NCBI GenBank assembly: GCA_026125895.1
Contig: JAHCKG010000012.1
Location: forward strand, 1-64,000
Source of the DNA: Pseudolabrys sp.
GTDB taxonomy: Bacteria; Pseudomonadota; Alphaproteobacteria; Rhizobiales; Xanthobacteraceae
Reading direction: 5' to 3'
DNA length: 64,000 bases
Shown: piece by piece, positions 1 to 64,000 of the stretch
Numbering within the stretch: position 1 is the first letter of the stretch
Layout: every line of letters starts with the position of its first letter
Translations under genes and position numbers: made by a program
Notes under the pieces: model-generated
What the model was told of the DNA's origin: nothing
The model's input: only the letters and a program-made list of their open reading frames with translations
Database searches by the model: none

Positions 1-1
1 C

Positions 2-574
2 GGCCGCCGCTTCTATCGTCCCGACGATATCGACCTGCTGCGCGGCATCCGTCACCTCCTGTACGGTGAGGGTTACACCATCCGCGGCGTGCAGCGCATT
101 TTGCGCGAGCAAGGCATCGATTTCGTCCAGTCCGTCTGGCAGGAGGGCGCGGCGCCGGTTCCGGCCGACGATGAAGACGTCGATGCCGACGAAGCCATCG
201 AGACCGAAGAAGAAGACGACACCGAAGAGGTCGAGGAGCGTCGCGGTTTACGCGACCGCATCGGCTCGCTGATTGGCCGCGATTTTAGCGAAGGCGGCCA
301 TGACGACGGCGAGCGCCAGGAGCCGCCGATGCAAAGCACGCCGATGCCGCGCATCGATCCCGGCGAGCGCATCTTCGCAAGCCCGGCCGCCGCCGAACGT
401 CACATCGCGTTCGAGCCGGCGCCACGAGCCGAGCCGCCGCGTGAACCGCCGGTGCAACCGGCCGTGGTGAGCGCCATGCCCGCGGACAAACTCGAGCGGC
501 TCAAGGCCGTGCTCGACGAACTCAAGGAATGCCGCAGCCGGATCGACGCTGCGCTGACGCCGGCGACCAAATAG
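2..574 (+). CDS. MerR family transcriptional regulator, 5' end missing
   Basis: This is the carboxy-terminal part of a MerR-type DNA-binding regulator; the start lies before the window. The first residues read G-R-R-F-Y-R-P-D-D-I-D-L-L-R, the second half of a MerR winged helix, followed by the typical helix with G-E-G-Y-T-I-R-G-V-Q-R-I-L. A long acidic stretch (about residues 55-80, rich in D and E) follows, and the protein ends in a short helix containing L-K-A-V-L-D-E-L-K-E-C. No ligand-binding domain is visible, so the effector is unknown. It resembles the small MerR proteins that follow ihfA in many Alphaproteobacteria, but ihfA is not in view. The frame was fixed by reading back from the TAG stop at 572. 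Confidence 0.85.
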   Translation, partial: GRRFYRPDDIDLLRGIRHLLYGEGYTIRGVQRILREQGIDFVQSVWQEGAAPVPADDEDVDADEAIETEEEDDTEEVEERRGLRDRIGSLIGRDFSEGGHDDGERQEPPMQSTPMPRIDPGERIFASPAAAERHIAFEPAPRAEPPREPPVQPAVVSAMPADKLERLKAVLDELKECRSRIDAALTPATK

Positions 575-690
575 ACCAAATTCCGCAAGCTGGAACGCAT
601 GTCGCTGCCGCGCGCGCGTTGTTTGGCGCGGGCCAGGCCCGCGTGTTAGGGCAGAGCCGCTCTCGTCCACTGCCAATCAGGATGCCTCCC

Positions 691-1470
691 ATGACCGAGC
701 CCGATCCGCTTCTCGTCGAGCATCCCAGCGATGACGTCGTCGTGCTGCGTCTCAATCGCCCGCAGGTGCGCAACGCGCTCAGCCTGACCTTGCGCCAGCG
801 CCTGGCGGAAGAGGTCCTGCGCTACGGTGCCGACGCCAAGACGCGCTGCATCGTCATCACCGGCGACGACAAGGCCTTCGCCGCCGGCGCCGATATCGGG
901 GAGATGGCCAAGGCCGGGCCGATCGAGGTGATGGCGCGCAACGTGCAGCAATATTACCGGCCGGTGGTCGAGTGCCCGAAACCCGTGATCGCGGCGGTGG
1001 AAGGCTTCGCGCTCGGCGGCGGCTTTGAACTGGCGCTGTGCGCCGACTTCATCGTGGCCGGCGAAGGCGCCAAGCTCGGTCTGCCGGAAGTGAAGCTCGG
1101 CATTCTGGCGGGCGGCGGCGGCACGCAGCGGCTGGTGCGCCTTGTCGGCAAGCAGCGTGCGTTGATGCTGCTGATGACCGGGCGGTTCTTTTCGGCAGCG
1201 GAAGCGCAGGCAATGGGCGCCATCGCCGAAGTCGCGCCGACCGGACAGGCGCTGACCCGTGCGCTCGAGATCGCCCGCGAAATCGCGGCGATGCCGCCGA
1301 TCTCGGTGCAGCAGATCAAGGAGATCGTCAACGCCGGTCTCAACGCGCCCCTCGAAACCGCATTGTTGCTGGAGCGCAAGGCCTTCCAGCTGCAGTTCGC
1401 GACGCAGGATCAGAAGGAAGGCATGGCGGCCTTCATCGAGAAGCGCAAACCGACGTATGAAGGCAAATAG
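691..1470 (+). CDS. enoyl-CoA hydratase/isomerase family protein
   Basis: A soluble crotonase-fold enzyme of 259 residues, the usual length for a monofunctional enoyl-CoA hydratase, which adds water to trans-2-enoyl-CoA in beta-oxidation or aromatic-acid degradation. Visible landmarks are the oxyanion-hole region A-F-A-A-G-A-D-I, the G-G-G-F-E-L-A-L-C-A-D segment with the first catalytic Glu, and L-G-L-P-E-V-K-L-G with the second. An in-frame ATG at 682 is an alternative start; the frame stays open further upstream but has no family similarity there. The next gene, a hydroxyacyl-CoA dehydrogenase, begins 12 bases later, so the two probably form a transcription unit catalysing consecutive steps. 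The exact substrate cannot be read from the sequence. Confidence 0.92.
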   Translation: MTEPDPLLVEHPSDDVVVLRLNRPQVRNALSLTLRQRLAEEVLRYGADAKTRCIVITGDDKAFAAGADIGEMAKAGPIEVMARNVQQYYRPVVECPKPVIAAVEGFALGGGFELALCADFIVAGEGAKLGLPEVKLGILAGGGGTQRLVRLVGKQRALMLLMTGRFFSAAEAQAMGAIAEVAPTGQALTRALEIAREIAAMPPISVQQIKEIVNAGLNAPLETALLLERKAFQLQFATQDQKEGMAAFIEKRKPTYEGK

Positions 1471-1482
1471 GCAAATTCGGAA

Positions 1483-3003
1483 ATGACCGTCGATCTGATG
1501 AAATCCGATCTCGTCGTCGCCGTGTTCGGCGCCGGCACCATGGGCCGCGGCATTGCCCAGGTTTGTGCGCAGGCCGGCATCGAGACGTTGCTCTATGACG
1601 CGCGCGCCGGCGCGGTTGATGAAGCCATCGCGGCGGTTGGCAAGGGCCTCGACGGCCAGGTTGCCAAGGGTCGCATGACGGAGGACGCCAAGCGCGCGGT
1701 GATGGCCAAGCTCAAGCCGATGGCGTCGCTCGAGGAGGCCAAACCCGCCGGTTTGGTGATCGAGGCTATCGTCGAGGATCTCGGCGTCAAGCGCGACCTG
1801 TTCAAGAAGCTCGAAGCCATCCTCGCGCCGGATGCCGTTTTGGCGACTAACACCTCGTCGCTGTCGGTGACGGAGATCGCCGCCGGCTGCGGCAGGCCGG
1901 AGCGCGTCGGCGGGCTGCATTTTTTCAATCCGCCGCCGGTGATGAAGTTGGTGGAAGTCATCGGCGGCCTGCGCAGCGCGCCGGATCTGACCGATGCGCT
2001 CGTGGTCTTCACCAAGCGCATTTCCAAGACGCCGATCGTCGCGACCGACACGCCTGGCTTCGTCGTCAATCATGCAGGCCGCGCCTATGGGCCGGAAGCG
2101 CTGCGCATCATCGGGCAGGGCATCGCCTCGCCGCGCGAGGTCGATGAGCTGATGAAGGAAGCGGCCGGCTTCCGCATGGGGCCGTTCGAACTGCTCGACC
2201 TGATCGGCGGCGACGTCACCCATGCCGTCATGGAAAGCATGTATGGCCGCTATTACCAGGAACCGATGTACCAGCCGTCGGCCGTGCTCGCGACGCGCGT
2301 CGCCGGCGGGCTGCTTGGTCGCAAGAGCGGCGCCGGCTTCTACGATTACAAGAATGCAGCCGCGCCGAGCGCGCCAACCATCGATGTCAGCAAGCAGCCG
2401 GTGCCGACCGCGGCCTGGGTCGCGGACGAGGACGGCGGCCGCGATCTGGCGGCGATCCTCGAGGCCAATGGGGTGAAAGTCACGATCGGTGGCGCGCCGG
2501 CGAAGGACAGTCTGTGCTTCGTGACCCCGCTCGGCGAGGACTGCACCAGCGCGGCGCTGCGCCTCAAGCTCGATCCGGCGAAGACCGTGGCGGTCGATAT
2601 GCTGGGCCGTTTTGGCAAACGCTTCACGGTGATGAAGAACCCGTTGACCGCGCCGGACGTGCTCGGCCAGGCCGTCGCGGCGTTGTCCGTCGCCGGCGTG
2701 GCGGTGACGGCGATCAACGATTCAACCGGCTTCGTCACGCAGCGCCTGCTGTCGATGATCGTCAATGTTGGCACGCGGATCGCCGAACTGCGCGTGGCCG
2801 CGCCGGCCGATATCGACACGGCAGTGGAGCTCGGCCTCAATTATCCGAAGGGGCCGCTGGCGCTCGGCGATCATCTCGGCGCCGCGCGGGTGCTCGCCGT
2901 GCTCGACGGCATGTTCGCACTGACGCACGACCCGAAATATCGCGCCACACCGTGGTTACGCCGCCGCGCGGCGCTCGGTGTGTCGTTGCGTGCGCCGGAC
3001 TGA
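1483..3003 (+). CDS. 3-hydroxyacyl-CoA dehydrogenase (PaaH/PaaC type)
   Basis: NAD-dependent oxidation of 3-hydroxyacyl-CoA to 3-ketoacyl-CoA. The 506 residues have the layout of the phenylacetate-type enzyme: an amino-terminal Rossmann fold with G-A-G-T-M-G-R-G-I-A-Q (about residues 17-27), H-F-F-N-P-P-P-V-M-K-L-V-E with the catalytic His, T-P-G-F-V-V-N leading into the first helical 3HCDH domain, and a second 3HCDH domain near the end beginning T-G-F-V-T-Q-R and containing Y-P-K-G-P-L-A-L-G-D. This duplicated carboxy-terminal domain distinguishes it from the 280-residue short enzymes. It lies 12 bases downstream of the enoyl-CoA hydratase and runs convergently toward the TRAP transporter, with only 12 bases between the two stops. 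Confidence 0.92.
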   Translation: MTVDLMKSDLVVAVFGAGTMGRGIAQVCAQAGIETLLYDARAGAVDEAIAAVGKGLDGQVAKGRMTEDAKRAVMAKLKPMASLEEAKPAGLVIEAIVEDLGVKRDLFKKLEAILAPDAVLATNTSSLSVTEIAAGCGRPERVGGLHFFNPPPVMKLVEVIGGLRSAPDLTDALVVFTKRISKTPIVATDTPGFVVNHAGRAYGPEALRIIGQGIASPREVDELMKEAAGFRMGPFELLDLIGGDVTHAVMESMYGRYYQEPMYQPSAVLATRVAGGLLGRKSGAGFYDYKNAAAPSAPTIDVSKQPVPTAAWVADEDGGRDLAAILEANGVKVTIGGAPAKDSLCFVTPLGEDCTSAALRLKLDPAKTVAVDMLGRFGKRFTVMKNPLTAPDVLGQAVAALSVAGVAVTAINDSTGFVTQRLLSMIVNVGTRIAELRVAAPADIDTAVELGLNYPKGPLALGDHLGAARVLAVLDGMFALTHDPKYRATPWLRRRAALGVSLRAPD

Positions 3004-3015
3004 GCTTGCGGCCGT

Positions 3016-4317
3016 CTACATCAGCAGGTGCGGCAGGAACAGCGACAGGCTGGGAATGCTGGCGAGCAGCAGCAGCCGGACGCAATCGGCGGCGAGGAAC
3101 GGCAGCACCCCGCGCGCCGCAACCTCGAATTTCAGCTTTTCGGTCACCGACGCGATGATGAACAGGTTCATGCCGACCGGCGGCGTGATCAGGCCGATCT
3201 CGACAACGGACGTCACCAGCACGCCGAACCAGATAGGGTCGTAGCCGAGCTTGACGATCAGCGGGAAGAAGATCGGCAGCGTGATCAGCATCATCGACAG
3301 GCTGTCGAGGAAACAACCGAGGATGATGTAGATCACCAAAATGATGATGATGACACCGAACGGCGGCAGGTTGAAGCGGTTGATCAGCTCCAGCAGTAGC
3401 GTCGGTAGCGTCGAGGTCTCGATGAAGAACTGCAGCACCGAGGTGCCGACCAGGATGAGGAAGATGACCGCCGTGGTCTGCGCCGTCTCGACCAGCGAGT
3501 CGCGCACCACATCCCACGTCAGTTTGCGCCGGAAGGCGGCAAGCACCATGGCGCCGAAAGCGCCGACTGCGGCCGCTTCCGTCGGGGAGGCGATGTTGAG
3601 ATAGATGCTGCCCATCACGGCGCCGAACAGGCCGGCGACCGGCGCGAGCTGGCCGATCGCGGCGCGCTTGGCCGCGGGGTCGGAGCGCGGGGCCCGAGGC
3701 GCCATTGCGGGTCTCAATGTTACGACGATGTAGACCGCGACGACATAGAGACAGGCGGCGAGGATGCCCGGGATCATGCCGGCGAGAAACAGCCGGCCGA
3801 TCGATTGCTCCGTCATGATCGCGTAGATGACCATGATGATGCTGGGCGGAATGAGGATGCCGAGCGTGCCGCCGGCGGCGACGACGCCGGCCGACAGCCG
3901 GTCGTCATACCCGATCGCGCGCATTTCGGGGATCGCCACGCGGGCCATGGTGGCCGCCGTGGCAAGGCTTGAGCCACAGACGGCGCCGAACAGAGCGCAG
4001 GCGCCGACGGTGGCCGAGGCGAGGCCGCCGCGCCAGTGGCCGATCAGCGCGTGCAACGCTTGATAGAGCGATGCCGACAAGCCCGCGCGGGCGGCGAAGG
4101 CGCCCATCATCACGAATAGCGGAATGACCGACAGCGAGTAGGGCACCACCGTGACGAAGGGCTGCGAGCCCAGCACGAAGCCGAGGCTCGGCCAGCCATT
4201 GATGGCGACGCCGCCGACGATGCCGACGACGCCCATGGCGATCGCGACCGGAATGCGCAGGCCGATGAGAATGAGAAGCGAGACGACGCCGATGGCGCCG
4301 ATGACGGGAGGAGACAT
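3016..4317 (-). CDS. dctM: TRAP transporter large permease DctM
   Basis: The large membrane subunit of a tripartite ATP-independent periplasmic transporter, which uses the sodium or proton gradient to import organic acids bound by the periplasmic receptor. The 433 residues are almost wholly hydrophobic (about 12 helices). Family signatures are visible, including G-S-S-L-A-T-A-A-T-M, G-I-L-I-P-P-S-I, G-C-F-L-D and L-I-T-P-P-V-G-M-N. The start chosen is the ATG whose first base overlaps the TAA of the upstream small permease (TAATG), indicating translational coupling. Order on the minus strand is receptor, small permease, large permease, the classic dctPQM arrangement. Confidence 0.93.
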   Translation of the reverse strand: MSPPVIGAIGVVSLLILIGLRIPVAIAMGVVGIVGGVAINGWPSLGFVLGSQPFVTVVPYSLSVIPLFVMMGAFAARAGLSASLYQALHALIGHWRGGLASATVGACALFGAVCGSSLATAATMARVAIPEMRAIGYDDRLSAGVVAAGGTLGILIPPSIIMVIYAIMTEQSIGRLFLAGMIPGILAACLYVVAVYIVVTLRPAMAPRAPRSDPAAKRAAIGQLAPVAGLFGAVMGSIYLNIASPTEAAAVGAFGAMVLAAFRRKLTWDVVRDSLVETAQTTAVIFLILVGTSVLQFFIETSTLPTLLLELINRFNLPPFGVIIIILVIYIILGCFLDSLSMMLITLPIFFPLIVKLGYDPIWFGVLVTSVVEIGLITPPVGMNLFIIASVTEKLKFEVAARGVLPFLAADCVRLLLLASIPSLSLFLPHLLM

Positions 4318-4808
4318 TATTCGACAGCCTTTGCCGGCAGACCGTGGCGCCACAGTTGGATCATCAGCACGACATTCGCGAACACCGACAGCGCGATGCC
4401 AATGAGGAACGGCGTCCAGTACCAGCCCATGGGGATGCCGATGGTCTGGCTGCGATCATGCGCTTCGTTCAGGGCCTGCAAATAGGAGAACCACAGCACG
4501 CCCGACAGGAAGGCGATCGCCAGCAGCGCGGCGGTGATGCGTAGCGTCAGTTGCACCTTGGCTGGCATCCGTTCGACGAAGAGATCGATGGCGACGTGCT
4601 GATCGGACAAGAAGGCGTGAGGGACGGCGAGCATGGCGCCGGTCAGCACGCAAAGCTGCATCAAATCGACCATGCCGGGAACCGTCAGCGTCGAGACGCT
4701 GCGCAGGAAGATGTCGGTCATGGTCAGCAGCACGCCGATGACAAACATGAAAGTCGCGGCGAATGAAACGAAACGGAGGCCCCGTTCGCTGGCTGTTTCG
4801 AATGACAT
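4317..4808 (-). CDS. dctQ: TRAP transporter small permease DctQ
   Basis: The small four-helix membrane subunit of the TRAP transporter (163 residues). It pairs with the large permease and connects it to the receptor. Hydrophobic segments fall around residues 13-31, 50-65, 90-108 and 133-152. The loop with H-A-F-L-S-D-Q-H-V-A-I-D is typical of the DctQ family. It is 66 bases downstream of the receptor gene and overlaps the large-permease start by one base. The gap to dctP contains a G/C-rich inverted repeat (AAGCTTTCCCGGCGG region), which may limit downstream expression; this is a weak inference. Confidence 0.88.
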   Translation of the reverse strand: MSFETASERGLRFVSFAATFMFVIGVLLTMTDIFLRSVSTLTVPGMVDLMQLCVLTGAMLAVPHAFLSDQHVAIDLFVERMPAKVQLTLRITAALLAIAFLSGVLWFSYLQALNEAHDRSQTIGIPMGWYWTPFLIGIALSVFANVVLMIQLWRHGLPAKAVE

Positions 4809-4874
4809 GACGGCACCCGGTGAAAAAAGACACGCCGGGAAGCGGTGAAGCTTTCCCGGCGGCTCGAGATGTGG

Positions 4875-5876
4875 CTACTCGTATTTCTTCAACGCCGCGC
4901 CCATGGCGTCGTAGATTTCCTTTGAGTTCGGCACGGTCTTGGCCTGCTCTTCGATGTACTGGTCGACCACGGGCTTCATCTTGGCACGCCATTCCTCGCG
5001 GCGGGCGTCCGGCAGGTCGACGATTTTGTTGCCGGCCTTGCGTGCCGTTTCAATGGCGGCGTCGTCGGTTTCCTTCCACAGCTTGGTCCAGATATCGACG
5101 AGATACGGCTTGCTGTCGTCGATCACCTTGCGAATGTCCGGCGGCAGCGAATTGTAGCGGTTCTCGTTCATCAGGGTGTACATGGCGACCGCGTCGATGC
5201 GGGCGTTGAGGTGGTTCTTGAAGATCTCGTAGATCTTGAAGGCGCCGACCGGGCCCCACGGCATGACGTTGCCGTCGATGACGCCGCGCTCGGCGCTCTC
5301 GTAGATCTGCGTCGGCGGCATGCCGACCGGCGTTGCGCCGATGGCGTTGAGCATCGCGGTGACGCTCGGCGTCGGCGCGCGCACGCGCACGCCCTTGAGC
5401 TGGTCGAGATCGGTGATCGGCGCGCGGGTATGCACGGCGCTCGGCTCGGTGATCGTCATGTTGAGCATCACGGTGCCGGGATAATCGGCCTTGAGGTACT
5501 TGTCGTAGAGCTCCATCAGCGCCTTGGTGCCTCCGGCCGCGGTCTTGATGGTGAAGGGCAGCTCCATCAGCGTCGTGCGCGGATGGCGGCCGCGCGGGAT
5601 CGCCGGGATGCTGACGGCGACATCGACGACCCCGGTGCGCACCTGATCGAACTGCTTGGTCGCGTCGCCCAGCGCCGAGCCAGCCGAGAAAATCGTGAAG
5701 TGCACGCGGCCGTTGGTCTTTTCCTCGATCATCTTGGCCCACGGCTCCATGGCGCGGGTTTGGATGAAGTGGGTCGGCGGGAACATCAGCGACATCTTCA
5801 ATTCGTATTCGGCCGCCGAGGCCGCGCCGCTGAGCAGAGCGAGCGTCGCTGCGAGAAGCACCTTTCTTATCTGCAT
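4875..5876 (-). CDS. dctP: TRAP transporter substrate-binding protein DctP
   Basis: The periplasmic receptor of the TRAP system (333 residues) with a clear Sec signal peptide (basic M-Q-I-R-K, hydrophobic stretch, cleavage after A-S-A). The mature protein starts E-Y-E-L-K and has the DctP/YiaO layout, including G-V-R-V-R-A-P-T-P-S followed by a small-domain segment with G-A-T-P-V-G-M-P-P-T-Q-I-Y. The conserved Arg of V-R-V-R-A that binds the ligand carboxylate is present, so an organic acid is the likely substrate. Its neighbour upstream is an aryl-CoA ligase, so an aromatic carboxylate imported here and activated there is a plausible inference. Confidence 0.92.
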   Translation of the reverse strand: MQIRKVLLAATLALLSGAASAAEYELKMSLMFPPTHFIQTRAMEPWAKMIEEKTNGRVHFTIFSAGSALGDATKQFDQVRTGVVDVAVSIPAIPRGRHPRTTLMELPFTIKTAAGGTKALMELYDKYLKADYPGTVMLNMTITEPSAVHTRAPITDLDQLKGVRVRAPTPSVTAMLNAIGATPVGMPPTQIYESAERGVIDGNVMPWGPVGAFKIYEIFKNHLNARIDAVAMYTLMNENRYNSLPPDIRKVIDDSKPYLVDIWTKLWKETDDAAIETARKAGNKIVDLPDARREEWRAKMKPVVDQYIEEQAKTVPNSKEIYDAMGAALKKYE

Positions 5877-5911
5877 GTCATCCTCCCTGGTCTATTCGTT
5901 GTTGTGTTCCG

Positions 5912-7231
5912 CTACTGGCGGGCTTGCGAGAAATCGACGATCTTGGATTTGTAGTCGCTGCGCGGCAGCGTGCCGAAGGGCGCGAGTTCGACGGCGGCGC
6001 TGAACACCAGTGCCGAGCGGATTTCGCTCTCGATGCGTTCTGCCAGCGCTCCCGGCTCCGCCGTCTTTTCGGCGAGCTCGACCACCACCTTGAGCGGCGG
6101 GCTTTGCTTGACGCCCTTGACGCCGGGACGGATCGAGATGACGCCGCTGACATCCGGGGCGAAGCGGTTGACAACTTCGCGCACGGCGGAGGGAAACACA
6201 TTGACACCGCGCACGATCAACATGTCGTCGGTGCGGCCGATACAGCGAACGCGCGGCGAGGTGCGGCCGCACGGGCAGGGCTCGGTCCAGATCATGACGT
6301 GATCGCGAGTGCGGAAGCGCAACAGCGGTGCGGCCTGCTGGCGCAGATGGGTGAGGACCAGTTCGCCGCGCGCGCCGTCGGTCATCGGGATCGAGGCGCC
6401 GCTATCGGGGTCGATCAGCTCCGGATAGACGAAGCCGCGGCCGCCGAGATGCATGCCGTGCTGATGCGGACATTCGCCCCACAGCGACGGCGAGATGTCG
6501 CCGATGCCCATCGCCTCGGTGACCATGGCGCCCCAGGCTTCCTCGAGCTTGGCGCGCATCGCCGGCTCGCCGCCGCCGGGTTCGCCAGCGACGAGAAGGT
6601 GCCGCACGCTGCTGCTGCGCAGATCGATCTTGCGATCGCGCGCCCATTCGGCGAGGTGCAGCGCGTAGGACGGAGTCAGCGCGATCGCCTCGGCCTTGAG
6701 CAGGCGCACCGCCATCATCAGGCGCTCGGTGTTGCCGCTGCCGACCGGGATGTGACAAAGGCCGAGCTTGGCGAAGGCATCGAGCGCCGCGCCGGCCACG
6801 AATGGCCCGGCGCCATAGGTTGAGATCATGCGCGTGCCGGGACCGATGCCGCAGGCCGCATAGCTGCGCGCCGAGGTCGTCACCCAATTCTGCACGTCCT
6901 GCGTCGTCAGCGGAATGTAGCTCGGCACGCCGGTGGTGCCGCTGGTCGAATAGATGCGGGCGACCTTGTCCATCGGCACGGCGAGATGCGTGCCGATCGG
7001 CTGGTCGTCGGTGCGCGTCGCGCGCAGTTCGTCCTTTTCGGTGGTCGGCAGTTGCGCGATGTCGGCGAGACCGCCGGCCTGTTCCGGCGTGTCGATGCCG
7101 GCGCGGTTGAGCTTCTCGCAATAGAACGGCGAGTGCGTGAACAGGTATTTGAGCTGCTTGCGGTAGGCGACGTCGTCCAGACGGATTTGCTCGGCCCAGG
7201 GCAACGTTTCGACATTTGGTTCGAGGATCAT
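5912..7231 (-). CDS. phenylacetate-CoA-ligase-like AMP-forming ligase
   Basis: An acyl-adenylate-forming enzyme of the PaaK type (439 residues) that would couple an aromatic acid to coenzyme A using ATP. Seen in the sequence: the phosphate loop Y-S-T-S-G-T-T-G-V-P (about residue 94), the acyl-binding region A-M-G-I-G-D-I-S-P-S-L-W-G-E, C-P-C-G-R-T, then the hinge R-T-D-D-M-L-I-V-R-G-V-N-V-F-P, and a carboxy-terminal lysine motif L-P-R-S-D-Y-K-S-K. The start is the ATG at 7231; a GTG six bases upstream is an alternative. The frame stays open far upstream, but that stretch is the citryl-CoA-lyase gene read in the wrong frame. No ring-oxygenase genes are nearby, so classical phenylacetate degradation cannot be asserted. 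Confidence 0.9.
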   Translation of the reverse strand: MILEPNVETLPWAEQIRLDDVAYRKQLKYLFTHSPFYCEKLNRAGIDTPEQAGGLADIAQLPTTEKDELRATRTDDQPIGTHLAVPMDKVARIYSTSGTTGVPSYIPLTTQDVQNWVTTSARSYAACGIGPGTRMISTYGAGPFVAGAALDAFAKLGLCHIPVGSGNTERLMMAVRLLKAEAIALTPSYALHLAEWARDRKIDLRSSSVRHLLVAGEPGGGEPAMRAKLEEAWGAMVTEAMGIGDISPSLWGECPHQHGMHLGGRGFVYPELIDPDSGASIPMTDGARGELVLTHLRQQAAPLLRFRTRDHVMIWTEPCPCGRTSPRVRCIGRTDDMLIVRGVNVFPSAVREVVNRFAPDVSGVISIRPGVKGVKQSPPLKVVVELAEKTAEPGALAERIESEIRSALVFSAAVELAPFGTLPRSDYKSKIVDFSQARQ

Positions 7232-7239
7232 CGACACTG

Positions 7240-8019
7240 CTATTTCTTCTTGTAGGTGATGGCTTCTTCGCCGTGATGCGCCATGAGGAAGCCGATCGGC
7301 TGTTCCTGCTCCTCGGCGAGGTGGCCGAGCAGGCCGGCCGTGCGCGCCAGGAGCGGAATGCCTTTGATGATGGCGGCAGGAAAGTCGAGATCGAGCAGCA
7401 CCGCGGCGATCGCCATCGACACGTTCATCGGCAAAGGCCGCTGCCAGGCCTGCGCCGCGGCGGCGGGAAACAACCGCGCCAGCGCCACGTAGGAGCCAGC
7501 CACGCCTTCGCGGTCGGCCAGTTCGAAGATGCGCTCGGCGCGCGGATCGACCGGATGATGCACGGGATGGCCGAAGCCGGGCAGCTTGTCGCCGCGCGCC
7601 CGAGTTTCCTTGGCGATGGCGAGCACAGCGTCGGCGGCGCTGGTGCCGGCTTTGACGCGCTCCTGCGCCGCCATGAGCACGCGGCCGCACAGTTCGGATG
7701 TACCCAGCACCACCGATCCGCAGCCAAGAATGCCGGCGGCGACGGCGGCCTGCAGGCACGCCGGATCGGCGTCGTACGTCATCCGTGCGGTCTGTGCGGT
7801 CGGTGTGAGGCCGTGCTCGGCAATCGCCACCAGCAACAGGTCGAGGAAGAAGCGCTGCTTGTCGGTCGGCTCGCGGCCGGTGACCAGAAGGAAGAAGTAT
7901 TCGGTGAAGGTTAGCCGGCCCATCAGGTCGCGGCACAGATCCTTGCCGCGGACCTCTATGCTCGCGGCATCCGACGTGCAGATGGCGGTGGTGGCCGGGC
8001 CTGCCTTGCCGATCAGCAT
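7240..8019 (-). CDS. citryl-CoA-lyase-like protein (short citrate synthase fold)
   Basis: A 259-residue member of the citrate-synthase fold that lacks the amino-terminal part of full citrate synthase. Recognisable pieces are S-I-E-V-R-G-K-D-L, L-V-T-G-R-E-P-T, L-P-G-F-G-H-P-V-H with an active-site His, and D-L-D-F-P. Such short proteins are usually called citryl-CoA lyase and occur beside CoA ligases in Hyphomicrobiales; the true reaction is often unproven. The gene starts at ATG 8019, with no good ribosome-binding site directly before it. The frame is open about 100 bases further upstream without a standard start and reads D-R-W-N-D-R-I-G there, so a start missed by ATG/GTG rules is possible. 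It is followed by the ligase 8 bases later. Confidence 0.75.
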   Translation of the reverse strand: MLIGKAGPATTAICTSDAASIEVRGKDLCRDLMGRLTFTEYFFLLVTGREPTDKQRFFLDLLLVAIAEHGLTPTAQTARMTYDADPACLQAAVAAGILGCGSVVLGTSELCGRVLMAAQERVKAGTSAADAVLAIAKETRARGDKLPGFGHPVHHPVDPRAERIFELADREGVAGSYVALARLFPAAAAQAWQRPLPMNVSMAIAAVLLDLDFPAAIIKGIPLLARTAGLLGHLAEEQEQPIGFLMAHHGEEAITYKKK

Positions 8020-8132
8020 GACGGGCGGGTCCCGGCCGCGCGGCGGCCCGATGCGATCGTTCCAGCGATCTCGGCTTGCGCACGGCTTCGCGCGACGACC
8101 GCCCCCATAGTTCCGCTCCCTGATCGACTATT

Positions 8133-8143
8133 TTGTAGGACAA
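8133..8143. promoter_or_regulatory. candidate GntR/FadR-type operator
   Basis: The 11 bases TTGTAGGACAA form a perfect inverted repeat TTGT-3-ACAA, matching the TNGTNNNACNA consensus of FCD-type GntR regulators. The site lies in the divergent control region between the minus-strand catabolic genes and the GntR gene starting at 8196, where autoregulation plus control of the catabolic operon would be expected. The functional assignment is inferred from position and consensus. Confidence 0.5.
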
Positions 8144-8195
8144 TACTGCCGGGCATGTTGTTGTCAACCGGCGCGAAGCACTTTATGGATGGTGC

Positions 8196-8900
8196 GTGCT
8201 CGATCAGCCCGCCCCAGAGTTGAGTGACGACAGCGCCAGCGCCAAAGGCCGTGGCACCACGGTCGAACGTCTGGTCGAGCACCTGCGTGAGGGCATCCTT
8301 TACGGCCGCTACGCCGCCGGTCAGCGATTGATCGAAGCCGACCTGACGCGGACTTTCGGTGTCAGCCGTGGTCCGTTGCGCGAAGCATTTCGCCGGCTGT
8401 CGGCCGAGGGGCTGATCGAGAGCATCCCCAACCGCGGCGCGCTGGTGCGGCGGTTGACGCTCAAAGAAACGCGCGAGTTGTTCCAGATCCGCACCGCGCT
8501 GGAGATGCTGGCTGCGCAACTCGCCGCAGCCAATATCGCGACGCCAGGCGTGCGCGAGAAGTTCGAGGCGGCGATCATGCCGATCTGGAACGATTCACCG
8601 CGCAACGCGCCGCTCGCCTATCTCGACGAGAACAAGCTGTTTCACCAGGCCGTGGTCGAGGCCAGCGGCAACGATCAACTGGCGGCGGTCGGCCGCCAGC
8701 TTCAGTTGCCGCTGATCATGTTCCAGCTCAGCGGCGCGCTGACGCCGGACATCCTGGGGCAGTCCAACGCCGAACATCGAGCGGTTGCCAAGGCGATCCT
8801 CGCCGGCGACGGCGCCGCGGCGGCCGAAGGCATGCGCAAGCATCTCGACCGCGCCAGCCGCTTCTCCGAGCAATTGCCGCCGCAGGTCTTCCGGCTTTAA
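8196..8900 (+). CDS. GntR family regulator, FCD domain
   Basis: A 234-residue transcription factor with an amino-terminal winged helix (L-V-E-H-L-R-E-G-I-L-Y-G, then R-L-I-E-A-D-L-T-R-T-F-G-V-S-R-G-P-L-R-E-A-F-R-R-L, about residues 25-75). It is followed by an all-helical FCD ligand domain with the metal-binding pattern L-D-E-N-K-L-F-H and A-E-H-R-A-V. Proteins of this type repress catabolic operons and respond to an organic acid or CoA ester. It is divergent from the TRAP/ligase/lyase genes, which are the likely targets. The start is GTG at 8196. Confidence 0.9.
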   Translation: MLDQPAPELSDDSASAKGRGTTVERLVEHLREGILYGRYAAGQRLIEADLTRTFGVSRGPLREAFRRLSAEGLIESIPNRGALVRRLTLKETRELFQIRTALEMLAAQLAAANIATPGVREKFEAAIMPIWNDSPRNAPLAYLDENKLFHQAVVEASGNDQLAAVGRQLQLPLIMFQLSGALTPDILGQSNAEHRAVAKAILAGDGAAAAEGMRKHLDRASRFSEQLPPQVFRL

Positions 8901-8940
8901 ATCACCGCGCTGGCGGTGTTCGGCGGGAGCGTAGCGGCCC

Positions 8941-9831
8941 ATGATCGTCGTATTCGGATCGCTCAATGTCGATGTCGTCATGGAGATGGACGATGTGCCC
9001 TCGCGCGGCCAGACGGTCCTGGCTCGGTCGTCGCGCATCGAGCCTGGTGGCAAGGGCGCCAATCAGGCTCTCGCCGCGCGCCGTGCCGGTGCCGAAGTCA
9101 CTATGGTCGGCGCTGTCGGCCGCGATGCCTTCGCGAGCGTCGCGACCGGCAATCTCGAACAAGCCGGGGTCGATATCAGCCGCGTGGCGAGCGTTACCGC
9201 GGCGACCGGATGTGCCTCCATCTGGCTCGAAGCCGACGGCAGCAATCGCATCGGCGTGGCGCTCGGCGCCAATGCCGAGGCGCGGGCCGATCAGATCGAC
9301 GATGCCACCATCGGCGAGGCATCGTCGGTCCTGCTGCAAATGGAGACCCGGGCCGAGGAGACCGCGGCGGTGATCCGGCGATGCCGGGCACTGGGCGTGC
9401 GCTCGATCCTCAATCTGGCGCCGGCGGCGCGACTGCCGGATGTCGGCCTGTGCAGTCTGCTGGTCGTCAACGACGACGAGGCTCAGGCGCTGGCTGGCTG
9501 GGTCGGCGCTCGCGACGATGCGGCGAGCCTTCGGGCGGCGATCGGTTGCGATGTGATCCGGACGTTGGGTGCGCAAGGCTCGGAGGCGGCGACCGCCGGG
9601 GGCGTCTGGACGGTGCCGGCCTTTGCCGCGCAGGTGCACGACACCACGGCCGCGGGTGATTGCTATGTCGGCGTGCTCGCCGCCGCGCTCGACCGCGGTA
9701 TGCACTTGCCTGACGCCATGCGCGAGGCGAGCGCCGCCGCGGCTCTGGCGTGCGAGCGGCCGGGCAGCCAGGCCAGCCTCCCGGCCCGCGCGGACATCGC
9801 GGCGCGGCTGCGCGCTGCTCCGTCGCGCTGA
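8941..9831 (+). CDS. PfkB family sugar kinase, ribokinase-like
   Basis: A 296-residue cytosolic carbohydrate kinase. The first PfkB signature is seen as G-G-K-G-A-N-Q-A (about residues 38-45) and the second as D-T-T-A-A-G-D-C-Y (about residues 234-242). The latter is normally D-T-x-G-A-G-D, so Gly is replaced by Ala in the anion-hole loop, while the catalytic Asp is kept. Start S-L-N-V-D-V-V and the monovalent-ion and nucleotide regions suggest ribokinase or a close nucleoside/sugar kinase. It lies 40 bases after the GntR gene. It is the last chromosomal gene before the integrated element. Confidence 0.87.
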   Translation: MIVVFGSLNVDVVMEMDDVPSRGQTVLARSSRIEPGGKGANQALAARRAGAEVTMVGAVGRDAFASVATGNLEQAGVDISRVASVTAATGCASIWLEADGSNRIGVALGANAEARADQIDDATIGEASSVLLQMETRAEETAAVIRRCRALGVRSILNLAPAARLPDVGLCSLLVVNDDEAQALAGWVGARDDAASLRAAIGCDVIRTLGAQGSEAATAGGVWTVPAFAAQVHDTTAAGDCYVGVLAAALDRGMHLPDAMREASAAAALACERPGSQASLPARADIAARLRAAPSR

Positions 9832-9877
9832 TGCGGCACGTGAGGATCGGTTCTTAAGCGATTGATATTTTGAGAAA

Positions 9878-9925
9878 GTTGGTCGGGGCGGCGAGATTTG
9901 AACTAACGACCCCTAGTCTCCCAGA
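9878..9925 (-). repeat. attachment repeat, displaced 3' end of tRNA-Pro
   Basis: These 48 bases match 33404-33451 at 47 positions; the one difference is A at 9905 against C at 33431, which would break a pair in the T-stem. They correspond to the tRNA-Pro gene from the anticodon loop to the CCA end plus two further bases, read on the minus strand. Beyond 9925 the similarity stops, so this is not a working tRNA but the original gene end pushed away by integration. Confidence 0.93.
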
Positions 9926-10042
9926 TCGAATTTACGGCTTTTCCGGATTTTCACCGACTTTCCTTAGGTGCCAAAAGTGCCTTGATTACGGCTACTTTCG
10001 CAATACTGTGTTTCCCCAAGTCTCCTCTGATTTGCCCGCGCC

Positions 10043-10062
10043 GTGGCTACCCGGTGCCTACA
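10043..10062 (+). repeat. candidate integrase arm-type repeat, left end
   Basis: GTGGCTACCCGGTGCCTACA here and a copy with 18 of 20 identical bases at 33320-33339 lie 118 and 65 bases inside the two attachment repeats, in the same orientation. Paired short repeats just inside both ends are the usual layout of arm-type integrase sites. The left copy overlaps the first possible GTG of the integrase, which argues for a later start codon. Confidence 0.45.
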
Positions 10063-10075
10063 CGGGAAGAACTGG

Positions 10076-11401
10076 GTGCCCTCTGTCCACAGACTAACGA
10101 AGAGCCTCGTCGACGCCCTCGAGCCGGGCTCCAAGACCAAGTTGACCTACGACGGGGAGCTGGCCGGGTTCGGCGTCCGCGTAACGCCCGCCGGTGCCAA
10201 ATCGTGGATTGTTGAATATCGGGCCGGCGGAGGCGGGCGGACGGCGCCCAAGCGCCGGATGACGTTGGGGTCGGTGAAGACGATCACAGCCGACCAGGCG
10301 CGGCGCACCGCGAAAGACATTCTTGCCCGCGCGCGCCTTGGCGAGGATCCAGCGGCCGAGCTCGCTGAAGACCGACGTGCCGCCACGGTCGCCGATCTCT
10401 CGGAGCGATTTCTCGATCATGTCAGGGCGACAAAGAAACCTCGTACCGGTGATCTATACGAAATTTACTTTCGGAAGCATGTACTGCCTGCGCTCGGGCC
10501 AAAGAGGGCGCGCGACGTCACGCCGCGAGACGTTGATCGGCTGCACAAACGCATTGGCCAGACGGCCCCGATTACAGCCAATCGCGTCATCATGCTGCTT
10601 TCTGGCTTTTTCCGATGGGCCGGTAAAGGCGCTCAGGGCGAGGTGCCGCGCGATTTTGCACCGACCGCTGACATCGAGCGGTTCAGAGAAGCGCCCCGCG
10701 AACGATATCTGACGCCCGATGAGTTCGCACGTCTTGGCGATGCGATCCGCCAGGCCGAAACTGTCGGCGTTGCGTATGAGGTTGATGAAGCCCGGCCGAC
10801 GGCGAAGCACGCTCGTAAGCCCGAAAATAGACTTCGGCACATTGACCCGCACGCAGCAGGCGCAATCCGCCTGCTGCTATTCACCGGCGCTCGGCTGCGA
10901 GAAATTCTGCATCTTCGATGGGATGAAGTCGATTTTAGCCGTGGCGTCCTCTGGCTTGCTGATAGCAAGACCGGCCGCAAGCCGATTGTTCTCAACGCGC
11001 CGGCGCTCGCGGTCCTTTCGTCACTTCAGAAGCTGCGCATAGGCCATTACGTCATCGCCGGCGCATTCGCCGGCCGCGACGACGAGAAGCCGCGAACCGA
11101 TCTCAAAAAGCCATGGGCGCTCGTTTCAGAGCGCGCGGGCCTATCCGGCGTTCGAATACATGATCTTCGTCACAGTTTTGCGAGTGTCGGCGCCGGCGAA
11201 CACCTTGGCTTGCCAGTCATTGGTAAGCTCCTCGGCCATCGAAACCCAGAAACAACGCAGCGCTACGCACACCTAGCGGACGATCCGCTTCGCCGCGCCA
11301 GCGAACGAATTGCTGCCGGCATTGCGGCGCGGCTAGGCGAGCCCGTGGCTCAATCTGCGGACGTCATTCCGCTGAACCCCGAGCGCCAGACGAAGGGGTA
11401 A
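10076..11401 (+). CDS. int: tyrosine-type site-specific integrase
   Basis: Catalyses integration and excision of the element at tRNA-Pro. About 441 residues. The order is an amino-terminal DUF4102-type domain (L-T-Y-D-G-E-L-A-G-F-G-V-R-V), a core-binding SAM-like domain (about residues 110-190) and a catalytic domain with all expected residues: Arg in T-G-A-R-L-R-E-I-L, Lys in D-S-K-T-G-R-K, H-D-L-R-H-S-F, G-H-R-N-P-E-T-T and the nucleophile in Q-R-Y-A-H-L. It is therefore probably active. The start is uncertain: GTG at 10076 is used because an upstream GTG at 10043 lies inside a terminal repeat; similarity to the family begins only around V-H-R-L-T-K. Confidence 0.93.
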   Translation: MPSVHRLTKSLVDALEPGSKTKLTYDGELAGFGVRVTPAGAKSWIVEYRAGGGGRTAPKRRMTLGSVKTITADQARRTAKDILARARLGEDPAAELAEDRRAATVADLSERFLDHVRATKKPRTGDLYEIYFRKHVLPALGPKRARDVTPRDVDRLHKRIGQTAPITANRVIMLLSGFFRWAGKGAQGEVPRDFAPTADIERFREAPRERYLTPDEFARLGDAIRQAETVGVAYEVDEARPTAKHARKPENRLRHIDPHAAGAIRLLLFTGARLREILHLRWDEVDFSRGVLWLADSKTGRKPIVLNAPALAVLSSLQKLRIGHYVIAGAFAGRDDEKPRTDLKKPWALVSERAGLSGVRIHDLRHSFASVGAGEHLGLPVIGKLLGHRNPETTQRYAHLADDPLRRASERIAAGIAARLGEPVAQSADVIPLNPERQTKG

Positions 11402-11405
11402 GCCG

Positions 11406-12326
11406 ATGTCTAGCGCACCCGAATTTCCCGTGCGGATGAAGCAAGCGCTGCGGCGGCCGCTCTTCACCGCCGACGAAGCTGTCGCGAATATCCCGGCGTC
11501 GGTCGATCCTACCCCGGCCGCTAACATTGCGGCGACACTGAATAGAGTTTTTGACGAAGCTCTAACCTGGGCCGATCATGATGATCGGATCCCCAGCCCC
11601 ACCGCCCTCAAGAGGTTTTACGGGAACGTTGCCACCGCGGCGGAGAGGCTTCGCGAGCTGCTTGGATCGGATGCCATACGCTGGTTGCAGCGAGATGATT
11701 TAACGTCTCGGTACTATGGCGGCGAGCGAGCTGTCGAACTTCAGAAAATGGTCGATCAGGCGACAGTGTCTGCCTTGATGTCCCAGCCGGAGGGCTATGT
11801 GCTGGCGCTGCAAGCCAAGCCGGAGATCTCGCTCGCTTCATTGAGGGAGGAAGTGGTTGGCGACACCATCGGCGGAATTCCCGCCGCGCTTCGGACAATT
11901 CAAACTCTCGCGGACTTCTGGAGCAGCATTGAGGTGGTGGCGCCGGCACAGGCCAGATTTGGGCGCGCATTTCAACGCGAGGTGTATCGCGGCCTCGCGC
12001 AGCTTCACCTTGACCGGTTCGGAGAGCTCCAACTCGGTCGGCGCGACGATCTGCCGGGCGATAGTTCTGGAGCATCCGACCAATGGGTGAACCATGTCGC
12101 CCACCATGCGTTGCGGGCGGTTGATCAGAGCGGTGTTGACCTCTTCGACGAAGATTTCCTTACTCGGCGCGCGTTCGACGACGTGAAAAAGGCCTTCCTC
12201 GACTTCAAGGTAAAAACGGCATTCGCGCACGGCGAACGACTAAGCGGTCTGGCTGTGGATATCAGGACGGACTTTATGCGCGAGTGCTGGCCTCGCACAA
12301 GTCATTGGCTGACCGATGATATTTGA
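11406..12326 (+). CDS. hypothetical protein of the element, mostly helical
   Basis: A 306-residue soluble protein that I do not recognise. It begins five bases after the integrase stop, so it is probably co-transcribed. The composition suggests helices throughout, with no signal peptide, membrane segment, zinc pattern or nucleotide-binding loop. A segment around residues 225-260 (Q-W-V-N-H-V-A-H-H-A-L-R-A-V) contains two adjacent histidines but no clear catalytic pattern. An inverted repeat follows its stop at 12336. It could be an excision or immunity factor because of the neighbouring integrase, but nothing in the sequence establishes that. Confidence 0.65.
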   Translation: MSSAPEFPVRMKQALRRPLFTADEAVANIPASVDPTPAANIAATLNRVFDEALTWADHDDRIPSPTALKRFYGNVATAAERLRELLGSDAIRWLQRDDLTSRYYGGERAVELQKMVDQATVSALMSQPEGYVLALQAKPEISLASLREEVVGDTIGGIPAALRTIQTLADFWSSIEVVAPAQARFGRAFQREVYRGLAQLHLDRFGELQLGRRDDLPGDSSGASDQWVNHVAHHALRAVDQSGVDLFDEDFLTRRAFDDVKKAFLDFKVKTAFAHGERLSGLAVDIRTDFMRECWPRTSHWLTDDI

Positions 12327-12335
12327 AACGGGGGT

Positions 12336-12362
12336 GAAGTTTTTCAAAATTGGAAAAACTTC
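12336..12362. repeat. inverted repeat upstream of the HTH gene
   Basis: GAAGTTTTTC and its exact complement GAAAAACTTC are separated by seven bases, followed by a T-rich stretch. The site stands 70 bases before the AlpA-like gene and 10 bases after the preceding stop, so it could be an operator, a terminator for the integrase unit, or both. The central TTTTTCAAAATTG recurs with one change (TTTTTCAGAATTG) at 15464-15476, just before another gene, which favours a protein-binding site. Confidence 0.5.
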
Positions 12363-12431
12363 GCTCCCTTTATTTTTCTCTGAACCGCGCGCTCTCCTCC
12401 ATGCACCCGACATCGCATGGAGTTTCCTAAG

Positions 12432-12626
12432 ATGGCACAGCGCTATCGCGATACCGCCGAGACCGCCCAGCGCCTGAACCTGAGCGTTTCGACCCTCAAC
12501 AAATGGCGCCTCACCGGCGAGGGGCCGCGTTTCATCAAGCTGGGCCGCCGCGTCGTTTACGGCGACGAGGACGTCGACGAATTCGTCCGGCAGCGCTCAC
12601 GGCAATCAACCGCCGAATTCGCGTGA
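12432..12626 (+). CDS. AlpA-like helix-turn-helix regulator
   Basis: A 64-residue winged-helix protein of the MerR/AlpA excisionase type: T-A-Q-R-L-N-L-S-V-S-T-L-N-K-W-R-L-T-G-E followed by G-P-R-F-I-K-L-G-R-R-V-V-Y and D-V-D-E-F-V. In P4-like satellites and integrative elements such proteins activate integrase or act as excision factors. An ATG at 12417 is also in frame, but the ATG at 12432 has GGAG nine bases upstream and is preferred. Its small size and position after the integrase unit fit a recombination directionality or transcription factor. Confidence 0.82.
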   Translation: MAQRYRDTAETAQRLNLSVSTLNKWRLTGEGPRFIKLGRRVVYGDEDVDEFVRQRSRQSTAEFA

Positions 12627-12634
12627 GCTCGGCC

Positions 12635-13153
12635 ATGGCCAAGAAACCCAAGCGCGGCCGGCCGCTGGGCACGTCGCTTTATTGCGAGGCGGTCATGGCG
12701 CGGGCGCTGACCGAGGCCTTGCCGCCGATGCGGCCGCATACCGCCGCTGGCTGGATCACCGTCGCAATGGCCGAGAGCTTCGATCTCGCGGCCCTGATCT
12801 ACATGGGGCCAGGCGGCCCGGCCTTCATGGTGAGGCTCTCCGCCGACACTCGAATGGCGAGCTTCAATTCCAAGACCAAGCATCTCGCCGCCGTCGTCGA
12901 CAAGATCTTCCGAAGCGGCCCCATGCGCGACCGATGGGCGGCGCTCGAAGACGTCGCGACCTGGCGCGGGGCAATCCGAGCGTTCCGCGTCGGCGACTGG
13001 CCGGGCTTCGATCGAGCGATGTCAGACCTAGCGGGACGCGGCTGGGGCCAAACGCTCAACATTCTGCGCCGGCGAGTGCTCGAGATTGCCGCCCTCGGCG
13101 GAGCGATGCCGCCGGACATGTCCGGCAAACCAAAACGAAAGGCTCGGCGCTGA
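12635..13153 (+). CDS. hypothetical protein of the element
   Basis: A 172-residue basic protein I cannot assign. The beginning M-A-K-K-P-K-R-G-R-P-L-G looks like a short AT-hook-like basic arm. The middle contains W-I-T-V-A-M-A-E-S-F-D-L-A-A-L-I, and the end is again basic (K-P-K-R-K-A-R-R). A GTG at 12623 overlapping the stop of the preceding HTH gene (GTGA) would be a coupled alternative start. The stop lies inside a strong terminator-like hairpin (13138-13168), so it is the last gene of a short unit. A DNA-binding role is only suggested by charge. Confidence 0.6.
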   Translation: MAKKPKRGRPLGTSLYCEAVMARALTEALPPMRPHTAAGWITVAMAESFDLAALIYMGPGGPAFMVRLSADTRMASFNSKTKHLAAVVDKIFRSGPMRDRWAALEDVATWRGAIRAFRVGDWPGFDRAMSDLAGRGWGQTLNILRRRVLEIAALGGAMPPDMSGKPKRKARR

Positions 13154-13168
13154 AGACGCCGAGCCTTT
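13138..13168 (+). terminator. rho-independent-like hairpin
   Basis: AAAGGCTCGGCG and CGCCGAGCCTTT form a perfect 12-bp stem around a seven-base loop, ending in a short T-run. It overlaps the stop codon of the preceding gene and lies 44 bases before the RepA-like gene. The run of T is short, so partial read-through is possible. Confidence 0.7.
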
Positions 13169-13212
13169 GTGATGTGCCGATGGGGTAGCGGCGCAATGGA
13201 GAGCGCAAACCT

Positions 13213-14274
13213 ATGCCGACCAGTGATGGCGAGCAAGATGAAAATGACGCTGACGGCGCATGGCGCCCCAGCGGGGAAATGGACGATGACTTGCCTGACG
13301 ATCTCTTCGCCGAACCGGCATATACAGGGCTTCCATTTGTCACCAGCGGCGAAGACGCTGCACGGCGTTGGATCATCGACGGGCTAATCGCTCGGGGCGA
13401 TGTCTCTCTATTGATCGCACCACCCTTTGGCGGAAAGAGTGTACTCACCGCGCACCTGGCGCATCATGTGGGACGCGGCGCGCACTGGTTCGGACGCGGG
13501 GCTACCCGCACCGGGGTTCTTATCATTGCCGGCGAGCGCGCGCGGGAACAACTGCGGCGCATTGAAGCGCTCACGGTCGAGCACGGCGCCGCCGACGTCT
13601 TCGTCGTAAACGGTGCCGGGCTGGATCTTCGCCGGCGAGAAGATGCAACCGCCCGCATAATTCGCACCGTCGCAGCCGCTCGGCAACGTTGCTCCGAAAT
13701 CGGCTTAATCATCTGCGATACGCTGGCGAGCCTGAGCACTGGCGCCGATGAAAACTCAGGCGCGGACATGACGCGAAGCATGGCCAGCCTGGCGGCAGTC
13801 AGGGACAACATCGGCGGCCACGTCATGGCGGTGCACCACACGCCGCGCGACAATCCGCGCGCCGCCCGAGGGCATTCCTCGATCGACGGCGCCGCCGATA
13901 TGATCCTCGGGTTAGACCGGCCGAACGGCCGCCATCGCTGGCGCGTGCTCGCCGCCAACGGGCTGCCCGAGCCGTTCCCGACGGCAGAATTCTCCATCGG
14001 CTCTCATGACGGCCCGGACGGATCGACGGCTATCGTTCGATCGGTGGCGGCTGAACTGTCGCCGCGCGACGCCGCGGTGCTGGCCGGGCTACGGAAGGCA
14101 GGCCAGCCCATCAATGTCGCCGAGTTTATCCGCACCATTGCCGATGACGCCCTGCCAGCTGAAGGGGACGCCAAGCGCAAGGCGTGCGAGCGCGCCCTTG
14201 AGGCTCTCAACGCCGCCGGCCTGGTGCTGATCACCGGAACCGGGCGGACGCGCTTGGTGCGCGCCGCCCCATGA
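13213..14274 (+). CDS. RepA-like AAA/RecA-fold replicative ATPase
   Basis: A 353-residue ATPase of the RepA/KaiC-like helicase group found in plasmids and phage satellites. Phosphate-binding loop P-P-F-G-G-K-S (about residues 71-77), Walker B L-I-I-C-D-T-L-A-S-L (about residues 162-171), and a later conserved V-H-H-T-P (about residues 204-208) with G-H-S-S-I-D-G-A-A-D are seen. These fit a hexameric helicase or origin opener. The carboxy terminus is predicted to be a winged helix. The array of TGTCC/GGACA motifs begins four bases after its stop, which supports a replication role. No primase domain is seen, so host or helper primase would be needed. Confidence 0.83.
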   Translation: MPTSDGEQDENDADGAWRPSGEMDDDLPDDLFAEPAYTGLPFVTSGEDAARRWIIDGLIARGDVSLLIAPPFGGKSVLTAHLAHHVGRGAHWFGRGATRTGVLIIAGERAREQLRRIEALTVEHGAADVFVVNGAGLDLRRREDATARIIRTVAAARQRCSEIGLIICDTLASLSTGADENSGADMTRSMASLAAVRDNIGGHVMAVHHTPRDNPRAARGHSSIDGAADMILGLDRPNGRHRWRVLAANGLPEPFPTAEFSIGSHDGPDGSTAIVRSVAAELSPRDAAVLAGLRKAGQPINVAEFIRTIADDALPAEGDAKRKACERALEALNAAGLVLITGTGRTRLVRAAP

Positions 14275-14277
14275 TCC

Positions 14278-14457
14278 GGACACGCCCACCATGTCCATAT
14301 GTGTCCACACTGTCCTTTTCGGTGGACGCTGGACTGCCGCTCCGGCGCATCCGGACAAACCGGACAGCCCCCTTAAAGAGGGGGCGTTGTCCGGAGTTTT
14401 TGTCCACTCCGGAATGCGCGCCGGAAGCGGACGCGGCAAGTCTGTCCATTCGTGTCC
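14278..14457. repeat. iteron-like array, candidate replication origin
   Basis: Ten copies of TGTCC or its complement GGACA lie in 180 bases, at 14278, 14292, 14302, 14311, 14353, 14362, 14388, 14401, 14443 and 14453. Several neighbours are 9-10 bases apart, one helical turn. Five copies extend to TGTCCA. A C5-T/A-G5 hairpin (CCCCCTTAAAGAGGGGG) sits in the middle. The array directly follows the RepA-like gene. An open frame crossing it is ignored because its similarity and likely start lie after 14468. Confidence 0.65.
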
Positions 14458-14467
14458 AGAGCGTCCA

Positions 14468-14740
14468 ATGACCGATCGGATGACCCTTAAGGAACTGCGA
14501 TTGGCCAAATGCCAAAAGTGCGGGCATGAGGGCGTGGTGCCGAAGGTGGCACCGACGACGGCGCGCCTTCGCTGCCGAGCATGCGGCCAAGCAATGCAGT
14601 TGCGACACGCCGTCGGCCTGCGCCCGTGTCTTCTCAAGGCGAACAACGGCAAGCGTGCGATGCAGAACAAGCGCGCCGCCGAGGTCGCGCAGCGCTACTC
14701 GCCGCTGCCTGAAGGCGGAGACGGCCTTGATGACATCTAA
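14468..14740 (+). CDS. small zinc-ribbon-like protein
   Basis: A 90-residue basic protein with two C-x2-C knuckles: C-Q-K-C-G-H (about residues 15-20) and C-R-A-C-G (about residues 38-42), spaced like a zinc ribbon. The rest is rich in Lys and Arg. Small phage zinc ribbons often bind nucleic acid or regulate late genes, but no specific family is recognised. The start is the ATG at 14468, after the iteron-like array; an earlier in-frame ATG at 14291 would translate the repeats and is rejected. Confidence 0.6.
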   Translation: MTDRMTLKELRLAKCQKCGHEGVVPKVAPTTARLRCRACGQAMQLRHAVGLRPCLLKANNGKRAMQNKRAAEVAQRYSPLPEGGDGLDDI

Positions 14741-14887
14741 CTCATTGAGAGGACTCGGGATTGAGGCTCAAAGCGTTTAGGGACCGTGTTTTGGTATCGA
14801 CTAGGTGCGGCGGTTAATCCGCCCGGCCTTTGAGCATATTCAGTGCGGTGAAAATCGCGCTTTACTAGACAAAATCGAGGTGACGGT

Positions 14888-15412
14888 ATGGCGAAGAAAT
14901 CATCGAAAAAGGCCGTAAAAGCGGGCACAAAGTGCGACACAAGTCGCGGATTATCAGGCATCGAACTTGCGCTGGAATGCGACATCAGCAAGCAGCGGAC
15001 CTCACAACTCGAGGCCGAAGGGGTCTTCGTTCGGAATTCGGCCGGCCGATTTGAGCGGCGCCGGAATGTGATTGCCTACATTCGCCGCGTCCGTGATGAA
15101 AGCCGGGAAAGTTCACGTTCGCCGGAGGCAAAACGTTTTCTTGCGGCGAAGGCGCAAGCCGCGGAGCTTCGCAACGCAGCCACCGAAGGCGAGTTGATCC
15201 CAATCGCCACGGTAGCGGAAGCGGTGGAAGAAATGGTCTCCGCATTTCGGTCGGAGCTGTCGGGCGTGCCCGCTGCCTCGAGCCGCGACCTCGACGTTCG
15301 CGCCTCGATCGAAGGTCACCTGAATGCAGCAATCGAGCGCTGCCGCCAGCGGCTCGAAAAGCTTGCGCCGGACATCGCGGCGGGCCGCGATCCGCTCAAA
15401 TCCACAGCCTGA
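14888..15412 (+). CDS. Nu1-like phage terminase small subunit
   Basis: A 174-residue protein with a basic tail (M-A-K-K-S-S-K-K), an amino-terminal helix-turn-helix with L-S-G-I-E-L-A-L-E-C-D-I-S-K-Q-R-T-S-Q-L-E-A-E-G-V, then a long helical part with A-K-A-Q-A-A-E-L-R-N-A-A-T-E-G-E-L-I-P. This last pattern (a charged helix followed by G-E-L-I-P) is common in Nu1-like DNA-packaging proteins, which recognise the packaging site. No large terminase follows. If the assignment holds, the element could redirect a helper phage's packaging motor, as satellites do. AGGTGACGGT before the ATG is a fair ribosome-binding site. Confidence 0.65.
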   Translation: MAKKSSKKAVKAGTKCDTSRGLSGIELALECDISKQRTSQLEAEGVFVRNSAGRFERRRNVIAYIRRVRDESRESSRSPEAKRFLAAKAQAAELRNAATEGELIPIATVAEAVEEMVSAFRSELSGVPAASSRDLDVRASIEGHLNAAIERCRQRLEKLAPDIAAGRDPLKSTA

Positions 15413-15510
15413 TTTTTGAAAAGGCCGAATTCGGTGAGGCGCGTCAATGAGATAGCGGGGGAATTTTTCAGAATTGAGAGTGAGCCCGCAGCCCCCGTAG
15501 CTTCGGCGGC

Positions 15511-15858
15511 ATGTCGAAGCCACTCGCGAAGTCAACGTTCACCGTTCCGCGTCTCAAGGCGGTGCTGGTCGCGGCCCGCGAAGACGCGAACGCCGCGCGT
15601 CTCGAAATGCGCGCGGCCAATCGAACGATTTTGAGGGCCCTGTTGCTGCGCGACGATCGGGCGGCGCTGGAAGGTCGGGAGCGCGAACAGGTCGCCAGGG
15701 TCGCCTTACGCCGGTCGAATGAGATCATCACGGCGGCGCTTGCCGAGTTGGCAGAAATGAACGCGCGGTTGCCGGCGCTCGATCCGAGCCATATGGCGAG
15801 TAATCCGGATGCGCTCCTGACCATCATCCGCAACGCCATCACCGCGGAGCTCGCATGA
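15511..15858 (+). CDS. small helical protein of the element
   Basis: A 115-residue protein, nearly all charged helix, with heptad-like spacing in R-D-D-R-A-A-L-E-G-R-E-R-E-Q-V-A-R-V. No known family is recognised. It follows the small terminase, and its stop overlaps the next start (ATGA), which supports a shared transcript. A copy of the TTTTTCA[AG]AATTG motif stands 35 bases before the start. Confidence 0.55.
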   Translation: MSKPLAKSTFTVPRLKAVLVAAREDANAARLEMRAANRTILRALLLRDDRAALEGREREQVARVALRRSNEIITAALAELAEMNARLPALDPSHMASNPDALLTIIRNAITAELA

Positions 15859-16094
15859 CACCGAAGACATCAGCCGCTCACGCGATTGTCGTCGCAGAGA
15901 TCTACGCGGGGCGACGGCAACCCGCGGCCGTCACGCCGACCATCATCACGAAGGGTTCGGCTCTTGACTGTCGCTCAGTCTACGCGAGCCGCACTGCGCA
16001 AGTCGCCAATGCGCAAACTGAACCCGCCAGTGAGAAAATACTCAGCGTGTCCGACGCGATTTACGCATTTCGTCGGCCTGGTCGGCGTTGCTAA
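15855..16094 (+). CDS. hypothetical small protein
   Basis: A 79-residue frame starting with an ATG that overlaps the stop of the preceding gene (ATGA), the main support for it being real. There is no recognisable motif; the composition is not strongly biased and no membrane helix is evident. It could also be a chance frame between two genuine genes. Confidence 0.35.
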   Translation: MTPKTSAAHAIVVAEIYAGRRQPAAVTPTIITKGSALDCRSVYASRTAQVANAQTEPASEKILSVSDAIYAFRRPGRRC

Positions 16095-16115
16095 CTAAGT
16101 CTTTGGAGATCTCGT

Positions 16116-16967
16116 ATGAAGAAAAAAGCAAATGCGATTACCGAGATCGAGGAGCGGATTGCCGCCGCCGAACGGGAGGGCGCGGCCGCGCGCGAAAGCC
16201 TCCCCGAGCTCGAAGCGGCACGGACTGCCGCGATCCGGAACGCGACCGACGCTGAGGTCGACGAGATTGAGGAGAAGCTGCGGCTAGCCCGCCGGACGGT
16301 CGAGCGTGCGGACGCGCGGCTCGAAGTGGCCAAGGCAGACCTTGGGGTCGAACGCGAGCGGGTTCGAGTGTTCGAACAAGAAACACTCGAAGAACGAGCG
16401 GAGGCGGCAGCAGCCAAGGCGGCTGAGCGACTGACTGTGGTGTTTGGCGAGATCGCGCAGGGAGTGCGGGGAGCCCTTCGGGCTCAAGCCGAAGCGGATC
16501 GCTTGATTGAAGCGGCAAACCGGGGCCGTACCGAACCCCTTCTCAGCGTCGAGGCGCGTTGCAGAGCAAAGGCCGCAGTGCCGCGACGGCTGCTGTCGGA
16601 AGAGACGATCCGCGAATGGGTCTACTCCGGTACCATGAACCGGATCGGATCGGACCGATCCGGCGAAGTTCGGTCGTCCGACGGACAGAGAGGAGTTCTG
16701 CCGGGAACGGGGATGAACCCCGTGGGCAAAAGTGTGGAGAACCGCAAGTTTATGAAACGCACGTTTGCTCCTGCGGTGCGCCACTTCGTTCCGGGCGAGC
16801 TTGCCGCGACCCTATCAATCCCGGCGCTGATCGCCGGCGATCGCCCAATCTGGTCGCCGCTCAACTTTGTGTCGCCAGAAGCAGTCCTGGCCGCGCTCGA
16901 CAAGCTCGAGGCGAGCGATGTCGAGAAGCCCCCCGTCGAAGTCGAATACGCTCCTCTGGAGCATTGA
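16116..16967 (+). CDS. coiled-coil structural protein of the element
   Basis: A 283-residue protein with a good ribosome-binding site (GGAGATCTCGT before ATG). Residues 8-135 are dominated by Ala, Glu and Arg in heptads (for example I-E-E-R-I-A-A-A-E-R-E-G and L-R-L-A-R-R-T-V-E-R-A-D-A-R-L), giving a long coiled coil. The last 75 residues are less helical (G-E-L-A-A-T-L-S-I-P-A-L-I-A-G-D-R-P). It occupies the position where portal, capsid and head-tail joining genes would normally lie but resembles none of them. A scaffold or capsid-size-altering role is conceivable but not shown. Confidence 0.6.
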   Translation: MKKKANAITEIEERIAAAEREGAAARESLPELEAARTAAIRNATDAEVDEIEEKLRLARRTVERADARLEVAKADLGVERERVRVFEQETLEERAEAAAAKAAERLTVVFGEIAQGVRGALRAQAEADRLIEAANRGRTEPLLSVEARCRAKAAVPRRLLSEETIREWVYSGTMNRIGSDRSGEVRSSDGQRGVLPGTGMNPVGKSVENRKFMKRTFAPAVRHFVPGELAATLSIPALIAGDRPIWSPLNFVSPEAVLAALDKLEASDVEKPPVEVEYAPLEH

Positions 16968-17131
16968 GAAAAGGGTGGTGTCCCGTTCGCCACCTTGTCG
17001 ACCTGTCGCGCTCCTTTGGTTGGAGGGTGCGCGCTGACTGAAGGTTCGAGCCAACGGCGATCTTCGGCGCCGCTGGCTTGGCGCCCGCGGCGTTTTCCTT
17101 GCGCCGCGGGCGCATTTGCATGGAGTGCTCT

Positions 17132-17329
17132 ATGACATCGGCCGCCAATGTTTCCCGACTTCGAGAAACTGTCGCTAGCGCCGCCCGTGCGGTGAAGATG
17201 GGTTCGGGCATGCGAGCGTTGCCAGGAATGTCTTTCCTCCTCATCCCCAAAGACGGCCGGCGGATCGCGCCCGATGCGCTTAGAACAATCATTGGAGGCC
17301 AGCGATGGCGAACGTTGAGATCAAGTTGA
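17132..17329 (+). CDS. small protein before the tail-assembly chaperone
   Basis: A 65-residue frame with GGAG six bases before its ATG. It overlaps the start of the following chaperone gene by 25 bases. The segment S-F-L-L-I-P-K-D-G-R-R-I-A-P-D-A-L-R-T-I-I-G-G looks like an ordered domain, but I do not recognise it. Overlap and ribosome-binding site support translation; the function is unknown. Confidence 0.4.
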   Translation: MTSAANVSRLRETVASAARAVKMGSGMRALPGMSFLLIPKDGRRIAPDALRTIIGGQRWRTLRSS

Positions 17330-17643
17330 TCGAGAGCATCAAAATCCACGGCGACGGTGGCGCGAAGGATTGCGACACGGTGGTGTTGCGCGCGCCAAAA
17401 TACGGCGATGTCTTCGCGCTGGGCGAGCCGCAAGCCTACGCGATCGATCCGAATTCCGGACTGATGTTGACCACCAACCGCGACGACGTGATCGAGAAAT
17501 ACTTGCAGCGCCTTTGCGTCACGCCGGCCGACCCCGCATTGCTCAATCAATGCGGTCTCGCCGACAGCCTGGCGCTTCGGGACGCTGTGCTCCGTTTTTT
17601 CTCGGACGCGATCGCGGCGCGCTCGGCGAGTACGCAGACCTAG
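17305..17643 (+). CDS. phage tail assembly chaperone, short form
   Basis: A 112-residue protein of the tail-assembly chaperone type (P2 gpE / lambda gpG role): it coats the tape measure before tail tube growth. Landmarks are an amino-terminal I-E-S-I-K-I, T-V-V-L-R-A-P-K-Y-G-D-V-F-A-L-G-E, and a helical end S-L-A-L-R-D-A-V-L-R-F-F. The ATG has GGAGG ten bases upstream. Close to its end is the heptamer T-TTT-TTC in the reading frame, from which a -1 shift leads into an extension read to 17768. Position directly before the tape measure is the classic order for such genes. Confidence 0.8.
   Translation: MANVEIKLIESIKIHGDGGAKDCDTVVLRAPKYGDVFALGEPQAYAIDPNSGLMLTTNRDDVIEKYLQRLCVTPADPALLNQCGLADSLALRDAVLRFFSDAIAARSASTQT
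17595..17601 (+). promoter_or_regulatory. -1 ribosomal frameshift slippery site
   Basis: The heptamer T TTT TTC is in the correct register (zero-frame codons CGT TTT TTC) in the tail-assembly chaperone gene. Slipping back one base leads into the only open extension, which ends just before the tape-measure start. P2 uses T TTT TTG at the same step, and lambda a related heptamer. Downstream GC-rich sequence could provide a stimulatory structure. Confidence 0.8.
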
Positions 17644-17768
17644 CCGTCTTCCAACTGAAGCTCTTCGACGCGGCGGCCTGCATGGGCCTCGATATCCAAG
17701 ATCTCGAAGGCTGGATCGTGAAGGCGGCGGAGTGGCACCGTAAGAAGAAGGGGCGGGGTAAGACGTGA
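17601..17768 (+). CDS. frameshift extension of the tail assembly chaperone (E'/T part)
   Basis: This is the second part of the long form made by the -1 shift at 17595-17601. After slippage the protein continues L-G-R-D-R-G-A-L-G-E-Y-A-D and ends with a helical segment D-L-E-G-W-I-V-K-A-A-E-W-H-R-K-K, reminiscent of the GpE-type tail domain with its spaced Trp residues. The fusion would be about 154 residues. The part has no start codon of its own, and the TGA stop overlaps the GTG start of the tape measure (GTGA). Known long forms bind the tape measure while the short form binds tail tube protein. Confidence 0.75.
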   Translation, partial: LGRDRGALGEYADLAVFQLKLFDAAACMGLDIQDLEGWIVKAAEWHRKKKGRGKT

Positions 17769-20248
17769 CGAAGATCATCAGCGCCAAGGCGGTAATCTCC
17801 GCCGAGGACAAAGGCGTCGCCGCAACCTTCGCCAAAGTCGCGAAGGGATTTGACGGCATCACGAAGACGGCCAAAACCTTTCAGGGCATGAAGCCGACGC
17901 GAGCGCTCGACGACATGGCGCGTAGCGCCAAAGCGCTCGAGCGAGTGCGGCCCATGATGGGCTGGGGAGCTTCGTTTCAGCGCGAGATCGACCGCCTTCG
18001 GCTCTCCGCTGGCCAGCTCCGAACGGTGCAGCGCGAGTTCGATCGCTTTCAGCTTAAGCCGCGGCTCGGCGCCGCCCAATATTATCGGGACCTGTCGGCG
18101 TTCAAACAGCGGACGATCCGAACCTTGGCTGAGGTGCAAGAGGCCGAAGAGAAGGCGGCGCGCCGACGATCAAGCGTTGGCCGTGCGGTCAAGCGCGGCG
18201 TTGCGGTTGGAACCGCCGTCGTCGGCGTTGGCTCGGCCGCATACCTTGCCGAACGCGGTGTGCGGTCATTCGCCGAGAAGTCGGGTGAGGCGCAGCGCGA
18301 GACGGTTCGCCAAGATCTTGCCGGCATGACGCCGGAAGAGCAGTCGGAAACGAAGAACCTCGCCCGCGACATCTCGACAAAATATCCGAGCGTCGGGCCG
18401 GTGGCGGTTGAAGAGCATATTCGTCAATTGCGGAGCCGCTTTGGCGACTTCCACCATACGAAGGGTGCGATCGAGGACTTGGTGAAAGCACAGGTGGTGC
18501 TTGGCAACGCCGAAGGTGCCGATCGCGCCGGCCACGATCTCGAGCGCCTGGTCCTCGGCCTCGAGGGTGTCGGCGCGGGTGCCGATCCGGAGAAGTTTCG
18601 CGCGCTGCTGTCGAGTTTCATCAGGGCGAAGCAACTCTTCCCGGACCTGCAAGGTGAAGACTTCCGGCAATACTTGCAAACGTCGAAGGCTTCGAAGTAC
18701 GGCCTCAGCGACGATTATCTCAAGTTCGTCGTGCCGACGATGATGCAACATGAAGGTGCCAATCAGTTCGGCACTCAGCAGGCGACCGCGTTCAGCTCGC
18801 TGGTCGGCGCACGCACGACGCCGCGCGCGGCCGAAGAGCTGTACAATTATGGGCTTATCGCGAAAGAAGACCTCATCGTCGACAGCAAGGGAAAAATTAA
18901 AGGCTTCAAGAAGATCAAGAACGAAGATGAGCTCATCTCGAACCCCTACAAGTTCGCCAAGGAGCGCCTGGAGCCGGCTCTCGCCAAAAAGGGCGTGACA
19001 CTCGACGACAAGGAGAACTTCGTCGCGACCATCACCAAGATGTTCAGCAACCGGAACGCCGGTGAGTTTTTCACGGCGATGTTGGTGAACAGCGGCGTCA
19101 TCGAAAAGGACGCCGCGATGCTGAAGAAGATCCCGGGCATCGAAGCGGCCGACGACGTTCAGAAGCGCGATCCGTTCGTCGGTATGAGAGCGATGCGGGA
19201 GCAGCTGTTCGGCCTGATGCAGACGCTTGGCGGCCCGCAGGCGGAGAAGGCGGCGGGCACGTTGCATTCGATTGCGTCCGGGATTGCCGCGATTTCAGAG
19301 GCGGCAGAAAAATCGCCCGAGGTCAAGAAAGAGGCCTCTACCGCGGCCACGCTGGGCACTCTCGGGACTACGGCGGCAGGCGCGACGTGGCTGTCCTCCA
19401 TCATTCCCGGCGGGACGGTCACCGGCATGCTCGCCGGCGCTGGGGCGACCGCCGCGGCGTTCCTGAGTGGCGTCGGCTTTGTCTTGGCCTGGCACGCCGC
19501 CGGCGAGGAAAAGAAAAAGGAGCTGATCGCACAGTTCAAGCAGCAGCAGGCGGAGAAGGAGCGCACCGGCGGCGGCACCAGAGCGCTCGACAAGCTGAAC
19601 GACCTGGACGAATGGGAGCGCGGTCTAGATGCTTCCGGCCTCGGCGGCGTCTTTAGGCAAAGCCAAGTCCGAAAGATCGAAGCGCGGCGCACCGCGCTCC
19701 AGCCGGAGCTCGAGGAATATGGCTACGGCCCCGAATGGCTGCCGGATCGAGGATACGACAAGCCGCTCTCCCTTGAGCGGGTTCGACGCATCGTGGCTAA
19801 TGGCGGTGGCGCCATAACTCTTCAAAAGGTCGGCGATACGAGAGAATGGGAAAGGGGCCCTCAGGCCTCGGGCCTGCGCGAGGCAGCAGCCCGAGATCGC
19901 GGCCAGCTTGGTGCGGGGCGCGACCTCATGCCGCCGCGGCTCGAAGAGCTTGGTTATGGGCCCGACAGAGGCTCCGAGAAGCTGTCGCTTGATGCGATCC
20001 ATCGGATCCTCGGCACGCCTGGCGCCGAGGCCGGTCCCGGCGCGCGGCCTGCGATGCCGCCCGTCCAAGCCGAACTGCACGGCACGGCCGAGGTGAAGGG
20101 CGAGGCGAAGGTGACCATCGAGATTCCGGGCCTCCCGGCCCGCACCGTTGATGTGCCGCTGCGGGGGCAGATCAGCACCAACGGGCCCGGCTCGGTTGGC
20201 GTGTCGGCGCCGGACGCCGAGGCGCCGCGAGGCCTCGGGCATCGATAG
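17765..20248 (+). CDS. phage tail tape measure protein
   Basis: An 827-residue protein that sets tail length in long-tailed phages. The first 135 residues are helical and coiled, then come hydrophobic segments at about residues 142-162 (V-A-V-G-T-A-V-V-G-V-G) and 527-580 (G-T-L-G-T-T-A-A-G-A-T-W, then G-M-L-A-G-A-G-A-T-A-A-A-F-L), as in other tape measures. The carboxy-terminal part contains two related modules (about residues 612-680 and 690-760), each with E-W-E-R-G, A-S-G-L, L-E-E-x-G-Y-G-P and K-x-L-S-L. The GTG start overlaps the stop of the chaperone extension, so translation is coupled. It is intact, with no frameshift seen. Confidence 0.82.
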   Translation: MTKIISAKAVISAEDKGVAATFAKVAKGFDGITKTAKTFQGMKPTRALDDMARSAKALERVRPMMGWGASFQREIDRLRLSAGQLRTVQREFDRFQLKPRLGAAQYYRDLSAFKQRTIRTLAEVQEAEEKAARRRSSVGRAVKRGVAVGTAVVGVGSAAYLAERGVRSFAEKSGEAQRETVRQDLAGMTPEEQSETKNLARDISTKYPSVGPVAVEEHIRQLRSRFGDFHHTKGAIEDLVKAQVVLGNAEGADRAGHDLERLVLGLEGVGAGADPEKFRALLSSFIRAKQLFPDLQGEDFRQYLQTSKASKYGLSDDYLKFVVPTMMQHEGANQFGTQQATAFSSLVGARTTPRAAEELYNYGLIAKEDLIVDSKGKIKGFKKIKNEDELISNPYKFAKERLEPALAKKGVTLDDKENFVATITKMFSNRNAGEFFTAMLVNSGVIEKDAAMLKKIPGIEAADDVQKRDPFVGMRAMREQLFGLMQTLGGPQAEKAAGTLHSIASGIAAISEAAEKSPEVKKEASTAATLGTLGTTAAGATWLSSIIPGGTVTGMLAGAGATAAAFLSGVGFVLAWHAAGEEKKKELIAQFKQQQAEKERTGGGTRALDKLNDLDEWERGLDASGLGGVFRQSQVRKIEARRTALQPELEEYGYGPEWLPDRGYDKPLSLERVRRIVANGGGAITLQKVGDTREWERGPQASGLREAAARDRGQLGAGRDLMPPRLEELGYGPDRGSEKLSLDAIHRILGTPGAEAGPGARPAMPPVQAELHGTAEVKGEAKVTIEIPGLPARTVDVPLRGQISTNGPGSVGVSAPDAEAPRGLGHR

Positions 20249-20360
20249 GCGGCCAGAGGCTCTGCAGGCTGCGAGCAGTGCGCAAGCCGGCCTGGTCGTT
20301 GCAATTTAGCAACATATTCCCTACATACTTCGGGCGGGAAGCGAATCGCCGGGTGAGCCG

Positions 20361-20813
20361 ATGTCTTTGACCTCGATGCAGGCGGCCCGAATTATCTGCG
20401 AGCATGGCTCGTGGAAAATTACAAATCTGGGCCTTCAGAAAATTCTATATCTCGCTCAGATGATCTTCATGGGCGAGAACCGCGGCCTTCGTCTTGTCGA
20501 CACAGAGTTCGAGGCGTGGGACTATGGGCCTGTTGCGCCTGACGTCTATCGTCGAGTGCGGATGTTCGGCGCGAATCCCATTCAAGATATTTTTTTTACC
20601 GAGCCGCGTTCGAACGATGGTTTGCGCGAAGCCTCATTGCACAACGTTTGCACATTCTTGGCAAACAAGAAGCCCGCCGAGCTCGTAGCGATCACTCACT
20701 GGAAGGACGGGGCTTGGGCCAAAAACTATAGGCCAGGTACCCTCGGCATAAGAATTCCAGACGGAGATATTCTGGATGAGTACCGCAAACGAACCGAGCC
20801 CAGCGCCGGCTGA
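20361..20813 (+). CDS. Panacea-domain (DUF4065, SocA-like) antitoxin
   Basis: A 150-residue protein with the signatures of the Panacea domain: L-Q-K-I-L-Y-L-A-Q, then A-W-D-Y-G-P-V-A-P-D-V-Y-R-R-V-R-M-F-G and near the end I-T-H-W-K-D-G-A-W-A-K-N-Y. Panacea proteins neutralise very different neighbouring toxins and are frequent in prophages. The stop lies inside the next gene, which starts 38 bases earlier and encodes a small membrane protein; this fits the PanA-PanT arrangement. The start is ATG at 20361 after GGGTGAGCC. It is transcribed in the same direction as the tail genes but after a 112-base gap that can hold its own promoter. Confidence 0.85.
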   Translation: MSLTSMQAARIICEHGSWKITNLGLQKILYLAQMIFMGENRGLRLVDTEFEAWDYGPVAPDVYRRVRMFGANPIQDIFFTEPRSNDGLREASLHNVCTFLANKKPAELVAITHWKDGAWAKNYRPGTLGIRIPDGDILDEYRKRTEPSAG

Positions 20814-21162
20814 GATCGGCGGTACTGTACCTGGTAAAAAATCTATTTCGGATATTTTGGCGCGGGGCGCAGATGCTGTCCCGCCACTTCCCGTGGACGA
20901 AAGCGCCGCCGCTCTTGAGCTTCGATTGCAAAAGGAGACGGACGGGAGGCAGGAGGATCGGTTTTATGCGATCGCGATAGGTGCTGTTCTCGCGGATATG
21001 GCCGTATTCCAACATCTTTCATGGATCGGTGTCGTTTGCATTTTTCTTCTCGAGCTCGTGATCTTGCTCGGTCTGGCAAAGCGTCTCGGCAGCGAACACG
21101 TCACGATTTTACTCGATTATTTATTCCACCAAATTTGTGAGAAGATTGGTTTGGGGCGATAG
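20776..21162 (+). CDS. putative PanT-type membrane toxin
   Basis: A 128-residue protein overlapping the Panacea gene by 38 bases. The first 60 residues are polar (P-S-P-A-P-A-E-I-G-G), followed by two adjacent hydrophobic segments, about residues 64-80 (A-I-A-I-G-A-V-L-A-D-M-A-V-F) and 82-101 (I-G-V-V-C-I-F-L-L-E-L-V-I-L-L), and a short tail (D-Y-L-F-H-Q-I-C-E-K). Small membrane-disrupting proteins are among the toxins that Panacea antitoxins are known to neutralise. The toxic role is inferred from gene order, overlap and topology; no catalytic pattern is present. It could also be a harmless membrane partner. Confidence 0.6.
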   Translation: MSTANEPSPAPAEIGGTVPGKKSISDILARGADAVPPLPVDESAAALELRLQKETDGRQEDRFYAIAIGAVLADMAVFQHLSWIGVVCIFLLELVILLGLAKRLGSEHVTILLDYLFHQICEKIGLGR

Positions 21163-21186
21163 TCGCAAGTCTATCGAATCGTCACC

Positions 21187-21561
21187 ATGGCCTCTCTTCG
21201 AGTCAGTCGGCTTGAATACAACACGATGATCACCGCGCTCGAAACGCTGCGGAGCGTTGACCGCGCTCTGCATGACGCATTGCGCAGCCTCGTCGACAAG
21301 TTCGCCGAGGTATCGACGCGGAAGTTCGATGGTGAGGCATTCAAGAGCGACTATCGCGTCGTCGTCGGCGCGGCGCATTTTTGCGTGCGACGCGGCGATG
21401 CCGACGTCGCGATGATCTTGGATCGCCTCGCGCGGAAAATGTCCGCCGTCGAGATACTCGAGGAGCGCGGCGTCGGACATCAAATCACGGCCGGCCGCCG
21501 GGCACCGCTTCACTGGACGGAGATTAGGTCGCCCACCGGGATCAAAAACGAGCTCAACTGA
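21187..21561 (+). CDS. hypothetical helical protein
   Basis: A 124-residue soluble protein, starting 24 bases after the putative toxin. No family is recognised. The first part is helical (L-E-T-L-R-S-V-D-R-A-L-H-D-A-L-R-S-L-V), with H-F-C-V-R-R-G-D-A-D in the middle. No signal peptide, metal site or nucleotide loop is seen. It may belong to the same transcript as the Panacea pair, which would make it a third component worth considering. Confidence 0.5.
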   Translation: MASLRVSRLEYNTMITALETLRSVDRALHDALRSLVDKFAEVSTRKFDGEAFKSDYRVVVGAAHFCVRRGDADVAMILDRLARKMSAVEILEERGVGHQITAGRRAPLHWTEIRSPTGIKNELN

Positions 21562-21696
21562 ACCGAGCCTTCACGCGACAAGGTTCCAACGGAACTCTCA
21601 CCAACACAGCGAGCGTTAGGGCTTTTTAAGAGTGCAGCTGCCTAAGCTGCGGCGACCAAACCTATCGCATTTTCCTGACCGGTCGGCCAGCGTCCA

Positions 21697-22830
21697 ATGC
21701 CATATCGAACCTTTCCCGTCCGCAACAGCGTTTATGTCGAGCTCGTCGCGAGCCTCTACGATACGCTGGTGCCGATGGCGATCATGTCGGCGGGCTACGT
21801 CCTCGCGTTTGGGATCATGGGGCATGTGAACCATGATCTCTTTTTGACGGCGTTTGCGGGCATTGGCGCATTTTCCAGCGCCTGGCGAGTCTTGGTCGCG
21901 ATGTGGGGACGGGCCGAGTTGATGGGCGGCGCCATTGATGATGAGCGCGCCCGTGCTCTCGAGCGGCGGTTTGCAATCGCATATTTCCAATTTGCCGTAC
22001 TGCTCGGCATCTCGACAACTTACGCTCTCATTGAGGCGCCGACGCAGTCCCACATGCTGATCGTTGGGCTGCTTGTCGGTTATGGCGCCGGTGCTGCGGT
22101 GGCAGTCGGGCTGCGGCCGCAGATAGCTGTCCCGAGCATGATACTCGGCATCACGCCGGGCATTTTCGCGATCTCGTGGGATTTGCAACCGATCAGCGTC
22201 GTAACCTCTGGGCTGATGGCGGCCTTGCTTATCGGCGGCATCTATAGCCTGTTCCAACGCTATCGCATCGCAAGCCTACAAATTGCGAGAGGGTTCACCT
22301 TCGAGGCGTTGGCTCGTCAGGACAATCTGACCAAACTTCCGAACCGCCTTGCTCTTCGCGAATGGTTCGATCGGCATGTGGCGCCGGCTGAGCCTCAGCT
22401 CTTCGCAGTCCACTTTATCGATCTCGACAAATTCAAGCCCGTGAATGACGTCTTTGGTCATCCCGTCGGCGACAGCCTCCTCAAAGCGATGGCCGGCCGG
22501 CTGAGAGGTTCGCTGAGGTCAGGTGATATCGCGGCGCGACTGGGCGGGGACGAATTCACCGTTATTCAGCGTAATATCGGCGAGCCGGAAGAGGCCGAGT
22601 CCTTAGCGCGCCGGTTGCGCGAAGCCGTCGCCGCGCCGTTCTCGATCAATGGCCATGACATCCGCGTTTCTGCGTCTGTCGGGTATGTGTTGTGTCGCGA
22701 TCCGGTCCCGGATCTGGAGGAAGCTCTGAGCCTGGCCGACCAGGCGTTATATCGCGCCAAGAAAACGGGCAGCGGCATCGAGAGCGACGAATGGCCAAAG
22801 CGGGTGGCGCTGCGCTTGGTCAAAGGCTGA
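21697..22830 (+). CDS. membrane diguanylate cyclase (GGDEF)
   Basis: A 377-residue inner-membrane enzyme that makes cyclic di-GMP from two GTP. Six hydrophobic segments between residues 20 and 187 form a membrane sensor module. The GGDEF domain starts near residue 205 (A-R-Q-D-N-L-T-K-L-P-N-R), has the metal region F-I-D-L-D-K-F-K-P-V-N-D, the active loop R-L-G-G-D-E-F at residues 281-287, and R-S-G-D at 274-277, exactly five residues before it: an inhibitory I-site. No EAL domain follows. It is therefore likely active and product-inhibited. Being inside the element it is probably cargo that changes host surface behaviour. Confidence 0.9.
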   Translation: MPYRTFPVRNSVYVELVASLYDTLVPMAIMSAGYVLAFGIMGHVNHDLFLTAFAGIGAFSSAWRVLVAMWGRAELMGGAIDDERARALERRFAIAYFQFAVLLGISTTYALIEAPTQSHMLIVGLLVGYGAGAAVAVGLRPQIAVPSMILGITPGIFAISWDLQPISVVTSGLMAALLIGGIYSLFQRYRIASLQIARGFTFEALARQDNLTKLPNRLALREWFDRHVAPAEPQLFAVHFIDLDKFKPVNDVFGHPVGDSLLKAMAGRLRGSLRSGDIAARLGGDEFTVIQRNIGEPEEAESLARRLREAVAAPFSINGHDIRVSASVGYVLCRDPVPDLEEALSLADQALYRAKKTGSGIESDEWPKRVALRLVKG

Positions 22831-22852
22831 GGCATTCGCAGCTTTAGCGAGG

Positions 22853-23230
22853 TCACCTTCCTGTTTCTGCCTTCATCAGCTCCGACGGCCAGCCGATACG
22901 CACCAGCAAGTTGTCGGGGCCGTTGATACCGACCTCGTACATGCCCCAATCGCGGTGCCGAAGAATGCCTCCGGGCTTGATGACCAGGTCATCAACCTGC
23001 GCCGCGATCTTCTCAACTTCGGGCGTGCGGATGAAGATGCCGAATGGATTGGCGTCCGGCACTCGCCAAGGTCCGTCACCAGCCTGTGCAACATGAATTT
23101 CGCAATCCCAACCTCGCAGGATGACGTAAGAGCTGTCGCCGCCGGCCTTCCTAAAGCCTAGACGATCCCAAAACGAGAGCGCTGCATCTAGGTCGTTGGT
23201 TGGAATGATTGCGAAAGCGCCGATGTTCAC
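22853..23230 (-). CDS. VOC superfamily (glyoxalase/bleomycin-resistance-like) protein
   Basis: A 125-residue protein with two beta-alpha-beta-beta-beta repeats typical of the vicinal oxygen chelate fold: I-P-T-N-D-L-D-A-A-L-S-F-W-D-R-L-G-F at the start and P-D-A-N-P-F-G-I-F-I-R, G-G-I-L-R-H-R-D-W-G-M-Y-E in the second half. Y-E-V-G-I-N-G-P-D-N-L matches the second metal-ligand region. Such proteins bind metal and act on, or sequester, small molecules, including bleomycin-type drugs. GTG at 23230 is the chosen start, with AGGAGA upstream; the open frame extends further without similarity. It follows two DNA-binding-like genes on the minus strand 13 bases downstream. Confidence 0.8.
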   Translation of the reverse strand: MNIGAFAIIPTNDLDAALSFWDRLGFRKAGGDSSYVILRGWDCEIHVAQAGDGPWRVPDANPFGIFIRTPEVEKIAAQVDDLVIKPGGILRHRDWGMYEVGINGPDNLLVRIGWPSELMKAETGR

Positions 23231-23243
23231 GTGTCGGTCTCTC

Positions 23244-23591
23244 CTAATGGAGGCTGCACGATATTGGCCAGAGCCGGCGCGAGCCAATGAAAGAACTTGA
23301 TGGCTTGCGACAACGGCTTTGGTCCGCCGGCGGCCTTCGCGTCGGCGCCCGGCCGGCGTCGACGTCTTCGTCCAGCGCGCGGCGAACGATGCCTGGCTCG
23401 GCTTGCTCGGCGTCGCGGATAAGCCGGGCCTCGTGGATGTCTTTGCGGGAAAGGCCGAGCTGTGCGGCAGAAGGAGGCGCCTCGGTCAAACGTTCCGGCT
23501 GGGAACGTTTGCCGACTGTCGCGACTTCACCCCGGTCTTGCGCGGCGTCGTACTCGTCGGCGAGGCGGCGCTTGGCGCGGGCCTTGCTCAA
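23244..23591 (-). CDS. hypothetical phage-type protein
   Basis: A 115-residue charged protein. The amino terminus (M-S-K-A-R-A-K-R-R-L-A-D-E-Y-D-A-A-Q-D-R-G-E-V) and L-G-L-S-R-K-D-I-H-E-A-R-L-I-R-D-A-E resemble a family of short proteins common in alphaproteobacterial prophages, of unknown job; the second half is Arg/Pro-rich. The start codon overlaps the stop of the upstream gene (ATGA), so both are co-translated. No enzymatic motif is visible. Confidence 0.6.
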   Translation of the reverse strand: MSKARAKRRLADEYDAAQDRGEVATVGKRSQPERLTEAPPSAAQLGLSRKDIHEARLIRDAEQAEPGIVRRALDEDVDAGRAPTRRPPADQSRCRKPSSSFIGSRRLWPISCSLH

Positions 23592-24175
23592 TCGCCCCAG
23601 TCGATCAAAAGCCTGCCGCCGAGAGCTTCAATTGCCCGCGCGACGTGATCTCGCGCGGCTCTGCGGCGATGCAATCGATGGGGTTGACGAAAGTGACCTT
23701 TGGTCTCAGCGAAAGCTTCGACATCTGTCATGGACATGTTGAGCTCCACGGCTCGGGCTCGAAGAGCATCTATAAGAGGATGGCCGACTTTCCTCCACAA
23801 TCGGGGGCGTCTTAGACCGAGTTTGTGCGCCTTCCTTTGAAGGCGCCGTAGGCAACAGTGCGGGAAGCCAGCGCGGAGTTCCGGTAGCGTTGCGATCGGA
23901 TAGAGCTTCTTGAGCAAGACAACCTCCGATCCAAGCCATGGTTGCCGGGGCCTGGAGGTGCCGAGCCTGAAGCTGCGCGCGACGATCGCACGTCTTGATC
24001 TATGCGGCAGGCGCTTATGCGCAGCTGGATAGTCATTCGGTGCGAATTTCCGGACAATCGCGTCTTCACGCACTGTCCAATGCTTTCCGCCGTTGGGCGC
24101 AACGCCGCGGCGCTTCGCCTGTTCTCGCATCCGCTGCGCCGTCGCTGCGCCTCTGGCCGCACTCCGCAAATCCAT
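23588..24175 (-). CDS. SANT/Myb-like DNA-binding protein of the element
   Basis: A 195-residue very basic protein. Two SANT/Myb-like repeats can be read: W-T-V-R-E-D-A-I-V-R-K-F-A-P with L-P-H-R-S-R-R-A-I-V-A-R-S-F-R-L-G (about residues 33-72), and W-L-G-S-E-V-V-L-L-K-K-L-Y-P with L-Q-R-K-A-H-K-L-G-L (about residues 80-122). Phage proteins of this layout bind DNA and occur in regulatory modules. It heads a minus-strand unit of three genes ending in the VOC protein. The stop overlaps the next start by four bases. Confidence 0.65.
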   Translation of the reverse strand: MDLRSAARGAATAQRMREQAKRRGVAPNGGKHWTVREDAIVRKFAPNDYPAAHKRLPHRSRRAIVARSFRLGTSRPRQPWLGSEVVLLKKLYPIATLPELRAGFPHCCLRRLQRKAHKLGLRRPRLWRKVGHPLIDALRARAVELNMSMTDVEAFAETKGHFRQPHRLHRRRAARDHVARAIEALGGRLLIDWGD

Positions 24176-24330
24176 CGCATATCTCCTGCAGTTGCCACGG
24201 TTGGCGGCTTTCGCAGGTCGATGTGGTTAGCTAACGACAAGGCTCGTGATGTCCCCGAAATGCACTCAATGCACAGTCTTCGAGAGTACTGCGCGAGCAG
24301 AAGAGCCGCCTGAGTGTTCTGGATCTGCCG

Positions 24331-24828
24331 CTAGTCGTTGCCGGCGCTTAAAGGGCACGGTTTCGTGACTTCGCCAAGTACCTTCGCCGCGCCGCGGCCG
24401 GCGCGAAAGACAAAGTCTTTGCTGCTCGTACCAATCACGCGAAACGCATATTCTTTCGCAGTCAACATCTGCCGAACCATTTCATGCGTCGTATCGAGTT
24501 GCATTATGGTCTCCGACAGTGCGGTGCCGGTTGTATCGATTACGATGTTCTTATCCGCCCGAAACTTCACCAAGAACTTATCACCGGTATCGAACTTCGT
24601 TCCACCTAGCGCGATCGATAGATTGCCGCGTAGGCAGCGTACGGCGAGTACGCCGTCACCCCCGGTACCTTCGGTCAGTGCGATTACGTTCGTGGCCGCG
24701 TCCGAAAATCTGTCGGCTTCAACAGTCAGCAGCCAATTCCCAATCACTTTCGGCGCTGCTAGCGCGGGATGCCCGAGCACAACTGCGAGCGCGGACGCGA
24801 CCGATGTCATGATGGTTTTGATGCGCAT
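24331..24828 (-). CDS. exported hypothetical protein
   Basis: A 165-residue protein with a Sec signal peptide (M-R-I-K-T-I-M-T-S-V-A-S-A-L-A-V-V-L, likely cut after A-L-A). The mature part starts P-K-V-I-G-N-W-L-L-T-V-E-A-D-R-F-S-D and has C-L-R-G-N-L-S-I-A-L and F-R-A-D-K-N-I-V-I-D-T; two Cys residues (in V-R-C and K-P-C) could form a disulfide. The layout recalls periplasmic TagO/VasI- or IalB-type beta proteins, but this is not firm. It is divergent from the C4-like leader and its operon, with about 130 bases between them. Confidence 0.6.
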   Translation of the reverse strand: MRIKTIMTSVASALAVVLGHPALAAPKVIGNWLLTVEADRFSDAATNVIALTEGTGGDGVLAVRCLRGNLSIALGGTKFDTGDKFLVKFRADKNIVIDTTGTALSETIMQLDTTHEMVRQMLTAKEYAFRVIGTSSKDFVFRAGRGAAKVLGEVTKPCPLSAGND

Positions 24829-24957
24829 ATTCCGCCCGGCGCCTCACTCTCGCTTCGCGAAGCGTGACATGGATACAGCCTTTGGGGAAGGCGGCCATGG
24901 CAAAGCGCCCCCGAAGGGGTTGCGCTTTTCCTGCAAATCACGTGTGATTAGGGCGGA

Positions 24958-25050
24958 GCGTGGAAACTCCCGCCAGCAGCCTTGCCGGGCTGCGCTGGCA
25001 CCAGAGCGTTGGCAGGGCGATCCTTGCCGGGATCATTTTGCCAACGATGC
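24958..25050 (+). ncRNA. C4-antisense-RNA-like structured leader
   Basis: Two successive hairpins precede the exported-protein gene. Hairpin 1 (24972-24999) pairs GCCAGC-AGCC with GGCT-GC-GCTGGC. Hairpin 2 (25007-25046) pairs CGTTGGCA with TGCCAACG and, inside symmetric four-base loops, GATCC with GGATC. Both loops carry TTGCCGG. The complement CCGGCAA occurs at 25206-25212, 13 bases before the start codon at 25226. Layout and wording (GGAAACTCCCGCCAGCAGCC) resemble the C4 RNA family of phages P1, P7 and P4-like elements, which is cut from a leader and blocks translation of the same transcript. Overlapping open frames resemble ash-type translations and are considered secondary. Confidence 0.6.
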
Positions 25051-25225
25051 GAACGTGCCGATAGCCGTCGGCGCGACCGGCGCACTATGCCGGGAGAGCG
25101 GCGGCTATACAAGACCCGCAAGGGGAAGGCCGTCGCGCATGGTCTCTGGCCATGTTTCCACCCTCCCGGTGCCAGTGCCGACCGCTGGCAACCGGCCGTG
25201 GAAAGCCGGCAATCCAGAGCATCAC

Positions 25226-26026
25226 ATGACCAACCTTACCCGAAGGCACTTTGCCGCCCGCGCGGCGGCTTCCCTGACGCTTGCCGCCATCCCTGCGGCG
25301 TCCGACGCCGCCACCGGCGGCGGGGCCTCTACAGACCCCGCCAACGACCTCTACGGGCGCTACGTGGCGCTGGTGGCCCAAGACCGCGCCGTCGGCGCTG
25401 AGTACGACGAGGCGACCGCCCGGATGCCCGAATGGGCCCGGCCGGGGCCCCAGAGGCTTACGGCCGCCGGCGCGTTCGAGGGCGAGATCGCGCACATGCC
25501 CCGCGATGTGTCGATTACGCCGCCGGTCGGTGTGAAATCCATCATCTGCCGGCCGTGCCAGTATGACTTCAGGCGGCAGGCCGAGCGCATCCTGAATGAT
25601 CGCTGGGGGACGTCGATCGTCACCTGGCGGAACGGCGACGAGGTGCGCGTGACCCGCCGGACCGTGCGCACCTGGTACATGGCCGAGCTCAGGGCTCTCG
25701 AGGCGCGCTACGCCGCTCAGGAGGCCGAGGAGGCGCGCGTCGGGCTGCCGCGCATCGAACAGGCCCTCGAAGCCATAGGCGAGGCCCGCTGCGACGCCAG
25801 AGCGGCGTTGGCGGGGCTTCCTCCGTCGCTGAACGCGGCCGCGGCCGTTCTGCTCACCACCGCGGCCCTTACGACCCGGCTCGACACGTCCGCGATGCAG
25901 GTCGAGACGCTCGACTTCATGCGGCCCGCCCTGACGGGCCTGATCCGCGCGCACGTCGAGCTTCTGATCGACGCGATCGACGCCGATCCGTTCGTCACAA
26001 CCGTCGACATGCCGTTCGGCGTCTAA
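25226..26026 (+). CDS. Tat-signal protein of the C4-controlled operon
   Basis: A 266-residue protein whose first residues M-T-N-L-T-R-R-H-F-A-A-R-A followed by a hydrophobic stretch ending A-S-D-A form a twin-arginine signal, suggesting folded export to the periplasm. The mature part has W-A-R-P-G-P, a basic helical region (R-R-T-V-R-T-W-Y-M-A-E-L-R), a long charged helix and an end M-R-P-A-L-T-G-L-I-R-A-H-V-E-L-L. A paralogue lacking the signal follows 12 bases later. No enzymatic motif is recognised. The frame is open far upstream over the leader; that extension is rejected because the Tat motif marks the start. Confidence 0.7.
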   Translation: MTNLTRRHFAARAAASLTLAAIPAASDAATGGGASTDPANDLYGRYVALVAQDRAVGAEYDEATARMPEWARPGPQRLTAAGAFEGEIAHMPRDVSITPPVGVKSIICRPCQYDFRRQAERILNDRWGTSIVTWRNGDEVRVTRRTVRTWYMAELRALEARYAAQEAEEARVGLPRIEQALEAIGEARCDARAALAGLPPSLNAAAAVLLTTAALTTRLDTSAMQVETLDFMRPALTGLIRAHVELLIDAIDADPFVTTVDMPFGV

Positions 26027-26038
26027 GGGGAGGGCACG

Positions 26039-26683
26039 ATGAGCAATCCCAAAGCCGAACCCTCTATCGATGACCTCTGGCGCCGCCAGGTCGAGCTTTT
26101 GGCGGAGGCCAAGCTTCTCGTTGCGAGGATCCGAGCGGCCGAGGCGCAACTGCCAGACTGGGCGCAGTCTGGGCCGATCGGCATCCAGCAAGACGGCACC
26201 TTCGTCGGCATACAAACCGGATGGCCGGTGATGGAGCGGCTGGTACTGCCGGATCGTCCGGGGTTGGTGTTTCTGGCTCGCCCGAGCCCTTCGGATATCC
26301 GGCGAGCGTTCGAGCGTCGTGCCAAGGCCGAGCCGCACCGACGCGGAGAGTTGCGGATGATCTACCGGCGGCGCGTGCGCGAAGCGATCGCGCGCATGAG
26401 GGCCAAGATGATCGAAGAGGAGCGCGTTCGCCTACCGGCGTTGCGGGAAGCGGAGGAAGCGAACTTCGAGCAGAGATGGGAGAACCGCGAAACGATCGAG
26501 GCCTTGCCGCCGACGCCGGCGGCCGCGGTGGCATTCCTCTTGCTCGATATGTCGAACGGCAACGATCACACCATTGCCCTGCGCCATCTTCGGCCGTCGG
26601 TGACCGGCTTGCTCGCCGAGCATGTCGACTTGGTCTTGAACAATTCGGCGCTGTCGGAGGTGGAGTTGCCGTTTATCCTGTAG
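26039..26683 (+). CDS. non-exported paralogue of the Tat-signal protein
   Basis: A 214-residue soluble protein. It shares with the preceding gene an early region with L-P-D-W-A-Q-S-G-P (compare M-P-E-W-A-R-P-G-P), a basic-helix region ending Y-R-R-R-V-R-E-A-I-A-R-M, a charged long helix, and the end L-R-P-S-V-T-G-L-L-A-E-H-V-D-L-V with x-V-x-x-P-F at the terminus. No signal peptide is present. A pair of related proteins in two compartments is unusual; it might be an effector and a decoy, or an activity plus an immunity form. The function is unknown. Confidence 0.7.
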   Translation: MSNPKAEPSIDDLWRRQVELLAEAKLLVARIRAAEAQLPDWAQSGPIGIQQDGTFVGIQTGWPVMERLVLPDRPGLVFLARPSPSDIRRAFERRAKAEPHRRGELRMIYRRRVREAIARMRAKMIEEERVRLPALREAEEANFEQRWENRETIEALPPTPAAAVAFLLLDMSNGNDHTIALRHLRPSVTGLLAEHVDLVLNNSALSEVELPFIL

Positions 26684-26733
26684 CGCGGCGAGGGCGGGCG
26701 GCGAAGGCTGCTCGCCCGTAACTGCGAGATTTC

Positions 26734-27462
26734 ATGAGTGGTGAGATGGAAAGTCCCTTTCGCGAACTACAGCTCGCACAAAAGCGCGCTGATCGGGCGG
26801 CTGCGCGAGCTTTCATTGACGCCTGTCGGCTAGGCGATGCCGAAGCCCTGTTCTCCGCGGTAGACGCCATTGCCGAAACGACGTTAGATGGATGGCGCTT
26901 AGCGATGCTCGGCACTGCCGCACTGCCGAGTGTTGCGCCGCAAATTCAAGAGGCCTTCTTGGCGGTGTGGATCGAATACAAGATGCTCGCGCTCAACGTT
27001 GGGCACCGCCCGACGTTGGTCCGTGCCCTTCGCTTGCTTTTGCCGCCGAGATCGCCCGCGCAGGCCGTCAGATTGTTTCGCGGCACTAGTGGCATTGAGC
27101 GACGTCACCGCCTCTATGGCGTCTCTTGGACGTCATCACGCGAGATCGCCGAGACGTTCGCTCGATCGCATGAAGCGTCGCGGCTGGGAGGCGTGGTGCT
27201 CGAAGCTGTCATAGAGCCGCACGCCATCCTGCACTTCCGCGATGCCGAGGGGCACTACGACGAGGTCGAGCACATCGTCGACGCGTATAAAATCCGCGGG
27301 GTCGAAGTGGCGGCCCGCTTCCAGCGGAGACCGGCCGTCGCCAGCCGGCAAGATCAGGATTTTGTCCGAGGAATAGGCTCCGGCCACATAATCTATTGCC
27401 GCATCGTCGCCCCGACCGCAGTGCTTCGCCGGTACAAAGCAGAAGAACTACGATCTGGATAA
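26734..27462 (+). CDS. putative ADP-ribosyltransferase-like protein
   Basis: A 242-residue protein. The second half shows the R-S-E layout of ADP-ribosyltransferases: V-R-L-F-R-G (Arg116), then G-V-S-W-T-S-S-R-E-I-A-E-T-F-A (residues 129-143, with S-W-T-S like the S-T-S motif), and H-Y-D-E-V-E-H-I-V-D (Glu177/Glu179). Spacing between these elements, about 15 and 45 residues, is plausible for the fold. The first 100 residues are helical and may target a partner. The gene is third in the C4-led unit. A phage ADP-ribosyltransferase could modify host proteins or act as a toxin, but activity is not shown and the Glu environment is not textbook. Confidence 0.5.
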   Translation: MSGEMESPFRELQLAQKRADRAAARAFIDACRLGDAEALFSAVDAIAETTLDGWRLAMLGTAALPSVAPQIQEAFLAVWIEYKMLALNVGHRPTLVRALRLLLPPRSPAQAVRLFRGTSGIERRHRLYGVSWTSSREIAETFARSHEASRLGGVVLEAVIEPHAILHFRDAEGHYDEVEHIVDAYKIRGVEVAARFQRRPAVASRQDQDFVRGIGSGHIIYCRIVAPTAVLRRYKAEELRSG

Positions 27463-27689
27463 GTTCTTCATATTCACGACCGTCAGCGGCATCGGCCCCG
27501 TATTCAGCCAGATCGGCACCGCCCTCACGCAACTTCGGGTCGCCAAATAATCGAGAATAAATCAAAACGCTGTCTCCCACCTCATGGCGAACGCCACATC
27601 GGTAGGGCGGAGACCGCGAAGGCTGCCCGCCGCTGAGTAGTGCGCGAATTGTGCACGGCGAGATATTGTTTCCGCGGCCCGCTATCCGA

Positions 27690-27953
27690 CTATTCGCGCG
27701 CCAGAGCCGACTTGCCCTTGAACTTCCTCTTGAAAGACTCTGCGTCACTTCGTTCGGAAAAGCACCAGCGTAAGAAATATTGCGTGTCGCCGCGGCGGAG
27801 AGTACCGCGACGGCCGTCGATGCCGCGCCTGGCGCGCCAGTTGAGTATGTCGTCGACCTTTGACCCTAAGCCACCATGCGGAGCAAGAATTTCAACGATG
27901 TTAGGAAACTTCTTTAGTTCTCTTATCGTCGATAAACTGCTCTTATGATCCAT
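27690..27953 (-). CDS. small protein, paralogue of the 30537 gene
   Basis: An 87-residue protein that shares with the gene at 30537-30797 the pattern F-P-N-I-V-E-I, H-G-G-L-G-S, I-L-x-W, R-G-T-x-R-R, Y-F-x-R-W-C-F and a closing A-x-x-F helix. No known domain is recognised; it looks like a compact alpha-beta fold. Both copies are on the minus strand within the element, 2.6 kb apart. Confidence 0.6.
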   Translation of the reverse strand: MDHKSSLSTIRELKKFPNIVEILAPHGGLGSKVDDILNWRARRGIDGRRGTLRRGDTQYFLRWCFSERSDAESFKRKFKGKSALARE

Positions 27954-28165
27954 GGCCTCCCCAGATGATGCGTCGACAGTGCCTCAGCGGAGCAGCAATA
28001 GGGTTCCGACAAGCAGACAACATATTGCCAGCGAGATCGCCATAGATCGTGTCATTCGCGACCTTTTCTTTATTCCCTGAACACCGCTAGCGGGCTGAGC
28101 TTCACGCATTTTCTATGTGTAGTAATACTGATAGCCTTTTAAAAGATTCGGGATAAGAGGGGCAG

Positions 28166-28486
28166 TTGTCAAATCCGAAGGCGAAGCTACAGCAGGACCT
28201 GATCCTGGCGCATGCTGTCGGCGCTACATTGATAGCTGTGTTGACCGATCTTATGATCGAGTATTCCAAAGAAGTAGACGGCTCGCTCGACGATGGGCTG
28301 ATGCGCGCTCGCGCAGTTCTAGATCGAAGCTTGGGCCAACTACGGGCTGAAGCAGTTGGGCCCGCCGGCGAAAAGCTCGACGCGGGCGCAATGGTGCGGA
28401 CAAGAGTGAGCGCTATGTTTGACATAGCCGACCGCAACGCGCGGCATATGCTTGGGTTGCCTCCGACGTCTCCCATGAGAAACTAG
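28166..28486 (+). CDS. small helical hypothetical protein
   Basis: A 106-residue protein with a TTG start after AGAGGGGCAG. It is helical throughout, with D-L-I-L-A-H-A-V-G-A-T-L-I-A-V-L-T-D-L near the start, which is moderately hydrophobic but not a clear membrane span. No family is recognised. It begins 213 bases after the divergent small-protein gene and is followed by a ribbon-helix-helix gene. Confidence 0.45.
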   Translation: MSNPKAKLQQDLILAHAVGATLIAVLTDLMIEYSKEVDGSLDDGLMRARAVLDRSLGQLRAEAVGPAGEKLDAGAMVRTRVSAMFDIADRNARHMLGLPPTSPMRN

Positions 28487-28538
28487 TAAGCCTGGTAATT
28501 CGCTATTTGCAAAAACGCCCGAACGCAGTGGATAGATT

Positions 28539-28799
28539 ATGCCGCTGAGGAATTCTGAGCTCAATATCAAGAAGCGGTCGATCGTTATCGATGGACACAA
28601 GACGAGCGTGAGCATTGAGGACGAATTTTGGGACGGATTAAAAGAAATCGCTGAGGTGCGAAAAATGTCGGTGGGTGGCGTGATCAGTGAGATTGACAGG
28701 GTTCGTTTGGTCGGAAATTTGTCATCTGCCATCCGCGTATTCGTGTTGCTATATTTTAAGGAGAGCGGAGGCGGCGAACGCTCGAATGAAGCATTCTGA
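28539..28799 (+). CDS. ribbon-helix-helix domain protein
   Basis: An 86-residue protein of the RHH_4 type: K-K-R-S-I-V-I-D-G-H-K-T-S-V-S-I-E-D-E-F-W-D-G-L-K-E-I-A forms the beta strand and first helix, and S-V-G-G-V-I-S-E-I-D followed by L-S-S-A-I-R-V-F-V-L-L-Y-F completes the fold. Such proteins are small DNA-binding regulators, often wrongly named as sulfotransferases in automatic annotation. It probably regulates neighbouring element genes; its operator is unknown. Confidence 0.78.
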   Translation: MPLRNSELNIKKRSIVIDGHKTSVSIEDEFWDGLKEIAEVRKMSVGGVISEIDRVRLVGNLSSAIRVFVLLYFKESGGGERSNEAF

Positions 28800-29246
28800 G
28801 GTAGGCGCGAGTTGTTTCAATCTCTCTCTGACAGACGACGAAGCGGTGTTGGCCGGGATGACCATCGCATGAAGGCGATGCAGGGATCTAAAATCTTGCG
28901 GCCTCAATACGTGACACCTTGCCGCTTGATCGGAGGCGTCGCGCCGCGGCGTGCCGGTATCTCTGAGGACGCCTGGCCGATGCAAATAAAAAGGTTTCCG
29001 AGATCGGGCAGCCTGGCGCTCGCCTTGATAGGCGCTTCGGTCCGCCGTCTGGCTCTTGGCGGACAACCGGTGCGAAAGGAGGGCGCCAATCCGGGGGCTT
29101 AAGTCATTTAGCGTCAGCTCTGGCGGCTAGATCGCTTCCGCGCTTGTTTATGGCCGGGGCGGTATATTATCCCGCTATGGCGGCTATTGTCCCGGCAGCT
29201 TCAAAATTGCTTTCAAGAAAATATCTCCTTCCTAAAAGGTAGTCTC
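28800..29246. other. 447-base stretch without a confident gene
   Basis: A plus-strand frame (28812-29102) crosses this region, but it has no good start, motif or recognisable similarity and is rich in Arg. AT content rises toward 29200, just before the Rap1a-like gene, where a promoter would be expected. Nothing else could be supported. Confidence 0.4.
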
Positions 29247-29615
29247 ATGAAGCCTTTGCTAATCGTCCTTTTTATGGCGATCACCAATGTGGCTTGGGCC
29301 GGCCCCGGCGAAGAAGCAAGGCATACGGCGGGCGTGATCGAGGGTTGCCGATTGGTCGCCCATGACAAGCTTCCGCAGACCAGAATCGCTGCGATGCAAT
29401 GGGGCATTTGTCTTGGAACAGTGCAGTCCTTTCAGATTGCGAGCGGTCATCTTCAGCCCAACATGCGCAGCTGTATCCCGTCAGAGGTGCCGGTACAGCA
29501 AGCGGCTAACGTGTTTTTGCAGTTTGCCGAAAATCATCCGGAACGCCACCATGATGGCATCGAAGTTTTAGCTATTGAGGCCTTCAAAGCGGCTTGGCCC
29601 TGTCAGGGCAACTAG
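29247..29615 (+). CDS. Rap1a/Tai-like immunity protein, exported
   Basis: A 122-residue protein with a signal peptide (M-K-P-L-L-I-V-L-F-M-A-I-T-N-V-A-W-A). The mature part has the Rap1a/Tai pattern: early G-C-R-L-V-A, then W-G-I-C-L-G-T-V-Q-S-F, S-C-I-P-S-E-V-P-V-Q-Q-A-A-N-V-F-L-Q-F-A, N-H-P-E-R-H-H, and a closing A-F-K-A-A-W-P-C. The four spaced Cys residues could make two disulfides, as in that family. Rap1a proteins protect the periplasm from type VI amidase effectors; no cognate effector is encoded nearby, so this is an orphan immunity gene or has another role. ATG at 29247 is preceded by AAAGGTAG. Confidence 0.7.
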   Translation: MKPLLIVLFMAITNVAWAGPGEEARHTAGVIEGCRLVAHDKLPQTRIAAMQWGICLGTVQSFQIASGHLQPNMRSCIPSEVPVQQAANVFLQFAENHPERHHDGIEVLAIEAFKAAWPCQGN

Positions 29616-29705
29616 AGAAGTTGGTCGCCCAAAAGGGCCACGCAGATTTGGCAAACTAACGAAAAGGCGCCAATCGCAATCCACAGGTCCAAAAAGGGCC
29701 AGTAC

Positions 29706-29918
29706 CTACGCCGCCTCGGGGGATGGCTTCCCCTGGGCGTCGACAGAACGCGTCGCCTCGTGGCCGCACTGGCGACAGGTGAAGCGCTGCTCTTCAAAAT
29801 CGCTGCCGAGCTGCGGGTGCGGCGAGCGGCGCGTCAGCATCATCTCGCCGTGACAACTCTTGCACGCGAGAATGTCATGAGCGCCGAAGTTCCCGGGCTT
29901 TGCGGTGACGAGATACAT
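29706..29918 (-). CDS. small zinc-ribbon protein
   Basis: A 70-residue protein with C-K-S-C-H-G (about residues 19-24) and C-R-Q-C-G-H (about residues 48-53), a typical zinc ribbon spacing. The rest is polar. It resembles short zinc-ribbon proteins scattered through Bradyrhizobium-like genomes, whose function I do not know. A nucleic-acid role is a guess. A related upstream frame on the same strand (ending near 29875) has M-R-T-N-Q-D-W-T-E-F and may be a separate small gene. Confidence 0.5.
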   Translation of the reverse strand: MYLVTAKPGNFGAHDILACKSCHGEMMLTRRSPHPQLGSDFEEQRFTCRQCGHEATRSVDAQGKPSPEAA

Positions 29919-30536
29919 TCGATGCCTGAACTAGAGCAACGCGGTGTTCCAGCCCGATCAAGCCTAGACGCGCCCTGGCCAGAGGACAAGAGAGTTCCAG
30001 CCCGGCGGCAGTGCGGATGCTCATGCGTCTGATAAATGTTCTCTGTTCCAGTAGTACAACAAATTCGGTCCAATCCTGATTTGTTCTCATATTCAAAGCT
30101 GGCTATCCGTGTCGCAAGCGACGTCACTACGGGTCGAACCCGAGCTCGGGGTCGGCACGATAGGTCACCGTCGCCGTTCGCAGAAAATTAATCCGTTTTA
30201 CGAAACAGGATATTGGATGCGGTGTTTGTTCTTGCTCCGATCCCGGCTCGTTCGAGGTTCAATTTGGGTGTACCGGAGGCGACGGAACGCGGGTTCTCGG
30301 TTCGGTCCTCATAGACGACATCCAGGGGGTGATCTTTCGCAAGAAACCTCGGCCAGCGCACGGCGCATCTTTCCTCAATGGGCGCCTTCCTATTCACGTG
30401 TCTGATCACCGGCATGGCGCGCCGACGGCAACGCGCCGAATGTCTTGGCGCCGGTCGCGTGCCCAGCTTGCGGAAAGCTTCGCCTGATAACGATAGACGG
30501 CAAAATCTTGGGCCGCAGTGTGTCGCAGCCGGCCGG
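29919..30536. other. 618-base stretch without a confident gene
   Basis: Short frames exist on both strands, the best a minus-strand frame at 29875-30096 beginning M-N-M-R-T-N-Q-D-W-T-E-F-V-V-L-L-E. None has a domain I recognise, and the longer ones overlap each other. The sequence is mixed in GC. It may hold decayed genes. Confidence 0.4.
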
Positions 30537-30797
30537 CTACGGCGCCGCTATCAGTTCGCCGACAAACTCCAGCGCGAACGTTGCGGCGTCTTCATCATCA
30601 GCAAAGCACCACCGAACGAAATAAGCGTCAGCTTCCCGCCGGACGGTGCCGCGGTGCGATATGAGGCCATGGCGTCGGTGCCACGCAAGTATCGCGTTGG
30701 CGCGGCTACCGAGCCCGCCATCCGGTACTGGAATTTCAACGATGTTGGGAAATTCCCGCTCATTTCGCCGGGCGGATGCCCAGCTAATCTTTGACAT
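30537..30797 (-). CDS. small protein, paralogue of the 27690 gene
   Basis: An 86-residue protein. It shares F-P-N-I-V-E-I, D-G-G-L-G-S, I-L-A-W, R-G-T-V-R-R, Y-F-V-R-W-C-F with the gene at 27690-27953. The ATG at 30797 is chosen because the similarity begins there; the open frame reaches further upstream without match. Nothing in the sequence reveals the function. It lies just downstream of the protease operon (186-base gap) and on the same strand, so it could belong to it. Confidence 0.6.
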   Translation of the reverse strand: MSKISWASARRNEREFPNIVEIPVPDGGLGSRANAILAWHRRHGLISHRGTVRREADAYFVRWCFADDEDAATFALEFVGELIAAP

Positions 30798-30982
30798 GTC
30801 GTCGCCTTTGATGACTAAAGGTCGGCGGCCACCCGAAGCAAGCGCGGAGGGCGACACGAGCGGAGTTCGACCAAAAACCCGCTCGTGTCGCACCATCGCC
30901 GCACTGTTTCCAGCGCAGACGATGGCGAGTGACAAATGCACGTCTTCCGCAGCGATTTCAATCCTTTCGTCGCCAGTGCGGT

Positions 30983-31882
30983 TTAAGGCTGTGAGCCATA
31001 CCTAGCGCGCCTCGCCAAATCGATTGAGTGTCTCACATCTTCGCGCTCGAGCAATTCGGTCAGTTTCCACGCAGGTACGACGCCCATCATCCCTGTGTTT
31101 GATTTGACGTACCAATCGCGGTTTCGTTCTGTCGTTCGGATGTCGCGGAGGGGTTCGCGTGTGTAGATGTGGCAAAAATCGATGCCGAGCAAAGGCGGAT
31201 CGAATGGCAGGCCCAAGTGCGTGAATTGACGGGCCGTGACATATCGCGGGAGCATGCCAGCGAGTTGCTCCAATAGTGTATCTGGTACGGCCGGCTGTGA
31301 AGGAAAGTGGACAAAGACAGGAGAGCCGCTGAACCCCGAAATGGACCGTGCCTCCACTAAAAAGCAAGGTGGGCGCGAAATTCCGCCATCGAAGGTCATT
31401 GGTTCCGTCGGCATTTGCGCAATATTTCCAAAGCGAGCGGTCGGAGTATTGGAAAGTTGACCTTCGCGCTTGGTAAACCTGCCTATGAAGAACACATCGT
31501 CGCCGGGACCGATGTCGAGCTCATCGAGTTTTGCTTCGGTAATAAGCGACCACGGAAAGATGTAACTCACTGCGGACAAGTCGTTGATGACGGCGGGGCA
31601 GGCCACGACGTCCTCACCCGACGGTAAGTGGAACCAATCGCGATCGCTCAGATCAATGGTGTTCACTCCTATCGCAGTGTTCAATCGAGCGACCTCGTTG
31701 CCCCCATCGATTACGTGCTTGTTAGTGATGAAAACCGGAACAATCTGACTGTTGTCAGGCGGGTCGGTGGGGACGCCAACAATGAAGCCGCTTCCGCCGA
31801 TGCTCGCACCTTCATCGGCCGCCATCTTGGAGGGGTAAAAATAGACGACGCTTTTCAGATGACGGTCAGAGATCCGGGGCAA
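30983..31882 (-). CDS. trypsin-like serine protease of the terminal operon
   Basis: A 299-residue protein of the S1/HtrA fold without signal peptide. Visible triad: His in F-I-T-N-K-H-V-I-D, Asp in I-N-D-L-S-A-V-S, and Ser in S-I-S-G-F-S-G-S-P-V-F-V, the last being the classic G-x-S-G-S-P. An early G-S-G-F-I-V-G and D-D-V-F-F-I-G-R-F also fit. A PDZ domain is absent. The chosen start is TTG at 31882 with AGGAG seven bases upstream; the longer open frame overlaps the previous gene out of frame and lacks similarity. It is the last of four minus-strand genes. Trypsin-like proteases linked to short partner domains are known in bacterial conflict loci. Confidence 0.8.
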   Translation of the reverse strand: MPRISDRHLKSVVYFYPSKMAADEGASIGGSGFIVGVPTDPPDNSQIVPVFITNKHVIDGGNEVARLNTAIGVNTIDLSDRDWFHLPSGEDVVACPAVINDLSAVSYIFPWSLITEAKLDELDIGPGDDVFFIGRFTKREGQLSNTPTARFGNIAQMPTEPMTFDGGISRPPCFLVEARSISGFSGSPVFVHFPSQPAVPDTLLEQLAGMLPRYVTARQFTHLGLPFDPPLLGIDFCHIYTREPLRDIRTTERNRDWYVKSNTGMMGVVPAWKLTELLEREDVRHSIDLARRARYGSQP

Positions 31883-31985
31883 ACGTGTGCTCCTGTTAGC
31901 GGCTTGCCATCGGCAACCGATTCGGGCGTGCGACGAACATCCCTCCCGCGCTGCCGATTTTACCTGGCTTCGGGGTCGGTTACGG

Positions 31986-32576
31986 TCAGTTTCCACGAAG
32001 AAGCTTGTCGACGTCGTCGACAAACCGCTCAGCCTTGTTTCGAGCGGCGCGCAGCTTCGTCACCGCCTCACGGATAGTCGAGGTGTTAAAAAGGATGTCA
32101 TTTAGGTCGGCGTTGAGTGTCGAGATGGCGTCGAAATTAATGTCACCTTCATTGGCAATACCTCGGAATGAGAGCGAATTCTGTAAACTGATCGCCGTTT
32201 GGCGGGCCTGTTGTGTCGCATTATTGAGTGTCATCAGATAATTCATGACATTCTGGAAGTCCTGTTGGTTGAGCAATACGCTAGTGCCAAAGCGAGGCGG
32301 CGTATCCAGCAGGTCCGTCTGAACTCTCTCGAAAACTCTAATAATTTGATCAACAGAATCGAAGGCGTCCTCGAGCCAGCGGATCAGCGTTCGCACTTCT
32401 TTTCTCGTAGCGTTACGGCCGTGATCATCGTCTGAGCGACTGCGGTTTGGCAGGCGAATAAACGCCTGCCAGGCTGTCGCTAGCGTCGCGACGCTCGACA
32501 GGAGCGAGAGCGATTGCACGACGATATCAAAAGCATCTGGATCGTGTTCTCTGGGTGCGCAGCGATGTTTCGTCAC
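31986..32576 (-). CDS. helical partner protein of the protease operon
   Basis: A 196-residue mostly helical protein. Residues 16-40 (D-I-V-V-Q-S-L-S-L-L-S-S-V-A-T-L-A-T-A-W-Q) are moderately hydrophobic and might associate with a membrane. Later come W-L-E-D-A-F-D-S-V-D-Q-I-I-R-V-F-E-R-V and long helices ending A-R-N-K-A-E-R-F-V-D-D-V-D-K-L-L-R-G-N. I recognise no family. GTG is the start, after AAAGGGGGG. It lies 22 bases after the small beta protein and 103 bases before the protease. An adaptor or target of the protease is a plausible inference. Confidence 0.6.
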   Translation of the reverse strand: MTKHRCAPREHDPDAFDIVVQSLSLLSSVATLATAWQAFIRLPNRSRSDDDHGRNATRKEVRTLIRWLEDAFDSVDQIIRVFERVQTDLLDTPPRFGTSVLLNQQDFQNVMNYLMTLNNATQQARQTAISLQNSLSFRGIANEGDINFDAISTLNADLNDILFNTSTIREAVTKLRAARNKAERFVDDVDKLLRGN

Positions 32577-32598
32577 GAAGCCCCCCTTTGGTTTGCGG

Positions 32599-32787
32599 CT
32601 AACGCCGCTCGTCCAATTGCGCGCTGACGAACGTCGGCGCCGACGTATTGATGATCTTCTCTCGGCCAGCCTCTTTGATCTTCACGAGAGGAAGGGCGAC
32701 TTCGATCACCTGCACACTGATGCTGCCGATCGTTTCAAGCGGGCCCTCAAGCATGGTCCACGTATACCACTTGCCGGGAACGAACAT
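32599..32787 (-). CDS. small beta-rich protein of the protease operon
   Basis: A 62-residue protein: M-F-V-P-G-K-W-Y-T-W-T-M-L-E-G-P, then S-I-S-V-Q-V-I-E-V-A-L-P-L-V-K-I-K-E, and I-I-N-T-S-A-P-T-F-V-S. Alternation of hydrophobic and polar residues suggests a small beta barrel (SH3-like). A strong ribosome-binding site (GGAGGA, seven bases before ATG) supports translation. It follows the SWIM gene by 16 bases. No family is recognised. Confidence 0.6.
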   Translation of the reverse strand: MFVPGKWYTWTMLEGPLETIGSISVQVIEVALPLVKIKEAGREKIINTSAPTFVSAQLDERR

Positions 32788-32803
32788 GATCGATCCTCCG
32801 ATG

Positions 32804-33139
32804 TCAGCCCATCATGAGCCTGGCGATGTTCTTCTTCTCGCCGTTGATCCGAGCTTTGATTTTCGTCGCCTCATCCTCAAGCTGAGCCAGCGCAGCAATC
32901 GACGCGGCTAACGCTGTTCCTGTCACCAGCGCCGATAGCGCCTTCAAGTCGTCGACGTTGCGGCTTTCAAGTTGCGTCACGTCGCCGGCGATGAGAGCGA
33001 GGCGATGCTTGCAATGCTGATCGTTTCCCGCGGCCTGACAGGTGCACGAAAAGCGGATGCCGGCGGCCGTCTGATAGGCCTCGAGCTGATAAGTGTCGAA
33101 GCTCGACGAAGACCTTACCTTGAAACGATATCGTGCCAT
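32804..33139 (-). CDS. SWIM-type zinc finger protein
   Basis: A 111-residue protein, first of the four-gene minus-strand operon next to the tRNA end of the element. The SWIM pattern is plain: F-S-C-T-C-Q-A-A-G-N-D-Q-H-C-K-H (C-x-C-x8-C-x-H), preceded by Y-Q-L-E-A-Y-Q-T-A-A-G-I. The rest is a helical tail, with L-S-A-L-V-T-G-T-A-L-A-A-S-I-A-A-L and a basic end. SWIM fingers bind nucleic acid or protein. ATG 33139 is selected over earlier in-frame starts because similarity begins at M-A-R-Y-R-F-K-V. Confidence 0.68.
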   Translation of the reverse strand: MARYRFKVRSSSSFDTYQLEAYQTAAGIRFSCTCQAAGNDQHCKHRLALIAGDVTQLESRNVDDLKALSALVTGTALAASIAALAQLEDEATKIKARINGEKKNIARLMMG

Positions 33140-33319
33140 CGCAGCCCCCATCCCGGTTGCATAATCGATTGGAGACAGCTTTCGGTCAATGAGACGCGCG
33201 GAGGGGCAGAAGGTGGGGCGATAGGCTTCAGGCCGCATCCGCTCCGAAAGTTCGACCGCAATTGGTGAAGGGTGTCGCGCTCTACACGGCGCGGCGCAAG
33301 ACCAGGCTTAGCCTTTGCG

Positions 33320-33339
33320 GTGGCTACGCCGTGCCTACA
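33320..33339 (+). repeat. candidate integrase arm-type repeat, right end
   Basis: GTGGCTACGCCGTGCCTACA matches the left copy at 10043-10062 in 18 of 20 bases and in the same orientation, 65 bases inside the right attachment repeat. It lies in noncoding sequence between the terminal operon and tRNA-Pro. Confidence 0.45.
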
Positions 33340-33403
33340 TGCTCGACGGCGGCAGCTCGCGCGAGCGGCGTCCTAAGAAAAAGATCAGCATAATGAAGGG
33401 CTT

Positions 33404-33451
33404 GTTGGTCGGGGCGGCGAGATTTGAACTCACGACCCCTAGTCTCCCAGA
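33404..33451 (-). repeat. attachment repeat at the intact tRNA-Pro
   Basis: The 48 bases from here match the copy at 9878-9925 with a single mismatch. This copy is the functional end of tRNA-Pro, covering anticodon loop through CCA. Together the two repeats mark the ends of the integrated element. Confidence 0.93.
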
Positions 33452-33483
33452 CTAGTGCGCTAACCGGGCTGCGCCACGCCCCG
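33406..33483 (-). tRNA. tRNA-Pro (anticodon GGG)
   Basis: On the minus strand a cloverleaf can be folded: acceptor stem CGGGGCG/CGCCCCG, D-arm with GCGCAGCCCGGTTAGCGC, anticodon stem ACTAG/CTAGT around loop CTGGGAG (anticodon GGG at 33446-33448), T-arm with GTTCAAATC, and an encoded CCA (33406-33408). It is intact because the element brought a replacement 3' end. It reads Pro codons CCC/CCU. The displaced original end lies at 9878. Confidence 0.95.
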
Positions 33484-33513
33484 ACCGGAACGGCGCGGAC
33501 TATAGGGACGCAC

Positions 33514-34821
33514 CTATCGCGGCGCAACCGGGGAAGCGGCGAAAGTCCGGGGCGGAACCATGGCCCTCGTGGCGGCCGCCAGCCCCCAGATCACGCCGAG
33601 TTGGAGGAAAAAGCTGCGCCAGTGGTCGGTATCGATGATGAAGCCCTCCAGCACCACGCCAAGGAAGGTGCCGACCGCGACGATGGCGTAGCCCTGCCAC
33701 GGGCTGCGTTTGAGGGCATTGGCGAAACCGACCCACAAGGTGGTGAGCACCAGGAGGACGTAGGCAAAGCCGCCGCCCCAGCCGTACACCAGGAACGCCT
33801 GCAGATAGACGTTGTGCTGCTGCAGGCCGAAGACCCGGCCGAACTCGAACGGTCCCATGCCGTTCGGCGACTCCAGCACCGAGCCGATCGCCAACTCCTG
33901 CAGAACGAAACGTCCGCCGGTGCCGACGTCGTAGCTCTGGATGAGCTGGGCGCGCGTCGAGAACATGCTGCCGAGTGACGTGGCGGTCAGCAGGAAGACC
34001 AGCAGCACGGCCAGCACGACGAAGCCGAGCACGCTCATGGTGACGATGCGGGTCCGCACCCGTGAGGACGGGGCGGTGAGGAAGCTGAAAGCGATGACGA
34101 CCAGCAGGCCGACAGCGAAGTTGAACCAGGCGCCGCGCGAAAAGCTCAGCAGCAGGCCGAACATGATGACGCCCGTCGCCAGGAGGCCGAGGAAGTCGAT
34201 GCGCTGCGTCAGCATGCGCTCGAGCAGCATCAGAGCCGGCAGGATCAGGAACGGGCCGTAGACGTTGGGATCCTTGAACGGGCCCATGGCGCGGTCATAG
34301 AGCGTGAACATGTCCGAGCCGGGAAACAGATGGAAATAGCCGGCGGTGCCGCACAGCGCCGCGATCGCGGCGGCAATCACGTAGGCTTTGCGCATGGTCG
34401 CCATGCGCTTCATCGTGTCGTCGGCAAAGATCAGCGCGAAAAGCAGGGCAGCGATCGCCAGATAGACCGAGGTCGCGGCATACTGCTCGGTCTTTTCCTG
34501 GCCGGGCACGTTGAGCAGCGAGAAAAGCCCGAACACGTTCCAGACGATCAGCAGGACGAACGGGATCAGAAGGATGCGGTGAAAGCGGATGCCCGCCGCC
34601 AGGGCCGCGATAGCCAGCACGCCGACCAGCGCGTCATGCGGCGAGGGCTCGACAAAGGCAATACAGCTCGCCAGCACGGTGATGAACAGGACCGCGCTGA
34701 AAAGTCGGTCGCGGAACGGCGCCTTGACCCGGGGCACCGGCGCTGCGACTGCCGCCGGGATCGCATAGGCCGTCGGCGGCGACAGCACCGCAGCCGGCGC
34801 CATATCGCGGGCTGTGATCAA
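33514..34821 (-). CDS. O-antigen ligase family membrane protein
   Basis: A 435-residue polytopic membrane protein of the Wzy/WaaL type: about ten to twelve hydrophobic segments with a long periplasmic loop containing G-P-F-K-D-P-N-V-Y-G-P-F and L-L-S-F-S-R-G-A-W-F. The second pattern is a family hallmark. It polymerises repeat units or joins polymer to a carrier. The ATG at 34821 overlaps the stop of the upstream sugar transferase (ATGA), and the context of exopolysaccharide genes supports the function. It is the first chromosomal gene to the right of tRNA-Pro. Confidence 0.87.
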   Translation of the reverse strand: MITARDMAPAAVLSPPTAYAIPAAVAAPVPRVKAPFRDRLFSAVLFITVLASCIAFVEPSPHDALVGVLAIAALAAGIRFHRILLIPFVLLIVWNVFGLFSLLNVPGQEKTEQYAATSVYLAIAALLFALIFADDTMKRMATMRKAYVIAAAIAALCGTAGYFHLFPGSDMFTLYDRAMGPFKDPNVYGPFLILPALMLLERMLTQRIDFLGLLATGVIMFGLLLSFSRGAWFNFAVGLLVVIAFSFLTAPSSRVRTRIVTMSVLGFVVLAVLLVFLLTATSLGSMFSTRAQLIQSYDVGTGGRFVLQELAIGSVLESPNGMGPFEFGRVFGLQQHNVYLQAFLVYGWGGGFAYVLLVLTTLWVGFANALKRSPWQGYAIVAVGTFLGVVLEGFIIDTDHWRSFFLQLGVIWGLAAATRAMVPPRTFAASPVAPR

Positions 34822-36371
34822 TATGCGTTCTCGGTCTTGAGCAGCGAAGTCGGCGTACGCAACAAGATCGACAAGTCGAGCAGCAGCGACCAGTTCTCGA
34901 TGTAATAGAGGTCGTGCTCGACACGCGCCTGGATCTTTTCGTGCGTATCGGTTTCACCGCGCCAGCCGTTGATCTGGGCCCAGCCGGTGATGCCCGGCTT
35001 GACGCGGTGACGGGCGAAGTAGCCATCCACGGCGTCGGCATAGAGCTTGGCCTCGGCCTTGGCATTGACGGCATGAGGGCGCGGCCCGACCAGCGACAGG
35101 TTGCCCTTGAACACGACGTTGAAGAGCTGCGGCAGTTCGTCAATCGAGGTCTTGCGAATGAAGCGGCCGACACGCGTAACGCGCGGATCGTCCTTGGTGA
35201 CGAGTTTGGCGGCGGTGGCGTCGCTCATGTCGGTATACATCGAGCGGAACTTGTAGACCTCGATCAGGTCGTTGTTGAAGCCATAGCGTTTCTGCCGGAA
35301 GATTACGGGGCCCTTGCTGTCGAGCTTGATGGCGATGGCAGTCGCGAGCAGCACCGGCGACAGCGCGATCAGCGCGAGACCGCCGATGGTCTTGTCGAAG
35401 AGCCACTTCATCACGACGTCCCAATCGGCGATCGGGCGGTCGAATACGTCGATCACCGGAATTTTGCCGATGTAGGAGTAGGAGCGCGGCCGGAACTGCA
35501 GCTTGTTGGTATGGGCGGCCAGCCGGATATCGAGCGGCAGCACCCACAGCTTCCTCAGCATCTGCAGGATGCGATTCTCGGCCGTGATCGGCAGCGAGAA
35601 GATGACCAAATCGACGCGGGTGCGGCGGCCGAACTCGACCAGATCGTCGACTGTGCCGAGCTTGGCGAGGCCGGCGCATTCGTCGCCACCGCGGTCGCCG
35701 CGGTCGTCGAACATGCCGATCAGTTCGATGCCGGTGTCCTTTTGCCGGCGCAGTTCGGTGACGACGCGCTCGCCGGGCTCGCCGCCACCGACGATGACGG
35801 TGCGGCGGGTGAGGCGGCCTTCACGCGTCCAGCGCCGGACGATGTAATAGAGCACCTTGCGCGAGGCGACGAGGGCGAACAGGCCGACCACGAAATACGA
35901 GCTGAGCCAGACGCGCGAGAACATCTCGCCGGCTTTGAGAAAGAACGACGCGCCGATGACGATCATGAAGACGACCGACCATGCCGAGGCGAGCCGCATA
36001 TACTGCTTCTCGTGGCCGCGGAACGCGTGAACCTGGTAGATGTCGGCGATCTGGAAGGCGAGCGTCGACAGCGTCGCGACCGTCACGACCGCAGCGAGGT
36101 AGCGCGGAAACTGCGGCTGGATCGGCTCGATATAGACCGCGAAAATCGCCAGGCCGACGAGCACGATCAGCATGAATTCGACGACGCGCACCGTGCCGGC
36201 GAGCACGATCGGGGAGATCGGCGCCGCCATCGGTTTTTCGGCGATGGCCCGGGCCTTCTCCGACAGTACCCGCGGCGCATGCTCTTTCGAGCCTTCGCGC
36301 AGCCGGTCAAGGACTGCGGCGGCGGCGGCTCCGGCCGCATTGAGGGCGGGTCGGGAATCGCTGTCGAGCAT
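34818..36371 (-). CDS. undecaprenyl-phosphate glucose phosphotransferase (WcaJ/ExoY-like)
   Basis: A 517-residue polyprenyl glycosyl-1-phosphate transferase that starts the lipid-linked sugar chain at the inner membrane. The amino-terminal half has four membrane helices and a CoA-binding-like soluble domain ([10 protein letters not shown], about residue 190). The catalytic half begins after a fifth membrane segment and shows [34 protein letters not shown] and L-S-L-V-G-P-R-P, all typical. It is co-translated with the O-antigen ligase family gene. Confidence 0.93.
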
Positions 36372-36485
36372 TTCTGGTACGCCATACTGAGACGGCTACG
36401 ACGACAGCCGCCGATCTTCCTAAATACGCGTAAAGTTCTAGGGAAAGACTCTCAAAAAAGACTTAGCAGGGGGCGTGAAATCGGG

Positions 36486-37637
36486 TTAACGGCGGCCTGA
36501 ATTACGCAGGTTTTCCAACGCTGTCCGGTAACCATCCAGCACGCCGTCGACCATGGCATCGATCGAGAAATGCCGGGCGACGCGCCCGTTGAGCGCGGCG
36601 GTGCGCTGCCGCAACGCCTCGGGGCGGTCGAGGGCCTCGGCAATGGCGGCGGTGAGGCACGGGGCGCTGTCGGGCTGCACCAGCGCGTCGGCCAGAGGTC
36701 CGTAGATTTCCGGAATGCCGCCGACGCGGGTCGTCACCAAGGGCACCTGGCCGGCCGCGGCTTCCAGCACGACATAGGGCAGGGACTCGGCGCGCGACGG
36801 GACGACCATCAGCCGGCCGAGCCTCATGGCATCGCGCGCCGGCATGGCGCCGGGAAAGGTGACCGCCTCCGACAGGCCGGCATTGGCGGCCCGGGCCACG
36901 AGGGCGTCGCGATCGGCGCCGGCTCCAACGATGGTCGCCGTCAGCGGCCGGCCCTGCTGGCGCAGCGAGGCGATGGCGTCGATCAGCAGGTCGATGCCCT
37001 TCAGCTCGCGCAATTCGCCGATGAAGACGATATCGGTGGCGTTGTCGGCCGGGACGATCGGCTCGAATTCGGCGCGTGACACGCCGTTGTGCACCACGCG
37101 CACCAGGCAATCCGGCACGCCGATATTGGCGCGCGAGGAGTCGGCGCTGAACTGGCTTTCGTACAGCAGCAGGTCGCTGCGCTTCATGAAGAACTTTTCG
37201 GCGGTGAGGTAGATCTTGCCCTTCAGCGTATCCCTGGAGAACCAGAGGCTGCCGCCATGCGGCGTATACACGCGGATGGCGCGGCGATTGCCGAGCGCGA
37301 GGCGGACATAGGCGCCGCCCTTGGCGCCGTGGCCGTGCAGCACGTCGGCCTTGGCGGCGCGGCTGAGCCTCATGACCTCAAGGGTCGGCGCCCAGTCGCT
37401 GGGTCCGACCTGCCGGGCCATCGGGACGCGGGTGACGCCGTGCGCCATCAGCGGCGCAATCGAATCGAGGGCCGCAACCGCCCGCTCGCCGCCGGTGAGG
37501 TTGTCGGCGATCAGCCCGACGCGGTGGCCGCGCTCGGCCTGAGCCCGCGCCAGATCCATGACGTGGCGGAAGAGGCCGCCGACTGGCGCGCGAAAGACGT
37601 GAAGAATGTTCAGGGATGGGTCGCCGGAGGACGTCAT
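36486..37637 (-). CDS. glycosyltransferase family 4
   Basis: A 383-residue GT-B enzyme. An early G-G-L-F-R-H-V-M-D-L-A-R and the carboxy-terminal part with F-I-G-E-L-R-E-L-K-G-I-D-L-L-I-D-A, V-G-A-G-A-D-R, V-P-S-R-A-E-S-L-P-Y-V-V-L-E-A-A-A and T-R-V-G-G-I-P-E-I fit family 4, which transfers a sugar from a nucleotide donor onto the growing chain. The E-x7-E pattern is E-S-L-P-Y-V-V-L-E. The start is ATG 37637; the open frame goes on far upstream through the divergent gene's region and is not meaningful. It is divergent from the Wzz-like gene with a 171-base control region between. Confidence 0.9.
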   Translation of the reverse strand: MTSSGDPSLNILHVFRAPVGGLFRHVMDLARAQAERGHRVGLIADNLTGGERAVAALDSIAPLMAHGVTRVPMARQVGPSDWAPTLEVMRLSRAAKADVLHGHGAKGGAYVRLALGNRRAIRVYTPHGGSLWFSRDTLKGKIYLTAEKFFMKRSDLLLYESQFSADSSRANIGVPDCLVRVVHNGVSRAEFEPIVPADNATDIVFIGELRELKGIDLLIDAIASLRQQGRPLTATIVGAGADRDALVARAANAGLSEAVTFPGAMPARDAMRLGRLMVVPSRAESLPYVVLEAAAGQVPLVTTRVGGIPEIYGPLADALVQPDSAPCLTAAIAEALDRPEALRQRTAALNGRVARHFSIDAMVDGVLDGYRTALENLRNSGRR

Positions 37638-37808
37638 GACGCCGTTATGCCGGGCAGTGATTGAGGCCAAGCAAACGCGGCGCCGCCTGCCGGTTCCGTG
37701 GTTAACAAGACCTTGCCGCGACCGAAACATGAATCGAATTAACGGGGTGGCAACCATAATCGCGTCAGATCGGGCGTGCCGTCGCCTTAGACGCGTGTTG
37801 GAGTCGCC

Positions 37809-40022
37809 ATGTTCTTCCGTAAAAAGACCCAAGCTGCCGCACCGCAGCCGGCGCCGAAACCTTTCGTAGCCCCGGTGGTCGCTCCGGCGATTCCCGTTTC
37901 GGACATGAGCGGCGAGCCGGACCTGCGCAGCATCGGCCGGGCCTTGTGGCTGAAGAAGACGATGATCTTCGGCACCACGTTCTTCTGCGCCGCCGCCGCC
38001 TTCCTCGTCGTCAACGCCATGACGCCGCGCTATCAGTCGGAAACGCGATTGCTGCTCGAGAGCCGCGAGAACGTCTTCATGCGCGCGGACGCCGACAAGG
38101 GCGTGACCGACCGCGCCACGGTCGATCAGGAAGCCGTCACCAGCCAGATCCAGCTCGTGCTGTCGCGCGACGTTGCTCGTGAGGTGATCAAGAAGGAGCA
38201 TCTCGACCAGCTCCGCGAATTCGATCCGGCGGTCGGCGGCCAGTCGATCAGCCAGCTTCTGCTCGGCATGATCGGGCTCGGCCGCGATGTCTCGTCGATG
38301 TCGGCGGAAGAGCGCACGCTCGCCGCCTATTACGACCGCGTCAACGCCTATGCCATCGAGAAGTCGCGGGTCATCGGCATCGATTTCAAGTCGTCGGACC
38401 CGGACGTCGCCGCCCGCGTCGCCAACGGCATCGCCGACGCCTATCTGGCCGCGCAGCGCTCGGCCAAAACCGATCAGACGCGCGCCGCCTCGAGCTGGCT
38501 CGCCGGCGAGATCGAGAAGATGCGCGTCAAGGTCGCCGACGCCGAGGCCAAGGTCGAAGCCTACCGTTCGCAATCGAACCTGTTTGTCGGCTCGAACAAC
38601 ACGTCGCTGCCGAACCAGCAGCTCACCGAGATCAATTCGCAGATCGCCGCGGCGCGGGGCCAGAAGGCCGATCTCGAGGCGCGGGCCAAGCAACTGCGCG
38701 AACTGGTGCGCTCGGGCCAGCCGATCGACTCCTCCGACATCGCCAATTCGGAATCGATGCGCCGCCTGACCGACCAAGGTGCGGCGCTGCGGGCGCAACT
38801 CGCCGAGCAATCGACGACCTTGCTCGACCAGCATCCGCGCATCAAGGAACTGCGCGCCCAGATCGCCGAAGTCGAACGCGCCAAGCGCGCCGAGGCGGAC
38901 CGGCTGGCACGTCAGCTCGACAATGACGCCAAGGTCGCCGCGGACCGGCTGACGGCGCTGACGGCAAGCCTCGATCAGGTCAAGAAGGTGGCTTCGACCA
39001 CCAACGAGCAGGACGTGCAGTTGCGCGCGCTGGAGCGCGATGCCAAGTCGCAGCGCGACATCCTCGAGTCCTATCTGGTGAAGTACAGCGAGGCCTCGGC
39101 CCGCGACAACGTCGCCGCGTCGCCGCCGGAGGCGCGGGTCATTTCTCGCGCCACGCCGGCGATCAAGCCGAGCTATCCGAAGAAGCTGCCGACCATCCTG
39201 ATCGCGGCCTTTGCCGGGCTGGCGCTGTCGGCGGGCTTCGTGGTCACCGGCGCGCTGCTCGGATCGCCGATCGCTCCGGCCACCGGCTATGGCTACGCCC
39301 CGGTCGGTTACGCGACGCCGAACTTCGCCGATCCGCATGCGTTGCTGCCGGTGTCGACGGGCCTTGCGATGGCGCAGCCCTTGCCGCATGTGTCGTCACC
39401 CCCGTTGATGCCGCAGATGAAGGCCGCTGCCGTACCGCCGCTGCCGGTGAGCAGCATCGAACAGATCGTGCAGAGCCTGCGGCATGCAGGCGAGGCGGGA
39501 CGCCGCGTCACCGTCGCCGGCACCGCGCGCAATGCCGGCACCACTTACGCCGCCATCACCCTGGCGCGCGCTTTGGCCGAGGGCGCCAGCGTCGTGCTGG
39601 TCGATTTCGCCTTCGGCGCGCCGAACCTGTCGGTGATCTCGACCGATCCGAACGCGCCGGGCGTCGCCGAGCTGGTGCGCGGCCAAGCCAACTTCGGCGA
39701 CATCATCACGCGGGATCAGTATTCGCAGGTGCATATCGTTGCCACGGGCGATGTCGGCAACGACGCCGCGGCGCTGGCGGCCTCGCCGTATCTGTCGACG
39801 ATCGTGGAAGCGCTGGCGCAAAGCTACAACTACGTCGTGGTCGATGCCGGGTCGGCGGCGGATGCGCCGGTCGAATATTTCGCGCCGCTGGCGCAGCGCT
39901 CGGTGCTGGTGACGTCGGATCCGGCCGATCTCCAGACCCGCGCGGCGCGCGAGCGCATGGCGATGGCGGGCTTCGCCGATATCGTCCTGCTCGCCGGAGC
40001 GACGCAGGCGAGCGTCGCTTAA
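37809..40022 (+). CDS. Wzz/GumC-like polysaccharide export protein with degenerate BY-kinase domain
   Basis: A 737-residue inner-membrane protein. A Pro-rich amino terminus, a first membrane helix (about residues 55-75), the Wzz fold with long periplasmic coiled coil (about 200-400), a second helix (about 458-482), then a cytosolic ATPase-like domain (560-737). It controls chain length and export. In the last domain the phosphate loop reads G-T-A-R-N-A-G-T-T-Y-A instead of G-x-x-x-G-x-G-K-S/T: the catalytic Lys is absent, though V-V-L-V-D-F-A-F remains at Walker A'. No Tyr cluster is present at the end. It thus looks like a pseudo-kinase. Its stop overlaps that of the convergent GNAT-like gene. 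Confidence 0.88.
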   Translation: MFFRKKTQAAAPQPAPKPFVAPVVAPAIPVSDMSGEPDLRSIGRALWLKKTMIFGTTFFCAAAAFLVVNAMTPRYQSETRLLLESRENVFMRADADKGVTDRATVDQEAVTSQIQLVLSRDVAREVIKKEHLDQLREFDPAVGGQSISQLLLGMIGLGRDVSSMSAEERTLAAYYDRVNAYAIEKSRVIGIDFKSSDPDVAARVANGIADAYLAAQRSAKTDQTRAASSWLAGEIEKMRVKVADAEAKVEAYRSQSNLFVGSNNTSLPNQQLTEINSQIAAARGQKADLEARAKQLRELVRSGQPIDSSDIANSESMRRLTDQGAALRAQLAEQSTTLLDQHPRIKELRAQIAEVERAKRAEADRLARQLDNDAKVAADRLTALTASLDQVKKVASTTNEQDVQLRALERDAKSQRDILESYLVKYSEASARDNVAASPPEARVISRATPAIKPSYPKKLPTILIAAFAGLALSAGFVVTGALLGSPIAPATGYGYAPVGYATPNFADPHALLPVSTGLAMAQPLPHVSSPPLMPQMKAAAVPPLPVSSIEQIVQSLRHAGEAGRRVTVAGTARNAGTTYAAITLARALAEGASVVLVDFAFGAPNLSVISTDPNAPGVAELVRGQANFGDIITRDQYSQVHIVATGDVGNDAAALAASPYLSTIVEALAQSYNYVVVDAGSAADAPVEYFAPLAQRSVLVTSDPADLQTRAARERMAMAGFADIVLLAGATQASVA

Positions 40023-41260
40023 TCGGCCTTGTCTGACGTGTCGGCCTTGGTCAGCCGCGCCTTGATGCGGCGGGCGGCGACGATGATTTGCCACAGCGCC
40101 GGATTCTGCTTGACCGCGCGTTTGGCCGCCGCAAAGCCGCGGCGCGTCGCGGCGAAGGCGCGGCCCTTGGCGCTGAGCGGCCAGTAGCTGTCGAACATCG
40201 GCTCCGGCTCGCAGAACATGCTCTTGTAGCTCGCCTCGCCGACGCCGAGATCGAACGTGTGCAGGCCGCGCTCGCAGCAGTCGCGCACGACGCGCACCAG
40301 AAGCTGCTCGCCCGGGCTCTCGGTGCCGAAGCGGCCGTGGATGATCGATGAGAACATGGCGCTGAAGCGGCCGTTGGCGCAGACGCCGCCCATGGTGGCG
40401 ACAATCGTATCGTCAACCGACAAGGTGTAGAGCTCGATCAGGCGCGAGCGATCGGCGGTGGGCGTCAGCGCCCCGGCGGTGACGAAGTCGCGCACGTCCT
40501 GCGCGGCGAAGACATCGGGCAGGCCGATGGCGCGCATGCGCGCGCTCTTTTGCGCGTAGAAATCCTCGGCGACGCGGCGGATCTCGTCGTCGCTCGCGGC
40601 GCGCGCGAAGGTCACCACGCCGGCTTCGGCCAGCGTGCGTTCCTTCTTGCGCATCTTGCGGCGGCCGACGGCGCTGGTGCGCTCGTTGAACAAAGTCTCG
40701 AAATCGGCGGTCAGCGGTCCGGCAAAGCCGAAGCTGGGCGAGGCCTGGTGCGGCAGCAGGGCAAACGGATTGTCGCGGCCGGCCCAGGCGAGCGGCTGAT
40801 TGTTCAAAACGACGACGTCGGCTTCGCTGCGCAGGCGGTCGCGCACGGCCTCGAGATCGCTCACCGTGAGCGCACCGAGGAAATCGGCGCGCCACAGGCC
40901 CATGTTGAAATTCGAATGCTTGCCGCCGAGGAATTCGACGACGCGGAGGCCCGCGGCGCCGCGGCGCCGGCCGAACGGCAGAAGAAACAAGGGCCGGTCG
41001 TCGGCATCGAAGCCGGTGACGATGAAGGGCGAAACGCCTTCGCCGGCGCCGATATGGCGCTGCCACAAATCGAGGAAGTCGAAAGCCTGATACGGCGTCT
41101 TGAAGGCGCCGCCGCGCTCCAGCGCCTGCCAGAACGGCTGCGCCGAGGCCATGTCGCGGAAAATCTCGATCCGCGCCAAAGCCGACGCGACGCCAACCGG
41201 CCGGGCAGGGCGGGGGGCGGTATCGGCGGCGGGGGAGCGCGTGGCGACGGCAACGGACAT
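40019..41260 (-). CDS. GNAT/FemAB-like acyltransferase (CelD/BcsL type)
   Basis: A 413-residue protein with the two-lobed GNAT fold found in CelD-like proteins of exopolysaccharide loci. Seen: P-F-W-Q-A-L-E in the first lobe, F-L-L-P-F-G-R-R-R-G, the linker L-F-N-E-R-T-S-A-V-G-R-R-K-M-R-K-K-E-R, and the end L-G-V-G-E-A-S-Y-K-S-M-F. It probably acylates a sugar or precursor. The start is ATG 41260; the open frame continues over the divergent deacetylase gene and is spurious. The four-base overlap of stops with the Wzz-like gene is convergent. Confidence 0.82.
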   Translation of the reverse strand: MSVAVATRSPAADTAPRPARPVGVASALARIEIFRDMASAQPFWQALERGGAFKTPYQAFDFLDLWQRHIGAGEGVSPFIVTGFDADDRPLFLLPFGRRRGAAGLRVVEFLGGKHSNFNMGLWRADFLGALTVSDLEAVRDRLRSEADVVVLNNQPLAWAGRDNPFALLPHQASPSFGFAGPLTADFETLFNERTSAVGRRKMRKKERTLAEAGVVTFARAASDDEIRRVAEDFYAQKSARMRAIGLPDVFAAQDVRDFVTAGALTPTADRSRLIELYTLSVDDTIVATMGGVCANGRFSAMFSSIIHGRFGTESPGEQLLVRVVRDCCERGLHTFDLGVGEASYKSMFCEPEPMFDSYWPLSAKGRAFAATRRGFAAAKRAVKQNPALWQIIVAARRIKARLTKADTSDKAD

Positions 41261-41380
41261 GCGACAAAACCGCGGTTCGGGACGGGTCGCGGCACCGTCG
41301 CAGGGATTTATCAATAAAGGGTTGGAATATTGCTCCACACCCGCGCGGATCGAGGGAATTGCCGGTTCCCGGCGCGGGTC

Positions 41381-42442
41381 ATGGTTAACATGAAGCAGAC
41401 CGTCATCAAGACCGCGCTGGAAGGGCTGTACTTCACCGGCATGCATCACTGGATGCGGCCGCTGGTCGGCGGCGTCGGCGCCATCCTGACGCTGCATCAC
41501 GTGCGGCCGCCGCGGAAGGACGCGTTCCAGCCGAACCGGCTGCTCGAGGTGTCGCCGGTATTTCTCGAGGGGCTGCTGCGCCGGCTCAAGCGCCGCAAGG
41601 TCGATGTGATCTCGCTCGACGAGATGCACCGCCGCTTTGTCGAGGGCGACTTCAAGCGCCGCTTCATCTGTCTCACCTTCGACGACGGCTACAAGGACAA
41701 CCTGCGCTGGGCGCATCCGCTGCTGCAAAAGTACGAGATGCCGTACACGCTCTACGTTCCGACCAGCTTCCCCGACCGGCTCGGCGAATTGTGGTGGGTG
41801 GCGCTGGAGCAGGTGGTGGCGCGCAACGAGCGCATCGGCCTGATGGTCAACGGCGAGGAGCGTTATTTCGACGCGCGCAATGTGCGCGAGAAGCGCGAGC
41901 TGTACGATGCGATCTACGGCTATCTGCGCAGCATGAAGACGGAGGACGAGGTGCGGCGCACGGTGCGCGACCTGTGCGCGACCTATCACGTCGATATTGC
42001 CGAGATCTGCCGCGACGAATGCATGGACTGGCAGGAGATCGGCCAGATGGCCGAGGACCCGCTGGTGACCATCGGCGCGCACACCGTGACGCATCCGATG
42101 CTCAAGAAGGTGCCGTCGGACGACGCGGTGCGCTCCGAGATGGAGCAGAGCCGCTCGGTGATCGAGGCGGCGCTGGGCGTGCGGCCGCAGCATCTGTCCT
42201 ATCCGGTCGGCGATCCGACCTCGGCGGGCCCGCGCGAATTCAACATCGCCGCCGAACTCGGCTTCAAGACCGCGGTGACGACGCGGCCGGGCGTGCTGTT
42301 CAAGTCGCATGCCGATCACCTGATGGCGCTGCCGCGCATTTCGGTGAACGGCGAATATCAGCGGCAGCGCTATGTGAAGGTGCTGATGTCCGGCGCCGGC
42401 ACGGCGCTGTGGAACCGCTTCCGCCGCGTCAACGCGGCCTGA
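41381..42442 (+). CDS. polysaccharide deacetylase family protein
   Basis: A 353-residue enzyme of the NodB/CE4 type, removing acetyl groups from polysaccharide. First motif T-F-D-D-G-Y-K-D-N (about residues 98-106) with the metal Asp, second motif H-T-V-T-H-P-M-L with two His, and a late Y-P-V-G motif are visible. There is no signal peptide, so it may act in the cytosol on lipid-linked intermediates, or be exported differently. A second ATG nine bases later is an equally good start. It is divergent from the GNAT-like gene with 120 bases between them. Confidence 0.87.
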   Translation: MVNMKQTVIKTALEGLYFTGMHHWMRPLVGGVGAILTLHHVRPPRKDAFQPNRLLEVSPVFLEGLLRRLKRRKVDVISLDEMHRRFVEGDFKRRFICLTFDDGYKDNLRWAHPLLQKYEMPYTLYVPTSFPDRLGELWWVALEQVVARNERIGLMVNGEERYFDARNVREKRELYDAIYGYLRSMKTEDEVRRTVRDLCATYHVDIAEICRDECMDWQEIGQMAEDPLVTIGAHTVTHPMLKKVPSDDAVRSEMEQSRSVIEAALGVRPQHLSYPVGDPTSAGPREFNIAAELGFKTAVTTRPGVLFKSHADHLMALPRISVNGEYQRQRYVKVLMSGAGTALWNRFRRVNAA

Positions 42443-42464
42443 CATTCGCGCGCTGACCGTCCTT

Positions 42465-42848
42465 TCACCGGCGCGCGCGGCCGCGGCGCGTCTTGCGGCC
42501 GCCGATTTTCAGGGTGGCGACGATATCCGGCGGCAGCAGCGGCAGCGCCGCGCAGAGGCAATCCAGCGGATCGCCGCGACAGGCGCCGCTGCGCCGACAG
42601 GAAGCGCGCGCGCAGATGCGCGGCAGCCGCAGGATGTGGACGAGCTGGCGGCGCGCGTGCGTCAGCGGCAAGGGATTGTCGGGAGCGCTTGCGGCCTTCC
42701 GCTGCGATTGAAGATCGTCAACGAGGCCTTCCATCGCGTCGAGGATCTTCATCTGGATCGTATCGATGCGCGCTGCCATCGTCGCCGCGGCCGGGCCGGC
42801 CGCGCGCGTGTTTTGCAGGGACGGAGTTGCGTTGCGCCAGGCTTCCAT
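42465..42848 (-). CDS. small Cys-containing hypothetical protein
   Basis: A 127-residue protein, helical at the start (T-M-A-A-R-I-D-T-I-Q-M-K-I-L-D-A-M-E) and with a Cys-rich basic segment C-A-R-A-S-C-R-R-S-G-A-C-R-G-D-P-L-D-C-L-C. Related short proteins occur in Hyphomicrobiales, with unknown function. The start is ATG 42848 with GGAGAG upstream. The cluster of five Cys might bind metal. Confidence 0.5.
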   Translation of the reverse strand: MEAWRNATPSLQNTRAAGPAAATMAARIDTIQMKILDAMEGLVDDLQSQRKAASAPDNPLPLTHARRQLVHILRLPRICARASCRRSGACRGDPLDCLCAALPLLPPDIVATLKIGGRKTRRGRARR

Positions 42849-43454
42849 TGGATGATCTCTCCGGAAAAGTTTGTGACGGGCAGGGGTTCGCGTTCCCGCG
42901 GCGCCAAGGCGCCCGGGCTTTGACCGCTTGCCCCCACCTGAAGACAGGCGAGGGGATGGAGCGCCGCGGGGCGCCCGAACATGCGCCTTGCGGCGCGGCC
43001 CCTCCTTGCGATCGGAGAAGGCCTGCGCCCCGCGGCGCTCCATCGCGGCGTCGTTACGGCGCCGGGCCGCGCTTCTGGCGGCTGATCCAGCCTTTCGGCT
43101 GGGTAGCGCGCACCATCAGCGAGCTCCTCGCGGGGGGTCATAGTGCCCCCGGGCGGAACCCCGGCGCCGCCCGAGCCTCATGCCTTGCGAGGGCACGAGC
43201 CGCGGGCGCCGCGCCTGTCCCCACGAGCCGGAGCAACCGGTTCGCACCCCTCATAGGGGCAGGCAGGGATATGGGTATATGTTCGTAGGATGAAAGTCAA
43301 GTGGAAGTAGGAATAAAAAAGCAGGGAAGGAGGGTTGACCTATTAAACTTGTTCGGTAGCTCCTCTGGTTAGTGGGTTGCTCTCATATACTACAGGTTGT
43401 GCAAGGCGGGGCGCGCCGGTACTCTATATCTAGGCCAAACAACATGTTCACCCC
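42849..43454. other. 606-base stretch without a confident gene, with a GC switch
   Basis: The left half is extremely GC-rich and carries only shadow frames. From about 43270 the sequence turns AT-rich (AAGTGGAAGTAGGAATAAAA region), marking the edge of a likely acquired patch that runs to about 45070. No tRNA or insertion sequence is visible at the border. Confidence 0.5.
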
Positions 43455-44063
43455 ATGCGAATACTCGGTCTAGTTTTAGTATCGCTGCTCGCGGCGTTTG
43501 TTCTCATTTCAACTTTCGAAGGCGGCCGAAAGGAGAACTCTAGCGTCAGCCCCCCGGTTCGCGAAACCGCCGACGCTATCGTATCCAGGGCTCAACTCGT
43601 CCTCGCGGATTGGGAAGCATTCGGTAAGAAGAAGGCCGATCAAGCCCCGAGTGTGGAGCGCACAGAATTGGCTCTAAGGGCGTTGGCATCAATAGGAGTG
43701 GAAGAGCCAAGTCGCGCATCATCAGAAGAGGTTGCCGGCAAGCTTAGAGCAATCAGCAAGAAGCTCGAAAAGGAGGCGCTAAGCGCTGAAGCCGTGGCGC
43801 TCGGAAAAAAGTTATTGGAGGGGCGCAAGTCTTATGCAGCGGACCTTGAGGATGCCTACCTCAAAAAAGGACAGGACTTCAAAATCCGAACGGAAGGAAA
43901 AGACGCGACGACATTGCGCATTCAATGGGTCCTCATAGGACGGCCGTTCGTCTACAACTCGATCAATGATCGGGAGTTGATGTTGAGATGGAAATTGATG
44001 GGGTTTCGGACTGTGGTGTTTAGTGACGGCTATAACAACACGTGGCGGCAACGGATTGAATGA
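43455..44063 (+). CDS. hypothetical membrane-anchored protein in the low-GC patch
   Basis: A 202-residue protein with an amino-terminal hydrophobic anchor (M-R-I-L-G-L-V-L-V-S-L-L-A-A-F-V-L-I). The body is helical with heptads (L-R-A-I-S-K-K-L-E-K-E-A), and the end is beta-rich: I-Q-W-V-L-I-G-R-P-F-V-Y-N-S-I-N-D. No family is recognised. Codon use is clearly less GC-rich than its neighbours. It is followed by the nuclease-like gene 53 bases later. Confidence 0.55.
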   Translation: MRILGLVLVSLLAAFVLISTFEGGRKENSSVSPPVRETADAIVSRAQLVLADWEAFGKKKADQAPSVERTELALRALASIGVEEPSRASSEEVAGKLRAISKKLEKEALSAEAVALGKKLLEGRKSYAADLEDAYLKKGQDFKIRTEGKDATTLRIQWVLIGRPFVYNSINDRELMLRWKLMGFRTVVFSDGYNNTWRQRIE

Positions 44064-44116
44064 TTAGGCGCGCTCTGATCGCGCCAAGTACAAAGTTCAA
44101 ATGAGGTTGTAAAGCA

Positions 44117-45070
44117 ATGAGCGACATAAAGCTCTTTGAGGTTAGGGCGGGCGGAGTAGCCGAACTACCAAGTTCATCAATGCAAGTGGAATCCTCGCTT
44201 CAACGCATCTTTGAGCAAAGCCTCGAAAGCATTTTGGGGGTTCGGTTCCTTGCTCATGAACACTCGACCGGACCCGTGCACGGAGGTCGAATTGACACTC
44301 TGGGTCTGGATGAGGACGGAAGCCCGGTAATTATAGAGTATAAGCGAGCCTTAAATGAGAACGTCATTAGTCAGGGGCTATTCTATCTTGACTGGCTTAT
44401 GGACCATCGCGGCGATTTCACGGTAGTGGTTCAGCAGCGTTTGGGACAGGAAGTGGCGAGCCAAATCGATTGGTCAGGCCCGCGTCTCCTCTGCATCGCC
44501 GGTGATTTTACGCGATACGACGAGTATGCCGTCAAACAGATAGCCCGTAACATCGAACTTATCCGCTACCGGCGTTTTGGAGAAGGGCTTCTAATGATTG
44601 AAATGGTTCACAGTCCGCGAGAGTCCTTAACGGGGGCTGGAATGCACAAGCGGGCTACTGTTCGGTCAGCTGGGGACATTGCCGGTGAGCAAGATGACTC
44701 GGATCCCTACATTTCGCAGCGAATTTCTTACCGCATATCCCAAACTCAGGGCGCTCTAAGAGATTTATTCGATGCAACATATAGAGCGCTGGAGGAAATT
44801 GGCGACGATGTCCAGATTCGAGAGCAGAAGTTCTATATTGCATTTAAGCGAATAAAGAACTTTGCTTGTTTGCAGGTGTTCCCTCAAGAAGAGGTTGTCC
44901 GCGTTTATATCAAAGTGAATCCAGACAGCATTGCCCTCGAACCGGGATTTACGCGTGACGTTAGGTCAATAGGACATTTTGGTACTGGGGACCTGCAGGT
45001 TGATCTTCGGTCGATGGATGATTTGCAACGAGCTGAGTCCCTCTTTGCAAAAAGCTATGATCGCTCTTAA
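44117..45070 (+). CDS. DUF91/DUF5655-type putative PD-(D/E)XK nuclease
   Basis: A 317-residue protein. The first half has the nuclease pattern G-G-R-I-D-T-L-G-L-D-E-D-G-S-P-V-I-I-E-Y-K-R (Asp and E-x-K, about residues 57-76), preceded by a helix with Q-R-I-F-E-Q-S-L-E-S-I-L-G-V. The second half (about 205-315) matches the DUF5655 layout: A-T-Y-R-A-L-E-E-I-G-D-D-V, F-K-R-I-K-N-F-A-C-L-Q-V, R-D-V-R-S-I-G-H-F-G-T-G-D-L. Proteins of this architecture are widespread and thought to be DNA-cleaving or defence-related. GC is markedly lower than around it. It is the main gene of the patch. Confidence 0.78.
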   Translation: MSDIKLFEVRAGGVAELPSSSMQVESSLQRIFEQSLESILGVRFLAHEHSTGPVHGGRIDTLGLDEDGSPVIIEYKRALNENVISQGLFYLDWLMDHRGDFTVVVQQRLGQEVASQIDWSGPRLLCIAGDFTRYDEYAVKQIARNIELIRYRRFGEGLLMIEMVHSPRESLTGAGMHKRATVRSAGDIAGEQDDSDPYISQRISYRISQTQGALRDLFDATYRALEEIGDDVQIREQKFYIAFKRIKNFACLQVFPQEEVVRVYIKVNPDSIALEPGFTRDVRSIGHFGTGDLQVDLRSMDDLQRAESLFAKSYDRS

Positions 45071-45093
45071 TCTTGGCACGCTTAGCCCGCGCG

Positions 45094-45426
45094 TCAGGAT
45101 GCTGGCGCAAGAGCCGCCGCCAAATCCCCCGGCCTCTTAATCTCAATCTCCACGAACGCCATCGGCGCATCGCCGCCATTCATGACGTCGTGCTCGATGC
45201 CGGCGGGGCGGCGATAGGACTGGCCGGCGACCAGGCGCACTTCCGTCACGTCGCCGCCGATCTCGACCTTCATCACCGCGTCGGTGAGCATGACGACGAA
45301 ATAGGGAAAGCCGTGCGTGTGCCAGCCGGTGGCGGCGCCGGGCGCGAAATCCCAGCGCGTGATGCGCACCGTGTCGTCGTCCTGCTGCACGGTCGGCACC
45401 GCGGGCTCGTTGCATTTGAAGGGCAT
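45094..45426 (-). CDS. cupin domain protein
   Basis: A 110-residue single-domain cupin. The metal motif appears as W-H-T-H-G-F-P-Y-F-V-V-M-L (His-x-His) and the second as P-A-G-I-E-H-D-V-M-N (His). A small-molecule-binding or isomerase-type role is possible; the substrate cannot be inferred. It stands 18 bases after the next minus-strand gene, perhaps in one unit with the toxin-like pair. Confidence 0.85.
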   Translation of the reverse strand: MPFKCNEPAVPTVQQDDDTVRITRWDFAPGAATGWHTHGFPYFVVMLTDAVMKVEIGGDVTEVRLVAGQSYRRPAGIEHDVMNGGDAPMAFVEIEIKRPGDLAAALAPAS

Positions 45427-45444
45427 GGCGTGTCCGGGGGGAGG

Positions 45445-45660
45445 TTACTTCGCCGCCACCGGCGTCAGTTCGAACACGCGGCCGTACTTGGCGGCTTCCG
45501 TGATGTTGCCGGCGCGCAAGGCGAGGCGGACGGCGTCGAGCTTGCGTGCGTCGTCGGGCGAAAGATAGGGCGACCATGCCGTGTCGTCCTCGATCAGTTC
45601 GACGCGGACTTCGGCGGCGTATCTGCCTTCATGAATTAGTTTGATGCTTTTGCGCGTCAT
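45445..45660 (-). CDS. small antitoxin-like partner of DUF4258
   Basis: A 71-residue protein beginning M-T-R-K-S-I-K-L-I-H-E-G-R-Y-A-A-E-V-R-V, with D-D-T-A-W-S-P-Y-L-S-P-D-D-A-R-K-L-D and an all-helical end. Its start overlaps the stop of the DUF4258 gene by four bases. Such pairs are common in Bradyrhizobium-like genomes and are usually treated as toxin (DUF4258) and antitoxin. Confidence 0.65.
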   Translation of the reverse strand: MTRKSIKLIHEGRYAAEVRVELIEDDTAWSPYLSPDDARKLDAVRLALRAGNITEAAKYGRVFELTPVAAK

Positions 45661-45982
45661 GGCACCAGTCGCTTTCTGAAATCGCTATCCCACAATTCAG
45701 GATCAGGCCGATAAGCCGTCACCAAAACCGCAGGATGCCGTCGGCCTGCCGGAATACCCCAAAGAACATGCACCGGCTGCCCGGCCTTATCGTGCTGCAA
45801 GGCGAGAACGCTGGGGCCGCGCACGCGATCCGGATAATCCTCGATGGCGACCCCGACGGAGACTCCCTCCAGAACTTCAACGGGTAAAATACCATCTTTA
45901 GCGAGTTCGTCATAGCCGTGGTCGGATATGAGGTAGTCGCCCGCGAGCACGAGCGTTTAATGCGGCGTAAGGTTTCGCTCAT
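45657..45982 (-). pseudogene. DUF4258 toxin-like gene with a frameshift
   Basis: The expected start M-S-E-T-L-R-R-I-K is in one frame (ATG at 45982), and the family body (V-L-A-G-D-Y-L-I-S-D-H-G-Y-D-E-L-A-K-D-G-I-L) in another, joined around 45952; one base is missing near the CGCTCGTG. A GTG at 45950 could start a shortened 97-residue protein, but without a ribosome-binding site. The rest looks complete, with V-L-W-G-I-P-A-G-R-R and V-L-V-T-A-Y-R-P. The neighbouring antitoxin-like gene is intact. Confidence 0.65.
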
Positions 45983-46051
45983 GCCCCAGTCCCCACCCGG
46001 CGCGCTTTCAGTGCGCCACCCTCCCCGAAAGCGGGGAGGGATAAGAGAAGA

Positions 46052-49009
<2,958 letters not shown>

Positions 49010-49420
49010 GAAAAACTTCAGTGGCGAGAGGGGGTTGAAGTCAGCGCAACAAGCCGCCGCACCGGTCCGAACCGGTCGTGCAGGCAGCCAATAGCCAAGG
49101 ACTAGAACATAGGAAGAACCGGATGCCTTCGCCAGTGCGCCGGCCCCGGCAATTTCGGCGCTGGGGACAAGTCGGACAACGACTCGCCAGCGCGGCGGGG
49201 GCCGCAGGCGCCGCCGGCCTGTGAGTTCCATCGGGAGAAAGAGACGAAAATTGGCCCGGTTGTCGTAAGGTATTCCTGCACCGGGCTCGCTAATGTGCGG
49301 TGGAATTGCTGGGAATGGATTGGAATGGGAATGCCGGAAGCCGCGTCGCCTGCCGCTAGCGCCTTTACCGTCGCCGCCGCCGACTTTCGCAGACATCCCG
49401 GGCGTCGCCCCCTCGCTATC
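49010..49420. other. 411-base region between uvrA and the autotransporter
   Basis: No gene of its own is supported. It would hold the uvrA promoter and possibly a LexA site, but no clear GTTC-type direct repeat of alphaproteobacterial LexA was found. An open frame belonging to the autotransporter starts at 49295 but has no signal peptide before 49421. Confidence 0.35.
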
Positions 49421-52400
49421 ATGATGGATCAGCCGCGCCCGTTGCGCGGCAGCGAACGGATCGGGCGGCGCCTCGTTTCCGCGGGCGCATCGATCGCGGT
49501 GCTGATGGCGCTGTCGGCCGGATCGGCGACGGCGCAACAGTGGACGGGAGCGAGCAGCAACGACTGGACCGATGGCGCGAACTGGAACGGCGGAACGGTG
49601 CCGACGAGCCCGAGCGCGGTCACCATCAACTCGTCCAATCCGGCCGTGCTGGGCGCCGGCGGGGCGGCGAGCGGCTCGACCGGCAACCTGTTCGTCGGCG
49701 ACACGACATCGGGCAGCCTGACCGTTCAGAACGGTAGCACGCTGACGAGTCTCGGAAGCTTTCGGATCGGCGGGGGCACCGGCACCGGCACTGTGACGGT
49801 CACCGGCGCGGGATCGCAATGGACGGCCACCGGCCTTGCGCTCAGCGTCGGCGGCAGCGGGACGGGCATTCTCAACATCCAGAATGGCGGAACGGTCACG
49901 GCCAGCGGCGGGGTATCGCTCGGCAACGCCGGCGGCGTCGGCACGCTTAACGTCAGCAATGCCACGATCGCATCGCAGAGCCTGAACGTGGGCGCGGGCT
50001 CCCAAGTCAACTTCGACAACGCCACCTACCGCGCGACACGAAGCAGCGGCGTGTGGATCGGCACCGGCCCCGGCACGCTCAACATCGCGGCGGGCGGGCT
50101 GACGCTCGACAGCGTCGGCTTCACGGTGTCCGTCTTGCGCGAACTCAGCGGCGCCGGCGCATTGACCAAGACAGGGACCGGCATCCTCAACCTGACGACG
50201 AGCAATTCCTATACTGGCCGGACGGTGATCGATCAGGGCACGCTGGCGCTGCGCGCCAACAGCTCGATCGCGGCGTCGAGCGGTGTCACCGCGAACGGCA
50301 CCTTCGATATTTCGGCGATTACGCCGAGTGGCGTCGACATTCAGAGTTTGAGCGGCACGGGCAACGTCGTGCTCGGCGCCAAGACGCTGACATTGACCAA
50401 TGCGAACGACACCTTCGCAGGAGCGATCACCGGCACGGGCGACCTGACGATCTTGGGCGGCACCCAGACTCTCACCGGAGTCAGCACTTACGGCGGCGAG
50501 ACCAATGTGAGGGGCACAAGCAGTCTGCGCCTTCTCAACGGCGGTCAGATCACCGGCACGAGCGCCACGACCCTGGACGGCCCCGGCGTGACGGCGCAAG
50601 TGAGCGGCGCGGGATCGCTATTGCAGACCGGCACTCTGACCTTTGCCAACGGCGCGGGCAGCAACGTCACCCTCGACATTCTCGACGGCGGCGTCGTCAG
50701 AACGACGGGCGCCGGCACCACCGCGATCGGCAGCAGCGCGACGGCCGTGGCGACGGTCAATGTCGATGGCGCGGGATCGCGCTTCGAAGTCACGGACGGA
50801 CTCGGCATCGGCAATGTCAGCGCGGGGACGACGGCTTTCCTGAACGTCACCAACGGCGGCACGGTGCAGAGCGCCAGTGGCATCGTGGGCACTTCGTTTC
50901 GCTCCACTGCGACGAGGGCGGTGACGGTCTCGGGAGCGGGATCGAACTGGACGATGAGCGGCGCGCTCAATCTGCGCAGCGGCGCATCTTTGTCGGTTGT
51001 CGATGGCGGCGCGGTGACGGCGGCGACCTCGACCATCGCTCGGGTATCGCGAGCACGGCCAATCTGCTGCTGTCCGGCGCCGGATCCACTTACTCGGTCA
51101 CCGGCGATCAGCTGGTCGGCAGCTCGACCGGAACCGGCATTATCACGCTGGCGGACCGCGCTCGCATGACCGTTGGCGGCCAGCTCACTCTGGGCAGCGC
51201 AGCAGCGGCGACCGGTGTGCTCAATATCGGCGGCGCCGAGGGGCAGGCGGCGGCCGCCGCCGGCACGCTCGACGCCGCGACGTTGACCTTCGGTCCGGGC
51301 ACGGGTCGGTTGAATTTCAATCACACCGGCACCGGCTACGTCTTTTCAACGGCGATGTCGGGCACCGGCACGATCAATCAGCTTGCCGGCTTTACCAATC
51401 TCACCGGCAACAGTTCGGCTTTCGCCGGCACGACATCGGTCGAGGGCGGCACGCTGGCGGTGAACGGCGTGCTTGGCGGTACGATGGACGTGCTGTCCGG
51501 CGGCCGGCTGCAAGGCATCGGCACGGTCGGCGATACGAACAACGCGGCCGGCGGCATCATCGCGCCGGGCAATTCGATCGGCACGCTGACCGTGGCCGGC
51601 AACTACACCGGCACCGGCGGCACGCTGGAGATCGAAAGCGTCCTTGGCGGTGACGCGTCCCTGACCGACAAGCTCGTCATCACCGGCAACACCGCCGGCA
51701 ATACGAATGTGCGCGTCATCAATGTCGGCGGCACGGGTGCGCAGACAAGCGAAGGCATCAAGGTGGTCGATGTCGGCGGCGCTTCGAACGGCAGCTTCGC
51801 GCTGCAAGGCGACTATGTCATCAACGGCCAGCAGGCCGTGGTCGGCGGCGCCTATGCCTATACGTTGCAGAAGAATGGCGTCAGCACCCCGACGGATGGC
51901 GATTGGTATCTGCGCTCAAGTCTCCTCGCACCGACCGCGACGGTGCCGGCCGCTCCCCTGTATCAAGCCGGCGTACCGGTCTATGAGTCCTACGGTCCCA
52001 TCCTGCTCGGCATGAACGGATTGCCGACATTGCGTCAGCGCGTTGGCAATGCCTATGCGGCCGGTGGCGGCATTGGCGGCGGGCCGTCTCCGGTCTGGCT
52101 GCGCGTCGAGGGACGGCACACCAGCGTCAAGCCGTCGAGCACGACGGGTTCGAGCTACTCAAGCAATCAGGGAACGATGCGCGGCGGCGTCGATGGCCTG
52201 GCTTATGAGAACGGCCACGGCAGGCTGATCTTCGGCGTGACCGCGCATTACGACACGCTCTCGTCGGACGTGAAGTCGTTCTACGGCAACGGCAAGATCA
52301 AAGTGGACGGCATCGGCGTCGGCGGCACGCTCACCTGGTACGGCGACAACGGCTTCTATGCCGACGGTCAGTCGCAAATGACGTGGTACCGCTCGGACCT

Positions 52401-52917
52401 GTCGTCCGATCTCGCCGGCACGCTGACGGATGGCAACAGCGGCTTCGGCTATGCGTTCGGCGCCGAAAGCGGCCGGCGCATTCCTCTTGGCGGCGCGTTG
52501 TCCCTGACGCCGCAGGCGCAACTGGTGTATTCGTCGGTGAGGTTCAGCGCCTTCAACGACCGGTTCGGCGCCGCGGTGTCCGGCGACGACGCCGACAGCC
52601 TGCAGGGCCGTGCGGGTCTTTCGCTCGATCATCAGCGGCTTTGGCGCGACCGAGACGGCCGCAAGGTCAGCTCCGACATCTACGCCATCACCAACCTCTA
52701 TTACGAGTTCCTCGGCGGCACGGCCGTCGACGTCAGCGGCACGCGATTCACCAGCGCCGCCGATCGGCTGTGGGGTGGCGTGGGCGCCGGCGGCGCCTAT
52801 CGCTGGGCCGACGGCCGCTACGCGTTCTATGGCGAGGTGTCCTACAACACCAGCCTCGCCGACGTCGGAGACAGCGACGCTTACAAGGGCACGCTCGGAT
52901 TCCGCGCGACCTGGTGA
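49421..52917 (+). pseudogene. autotransporter outer-membrane protein, split by a frameshift
   Basis: Would be a 1165-residue type Va autotransporter. Long signal region (basic arm [17 protein letters not shown], hydrophobic stretch, cut after A-T-A). The passenger is made of glycine-rich PEP/autotransporter beta-strand repeats (G-A-G-S-x-W, G-S-G-T-G, L-x-V-x-N-G-G). The barrel begins about S-P-V-W-L-R-V-E-G-R and ends F-R-A-T-W. At 51038 one G seems to be missing (ATCG-CTCGGG where the repeat expects ATCGGCTCGGG); downstream sequence is in the -1 frame. Either the gene is inactive, phase-variable by slippage, or the base is a sequencing error. The passenger frame ends 51169. Confidence 0.8.
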
Positions 52918-52932
52918 GCGGGAGCGCGCAAT

Positions 52933-52960
52933 AAAAAAGGCCGGCGCGAGGCCGGCCTTT
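52933..52960. terminator. bidirectional terminator hairpin 1
   Basis: AAAGGCCGGC-GCGAG-GCCGGCCTTT, with A- and T-runs on both sides, lies between the convergent autotransporter and first barrel gene. The same hairpin recurs at 53778 and with small changes at 54782. Confidence 0.85.
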
Positions 52961-52983
52961 GTAGCGTTGCGATGTCGATGCGC

Positions 52984-53640
52984 TCAGAAGCGATAGTTCA
53001 AGCCGGCGCGGACGACGTTGTATTTGTAGCTGCCCGTCGCGGTGACGCCGCCGATGGTGAGGGTCGTGTCGCCGGAGGCGACGTAGAGATATTCGCCCTT
53101 CACGCTCCAGCGATCCCAGACCGCCCATTCGAGGCCGCCGCCGAGGGTCCACCCCGAACTCCAGTTCGATGCATCGACCGAGCCGCCGGGGGCGCTGAGT
53201 GACAGCTTGGTGTTGGTGTAAGCCCAGCCGCCGGTCCCGTAGAGCAGGGCGCGGTTGAAGGCATAGCCGACGCGGCCGCGCACCGTGGCGAAAGCCGGGA
53301 TCTTACCTTCGGCCGTGGCGCCGCCACCGAGATCCTCGGTCGCCTTGATGGTCGTGCCCTGGAAGTCACCCTCGATGCCGACGACGAAGTTGGAAAGTTG
53401 CAGGTTATAGCCGAGCTGGCCACCGAAGACGCCGCCCTTGGCATTGTCGGCGAAGGAGCTGGACCAGCCATAGCCGCCGTTGATGCCGGCGTAGAAACCG
53501 GTCCAGGAGAAATAGGCTGGGTAATAAGCCGGAGCCGGAGCCGGAGCCTTGATGGGCATGTCCGCCGCCAGAGCGTTTGAAGACAGAGCAATGGCCGGCA
53601 CGAAGGCACAGCCCAGTAACAACGCGTGAAGGCGCTTCAT
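52984..53640 (-). CDS. outer-membrane beta-barrel protein, Omp25/31-like (copy 1)
   Basis: A 218-residue eight-stranded barrel of the porin family typical of Hyphomicrobiales. Signal peptide M-K-R-L-H-A-L-L-L-G-C-A-F-V-P-A-I-A-L, cut near N-A-L-A-A. The mature part begins D-M-P-I-K-A-P-A-P, then F-S-W-T-G-F-Y-A-G-I-N-G-G-Y-G, a family hallmark, and ends R-A-G-L-N-Y-R-F. It is one of three paralogues in tandem on the minus strand. A terminator hairpin lies after its stop. Confidence 0.9.
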   Translation of the reverse strand: MKRLHALLLGCAFVPAIALSSNALAADMPIKAPAPAPAYYPAYFSWTGFYAGINGGYGWSSSFADNAKGGVFGGQLGYNLQLSNFVVGIEGDFQGTTIKATEDLGGGATAEGKIPAFATVRGRVGYAFNRALLYGTGGWAYTNTKLSLSAPGGSVDASNWSSGWTLGGGLEWAVWDRWSVKGEYLYVASGDTTLTIGGVTATGSYKYNVVRAGLNYRF

Positions 53641-53777
53641 CGCGATCCTCTTTGATTTGGTGTCAGGTGAAACGCATTACGCGGAGCCCGAAAGCTCTCC
53701 CGCCAACCGTGTGGTGAGTCTCCTTTACAGGATGTTAATACCGTCGCGGCGCCTCGCGACTTTTGGACAGGCCGCAA

Positions 53778-53806
53778 AAGAAAAGGCCGGCGCGAGGCCG
53801 GCCTTT
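53778..53806. terminator. terminator hairpin 2
   Basis: AAAGGCCGGC, loop GCGAG, GCCGGCCTTT: the same 10-bp stem as at 52933, here after the stop of the second barrel gene (minus strand). Confidence 0.85.
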
Positions 53807-53830
53807 CCCGATCGATGATGTGGCTTCGGC

Positions 53831-54499
53831 TTAGAAGCGGTAGTTCAGGCCGGCGCGGGCGACGTTGTAGTGATAGTCGCCGGTGCTGACGCCGATGCCG
53901 CCCAGCGTCAGGTCGACGCTGCGGGCCTTCACGTAGAGGTATTCGGCCTTGAGGCTCCACGGGCCGGCGAAGGCCCACTCGAGGCCGCCACCGAGGGCGT
54001 AGCCCGAACCCCACTTCGAGTCCGAAGCGGCGAAGCCCGGAGCGGTGACCGAAGCTTCGGTCTTGCTGTAGGCCCAGCCGCCGGTGCCGTACACCATGAA
54101 GCGATCCCAGGCGAAGCCGATGCGCGCACGCACGGTGCCGAAGGCCGGAACCTTGGCTTCACCGGTGGTCGGCCCGAGGATGGTGGTCACGGTCGCCGAG
54201 TTCTTGAGCGAGGTGCCCTGGATGTCGGCTTCAACGCCGAGGACGAGCGGGCTGTTGTAGCCCTGCCAGTTGTAGCCGATCTGGCCGCCGCCGACGAAGC
54301 CCGAGGCGTCGCCGAAGTTGGTGTCGGCCTTCGACCAGGCGCCACCGGCGTTCACGCCGATGTAGAAGCCGGTCCAGTTGTAGGTGGCCACCATCGGCGG
54401 CGCCTTGGTGTAGGCGCGGGCCGGCATGTCGGCCGCGGAAGCGGCGGTTGCGAAGCCCAGCACGGCCGCAGCGGCGCCGAGTACAGTGAGTGAACGCAT
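53831..54499 (-). CDS. outer-membrane beta-barrel protein, Omp25/31-like (copy 2)
   Basis: A 222-residue paralogue of the neighbouring barrels. Signal peptide M-R-S-L-T-V-L-G-A-A-A-A-V-L-G-F, cut at A-S-A. The mature start D-M-P-A-R-A-Y-T-K-A-P-P leads to Y-N-W-T-G-F-Y-I-G-V-N-A-G-G-A-W, and the end is V-A-R-A-G-L-N-Y-R-F. It has its own terminator hairpin and 332 bases of upstream sequence, so it is probably an independent transcript. Confidence 0.9.
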   Translation of the reverse strand: MRSLTVLGAAAAVLGFATAASAADMPARAYTKAPPMVATYNWTGFYIGVNAGGAWSKADTNFGDASGFVGGGQIGYNWQGYNSPLVLGVEADIQGTSLKNSATVTTILGPTTGEAKVPAFGTVRARIGFAWDRFMVYGTGGWAYSKTEASVTAPGFAASDSKWGSGYALGGGLEWAFAGPWSLKAEYLYVKARSVDLTLGGIGVSTGDYHYNVARAGLNYRF

Positions 54500-54781
54500 G
54501 AAGATCTCCCGGTATTCCAGAAATGGACGGTCTCATTGCACCGTCGCGGTGTCCTTGTAATACACGCTTCTCGCCAAAAAGCTGTGCCAATTAAGTCACT
54601 GATCAGACTAGAATAAAGTGGAACTTTGCATGCTTAATGGAACCTAAAAATGGAACTCTGCGTCTCCAAGGTTGTGCTGAGTCCGGGCATCCATTTACCA
54701 TTGCGGAATCAGCGGGCCTCTTGCCGATCAGAAATTGTGGGAACGAGGCGGTGCGCGGGGTGCGCGTTGTTTAGTGAAAAA

Positions 54782-54806
54782 AGAAGCCGGCGCGAGGCCG
54801 GCTCTG
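54782..54806. terminator. terminator hairpin 3
   Basis: AGCCGGC-GCGAG-GCCGGCT preceded by an A-run, a shorter version of hairpins 1 and 2, after the stop of the third barrel gene on the minus strand. Confidence 0.7.
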
Positions 54807-54839
54807 AAGTTGGACATGGAGGTTCAGAGGAACGGGAGT

Positions 54840-55523
54840 TCAGAAGCGCACGTTCACGCCAGCACGCACCATATTGATCCGGGGGCGGAAGGTGGTTTCG
54901 ACGCCGCAGACGCCGGCGTCGCAGGTCATCTTGCCGACATCGGCGTAGAGATATTCGGCCTTCACCGACCAGTCGCGGCTGATGCCGTATTCGATGCCGC
55001 CACCGACGGTCCAGCCGGTGCTGGTTCTGGTGTTGCTGCCAAGCGGCGTCGAGATCTTGGCGCCGGAGAACGCGGCGCCGCCGGTGATGAAGGGCATCCA
55101 GCGATCCATGGCGTAGCCGATACGGCCGCGGGCCGTGGCTATCCAGGTGTTCTTCACTTCGCAGGAGCCGGTGCCGCAGGTCGCGGCATTGGTGCCGTTG
55201 CCCTTGATGAAGGCGTAGTCGATGTCGCCTTCGAGGCCCCAGACCCAGACGCCGGTCTGCATGTTGTAACCGACCGTGGCGCCGGCCAGCCAACCGTATT
55301 GCGAACCGGTGTCGAAGTCGGTCAGCGCGTTGCTGACATGGGCCTTGCCCCAGCCGTAGCCGCCATTGGCGCCGACATAGATGCCGGTCCAGTTGTACGG
55401 CAGGTACGCGGGCAGGGGCGGCGCCTTGTAGACGGGAGCACGAAGATCGGCGGCGACTGACGGCGCCGTCATCGCCAGCGCGAAACACAATGTTGCAAGA
55501 CTGCGGGTGAGACGCGTCATCAA
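54840..55523 (-). CDS. outer-membrane beta-barrel protein, Omp25/31-like (copy 3)
   Basis: A 227-residue paralogue with signal peptide M-M-T-R-L-T-R-S-L-A-T-L-C-F-A-L, cut near V-A-A. P-Y-N-W-T-G-I-Y-V-G-A-N-G-G-Y-G-W marks the first strand; the end is V-R-A-G-V-N-V-R-F. Unlike the other two it has four Cys residues in two pairs (C-G-T-G-S-C and C-D-A-G-V-C), which could form disulfides in surface loops. Confidence 0.9.
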   Translation of the reverse strand: MMTRLTRSLATLCFALAMTAPSVAADLRAPVYKAPPLPAYLPYNWTGIYVGANGGYGWGKAHVSNALTDFDTGSQYGWLAGATVGYNMQTGVWVWGLEGDIDYAFIKGNGTNAATCGTGSCEVKNTWIATARGRIGYAMDRWMPFITGGAAFSGAKISTPLGSNTRTSTGWTVGGGIEYGISRDWSVKAEYLYADVGKMTCDAGVCGVETTFRPRINMVRAGVNVRF

Positions 55524-55960
55524 TAACCTCCTGGGTTTTCGAGAAAAACTCAGACAGGCACCGACACGACTGAATATGACGATGCGCGACCGTACATTAG
55601 CTGTGGACGATTCGCACTCTTAAGTTGCGTTTTTCGAGATGGCGCGTCGGCGGACGATTCACGCATGCCCTACCGGATGGTCCGCTGCATTGACTTCCCT
55701 CGGCAGAGTGATTAGAACAAAAAGCGAACATGCCGACGGCCGCGTCGATGCGAGAGCGTGCGGCGGAACCGGCCTGCGGATGGCTTGTGGATTAAAGAGG
55801 CCGCCGATGGCAGGGCCCTATGTCGCCCCGGCATCGCGGACTAGGGTGAATTGACGATCGGGCGGCGAGCGAGCCCGGGATCGGCGAGTGGCGCGCGATC
55901 ACGCGGCGCGACATGGGTTCGCCGGCCGACGAATTAGCGACAAGGATGGCGGAGAGCATC
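55524..55960. other. 437-base region before ssb
   Basis: It carries promoters for the divergent barrel gene and ssb but no supported gene. Open frames here (for example 55639-55854) have no motif. No clear LexA-like repeat was recognised. Confidence 0.35.
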
Positions 55961-56464
55961 ATGGCGGGTAGCGTCAACAAAGTGATTTTGATCGGCAATC
56001 TGGGCGCCGATCCGGAAATTCGGCGCACGCAGGACGGCCGTCCCGTGGCCAACCTGCGCATCGCCACGTCGGAAACCTGGCGCGACAAGAATACCGGCGA
56101 GCGCAAGGAAAAGACCGAGTGGCACCGCGTCGTCGTGTTCAACGAAGGCCTGTGCAAGGTCATCGAGCAATACGTCAAGAAAGGCTCGAAGGTTTACATC
56201 GAAGGCGCGCTGCAGACGCGCAAGTGGCAGGACAAGGACGGCCAGGACCGCTATTCGACCGAAGTCGTGCTGCAAGGTTTCAACTCGCAGCTCACCATGC
56301 TCGACGGCCGCAGCGGCGGCGCCGGCTCGAGCGGCGGCGACTTCGGCGGCGGTGAGGATTTCGGTTCGGGCGGCCCGAGCGGCGGCGGTCAGCGCCGGCA
56401 GCCGGCCATGGCCGGTGGCGGCGGCGGCCGCGGCAACGACATGGACGACGAGATCCCGTTCTGA
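55961..56464 (+). CDS. ssb: single-stranded DNA-binding protein
   Basis: A 167-residue homotetrameric SSB for replication and repair. OB fold at the start ([18 protein letters not shown]), [22 protein letters not shown], then a Gly-rich linker and the conserved protein-binding tip D-D-E-I-P-F. The open frame extends 48 bases upstream but the ATG at 55961, before A-G-S-V-N-K, is the family's start. Followed by a strong terminator. Confidence 0.97.
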
Positions 56465-56495
56465 AACGAGCACGGCTCGGCGGTTACGAATTGGC

Positions 56496-56527
56496 AAAGA
56501 GCGCGGGTTCTCCGCGCTCTTTTTTTA
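56496..56527 (+). terminator. ssb terminator
   Basis: AAAGAGCGCGG pairs with CCGCGCTCTTT around a short loop (GTTCT), followed by a seven-T run: a classic rho-independent terminator 31 bases after the ssb stop. Confidence 0.93.
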
Positions 56528-56598
56528 TGGCGCGGCGCGCTGCCACCGTCACAGGAAGCCGCTAGACTTCGCCGCACAACAACAAAGGGAGGCGTCCG

Positions 56599-57765
56599 AT
56601 GTTGCGCGGCTTGAGTCTCGTGCGGTTGGTCTGTGCGCTTGTATTGGTTTTGCCGATTGCGGCATTCGCCCAGGACGATCTGATCGTCGAGAAGAAAACC
56701 TTCTCGATGCCCAGCTACACCACGGTGGCCGGCGCCACGATCAAGGACGTCAAGATCGGCTGGGAATCCGCCGGCACGCTCAATGCCGACAAGTCGAACG
56801 CCATCCTGATCGCGCATTTCTTCTCCGGCACCAGCCACGCTTTCGGCAAATATGCGAAGGACGACAAGGCGGCGGGCTACTGGGATTATCTCGTCGGCCC
56901 CGGCAAGGTCGTCGATACCAACAAATACTTCGTGCTGTCGTCCGACACGCTGGTGAATCTCAACGTCAATGCGCCGAACGTCGTCACCACCGGTCCGGCC
57001 AGCATCAACCCCGACACCGGCAAGCCTTATGGCATGAGCTTTCCGGTCGTCAGCATCAAGGATTTCGTCCGGGTACAGAAGGCGCTCGTCGACTCGCTCG
57101 GCATCAAGAAGCTGCACGCGGTGATGGGCGCTTCGATGGGCGCGCTGCAGACCTACGAATGGGCGGCGAGCTTTCCCGAGGCGGTCGACCGCATCGTGCC
57201 GGTCATCGGCACGCCCGGCGGCGACGCCTTCCTCATCGAGTGGCTCAACATCTGGGCCGCGCCGATCAAGCTCGATCCGAACTGGAACGGCGGCAATTAT
57301 TACGGCGGCAAGCCGCCGACCGAAGGCCTGAAGGAAGCGCTGAAGATCGTGACGCTGCAGGCCAACCACTCGGACTGGGCGATCAAGACTTTCGGCAATG
57401 CGCCGGCCGATCCGGCCAAGGATCCGGCGGCGGCGATGGACAACAAGTTCAAGATCGAAGCGGCGATCGACGCGGCGGCGGCGGCGCGTGCCGCGACGTC
57501 GGATGCCAATTCGCTGATCTATCTCGCCAAGGCCAACCAGCTCGCCAACGCCGATCCGGCGAAGATCAAGGCGCCGGCGCTGATCCTGTATTCGCCGACC
57601 GATCTCGTTTTCTACGCGCCGCTGGTCGAGGAGGCGGCCAAGAAGATCGCCGCCGGCGGCACGGCGGTCGATACCGGGCAACTGCCGGGGCCGAATGGCC
57701 ATCTCAACGGCGTGCTTGCCGTGGCGCAGCAGGGCGAGCGGATCAAGGCGTTCCTCGCCAAGTAA
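56599..57765 (+). CDS. exported MetX-like alpha/beta hydrolase
   Basis: A 388-residue protein with a signal peptide (L-V-R-L-V-C-A-L-V-L-V-L-P-I-A-A-F-A). The body follows homoserine O-acetyltransferase: nucleophile elbow G-A-S-M-G-A-L-Q (Ser about 181), Asp in Y-S-P-T-D-L-V-F and His in G-P-N-G-H-L-N-G. MetX itself is cytosolic and makes O-acetylhomoserine; an exported relative must do something else, such as hydrolysing an ester or amide. It stands alone between ssb and the DUF1772-like gene. Confidence 0.8.
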   Translation: MLRGLSLVRLVCALVLVLPIAAFAQDDLIVEKKTFSMPSYTTVAGATIKDVKIGWESAGTLNADKSNAILIAHFFSGTSHAFGKYAKDDKAAGYWDYLVGPGKVVDTNKYFVLSSDTLVNLNVNAPNVVTTGPASINPDTGKPYGMSFPVVSIKDFVRVQKALVDSLGIKKLHAVMGASMGALQTYEWAASFPEAVDRIVPVIGTPGGDAFLIEWLNIWAAPIKLDPNWNGGNYYGGKPPTEGLKEALKIVTLQANHSDWAIKTFGNAPADPAKDPAAAMDNKFKIEAAIDAAAAARAATSDANSLIYLAKANQLANADPAKIKAPALILYSPTDLVFYAPLVEEAAKKIAAGGTAVDTGQLPGPNGHLNGVLAVAQQGERIKAFLAK

Positions 57766-57811
57766 CCGGCGGGCAAGTAACCGGCGTATGCGGGTTGAAC
57801 GGCGCGTCGCC

Positions 57812-58324
57812 TCAGCGGCGCGCCGTCAGCAACGTCGCCAGGCACAGCGCGCCGAAGCCGGCAAAGGTCAGCGCCGCATTGGCGGCGTGCGACACTTCCC
57901 ACTGCCAGCGCAGCGCTTCCCAGTTGGCCGGCACCACCGTCCAGTTCTGCGTCGCGACATTGGCCGGATAAGTGTAAGCAAAGAAGATCACGAGGCCGCC
58001 GGCGAGACAGACGACGGCGAGCAGCATCAAGCGGAACGGCAGCGGCTGCCGGCGCACGGCGATCGCCAGCACGGCATTCGCGACGAGTGCGCCAATCGAG
58101 GCGATGCCGAACAGCGCCCAGCCATTGTACACCGACTGCGCCGTGAAATAGGCCTGTTGCGTCATGTGCAGCTTGGTCAACAGCGAGGCGGCATGCGAGC
58201 CGCCCGGCACCAGGGCGAAGGCGGTGAGGAAAAGGGCGATGAATTGCAGAGCCAGCATCGCGCCAGCCTGCCGGGGAACTGCGGCGATGGCGTGTCGGGT
58301 CTCGCATCGCGCCGCGCGCTTCAC
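57812..58324 (-). CDS. DUF1772-like membrane protein
   Basis: A 170-residue protein with four hydrophobic segments and the pattern N-W-T-V-V-P-A-N-W-E-A-L-R-W-Q-W-E-V-S-H-A-A-N, typical of DUF1772 (anthrone oxygenase-like) proteins. GTG 58324 overlaps the stop of the upstream CorC-like gene; an ATG at 58258 begins the first membrane helix more directly. The physiological role is unknown. Confidence 0.65.
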   Translation of the reverse strand: MKRAARCETRHAIAAVPRQAGAMLALQFIALFLTAFALVPGGSHAASLLTKLHMTQQAYFTAQSVYNGWALFGIASIGALVANAVLAIAVRRQPLPFRLMLLAVVCLAGGLVIFFAYTYPANVATQNWTVVPANWEALRWQWEVSHAANAALTFAGFGALCLATLLTARR

Positions 58325-59619
58325 AGATTATGCCGCCTGCCCGTGCTGGTGAGCGGCATCGCGACGATGCGATCGATGCGGCGGCCGTCGAGATCGGCGA
58401 CCTCGAAGCGCCATTGATGGAAGGTCGCGGTTTCGCCGATGCGCGGCAGGTGTTTCATCTGCGCCAGCAGGAACCCGGCCGCGGTGTGATAGCTGCGCCC
58501 GGGCGGCAGCGTGAAGCCGAGCAACTCGGCCATTTCGTCGGCAGGGAGCGAACCCGCCAGCGACCAGCGGCCGTCATCGAGGCGCACGGCGGACGGCTCT
58601 TCGTCCGGCGCCGGCGCACTGCCGATGATGACCTGCATCAGGTTGGCCAGCGTCACGATGCCTTCGAAGTGACCGTATTCGTCGTGCACCAGCGCCAGCG
58701 GGTTGGGCGCGTCGCGCAGCATCGGCAGCACGTCGAGCGAGTCCATGGTGTCGAGCACGACCGGCGCCTCGCGCACGAAGCGCCGCACGGTGAGATCCTC
58801 GCCGTTGAGCGCGGCGCGCAGCAGATCGTGGACGCGCACCACGCCGACCATGGCGTCGATGTCGTCGCCGGCGGGGAGGAGGGTGTGGCGGGTGTCGTCG
58901 AGGATGCGGCGGACGGCGGCGGCGTCGGCGCCGATGTCGAGCCATTCGACCTCGTGCCGCGGCGTCATGGCGCCGCGCACGGAACGGTCGGCAAGGCGCA
59001 TCACGCCGGAGATCAGCCGGCGCTCGTCGGCCTCGATGACGCCGGCGGTTTCGGCTTCCGCCATCAGGCTCTGGATTTCCTCGTCGCTGACCTTGTTTTC
59101 GCGGCGTTCGTGCTGGCCGAGCAGGCGCAGCACGGCGCGGCCCGAGACGTCGAGCAGGCTGACCAGCGGGCCAGCGATCTTGGACAACAGGGTCATGGCC
59201 GGCGCGACAAGCGTCGCGATGCGCTCGGGATCGCGCAAGGCGATCTGCTTTGGCACCAGTTCTCCGACGATCAGCGACAGGTAGGTGATGAACACGACGA
59301 CGACGCCGACGCCGACCGGATCGGCGATGCTGGCGGGCATGCCGAGATCGCGCAGCGCCGCGGTGAGACGCAGGCCGAGCGTCGCGCCGGAGAAGGCGCC
59401 GGACAGGATGCCGACCAGCGTAATGCCGATCTGCACCGTGGAGAGGAAGCGCCCCGGATCGGAGGCGAGCGCCAGCGCGCGCCGCGAGCCATAGACGTTG
59501 CGCGCGATCATGGCCCGCAGGCGGCTTTGCCGGGAGGAGACGATTGCCAGTTCGGACATGGCAAGGCCGCCATTGACGACGGTCAGGGCGACGACGATCG
59601 CGAGTTCGAGATAGAGCAT
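58321..59619 (-). CDS. HlyC/CorC family (CNNM-CBS) membrane protein
   Basis: A 432-residue protein: an amino-terminal CNNM transmembrane domain (about residues 1-190 with V-N-G-G-L-A-M-S-E-L-A-I-V-S-S-R-Q, L-V-P-K-Q-I-A-L), a CBS pair (M-T-P-R-H-E-V-E-W-L, V-H-D-E-Y-G-H-F-E-G-I-V-T), and the final CorC/HlyC domain (Y-H-T-A-A-G-F-L-L). These act in magnesium or cobalt efflux or are called hemolysins in error. It overlaps the downstream gene by four bases. Confidence 0.9.
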   Translation of the reverse strand: MLYLELAIVVALTVVNGGLAMSELAIVSSRQSRLRAMIARNVYGSRRALALASDPGRFLSTVQIGITLVGILSGAFSGATLGLRLTAALRDLGMPASIADPVGVGVVVVFITYLSLIVGELVPKQIALRDPERIATLVAPAMTLLSKIAGPLVSLLDVSGRAVLRLLGQHERRENKVSDEEIQSLMAEAETAGVIEADERRLISGVMRLADRSVRGAMTPRHEVEWLDIGADAAAVRRILDDTRHTLLPAGDDIDAMVGVVRVHDLLRAALNGEDLTVRRFVREAPVVLDTMDSLDVLPMLRDAPNPLALVHDEYGHFEGIVTLANLMQVIIGSAPAPDEEPSAVRLDDGRWSLAGSLPADEMAELLGFTLPPGRSYHTAAGFLLAQMKHLPRIGETATFHQWRFEVADLDGRRIDRIVAMPLTSTGRRHNL

Positions 59620-59697
59620 GGCACGCTTCTACCTGCTTCCGGGCGTGGCTGCGGGCGAGGGCGCCATTTTGGCGTCACTTGGTCGCGCGGCGGAATG

Positions 59698-60339
59698 CTA
59701 CGCCCCGATCGCCACTTTGACGCCGTCAATGACGAATTGCACCGCCAGCGCGGCGAGCAGCACGCCGAGCAGACGCGACATCACCATGTTGGCGGTGCTG
59801 CCGAGCAAGTTGCCGATGCGCGTCGCCAGCAAGAACACGATCAGACATACGAGCATGATGGCCGCGATGACCGCGAACAGCATGCCGAGCTTGACCGGGT
59901 CGCCTTCGCTGCGGCCCGACAACAGCACAGACGCGGTGATGGCGCCGGGGCCGGCCATCAGCGGGATGGCGAGCGGAAAGGCGGCGATGTTGCGTACGCG
60001 CTCCTCGATGGCCTGTTCGGCGGCTTCGGTCTGGCGCGTGACGCGGACGCCGAACACCATTTCCGAGGCGATCGAGAACAGCAGCAGGCCGCCGGCGATG
60101 CGGAACGCAGGCAGGGTGATCGACAGCGCATGCAGCAGCCAGTTCCCGATCAGGGCGCTGCCGGCCAGGATGATCGTGGCGATCACACAGGCGCGGATCG
60201 CGACCTGCGGCCGGTTCTTCTCCGGCAGGCCATGGGTGACGGCGAGAAAGGCGGGCACCAGCCCGACGGGATCGACCACCACGAGGATGGTGACGAAGGC
60301 CGAAACCAGAAATTCGATGGGCAGCGAAGCGAGCGTCAT
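59698..60339 (-). CDS. MarC family membrane protein
   Basis: A 213-residue six-helix membrane protein. L-V-V-V-D-P-V-G-L-V-P-A-F and P-L-A-I-P-L-M-A-G-P-G-A-I-T are the family signatures. Its function is not well known despite the name (multiple antibiotic resistance). The ATG at 60339 precedes the first helix; 60348 is an alternative. Confidence 0.9.
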   Translation of the reverse strand: MTLASLPIEFLVSAFVTILVVVDPVGLVPAFLAVTHGLPEKNRPQVAIRACVIATIILAGSALIGNWLLHALSITLPAFRIAGGLLLFSIASEMVFGVRVTRQTEAAEQAIEERVRNIAAFPLAIPLMAGPGAITASVLLSGRSEGDPVKLGMLFAVIAAIMLVCLIVFLLATRIGNLLGSTANMVMSRLLGVLLAALAVQFVIDGVKVAIGA

Positions 60340-60500
60340 GGCCGCCATCGTACCGGGTTGGCGGGGTTGCGGCGCGCGCAAAAGCAGGCGTGCGGCGAGT
60401 TATCCTGAGACCTTTGCAGCGGCCCTCGCCGGCGCCGTTTATCCCCCTGTAAGATATTGAAATAAAAGAAGATTAATAGGGTGCCGTGCGGGGTTTAAAA

Positions 60501-60529
60501 TTGGCTTTGCGCCCCCAAATCAGCTACAC
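60501..60529 (+). promoter_or_regulatory. candidate gyrA promoter
   Basis: TTGGCT and CTACAC with a 17-base spacer match the alphaproteobacterial sigma-70 pattern (TTGAC-17-CTATAT), 36 bases before the TTG start of gyrA. Experimental support is not available. Confidence 0.5.
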
Positions 60530-60564
60530 AGTCCGATAGATTCTTCACCGTCAGGAAGCCTTCT

Positions 60565-63318
60565 TTGTCCGACACCGATACCCCGAAATCGGGGGGCGAT
60601 CACCCCTCCGACGTCCGCCCCATTTCGATCACCGAGGAGATGAAGCGCAGCTATCTCGATTACGCCATGAGCGTGATCGTGTCGCGCGCGCTGCCCGATG
60701 TGCGCGACGGCTTGAAGCCCGTGCACCGCCGCATTCTCTATTCGATGCACGAGCAGGGCCATACGCCCGACAAAAAATACGTGAAGTCGGCGCGCGTCGT
60801 CGGCGACGTGATGGGTAAGTATCACCCGCACGGCGACAGCGCGATCTATGACGCGCTGGTGCGCATGGCGCAGGATTTCTCCATGCGCCTGATGCTGATC
60901 GACGGGCAGGGCAATTTCGGCTCGGTCGACGGCGATCCGGCGGCGGCGATGCGTTACACCGAGTGCCGTCTCGCCAAGCCGGCGATGGCGCTGCTCGACG
61001 ACATCGACAAGAACACCGTCGATTTCCAGGACAATTACGACGGCAACGAGCGCGAGCCGGCGGTGCTTCCGGCGCGCTACCCGAACCTATTGGTCAATGG
61101 CGCCGGCGGCATCGCTGTCGGCATGGCGACGAACATTCCGCCGCACAATCTCGGCGAGGTGATCGACGCCTGCATGGCGATGATCGACAATCCGGCGATC
61201 ACGGCGGACGAGCTGATCAACATCGTGCCAGGCCCGGATTTCCCGACCGGCGGCATCATCCTCGGCCGCTCCGGAATCTACTCGGCATTCACGACGGGCC
61301 GCGGCTCGGTGGTGATGCGCGGCAAGGTCGCGTTCGAGCAGTTCGGCAAGGACCGCGAAGCGATCATCATTTCGGAAATCCCGTACCAGGTGAACAAGGC
61401 CACCATGGTCGAGCGCATCGCCGAACTGGTGCGCGACAAGAAGATCGAGGGCATCTCCGACCTGCGCGACGAGAGCGACCGCGACGGCTATCGCGTCGTC
61501 ATCGAGCTCAAGCGCGACGCCGAGCGCGAGGTCGTGCTCAACCAGCTCTATCGCTTCACGCCGCTGCAGACCTCGTTCGGCGTCAACATGGTGGCGCTCG
61601 ACGGCGGCCGTCCGCTTTTGATGACCTTGCGCGACATGCTGACCGCCTTCGTCGCCTTCCGCGAAGAGGTGGTGTCACGCCGCACCAAGTTCCTGCTCGG
61701 CAAGGCGCGCGACCGCGCCCATATCCTCGTCGGCCTCGCCATCGCGGTGGCCAATATCGACGAGGTGATCAAGCTGATCCGCGGCTCGAAGGATGCCAAG
61801 GAAGCGCGCGAAGCGTTGATGGCACGCGACTGGCCGGCCAAGGACATGATCAACATGGTGCTGCTGATCGACGATCCGCGGCACCGCGTTTCGGATGCCG
61901 GCACGACCCGGCTGTCGGCCGAACAGGCCCAGGCGATCCTCGATCTGCGCCTGCAGCGCCTGACCGCTCTGGGCCGCGACGAGATCAAGGACGAACTCGA
62001 CAAGCTCGCCGCCGAGATCGCCGACTATCTCGACATCCTGCGTTCGCGCGCCCGCATCCAGGGCATCATCAAGGACGACCTCGCGGCGCTGAAGGCGCAG
62101 TTCGCGACGCCGCGCCGCACCGAGATCTCGGAAGCCGCCGGCGACATGGACGACGAGGACCTGATCCAGCGCGAAGACATGGTCGTGACCGTGTCGCATC
62201 TCGGTTACGTCAAGCGCGTGCCGCTCTCGACCTACCGGGCGCAGCGGCGCGGCGGCAAGGGCCGCGGCGGCATGCAAGTGCGCGACGAGGATTTCGTGGC
62301 GCGGCTGTTCGTCGCCTCGACGCATACGCCGGTGCTGTTCTTCTCCTCGGCCGGCAAGGTGTACAAGGAAAAGGTGTGGCGGCTGCCGCTCGCGGCGCCG
62401 CAGGCGCGCGGCAAGGCGATGATCAACATCCTGCCGCTCGACACCGGCGAGACCATCACCTCGCTGATGCCGTTGCCGGAGGACGAGAAGACCTGGGGCG
62501 ATCTCGACGTCATGTTCGCCACGACCAAGGGCACGGTCCGCCGCAACAAGCTGTCGGACTTCGTCGAGGTGCGCCGCTCCGGCATCATCGCTATGAAGCT
62601 CGCGGACGGCGAGGGTATCGTCGGCGTGCAGATCTGCACCGAGAAGGACGACGTGCTGCTGACCTCGTCGGGCGGCCAGTGCATCCGCTTCGCGGTGCCG
62701 GAAGTGCGCGTGTTCACCGGCCGCACATCCATGGGCGTGCGCGGCATTGCGCTCGAGAGCGACGACCGGCTGATCTCGATGACCATCCTGCGCCACAGCG
62801 AGGCGAGTTCGGAAGAGCGCGCGGCTTACTTGAAGAAGGCGAGCGCGGTGCGCCGCGGCGGCAATGGCGACGACGAAGCGGTCGCGGCGATGCAGACCGA
62901 GGCGGAGGAGAATGTCGCCGCCATCGAGCTCAGCGAGGAGCGCTACGTCCAGATGTCGGCGGCCGAGCAGTTCGTGCTCACGCTGTCGGAGCGCGGCTAC
63001 GGCAAGCGGACCTCGTCTTATGAGTACCGCATCACCGGGCGCGGCGGCAAAGGCATCGTCGCCATGGACATCTGGCAGAAGGCCAAGGGCGGCGGCTTCG
63101 AACTCAAGCCGAAGATCGGCCGCCTGGTCGCCTCGTTCCCGATCGAGGAAGACGACCAGGTGATGCTGGTCACCAACGCCGGCAAGCTGATCCGCACGCC
63201 GGTGTCGGGCATCCGCATCGCCGGGCGCTCGACGCAGGGCGTCATCGTGCTTGATACGGCCGACGACGAGCGCGTCGTGTCGGTCGAGCGTTTGAGCGAG
63301 GACGAGGGCGGGGAGTGA
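60565..63318 (+). CDS. gyrA: DNA gyrase subunit A
   Basis: A 917-residue topoisomerase II subunit that cuts and rejoins DNA. TTG start with AGGAAG nine bases before. The quinolone-pocket region reads [10 protein letters not shown] (Ser92, Asp96), wild type; the catalytic Tyr is in A-A-M-R-Y-T-E-C-R (Tyr131). The GyrA box is [11 protein letters not shown]. The carboxy-terminal pinwheel has six blades. The insertion at about 750-795 ([10 protein letters not shown]) fits the alphaproteobacterial form. Confidence 0.98.
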
Positions 63319-63360
63319 CATCTCTCCGCTAGACAATCTGGTTCAGGCAGGGATTACTCG

Positions 63361-63384
63361 CATCGTCCGGTTTCGCGGACGATG
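63361..63384. terminator. hairpin after gyrA
   Basis: CATCGTCCG and CGGACGATG form a nine-base perfect stem with a six-base loop (GTTTCG), 43 bases after the gyrA stop and 17 bases before the next ATG. There is no T-run, so termination may be weak or the element may be a repeat of the genome. Confidence 0.45.
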
Positions 63385-63400
63385 ACAGTGAGAATTCCCC

Positions 63401-64000
63401 ATGAACTGGCAGTTATTTTCGGCCTTCTTCGTCATTACAACGATCCTCATCGCCGTCCCGGGCCCGGTGGTCACGCTGGTGATCGCGACCGGGGCGCAGC
63501 GCGGTATTCGTCCGGCGCTGGCGACCGTGGCCGGCACCATGGCCGGCACCGCCGTGCTGCTCGCCGGCATCGGTTTCGGTCTCGACTGGCTGCTCAAGAT
63601 GTCGTCGGCCTTGTTCGAGGTGATGCGCTGGGCCGGCGCCGCCTATCTGTTCTGGCTCGGCATCCAGGCCTGGCGCCACGCCGGCGATCCGGTGCCGAAG
63701 CTCGAGCCGCGCGGCCATGTTTTCGCGACGCGCGGCTTCCTCGTCGCCGTGACCAACCCGAAGACCATCGCCTTCTTCACGGCGTTCCTGCCGCAGTTCA
63801 TCGACCCGACGCTGCCGGTCGGCTTCCAGATCCTGGTGATGTCGCTGACGTCGCTGCTGATCGCGCTGGTGCTGGACTCGTGCTGGGCGGTCGCCGCCGG
63901 TCTCGGCCGCGCCTGGTTCCTCAAGCCGCACCACAACAAGCTGCTCGGCCGCGTCTCCGGTCTGGTGCTGATGGGCGGCGGCGTATGGCTGAGCCTGACA
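63401..64000 (+). CDS. LysE family translocator, 3' end missing
   Basis: The first 200 residues of a RhtB/LysE-type amino-acid exporter; the end lies beyond the window. Seen: F-F-V-I-T-T-I-L-I-A-V-P-G-P-V-V-T-L-V-I-A-T-G at the start, including the P-G-P family motif, further hydrophobic segments, and N-P-K-T-I-A-F-F-T-A-F-L-P-Q-F in the fourth helix. Members export amino acids or derivatives; substrate unknown. Confidence 0.88.
   Translation, partial: MNWQLFSAFFVITTILIAVPGPVVTLVIATGAQRGIRPALATVAGTMAGTAVLLAGIGFGLDWLLKMSSALFEVMRWAGAAYLFWLGIQAWRHAGDPVPKLEPRGHVFATRGFLVAVTNPKTIAFFTAFLPQFIDPTLPVGFQILVMSLTSLLIALVLDSCWAVAAGLGRAWFLKPHHNKLLGRVSGLVLMGGGVWLSLT

Follow-up and report, generated by a model that had tools for sequence, protein, structure and literature searches.

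A 23.6 kb island in the chromosome of the host bacterium, lying within the window (the whole stretch of 64,000 nucleotides analysed), is integrated at a tRNA-Pro gene and encodes a tail assembly chaperone (TAC) and a tape measure protein (TMP). We regard this element as a satellite of a tailed phage that carries its own tail-initiation genes, and not as a decaying prophage, with a probability of about 0.7. The reading is supported by the finding that many integrase-bearing elements combine the TAC-TMP pair with a shared marker protein, P283, by the recurrence of a frameshift signal, by low omega values in the three measurable TMP pairs, and by the presence of empty sites in relatives. An earlier note had suggested a satellite that supplies its own tail-length determinant; the satellite with its own tape measure is supported in part, on these same grounds, but the strategy has a precedent and a change of length is not indicated where lengths can be compared.

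The integrated element and its genes

The features of the element are as follows.

9878..9925, no strand: attL, 48 bp duplicating part of the 3′ end of tRNA-Pro, 47/48 identical to 33404-33451
10043..11401, +: tyrosine integrase, 452 aa (PF00589, 3.5e-20; phrog_1, 4.5e-56)
11406..12326, +: 306 aa protein without family (no match in Pfam, PHROG or PADLOC)
12503..13153, +: 216 aa protein without family in Pfam and PHROG scans
13213..14274, +: AAA_25 ATPase, helicase/primase-like replication protein (PF13481, 5.7e-33; phrog_906, 6.7e-38)
14291..14740, +: 149 aa protein with weak zinc-ribbon matches, all below the Pfam cut-off
14888..15412, +: small terminase subunit, TerS (phrog_57, 1.1e-17)
15511..16094, +: two small ORFs, 115 and 79 aa, without family in Pfam and PHROG scans
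16116..16967, +: P283, 283 aa, marker of the proposed satellite family, N-terminal part a long helix (profile search, neighbourhoods, model)
17305..17643, +: TAC, zero-frame product (phrog_24302, 2.2e-14; resembles the TACs of loci L059 and L062)
17595..17601, +: slippery heptamer T_TTT_TTC, predicted -1 frameshift signal, in frame and recurring in relatives
17601..17768, +: -1 frame extension of the TAC, 55 codons, gpE-like by eye, overlapping the TMP start by 4 nt
17765..20248, +: TMP, 827 aa, intact (similar to TMPs of phages and of genomes of the same order)
20361..20813, +: SocA/Panacea antitoxin-like cargo gene (PF13274, 7.8e-13)
20776..33238, no strand: cargo region, comprising the next four genes and other, unassigned ORFs
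21697-22830: GGDEF cargo gene
28539-28799: RHH_4 cargo gene
29187-29615: Rap1a-like cargo gene
30983-32023: trypsin-like PDC-S45 (PADLOC candidate)
33404..33451, no strand: attR, where the complete tRNA-Pro(GGG) gene, 33406-33483(-), has its 3′ end

The near-identical repeats and the tRNA-Pro gene left whole at the right end bear out the precise integration that the earlier note had described, and with site-specific ends and an integrase the element is integrative, as satellites in general are. That note had also called for a survey of tRNA-Pro in related genomes, and two of the five same-genus loci read (L147 and L148) have the site empty. The searches found neither a full prophage with the same ends nor any element closely related to this very one.

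The candidate small terminase is a TerS by its PHROG match, and the reported lack of head and lysis genes also holds: PHROG scans of 20 window ORFs and Pfam scans of 29 distinct ORFs (30 scans, one ORF being partly rescanned; at 27-33 kb the larger ORFs are covered) gave no match to portal, capsid, large terminase (TerL), sheath, tube or lysis families. The earlier note had allowed that a sensitive profile search within 11406-17130 might find large-terminase and capsid genes. The ORFs scanned between TerS and the TAC match no head family, nor did any remnant of a capsid turn up in the window. The 29 ORFs include no complete virion gene set, as is expected of a satellite, and they show no head and tail operon, intact or in visible remnants, by which a complete or recently decayed prophage would be recognized. 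The capsid-forming genes of cf-PICI type (capsid, portal and TerL) are likewise absent from the scanned ORFs, TerS being the only terminase component.

The best match of the TAC, phrog_24302, is a family of unknown function, and its matches to named families are weak (phrog_166, tail, 1.4e-3; Phage_TAC_7, 2.4e-3, below the Pfam cut-off). The chaperone frameshift proposed earlier has a signal in the in-frame heptamer, with an extension that reaches the TMP start, and the TAC would be made in two forms through this predicted event. The tape measure is intact, as claimed, and although its own PHROG and Pfam scans gave no match, it is similar to 14 phage records (Burkholderia and Acidovorax phages), most of them carrying a tape measure annotation. 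These matches cover 20-38% of the protein with identities of 23-29%, the lowest E value being 9e-10. It also has matches in seven other genomes among 297 of the same order, and resembles TMPs at the sheath-bearing loci L014 and L016.

A family of elements marked by P283

The 283 aa protein encoded ahead of the TAC is the marker of a probable satellite family and provides a search handle for such islands. Its profile (A2) is found in 25 of 397 genomes of the order, this one included (E≤1e-3), and a search of 385 genomes of the class (E≤1e-12) returned the window and one weak match, G878. Profile A5 recovers from the genome contigs only two Labrys loci that were already in the set, and profile A4 recovers none. 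In 50,697 phage records there is no match to P283 (E≤0.1) or to TerS (E≤1e-3), and queries of viral contigs with the TMP and P283 gave pattern matches and no confirmed relative.

Among 28 loci fetched through P283 searches, a TMP lies within 5 kb of P283 in 15 and none is recognized at that distance in 13, so the TMP is not obligatory. PHROGs name the TMP in 10 of 10 P283 loci tested and also in L015. When the window and L015 are added to these 28, TerS is nearby in 14 of 30 loci and an integrase in 20 of 30; this count leaves out fetched loci with P283 at E>1e-13 (L112, L113, L114 and L070) and matches known without their surrounding sequence, namely G507, G878 and the seven weakest A2 genomes (E 2e-5 to 3e-4). 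Gene order varies, with P283 following the TMP in L015 and TerS lying between P283 and the TMP in L105. Two candidates were set aside: a 108 aa TMP candidate at a contig end in L104, matched by its own sequence alone, and an 85 aa TerS match in L061, excluded from the count.

Eight loci with both TMP and P283 were scanned more fully (118 of 124 ORFs of at least 90 aa, a set without the TMPs and most integrases). Among the families listed for them (25 of 67 PHROG and 25 of 29 Pfam) are TerS, TAC, primases, one baseplate hub and one head protease, and none is a TerL, portal, major capsid, tube or sheath; a complete virion set is missing from these relatives too, among the families listed. A similar reduced gene set recurs with differing integrases, tRNA sites and TMP types, as in L058, an 11.2 kb element with 47 bp repeats in tRNA-Lys. 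The lineage is seen in one order under eight family labels, with named relatives in Methylobacterium and Labrys; Labrys okinawensis RP1 has two P283 elements, L162 and L163.

Some P283 loci do carry head genes. A capsid gene is confirmed in L110 and L105, the latter also with a TMP, TerL is present in L133 and L152 (in L152 by record annotation), and L061 carries a head protease. PHROGs did not bear out the hit that the L110 capsid query gave in L106. TMP+P283 loci without recognized head genes are nonetheless the commoner kind here. A structural model of P283 from three sequences (mean pLDDT 56) is confident for about residues 1-100, with the helix extending to 135 at lower confidence, and does not cover the C-terminal half. 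Because of this long helix and the head-protease or capsid neighbors in relatives, we propose that P283 may be a scaffold-like protein or redirector of the capsid.

Predicted frameshifting, selection and cassette exchange

The frameshift signal is present in six of nine TACs compared with 3 of 420 control ORFs; L128 has only a candidate slippery site of another type, and L130 and L173 have none. As no close relative of the window element was found, selection was measured in relatives only. TMP omega is 0.146 for L060/L061 (a pair with a high dS of 1.29), 0.113 for L102/L062 (a partial TMP), and 0.170 for L130/L173, of which L173 bears a head; the moderately diverged L174/L175, which are not P283 loci, give 0.23. 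Further-diverged pairs, at 0.42-0.78, are unusable because their dS of 1.2-1.9 is too saturated.

The TAC-TMP pair is a cassette exchanged between elements, judging from sequence comparisons. L128 and L130 have integrases 99% and TerS 93.5% identical, yet P283 is only 44%, the TAC 28% and the TMP 43% identical; L130 shares a 93% identical TAC and an 89% identical TMP with the head-bearing L173. Such exchange suggests matching of the cassette to a helper.

Alternative explanations

That the element is a defective prophage, in which TAC and TMP were left over once the head, connector and lysis genes had gone, seems improbable to us. In its favour, the late genes of a phage (TerS, TAC and TMP) are present and follow the phage arrangement, and the TMP is similar to those of the sheath-bearing L014 and L016. 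Against it stand a similar reduced set that recurs while integrase, tRNA site and TMP type vary, the 11.2 kb, repeat-bounded L058, a recurring frameshift signal, and TMP omega values of 0.11-0.17 in three pairs; a conserved minimal set under purifying selection in headless relatives is seen in part, and no full sister prophage with these ends turned up. A degenerate cf-PICI-like satellite, derived by loss of the capsid genes with tmp retained, is unlikely, although several loci point that way. L173, in genome G478, has a portal, a protease-capsid fusion, TAC, TMP, TerS and TerL, with a partial integrase at the locus edge and no tail tube, sheath or baseplate recognized in 20 kb (part of the ORFs being profile-searched), and it shares its cassette with L130; putative tmp genes also occur in some cf-PICIs (PMC12987554). 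The confirmed capsid of L105, alongside its TMP, slightly raises the odds of this alternative and slightly lowers those of our reading and of the specification-gene reading given below. Against the cf-PICI-like alternative stand the commoner headless loci and the lack of a capsid remnant in the window.

We think it very doubtful that the element is a prophage-derived defence or interference island, never packaged, whose TAC and TMP serve as decoys against incoming phages by poisoning the assembly of their tails. One satellite protein, Rta, is known to act against tail assembly (PMC12987554), and the element has the PDC-S45 candidate and the Panacea antitoxin-like gene. It nevertheless retains TerS, an integrase and a replication ATPase, as packaging and transfer would need, and its TMP is full length. 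A gene transfer agent was considered as well and provisionally set aside.

Proposed mechanism and tail length

For a satellite with its own tail-initiation genes, the repeats and the empty sites in relatives show that the integrase put the element into tRNA-Pro. Upon induction or helper infection the ATPase/replication module would amplify it, and TerS, encoded without a TerL, would steer the large terminase of the helper to satellite DNA. P283 would act while heads are assembled, its most likely part being that of a scaffold-like redirector of the capsid, and the two-form TAC would load the satellite TMP and helper tube, sheath and baseplate proteins would join to give a chimeric tail.

The TMP points to a helper with a P2-like tail. 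Comparison of tape measures, proposed in the earlier note as a way to a helper, led to none: in the window's own assembly (82% complete) profile A1 matches no second TMP, and a sheath gene was not found. A change in tail length is not indicated where lengths can be compared, contrary to the earlier suggestion, and for the window itself would depend on the helper. In G478 the TMP of satellite L128 has 685 aa, while that of L175, a prophage with sheath and tube, has 697 aa and that at L174 has 688 aa. The window TMP, at 827 aa, is close to those of two sheath-bearing loci in other genomes, which have 839 and 880 aa. Since these lengths match ordinary tails, the satellite probably gains by replacing the helper TMP and TAC with its own, which might give priority or an escape from tail-assembly interference, and not by a new length. 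More tentatively, the family may keep only specification genes (TerS for which DNA, P283 for scaffold and head size, TAC and TMP for tail initiation and length), borrowing the bulk parts and reaching new helpers by TAC-TMP swaps, and some members may be plasmids of about 20 kb in Methylobacterium.

Relationship to known satellites

PICIs and SaPIs carry an integrase, a replication protein and their own TerS, and the PICI feature list has its own TerS and replication module and lacks tail genes; the window element has TerS and the ATPase, and TAC and TMP too. P4-like satellites are defined by the Psu/Sid/Delta set, and none of these names was seen among the Pfam matches of the 29 window ORFs, compared by match name only. 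P2-like phages (such as Burkholderia phage AP3, Peduoviridae) have a similar TMP preceded by a TAC and gpE-like frame, but the window has no recognized head, sheath, tube, baseplate or fibre genes.

The earlier note had placed the strategy outside known satellites, which is not so. In the account cited (PMC12987554, 2026), PLEs of Vibrio cholerae are experimentally shown to assemble chimeric tails, for which they encode a TMP, a TAC and sometimes a baseplate hub, whereas the helper supplies the capsid and most of the tail proteins. Across PLE variants tmp and tac are present, PLEs were reported in March 2026 as the first satellites known to do this, and some cf-PICIs have putative tmp genes. 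The window element is like PLEs in encoding TMP and TAC, a likeness of gene content alone, and differs in host order and in having TerS and P283, the PLEs having an ICP1-type helper. The cf-PICIs described in PMC12987554 and PMC11389934 resemble L173 and the P283 loci L105 and L110, but the window encodes no recognized capsid, portal or large terminase. In PMC12409344, the helical capsid redirectors of PICIs/SaPIs, Rcm and CpmB, offer the analogue proposed for P283, the differences being the TAC and TMP of the window and another marker protein. What is new here is the lineage, the P283 marker and the cassette swapping, the tail-gene principle being already known from PLEs. If our reading is right, a further TAC and TMP lineage would mean that the piracy of tail initiation is general among satellites, and the natural swaps between L128 and L130 and between L130 and L173 provide material for tests of TMP-helper matching.

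Ends and gene content of the tRNA-Pro element

The element is flanked by repeats that are identical at 47 of 48 positions, with the right copy located at the 3′ end of an intact tRNA-Pro(GGG), and its integration is precise, as the earlier note had claimed. Its main features are:

9878-9925: left repeat (attL)
left half, + strand, in order: integrase, two unknown proteins, AAA_25 ATPase (helicase/primase type), protein with weak zinc-ribbon matches, small terminase (TerS; phrog_57 match, 1.1e-17), two small ORFs
16116-16967, +: P283, an unknown protein of 283 aa
17305-17643, +: tail assembly chaperone (TAC)
17765-20248, +: tape measure protein (TMP), 827 aa
right half, mostly lower GC: cargo genes (SocA/Panacea antitoxin-like, GGDEF, RHH_4, Rap1a-like, a trypsin-like PADLOC candidate, unknowns)
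33404-33451: right repeat

It had also been proposed that head genes are absent, and this is borne out by profile searches of the window (20 ORFs against PHROGs and 29 distinct ORFs against Pfam), in which no portal, capsid, large terminase (TerL), sheath, tube or lysis family was matched. Neither a sheath gene nor a second TMP of the window type was found in the window's own assembly, which is 82% complete.

The tRNA-Pro site in related genomes

Examination of this site in same-genus genomes, a check suggested at the outset, shows that it is empty in two of the five loci read (L147 and L148), where homologues of the window genes at 1483-3003 and 33514-34821 flank the same tRNA-Pro at about 50–90 bp on each side. 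The other three (L146, L149 and L150) keep the tRNA and the right neighbor and differ on the left side. P283 has no match in 10 other same-genus genomes. The window carries an extra block (3016-9831) between the left neighbor and attL that is missing at the site in L147 and L148, and its tRNA-Pro orientation differs from that in L146–L148 and varies among same-genus loci; the locus has therefore changed more than once. By eye, the genes of the extra block resemble TRAP-transporter, regulator and sugar-kinase genes.

P283 marks a family of elements

As a single query against 297 genomes of the order, P283 found matches in five besides its own. A profile of eight rows, of which L015 had been recruited by TMP similarity, was used at three taxonomic levels. 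Counting the window's own genome, it hit 25 of 397 genomes in the order at E≤1e-3, some of them weakly, and 12 of 198 in the family at E≤1e-8; in the class it hit two of 385 at E≤1e-12, one of the two being the window. P283 is also present on three Methylobacterium circular plasmids of 20.0–21.0 kb that are typed as non-mobilizable.

Of the loci fetched, 30 have P283 at E≤1e-13, all of them drawn from the searches in this order or from the Methylobacterium plasmids, with ORFs in relatives called by a simple purpose-made caller. A TMP lies within 5 kb of P283 in 17 of the 30 (15 of 28 without the window and L015): the window, L015, L057–L062, L102, L105, L106, L109, L125 and L128–L131. PHROGs named the TMP in all ten tested (L057, L059, L061, L102, L105, L106, L109, L128, L129 and L131) and likewise in L015; the calls in L058, L060, L062, L125 and L130 are based on profile or sequence similarity. 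In 14 of the 30 loci a TerS lies no farther than 6.3 kb from P283, and 20 have an integrase at a distance of up to 11 kb, which in one case is an 88-aa match only. Direct repeats of 21–56 bp bound P283 elements of 8.9–13.5 kb in four of 15 relatives tested (L058, L108, L126 and L132). At L070:10509-13191 a weak P283 match (1e-8) is followed by TMP similarity over three ORFs, beside a 422-aa TerS-containing ORF, and this is perhaps a decaying relative.

Evidence that TAC and TMP function is maintained

The window TAC frame contains the slippery heptamer T_TTT_TTC at 17595-17601, where a predicted -1 shift would give a 55-residue extension, gpE-like as judged by eye, with a four-base overlap with the TMP start. 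Six of nine TACs (window, L015, L059, L062, L102 and L109, the L062 and L102 TACs being near-copies of each other) have an in-frame T_TTT_TT[C/G] in their final 90 codons and a -1 frame that continues for 40 residues or more beyond the stop. The same holds for three of 420 control ORFs of 80–200 aa from the loci used. The L128 TAC has a different candidate slippery site, GGGAAAG, and no candidate was found in the TACs of L130 and L173. Seven TACs have a candidate site, and in all of them except L015 fewer than about 20 bases separate the end of the extension from the beginning of the TMP.

Omega is 0.146, 0.113 and 0.170 for the three measurable TMP pairs, the remaining satellite pairs being too diverged; selection was measured in relatives only, because the window element has no close relative among the sequences examined. 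The window TMP has 14 matches in phage records (Burkholderia, Acidovorax), most of them annotated as tape measures, at 23–29% identity across 20–38% of its length. It also matches proteins in seven other genomes of 297 searched in the order, six of these proteins being long (L012–L017); a tail sheath gene is nearby in L014 and L016, and an integrase lies within about 3 kb in L012, L013 and L015. L017:332-12550, close to a contig end, has a portal gene, the TMP and a tRNA-Pro(GGG), the tRNA type of the window's site, with further ORFs read as TerL-like and TAC-like.

TAC–TMP as an exchanged cassette

Sequence comparisons indicate that TAC–TMP is a cassette exchanged between elements. L128 and L130 are alike in integrase (99%) and TerS (93.5%) but divergent in P283 (44%), TAC (28%) and TMP (43%). 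Within genome G272, L062 and L102 are 93% identical in TMP over 325 aligned residues and 83% in TAC but only 45% in P283. The TAC and TMP of L130 match their counterparts in L173 (genome G478) at 93% and 89% identity, respectively. L173:1-15605 encodes a partial integrase at the locus edge, portal, protease-capsid fusion, TAC, TMP, TerS and TerL, with no tail tube, sheath or baseplate gene recognized in 20 kb; this capsid-bearing mini-element and the putative satellite L128 reside in the same genome. TMP lengths in G478 match (697 aa in L175, which has sheath and tube genes; 685 aa in L128; 674 aa in L173), and this speaks against tail shortening as a role in that genome.

Similar strategies are known elsewhere. 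Vibrio cholerae PLEs are described as forming chimeric tails in which helper proteins are combined with TMP, TAC and in some cases hub encoded by the PLE, deletion of tmp reducing transfer by 96–99.9%, and putative tmp genes are listed for cf-PICIs (PMC12987554). The view that a satellite supplying its own tail-length determinant lies outside known gene sets is thus out of date. The TMP and Mu-type baseplate hub of L061 parallel the TMP/TAC/BhuB set of PLE11. No title or abstract on this P283/TMP group was found in the literature covered, which leaves out preprints and most subscription papers.

Head genes and a possible role for P283

We scanned the gene content of eight loci with both TMP and P283 (L128, L130, L102, L059, L062, L061, L109 and L058; 118 of the 124 ORFs called at ≥90 aa, not counting TMPs and most integrases). 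The matches listed (25 of 67 PHROG and 25 of 29 Pfam families) include TerS (4 members), TAC (3), primases, the L061 baseplate hub and a head maturation protease, and none is a TerL, portal, major capsid, tube or sheath. Among other P283 loci, capsid genes are present in L110 and in L105, which has capsid and TMP in one locus, and TerL in L133 and L152; these four count against the family being headless throughout.

P283 has a head protease or capsid gene as its neighbor in six loci. The neighbor is of S49 type in L129, L131 and L152, of Clp type in L060 and L061, and a protease-capsid fusion in L110; on plasmid pMRAD08 (L152) the S49 and P283 genes overlap at the P283 start. This position would be that of a scaffold gene. 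The P283 structure model has a confident helix over about residues 1–100, continuing to about 135 at lower confidence, and competition with the helper scaffold is proposed for Staphylococcus aureus satellite proteins such as Rcm (PMC12409344). Our best guess from these three points is therefore that P283 is a scaffold or redirector.

Further candidate elements

Four loci in genome G238 (L063–L066) form a multi-copy TerS island family, in which P283 and TMP were not recognized; all four have similar TerS, three also encode an AAA ATPase (roughly 730 aa), and integrases like the window's are present in two. The P283-bearing Methylobacterium plasmids pMNOD05, pMRAD08 and pM44602 (L151–L153) may be plasmid-form satellites; an AAA-family ATPase is listed on all three, and pMRAD08 additionally has a TerS match, a gpA-type TerL and an S49 protease. 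L012:8486-15098 and L013:8467-12865 are possibly further TMP-bearing islands; in each, the TMP and an integrase are no more than about 3 kb apart, P283 is absent, and phage genes of other kinds seen there are few. By eye, L012 has an apparently truncated TAC frame overlapping an excisionase-like ORF, and the region adjoining the L013 TMP locus (L013:390-7419) contains Cas9-like and Cas1-like ORFs and a CRISPR-like repeat array.
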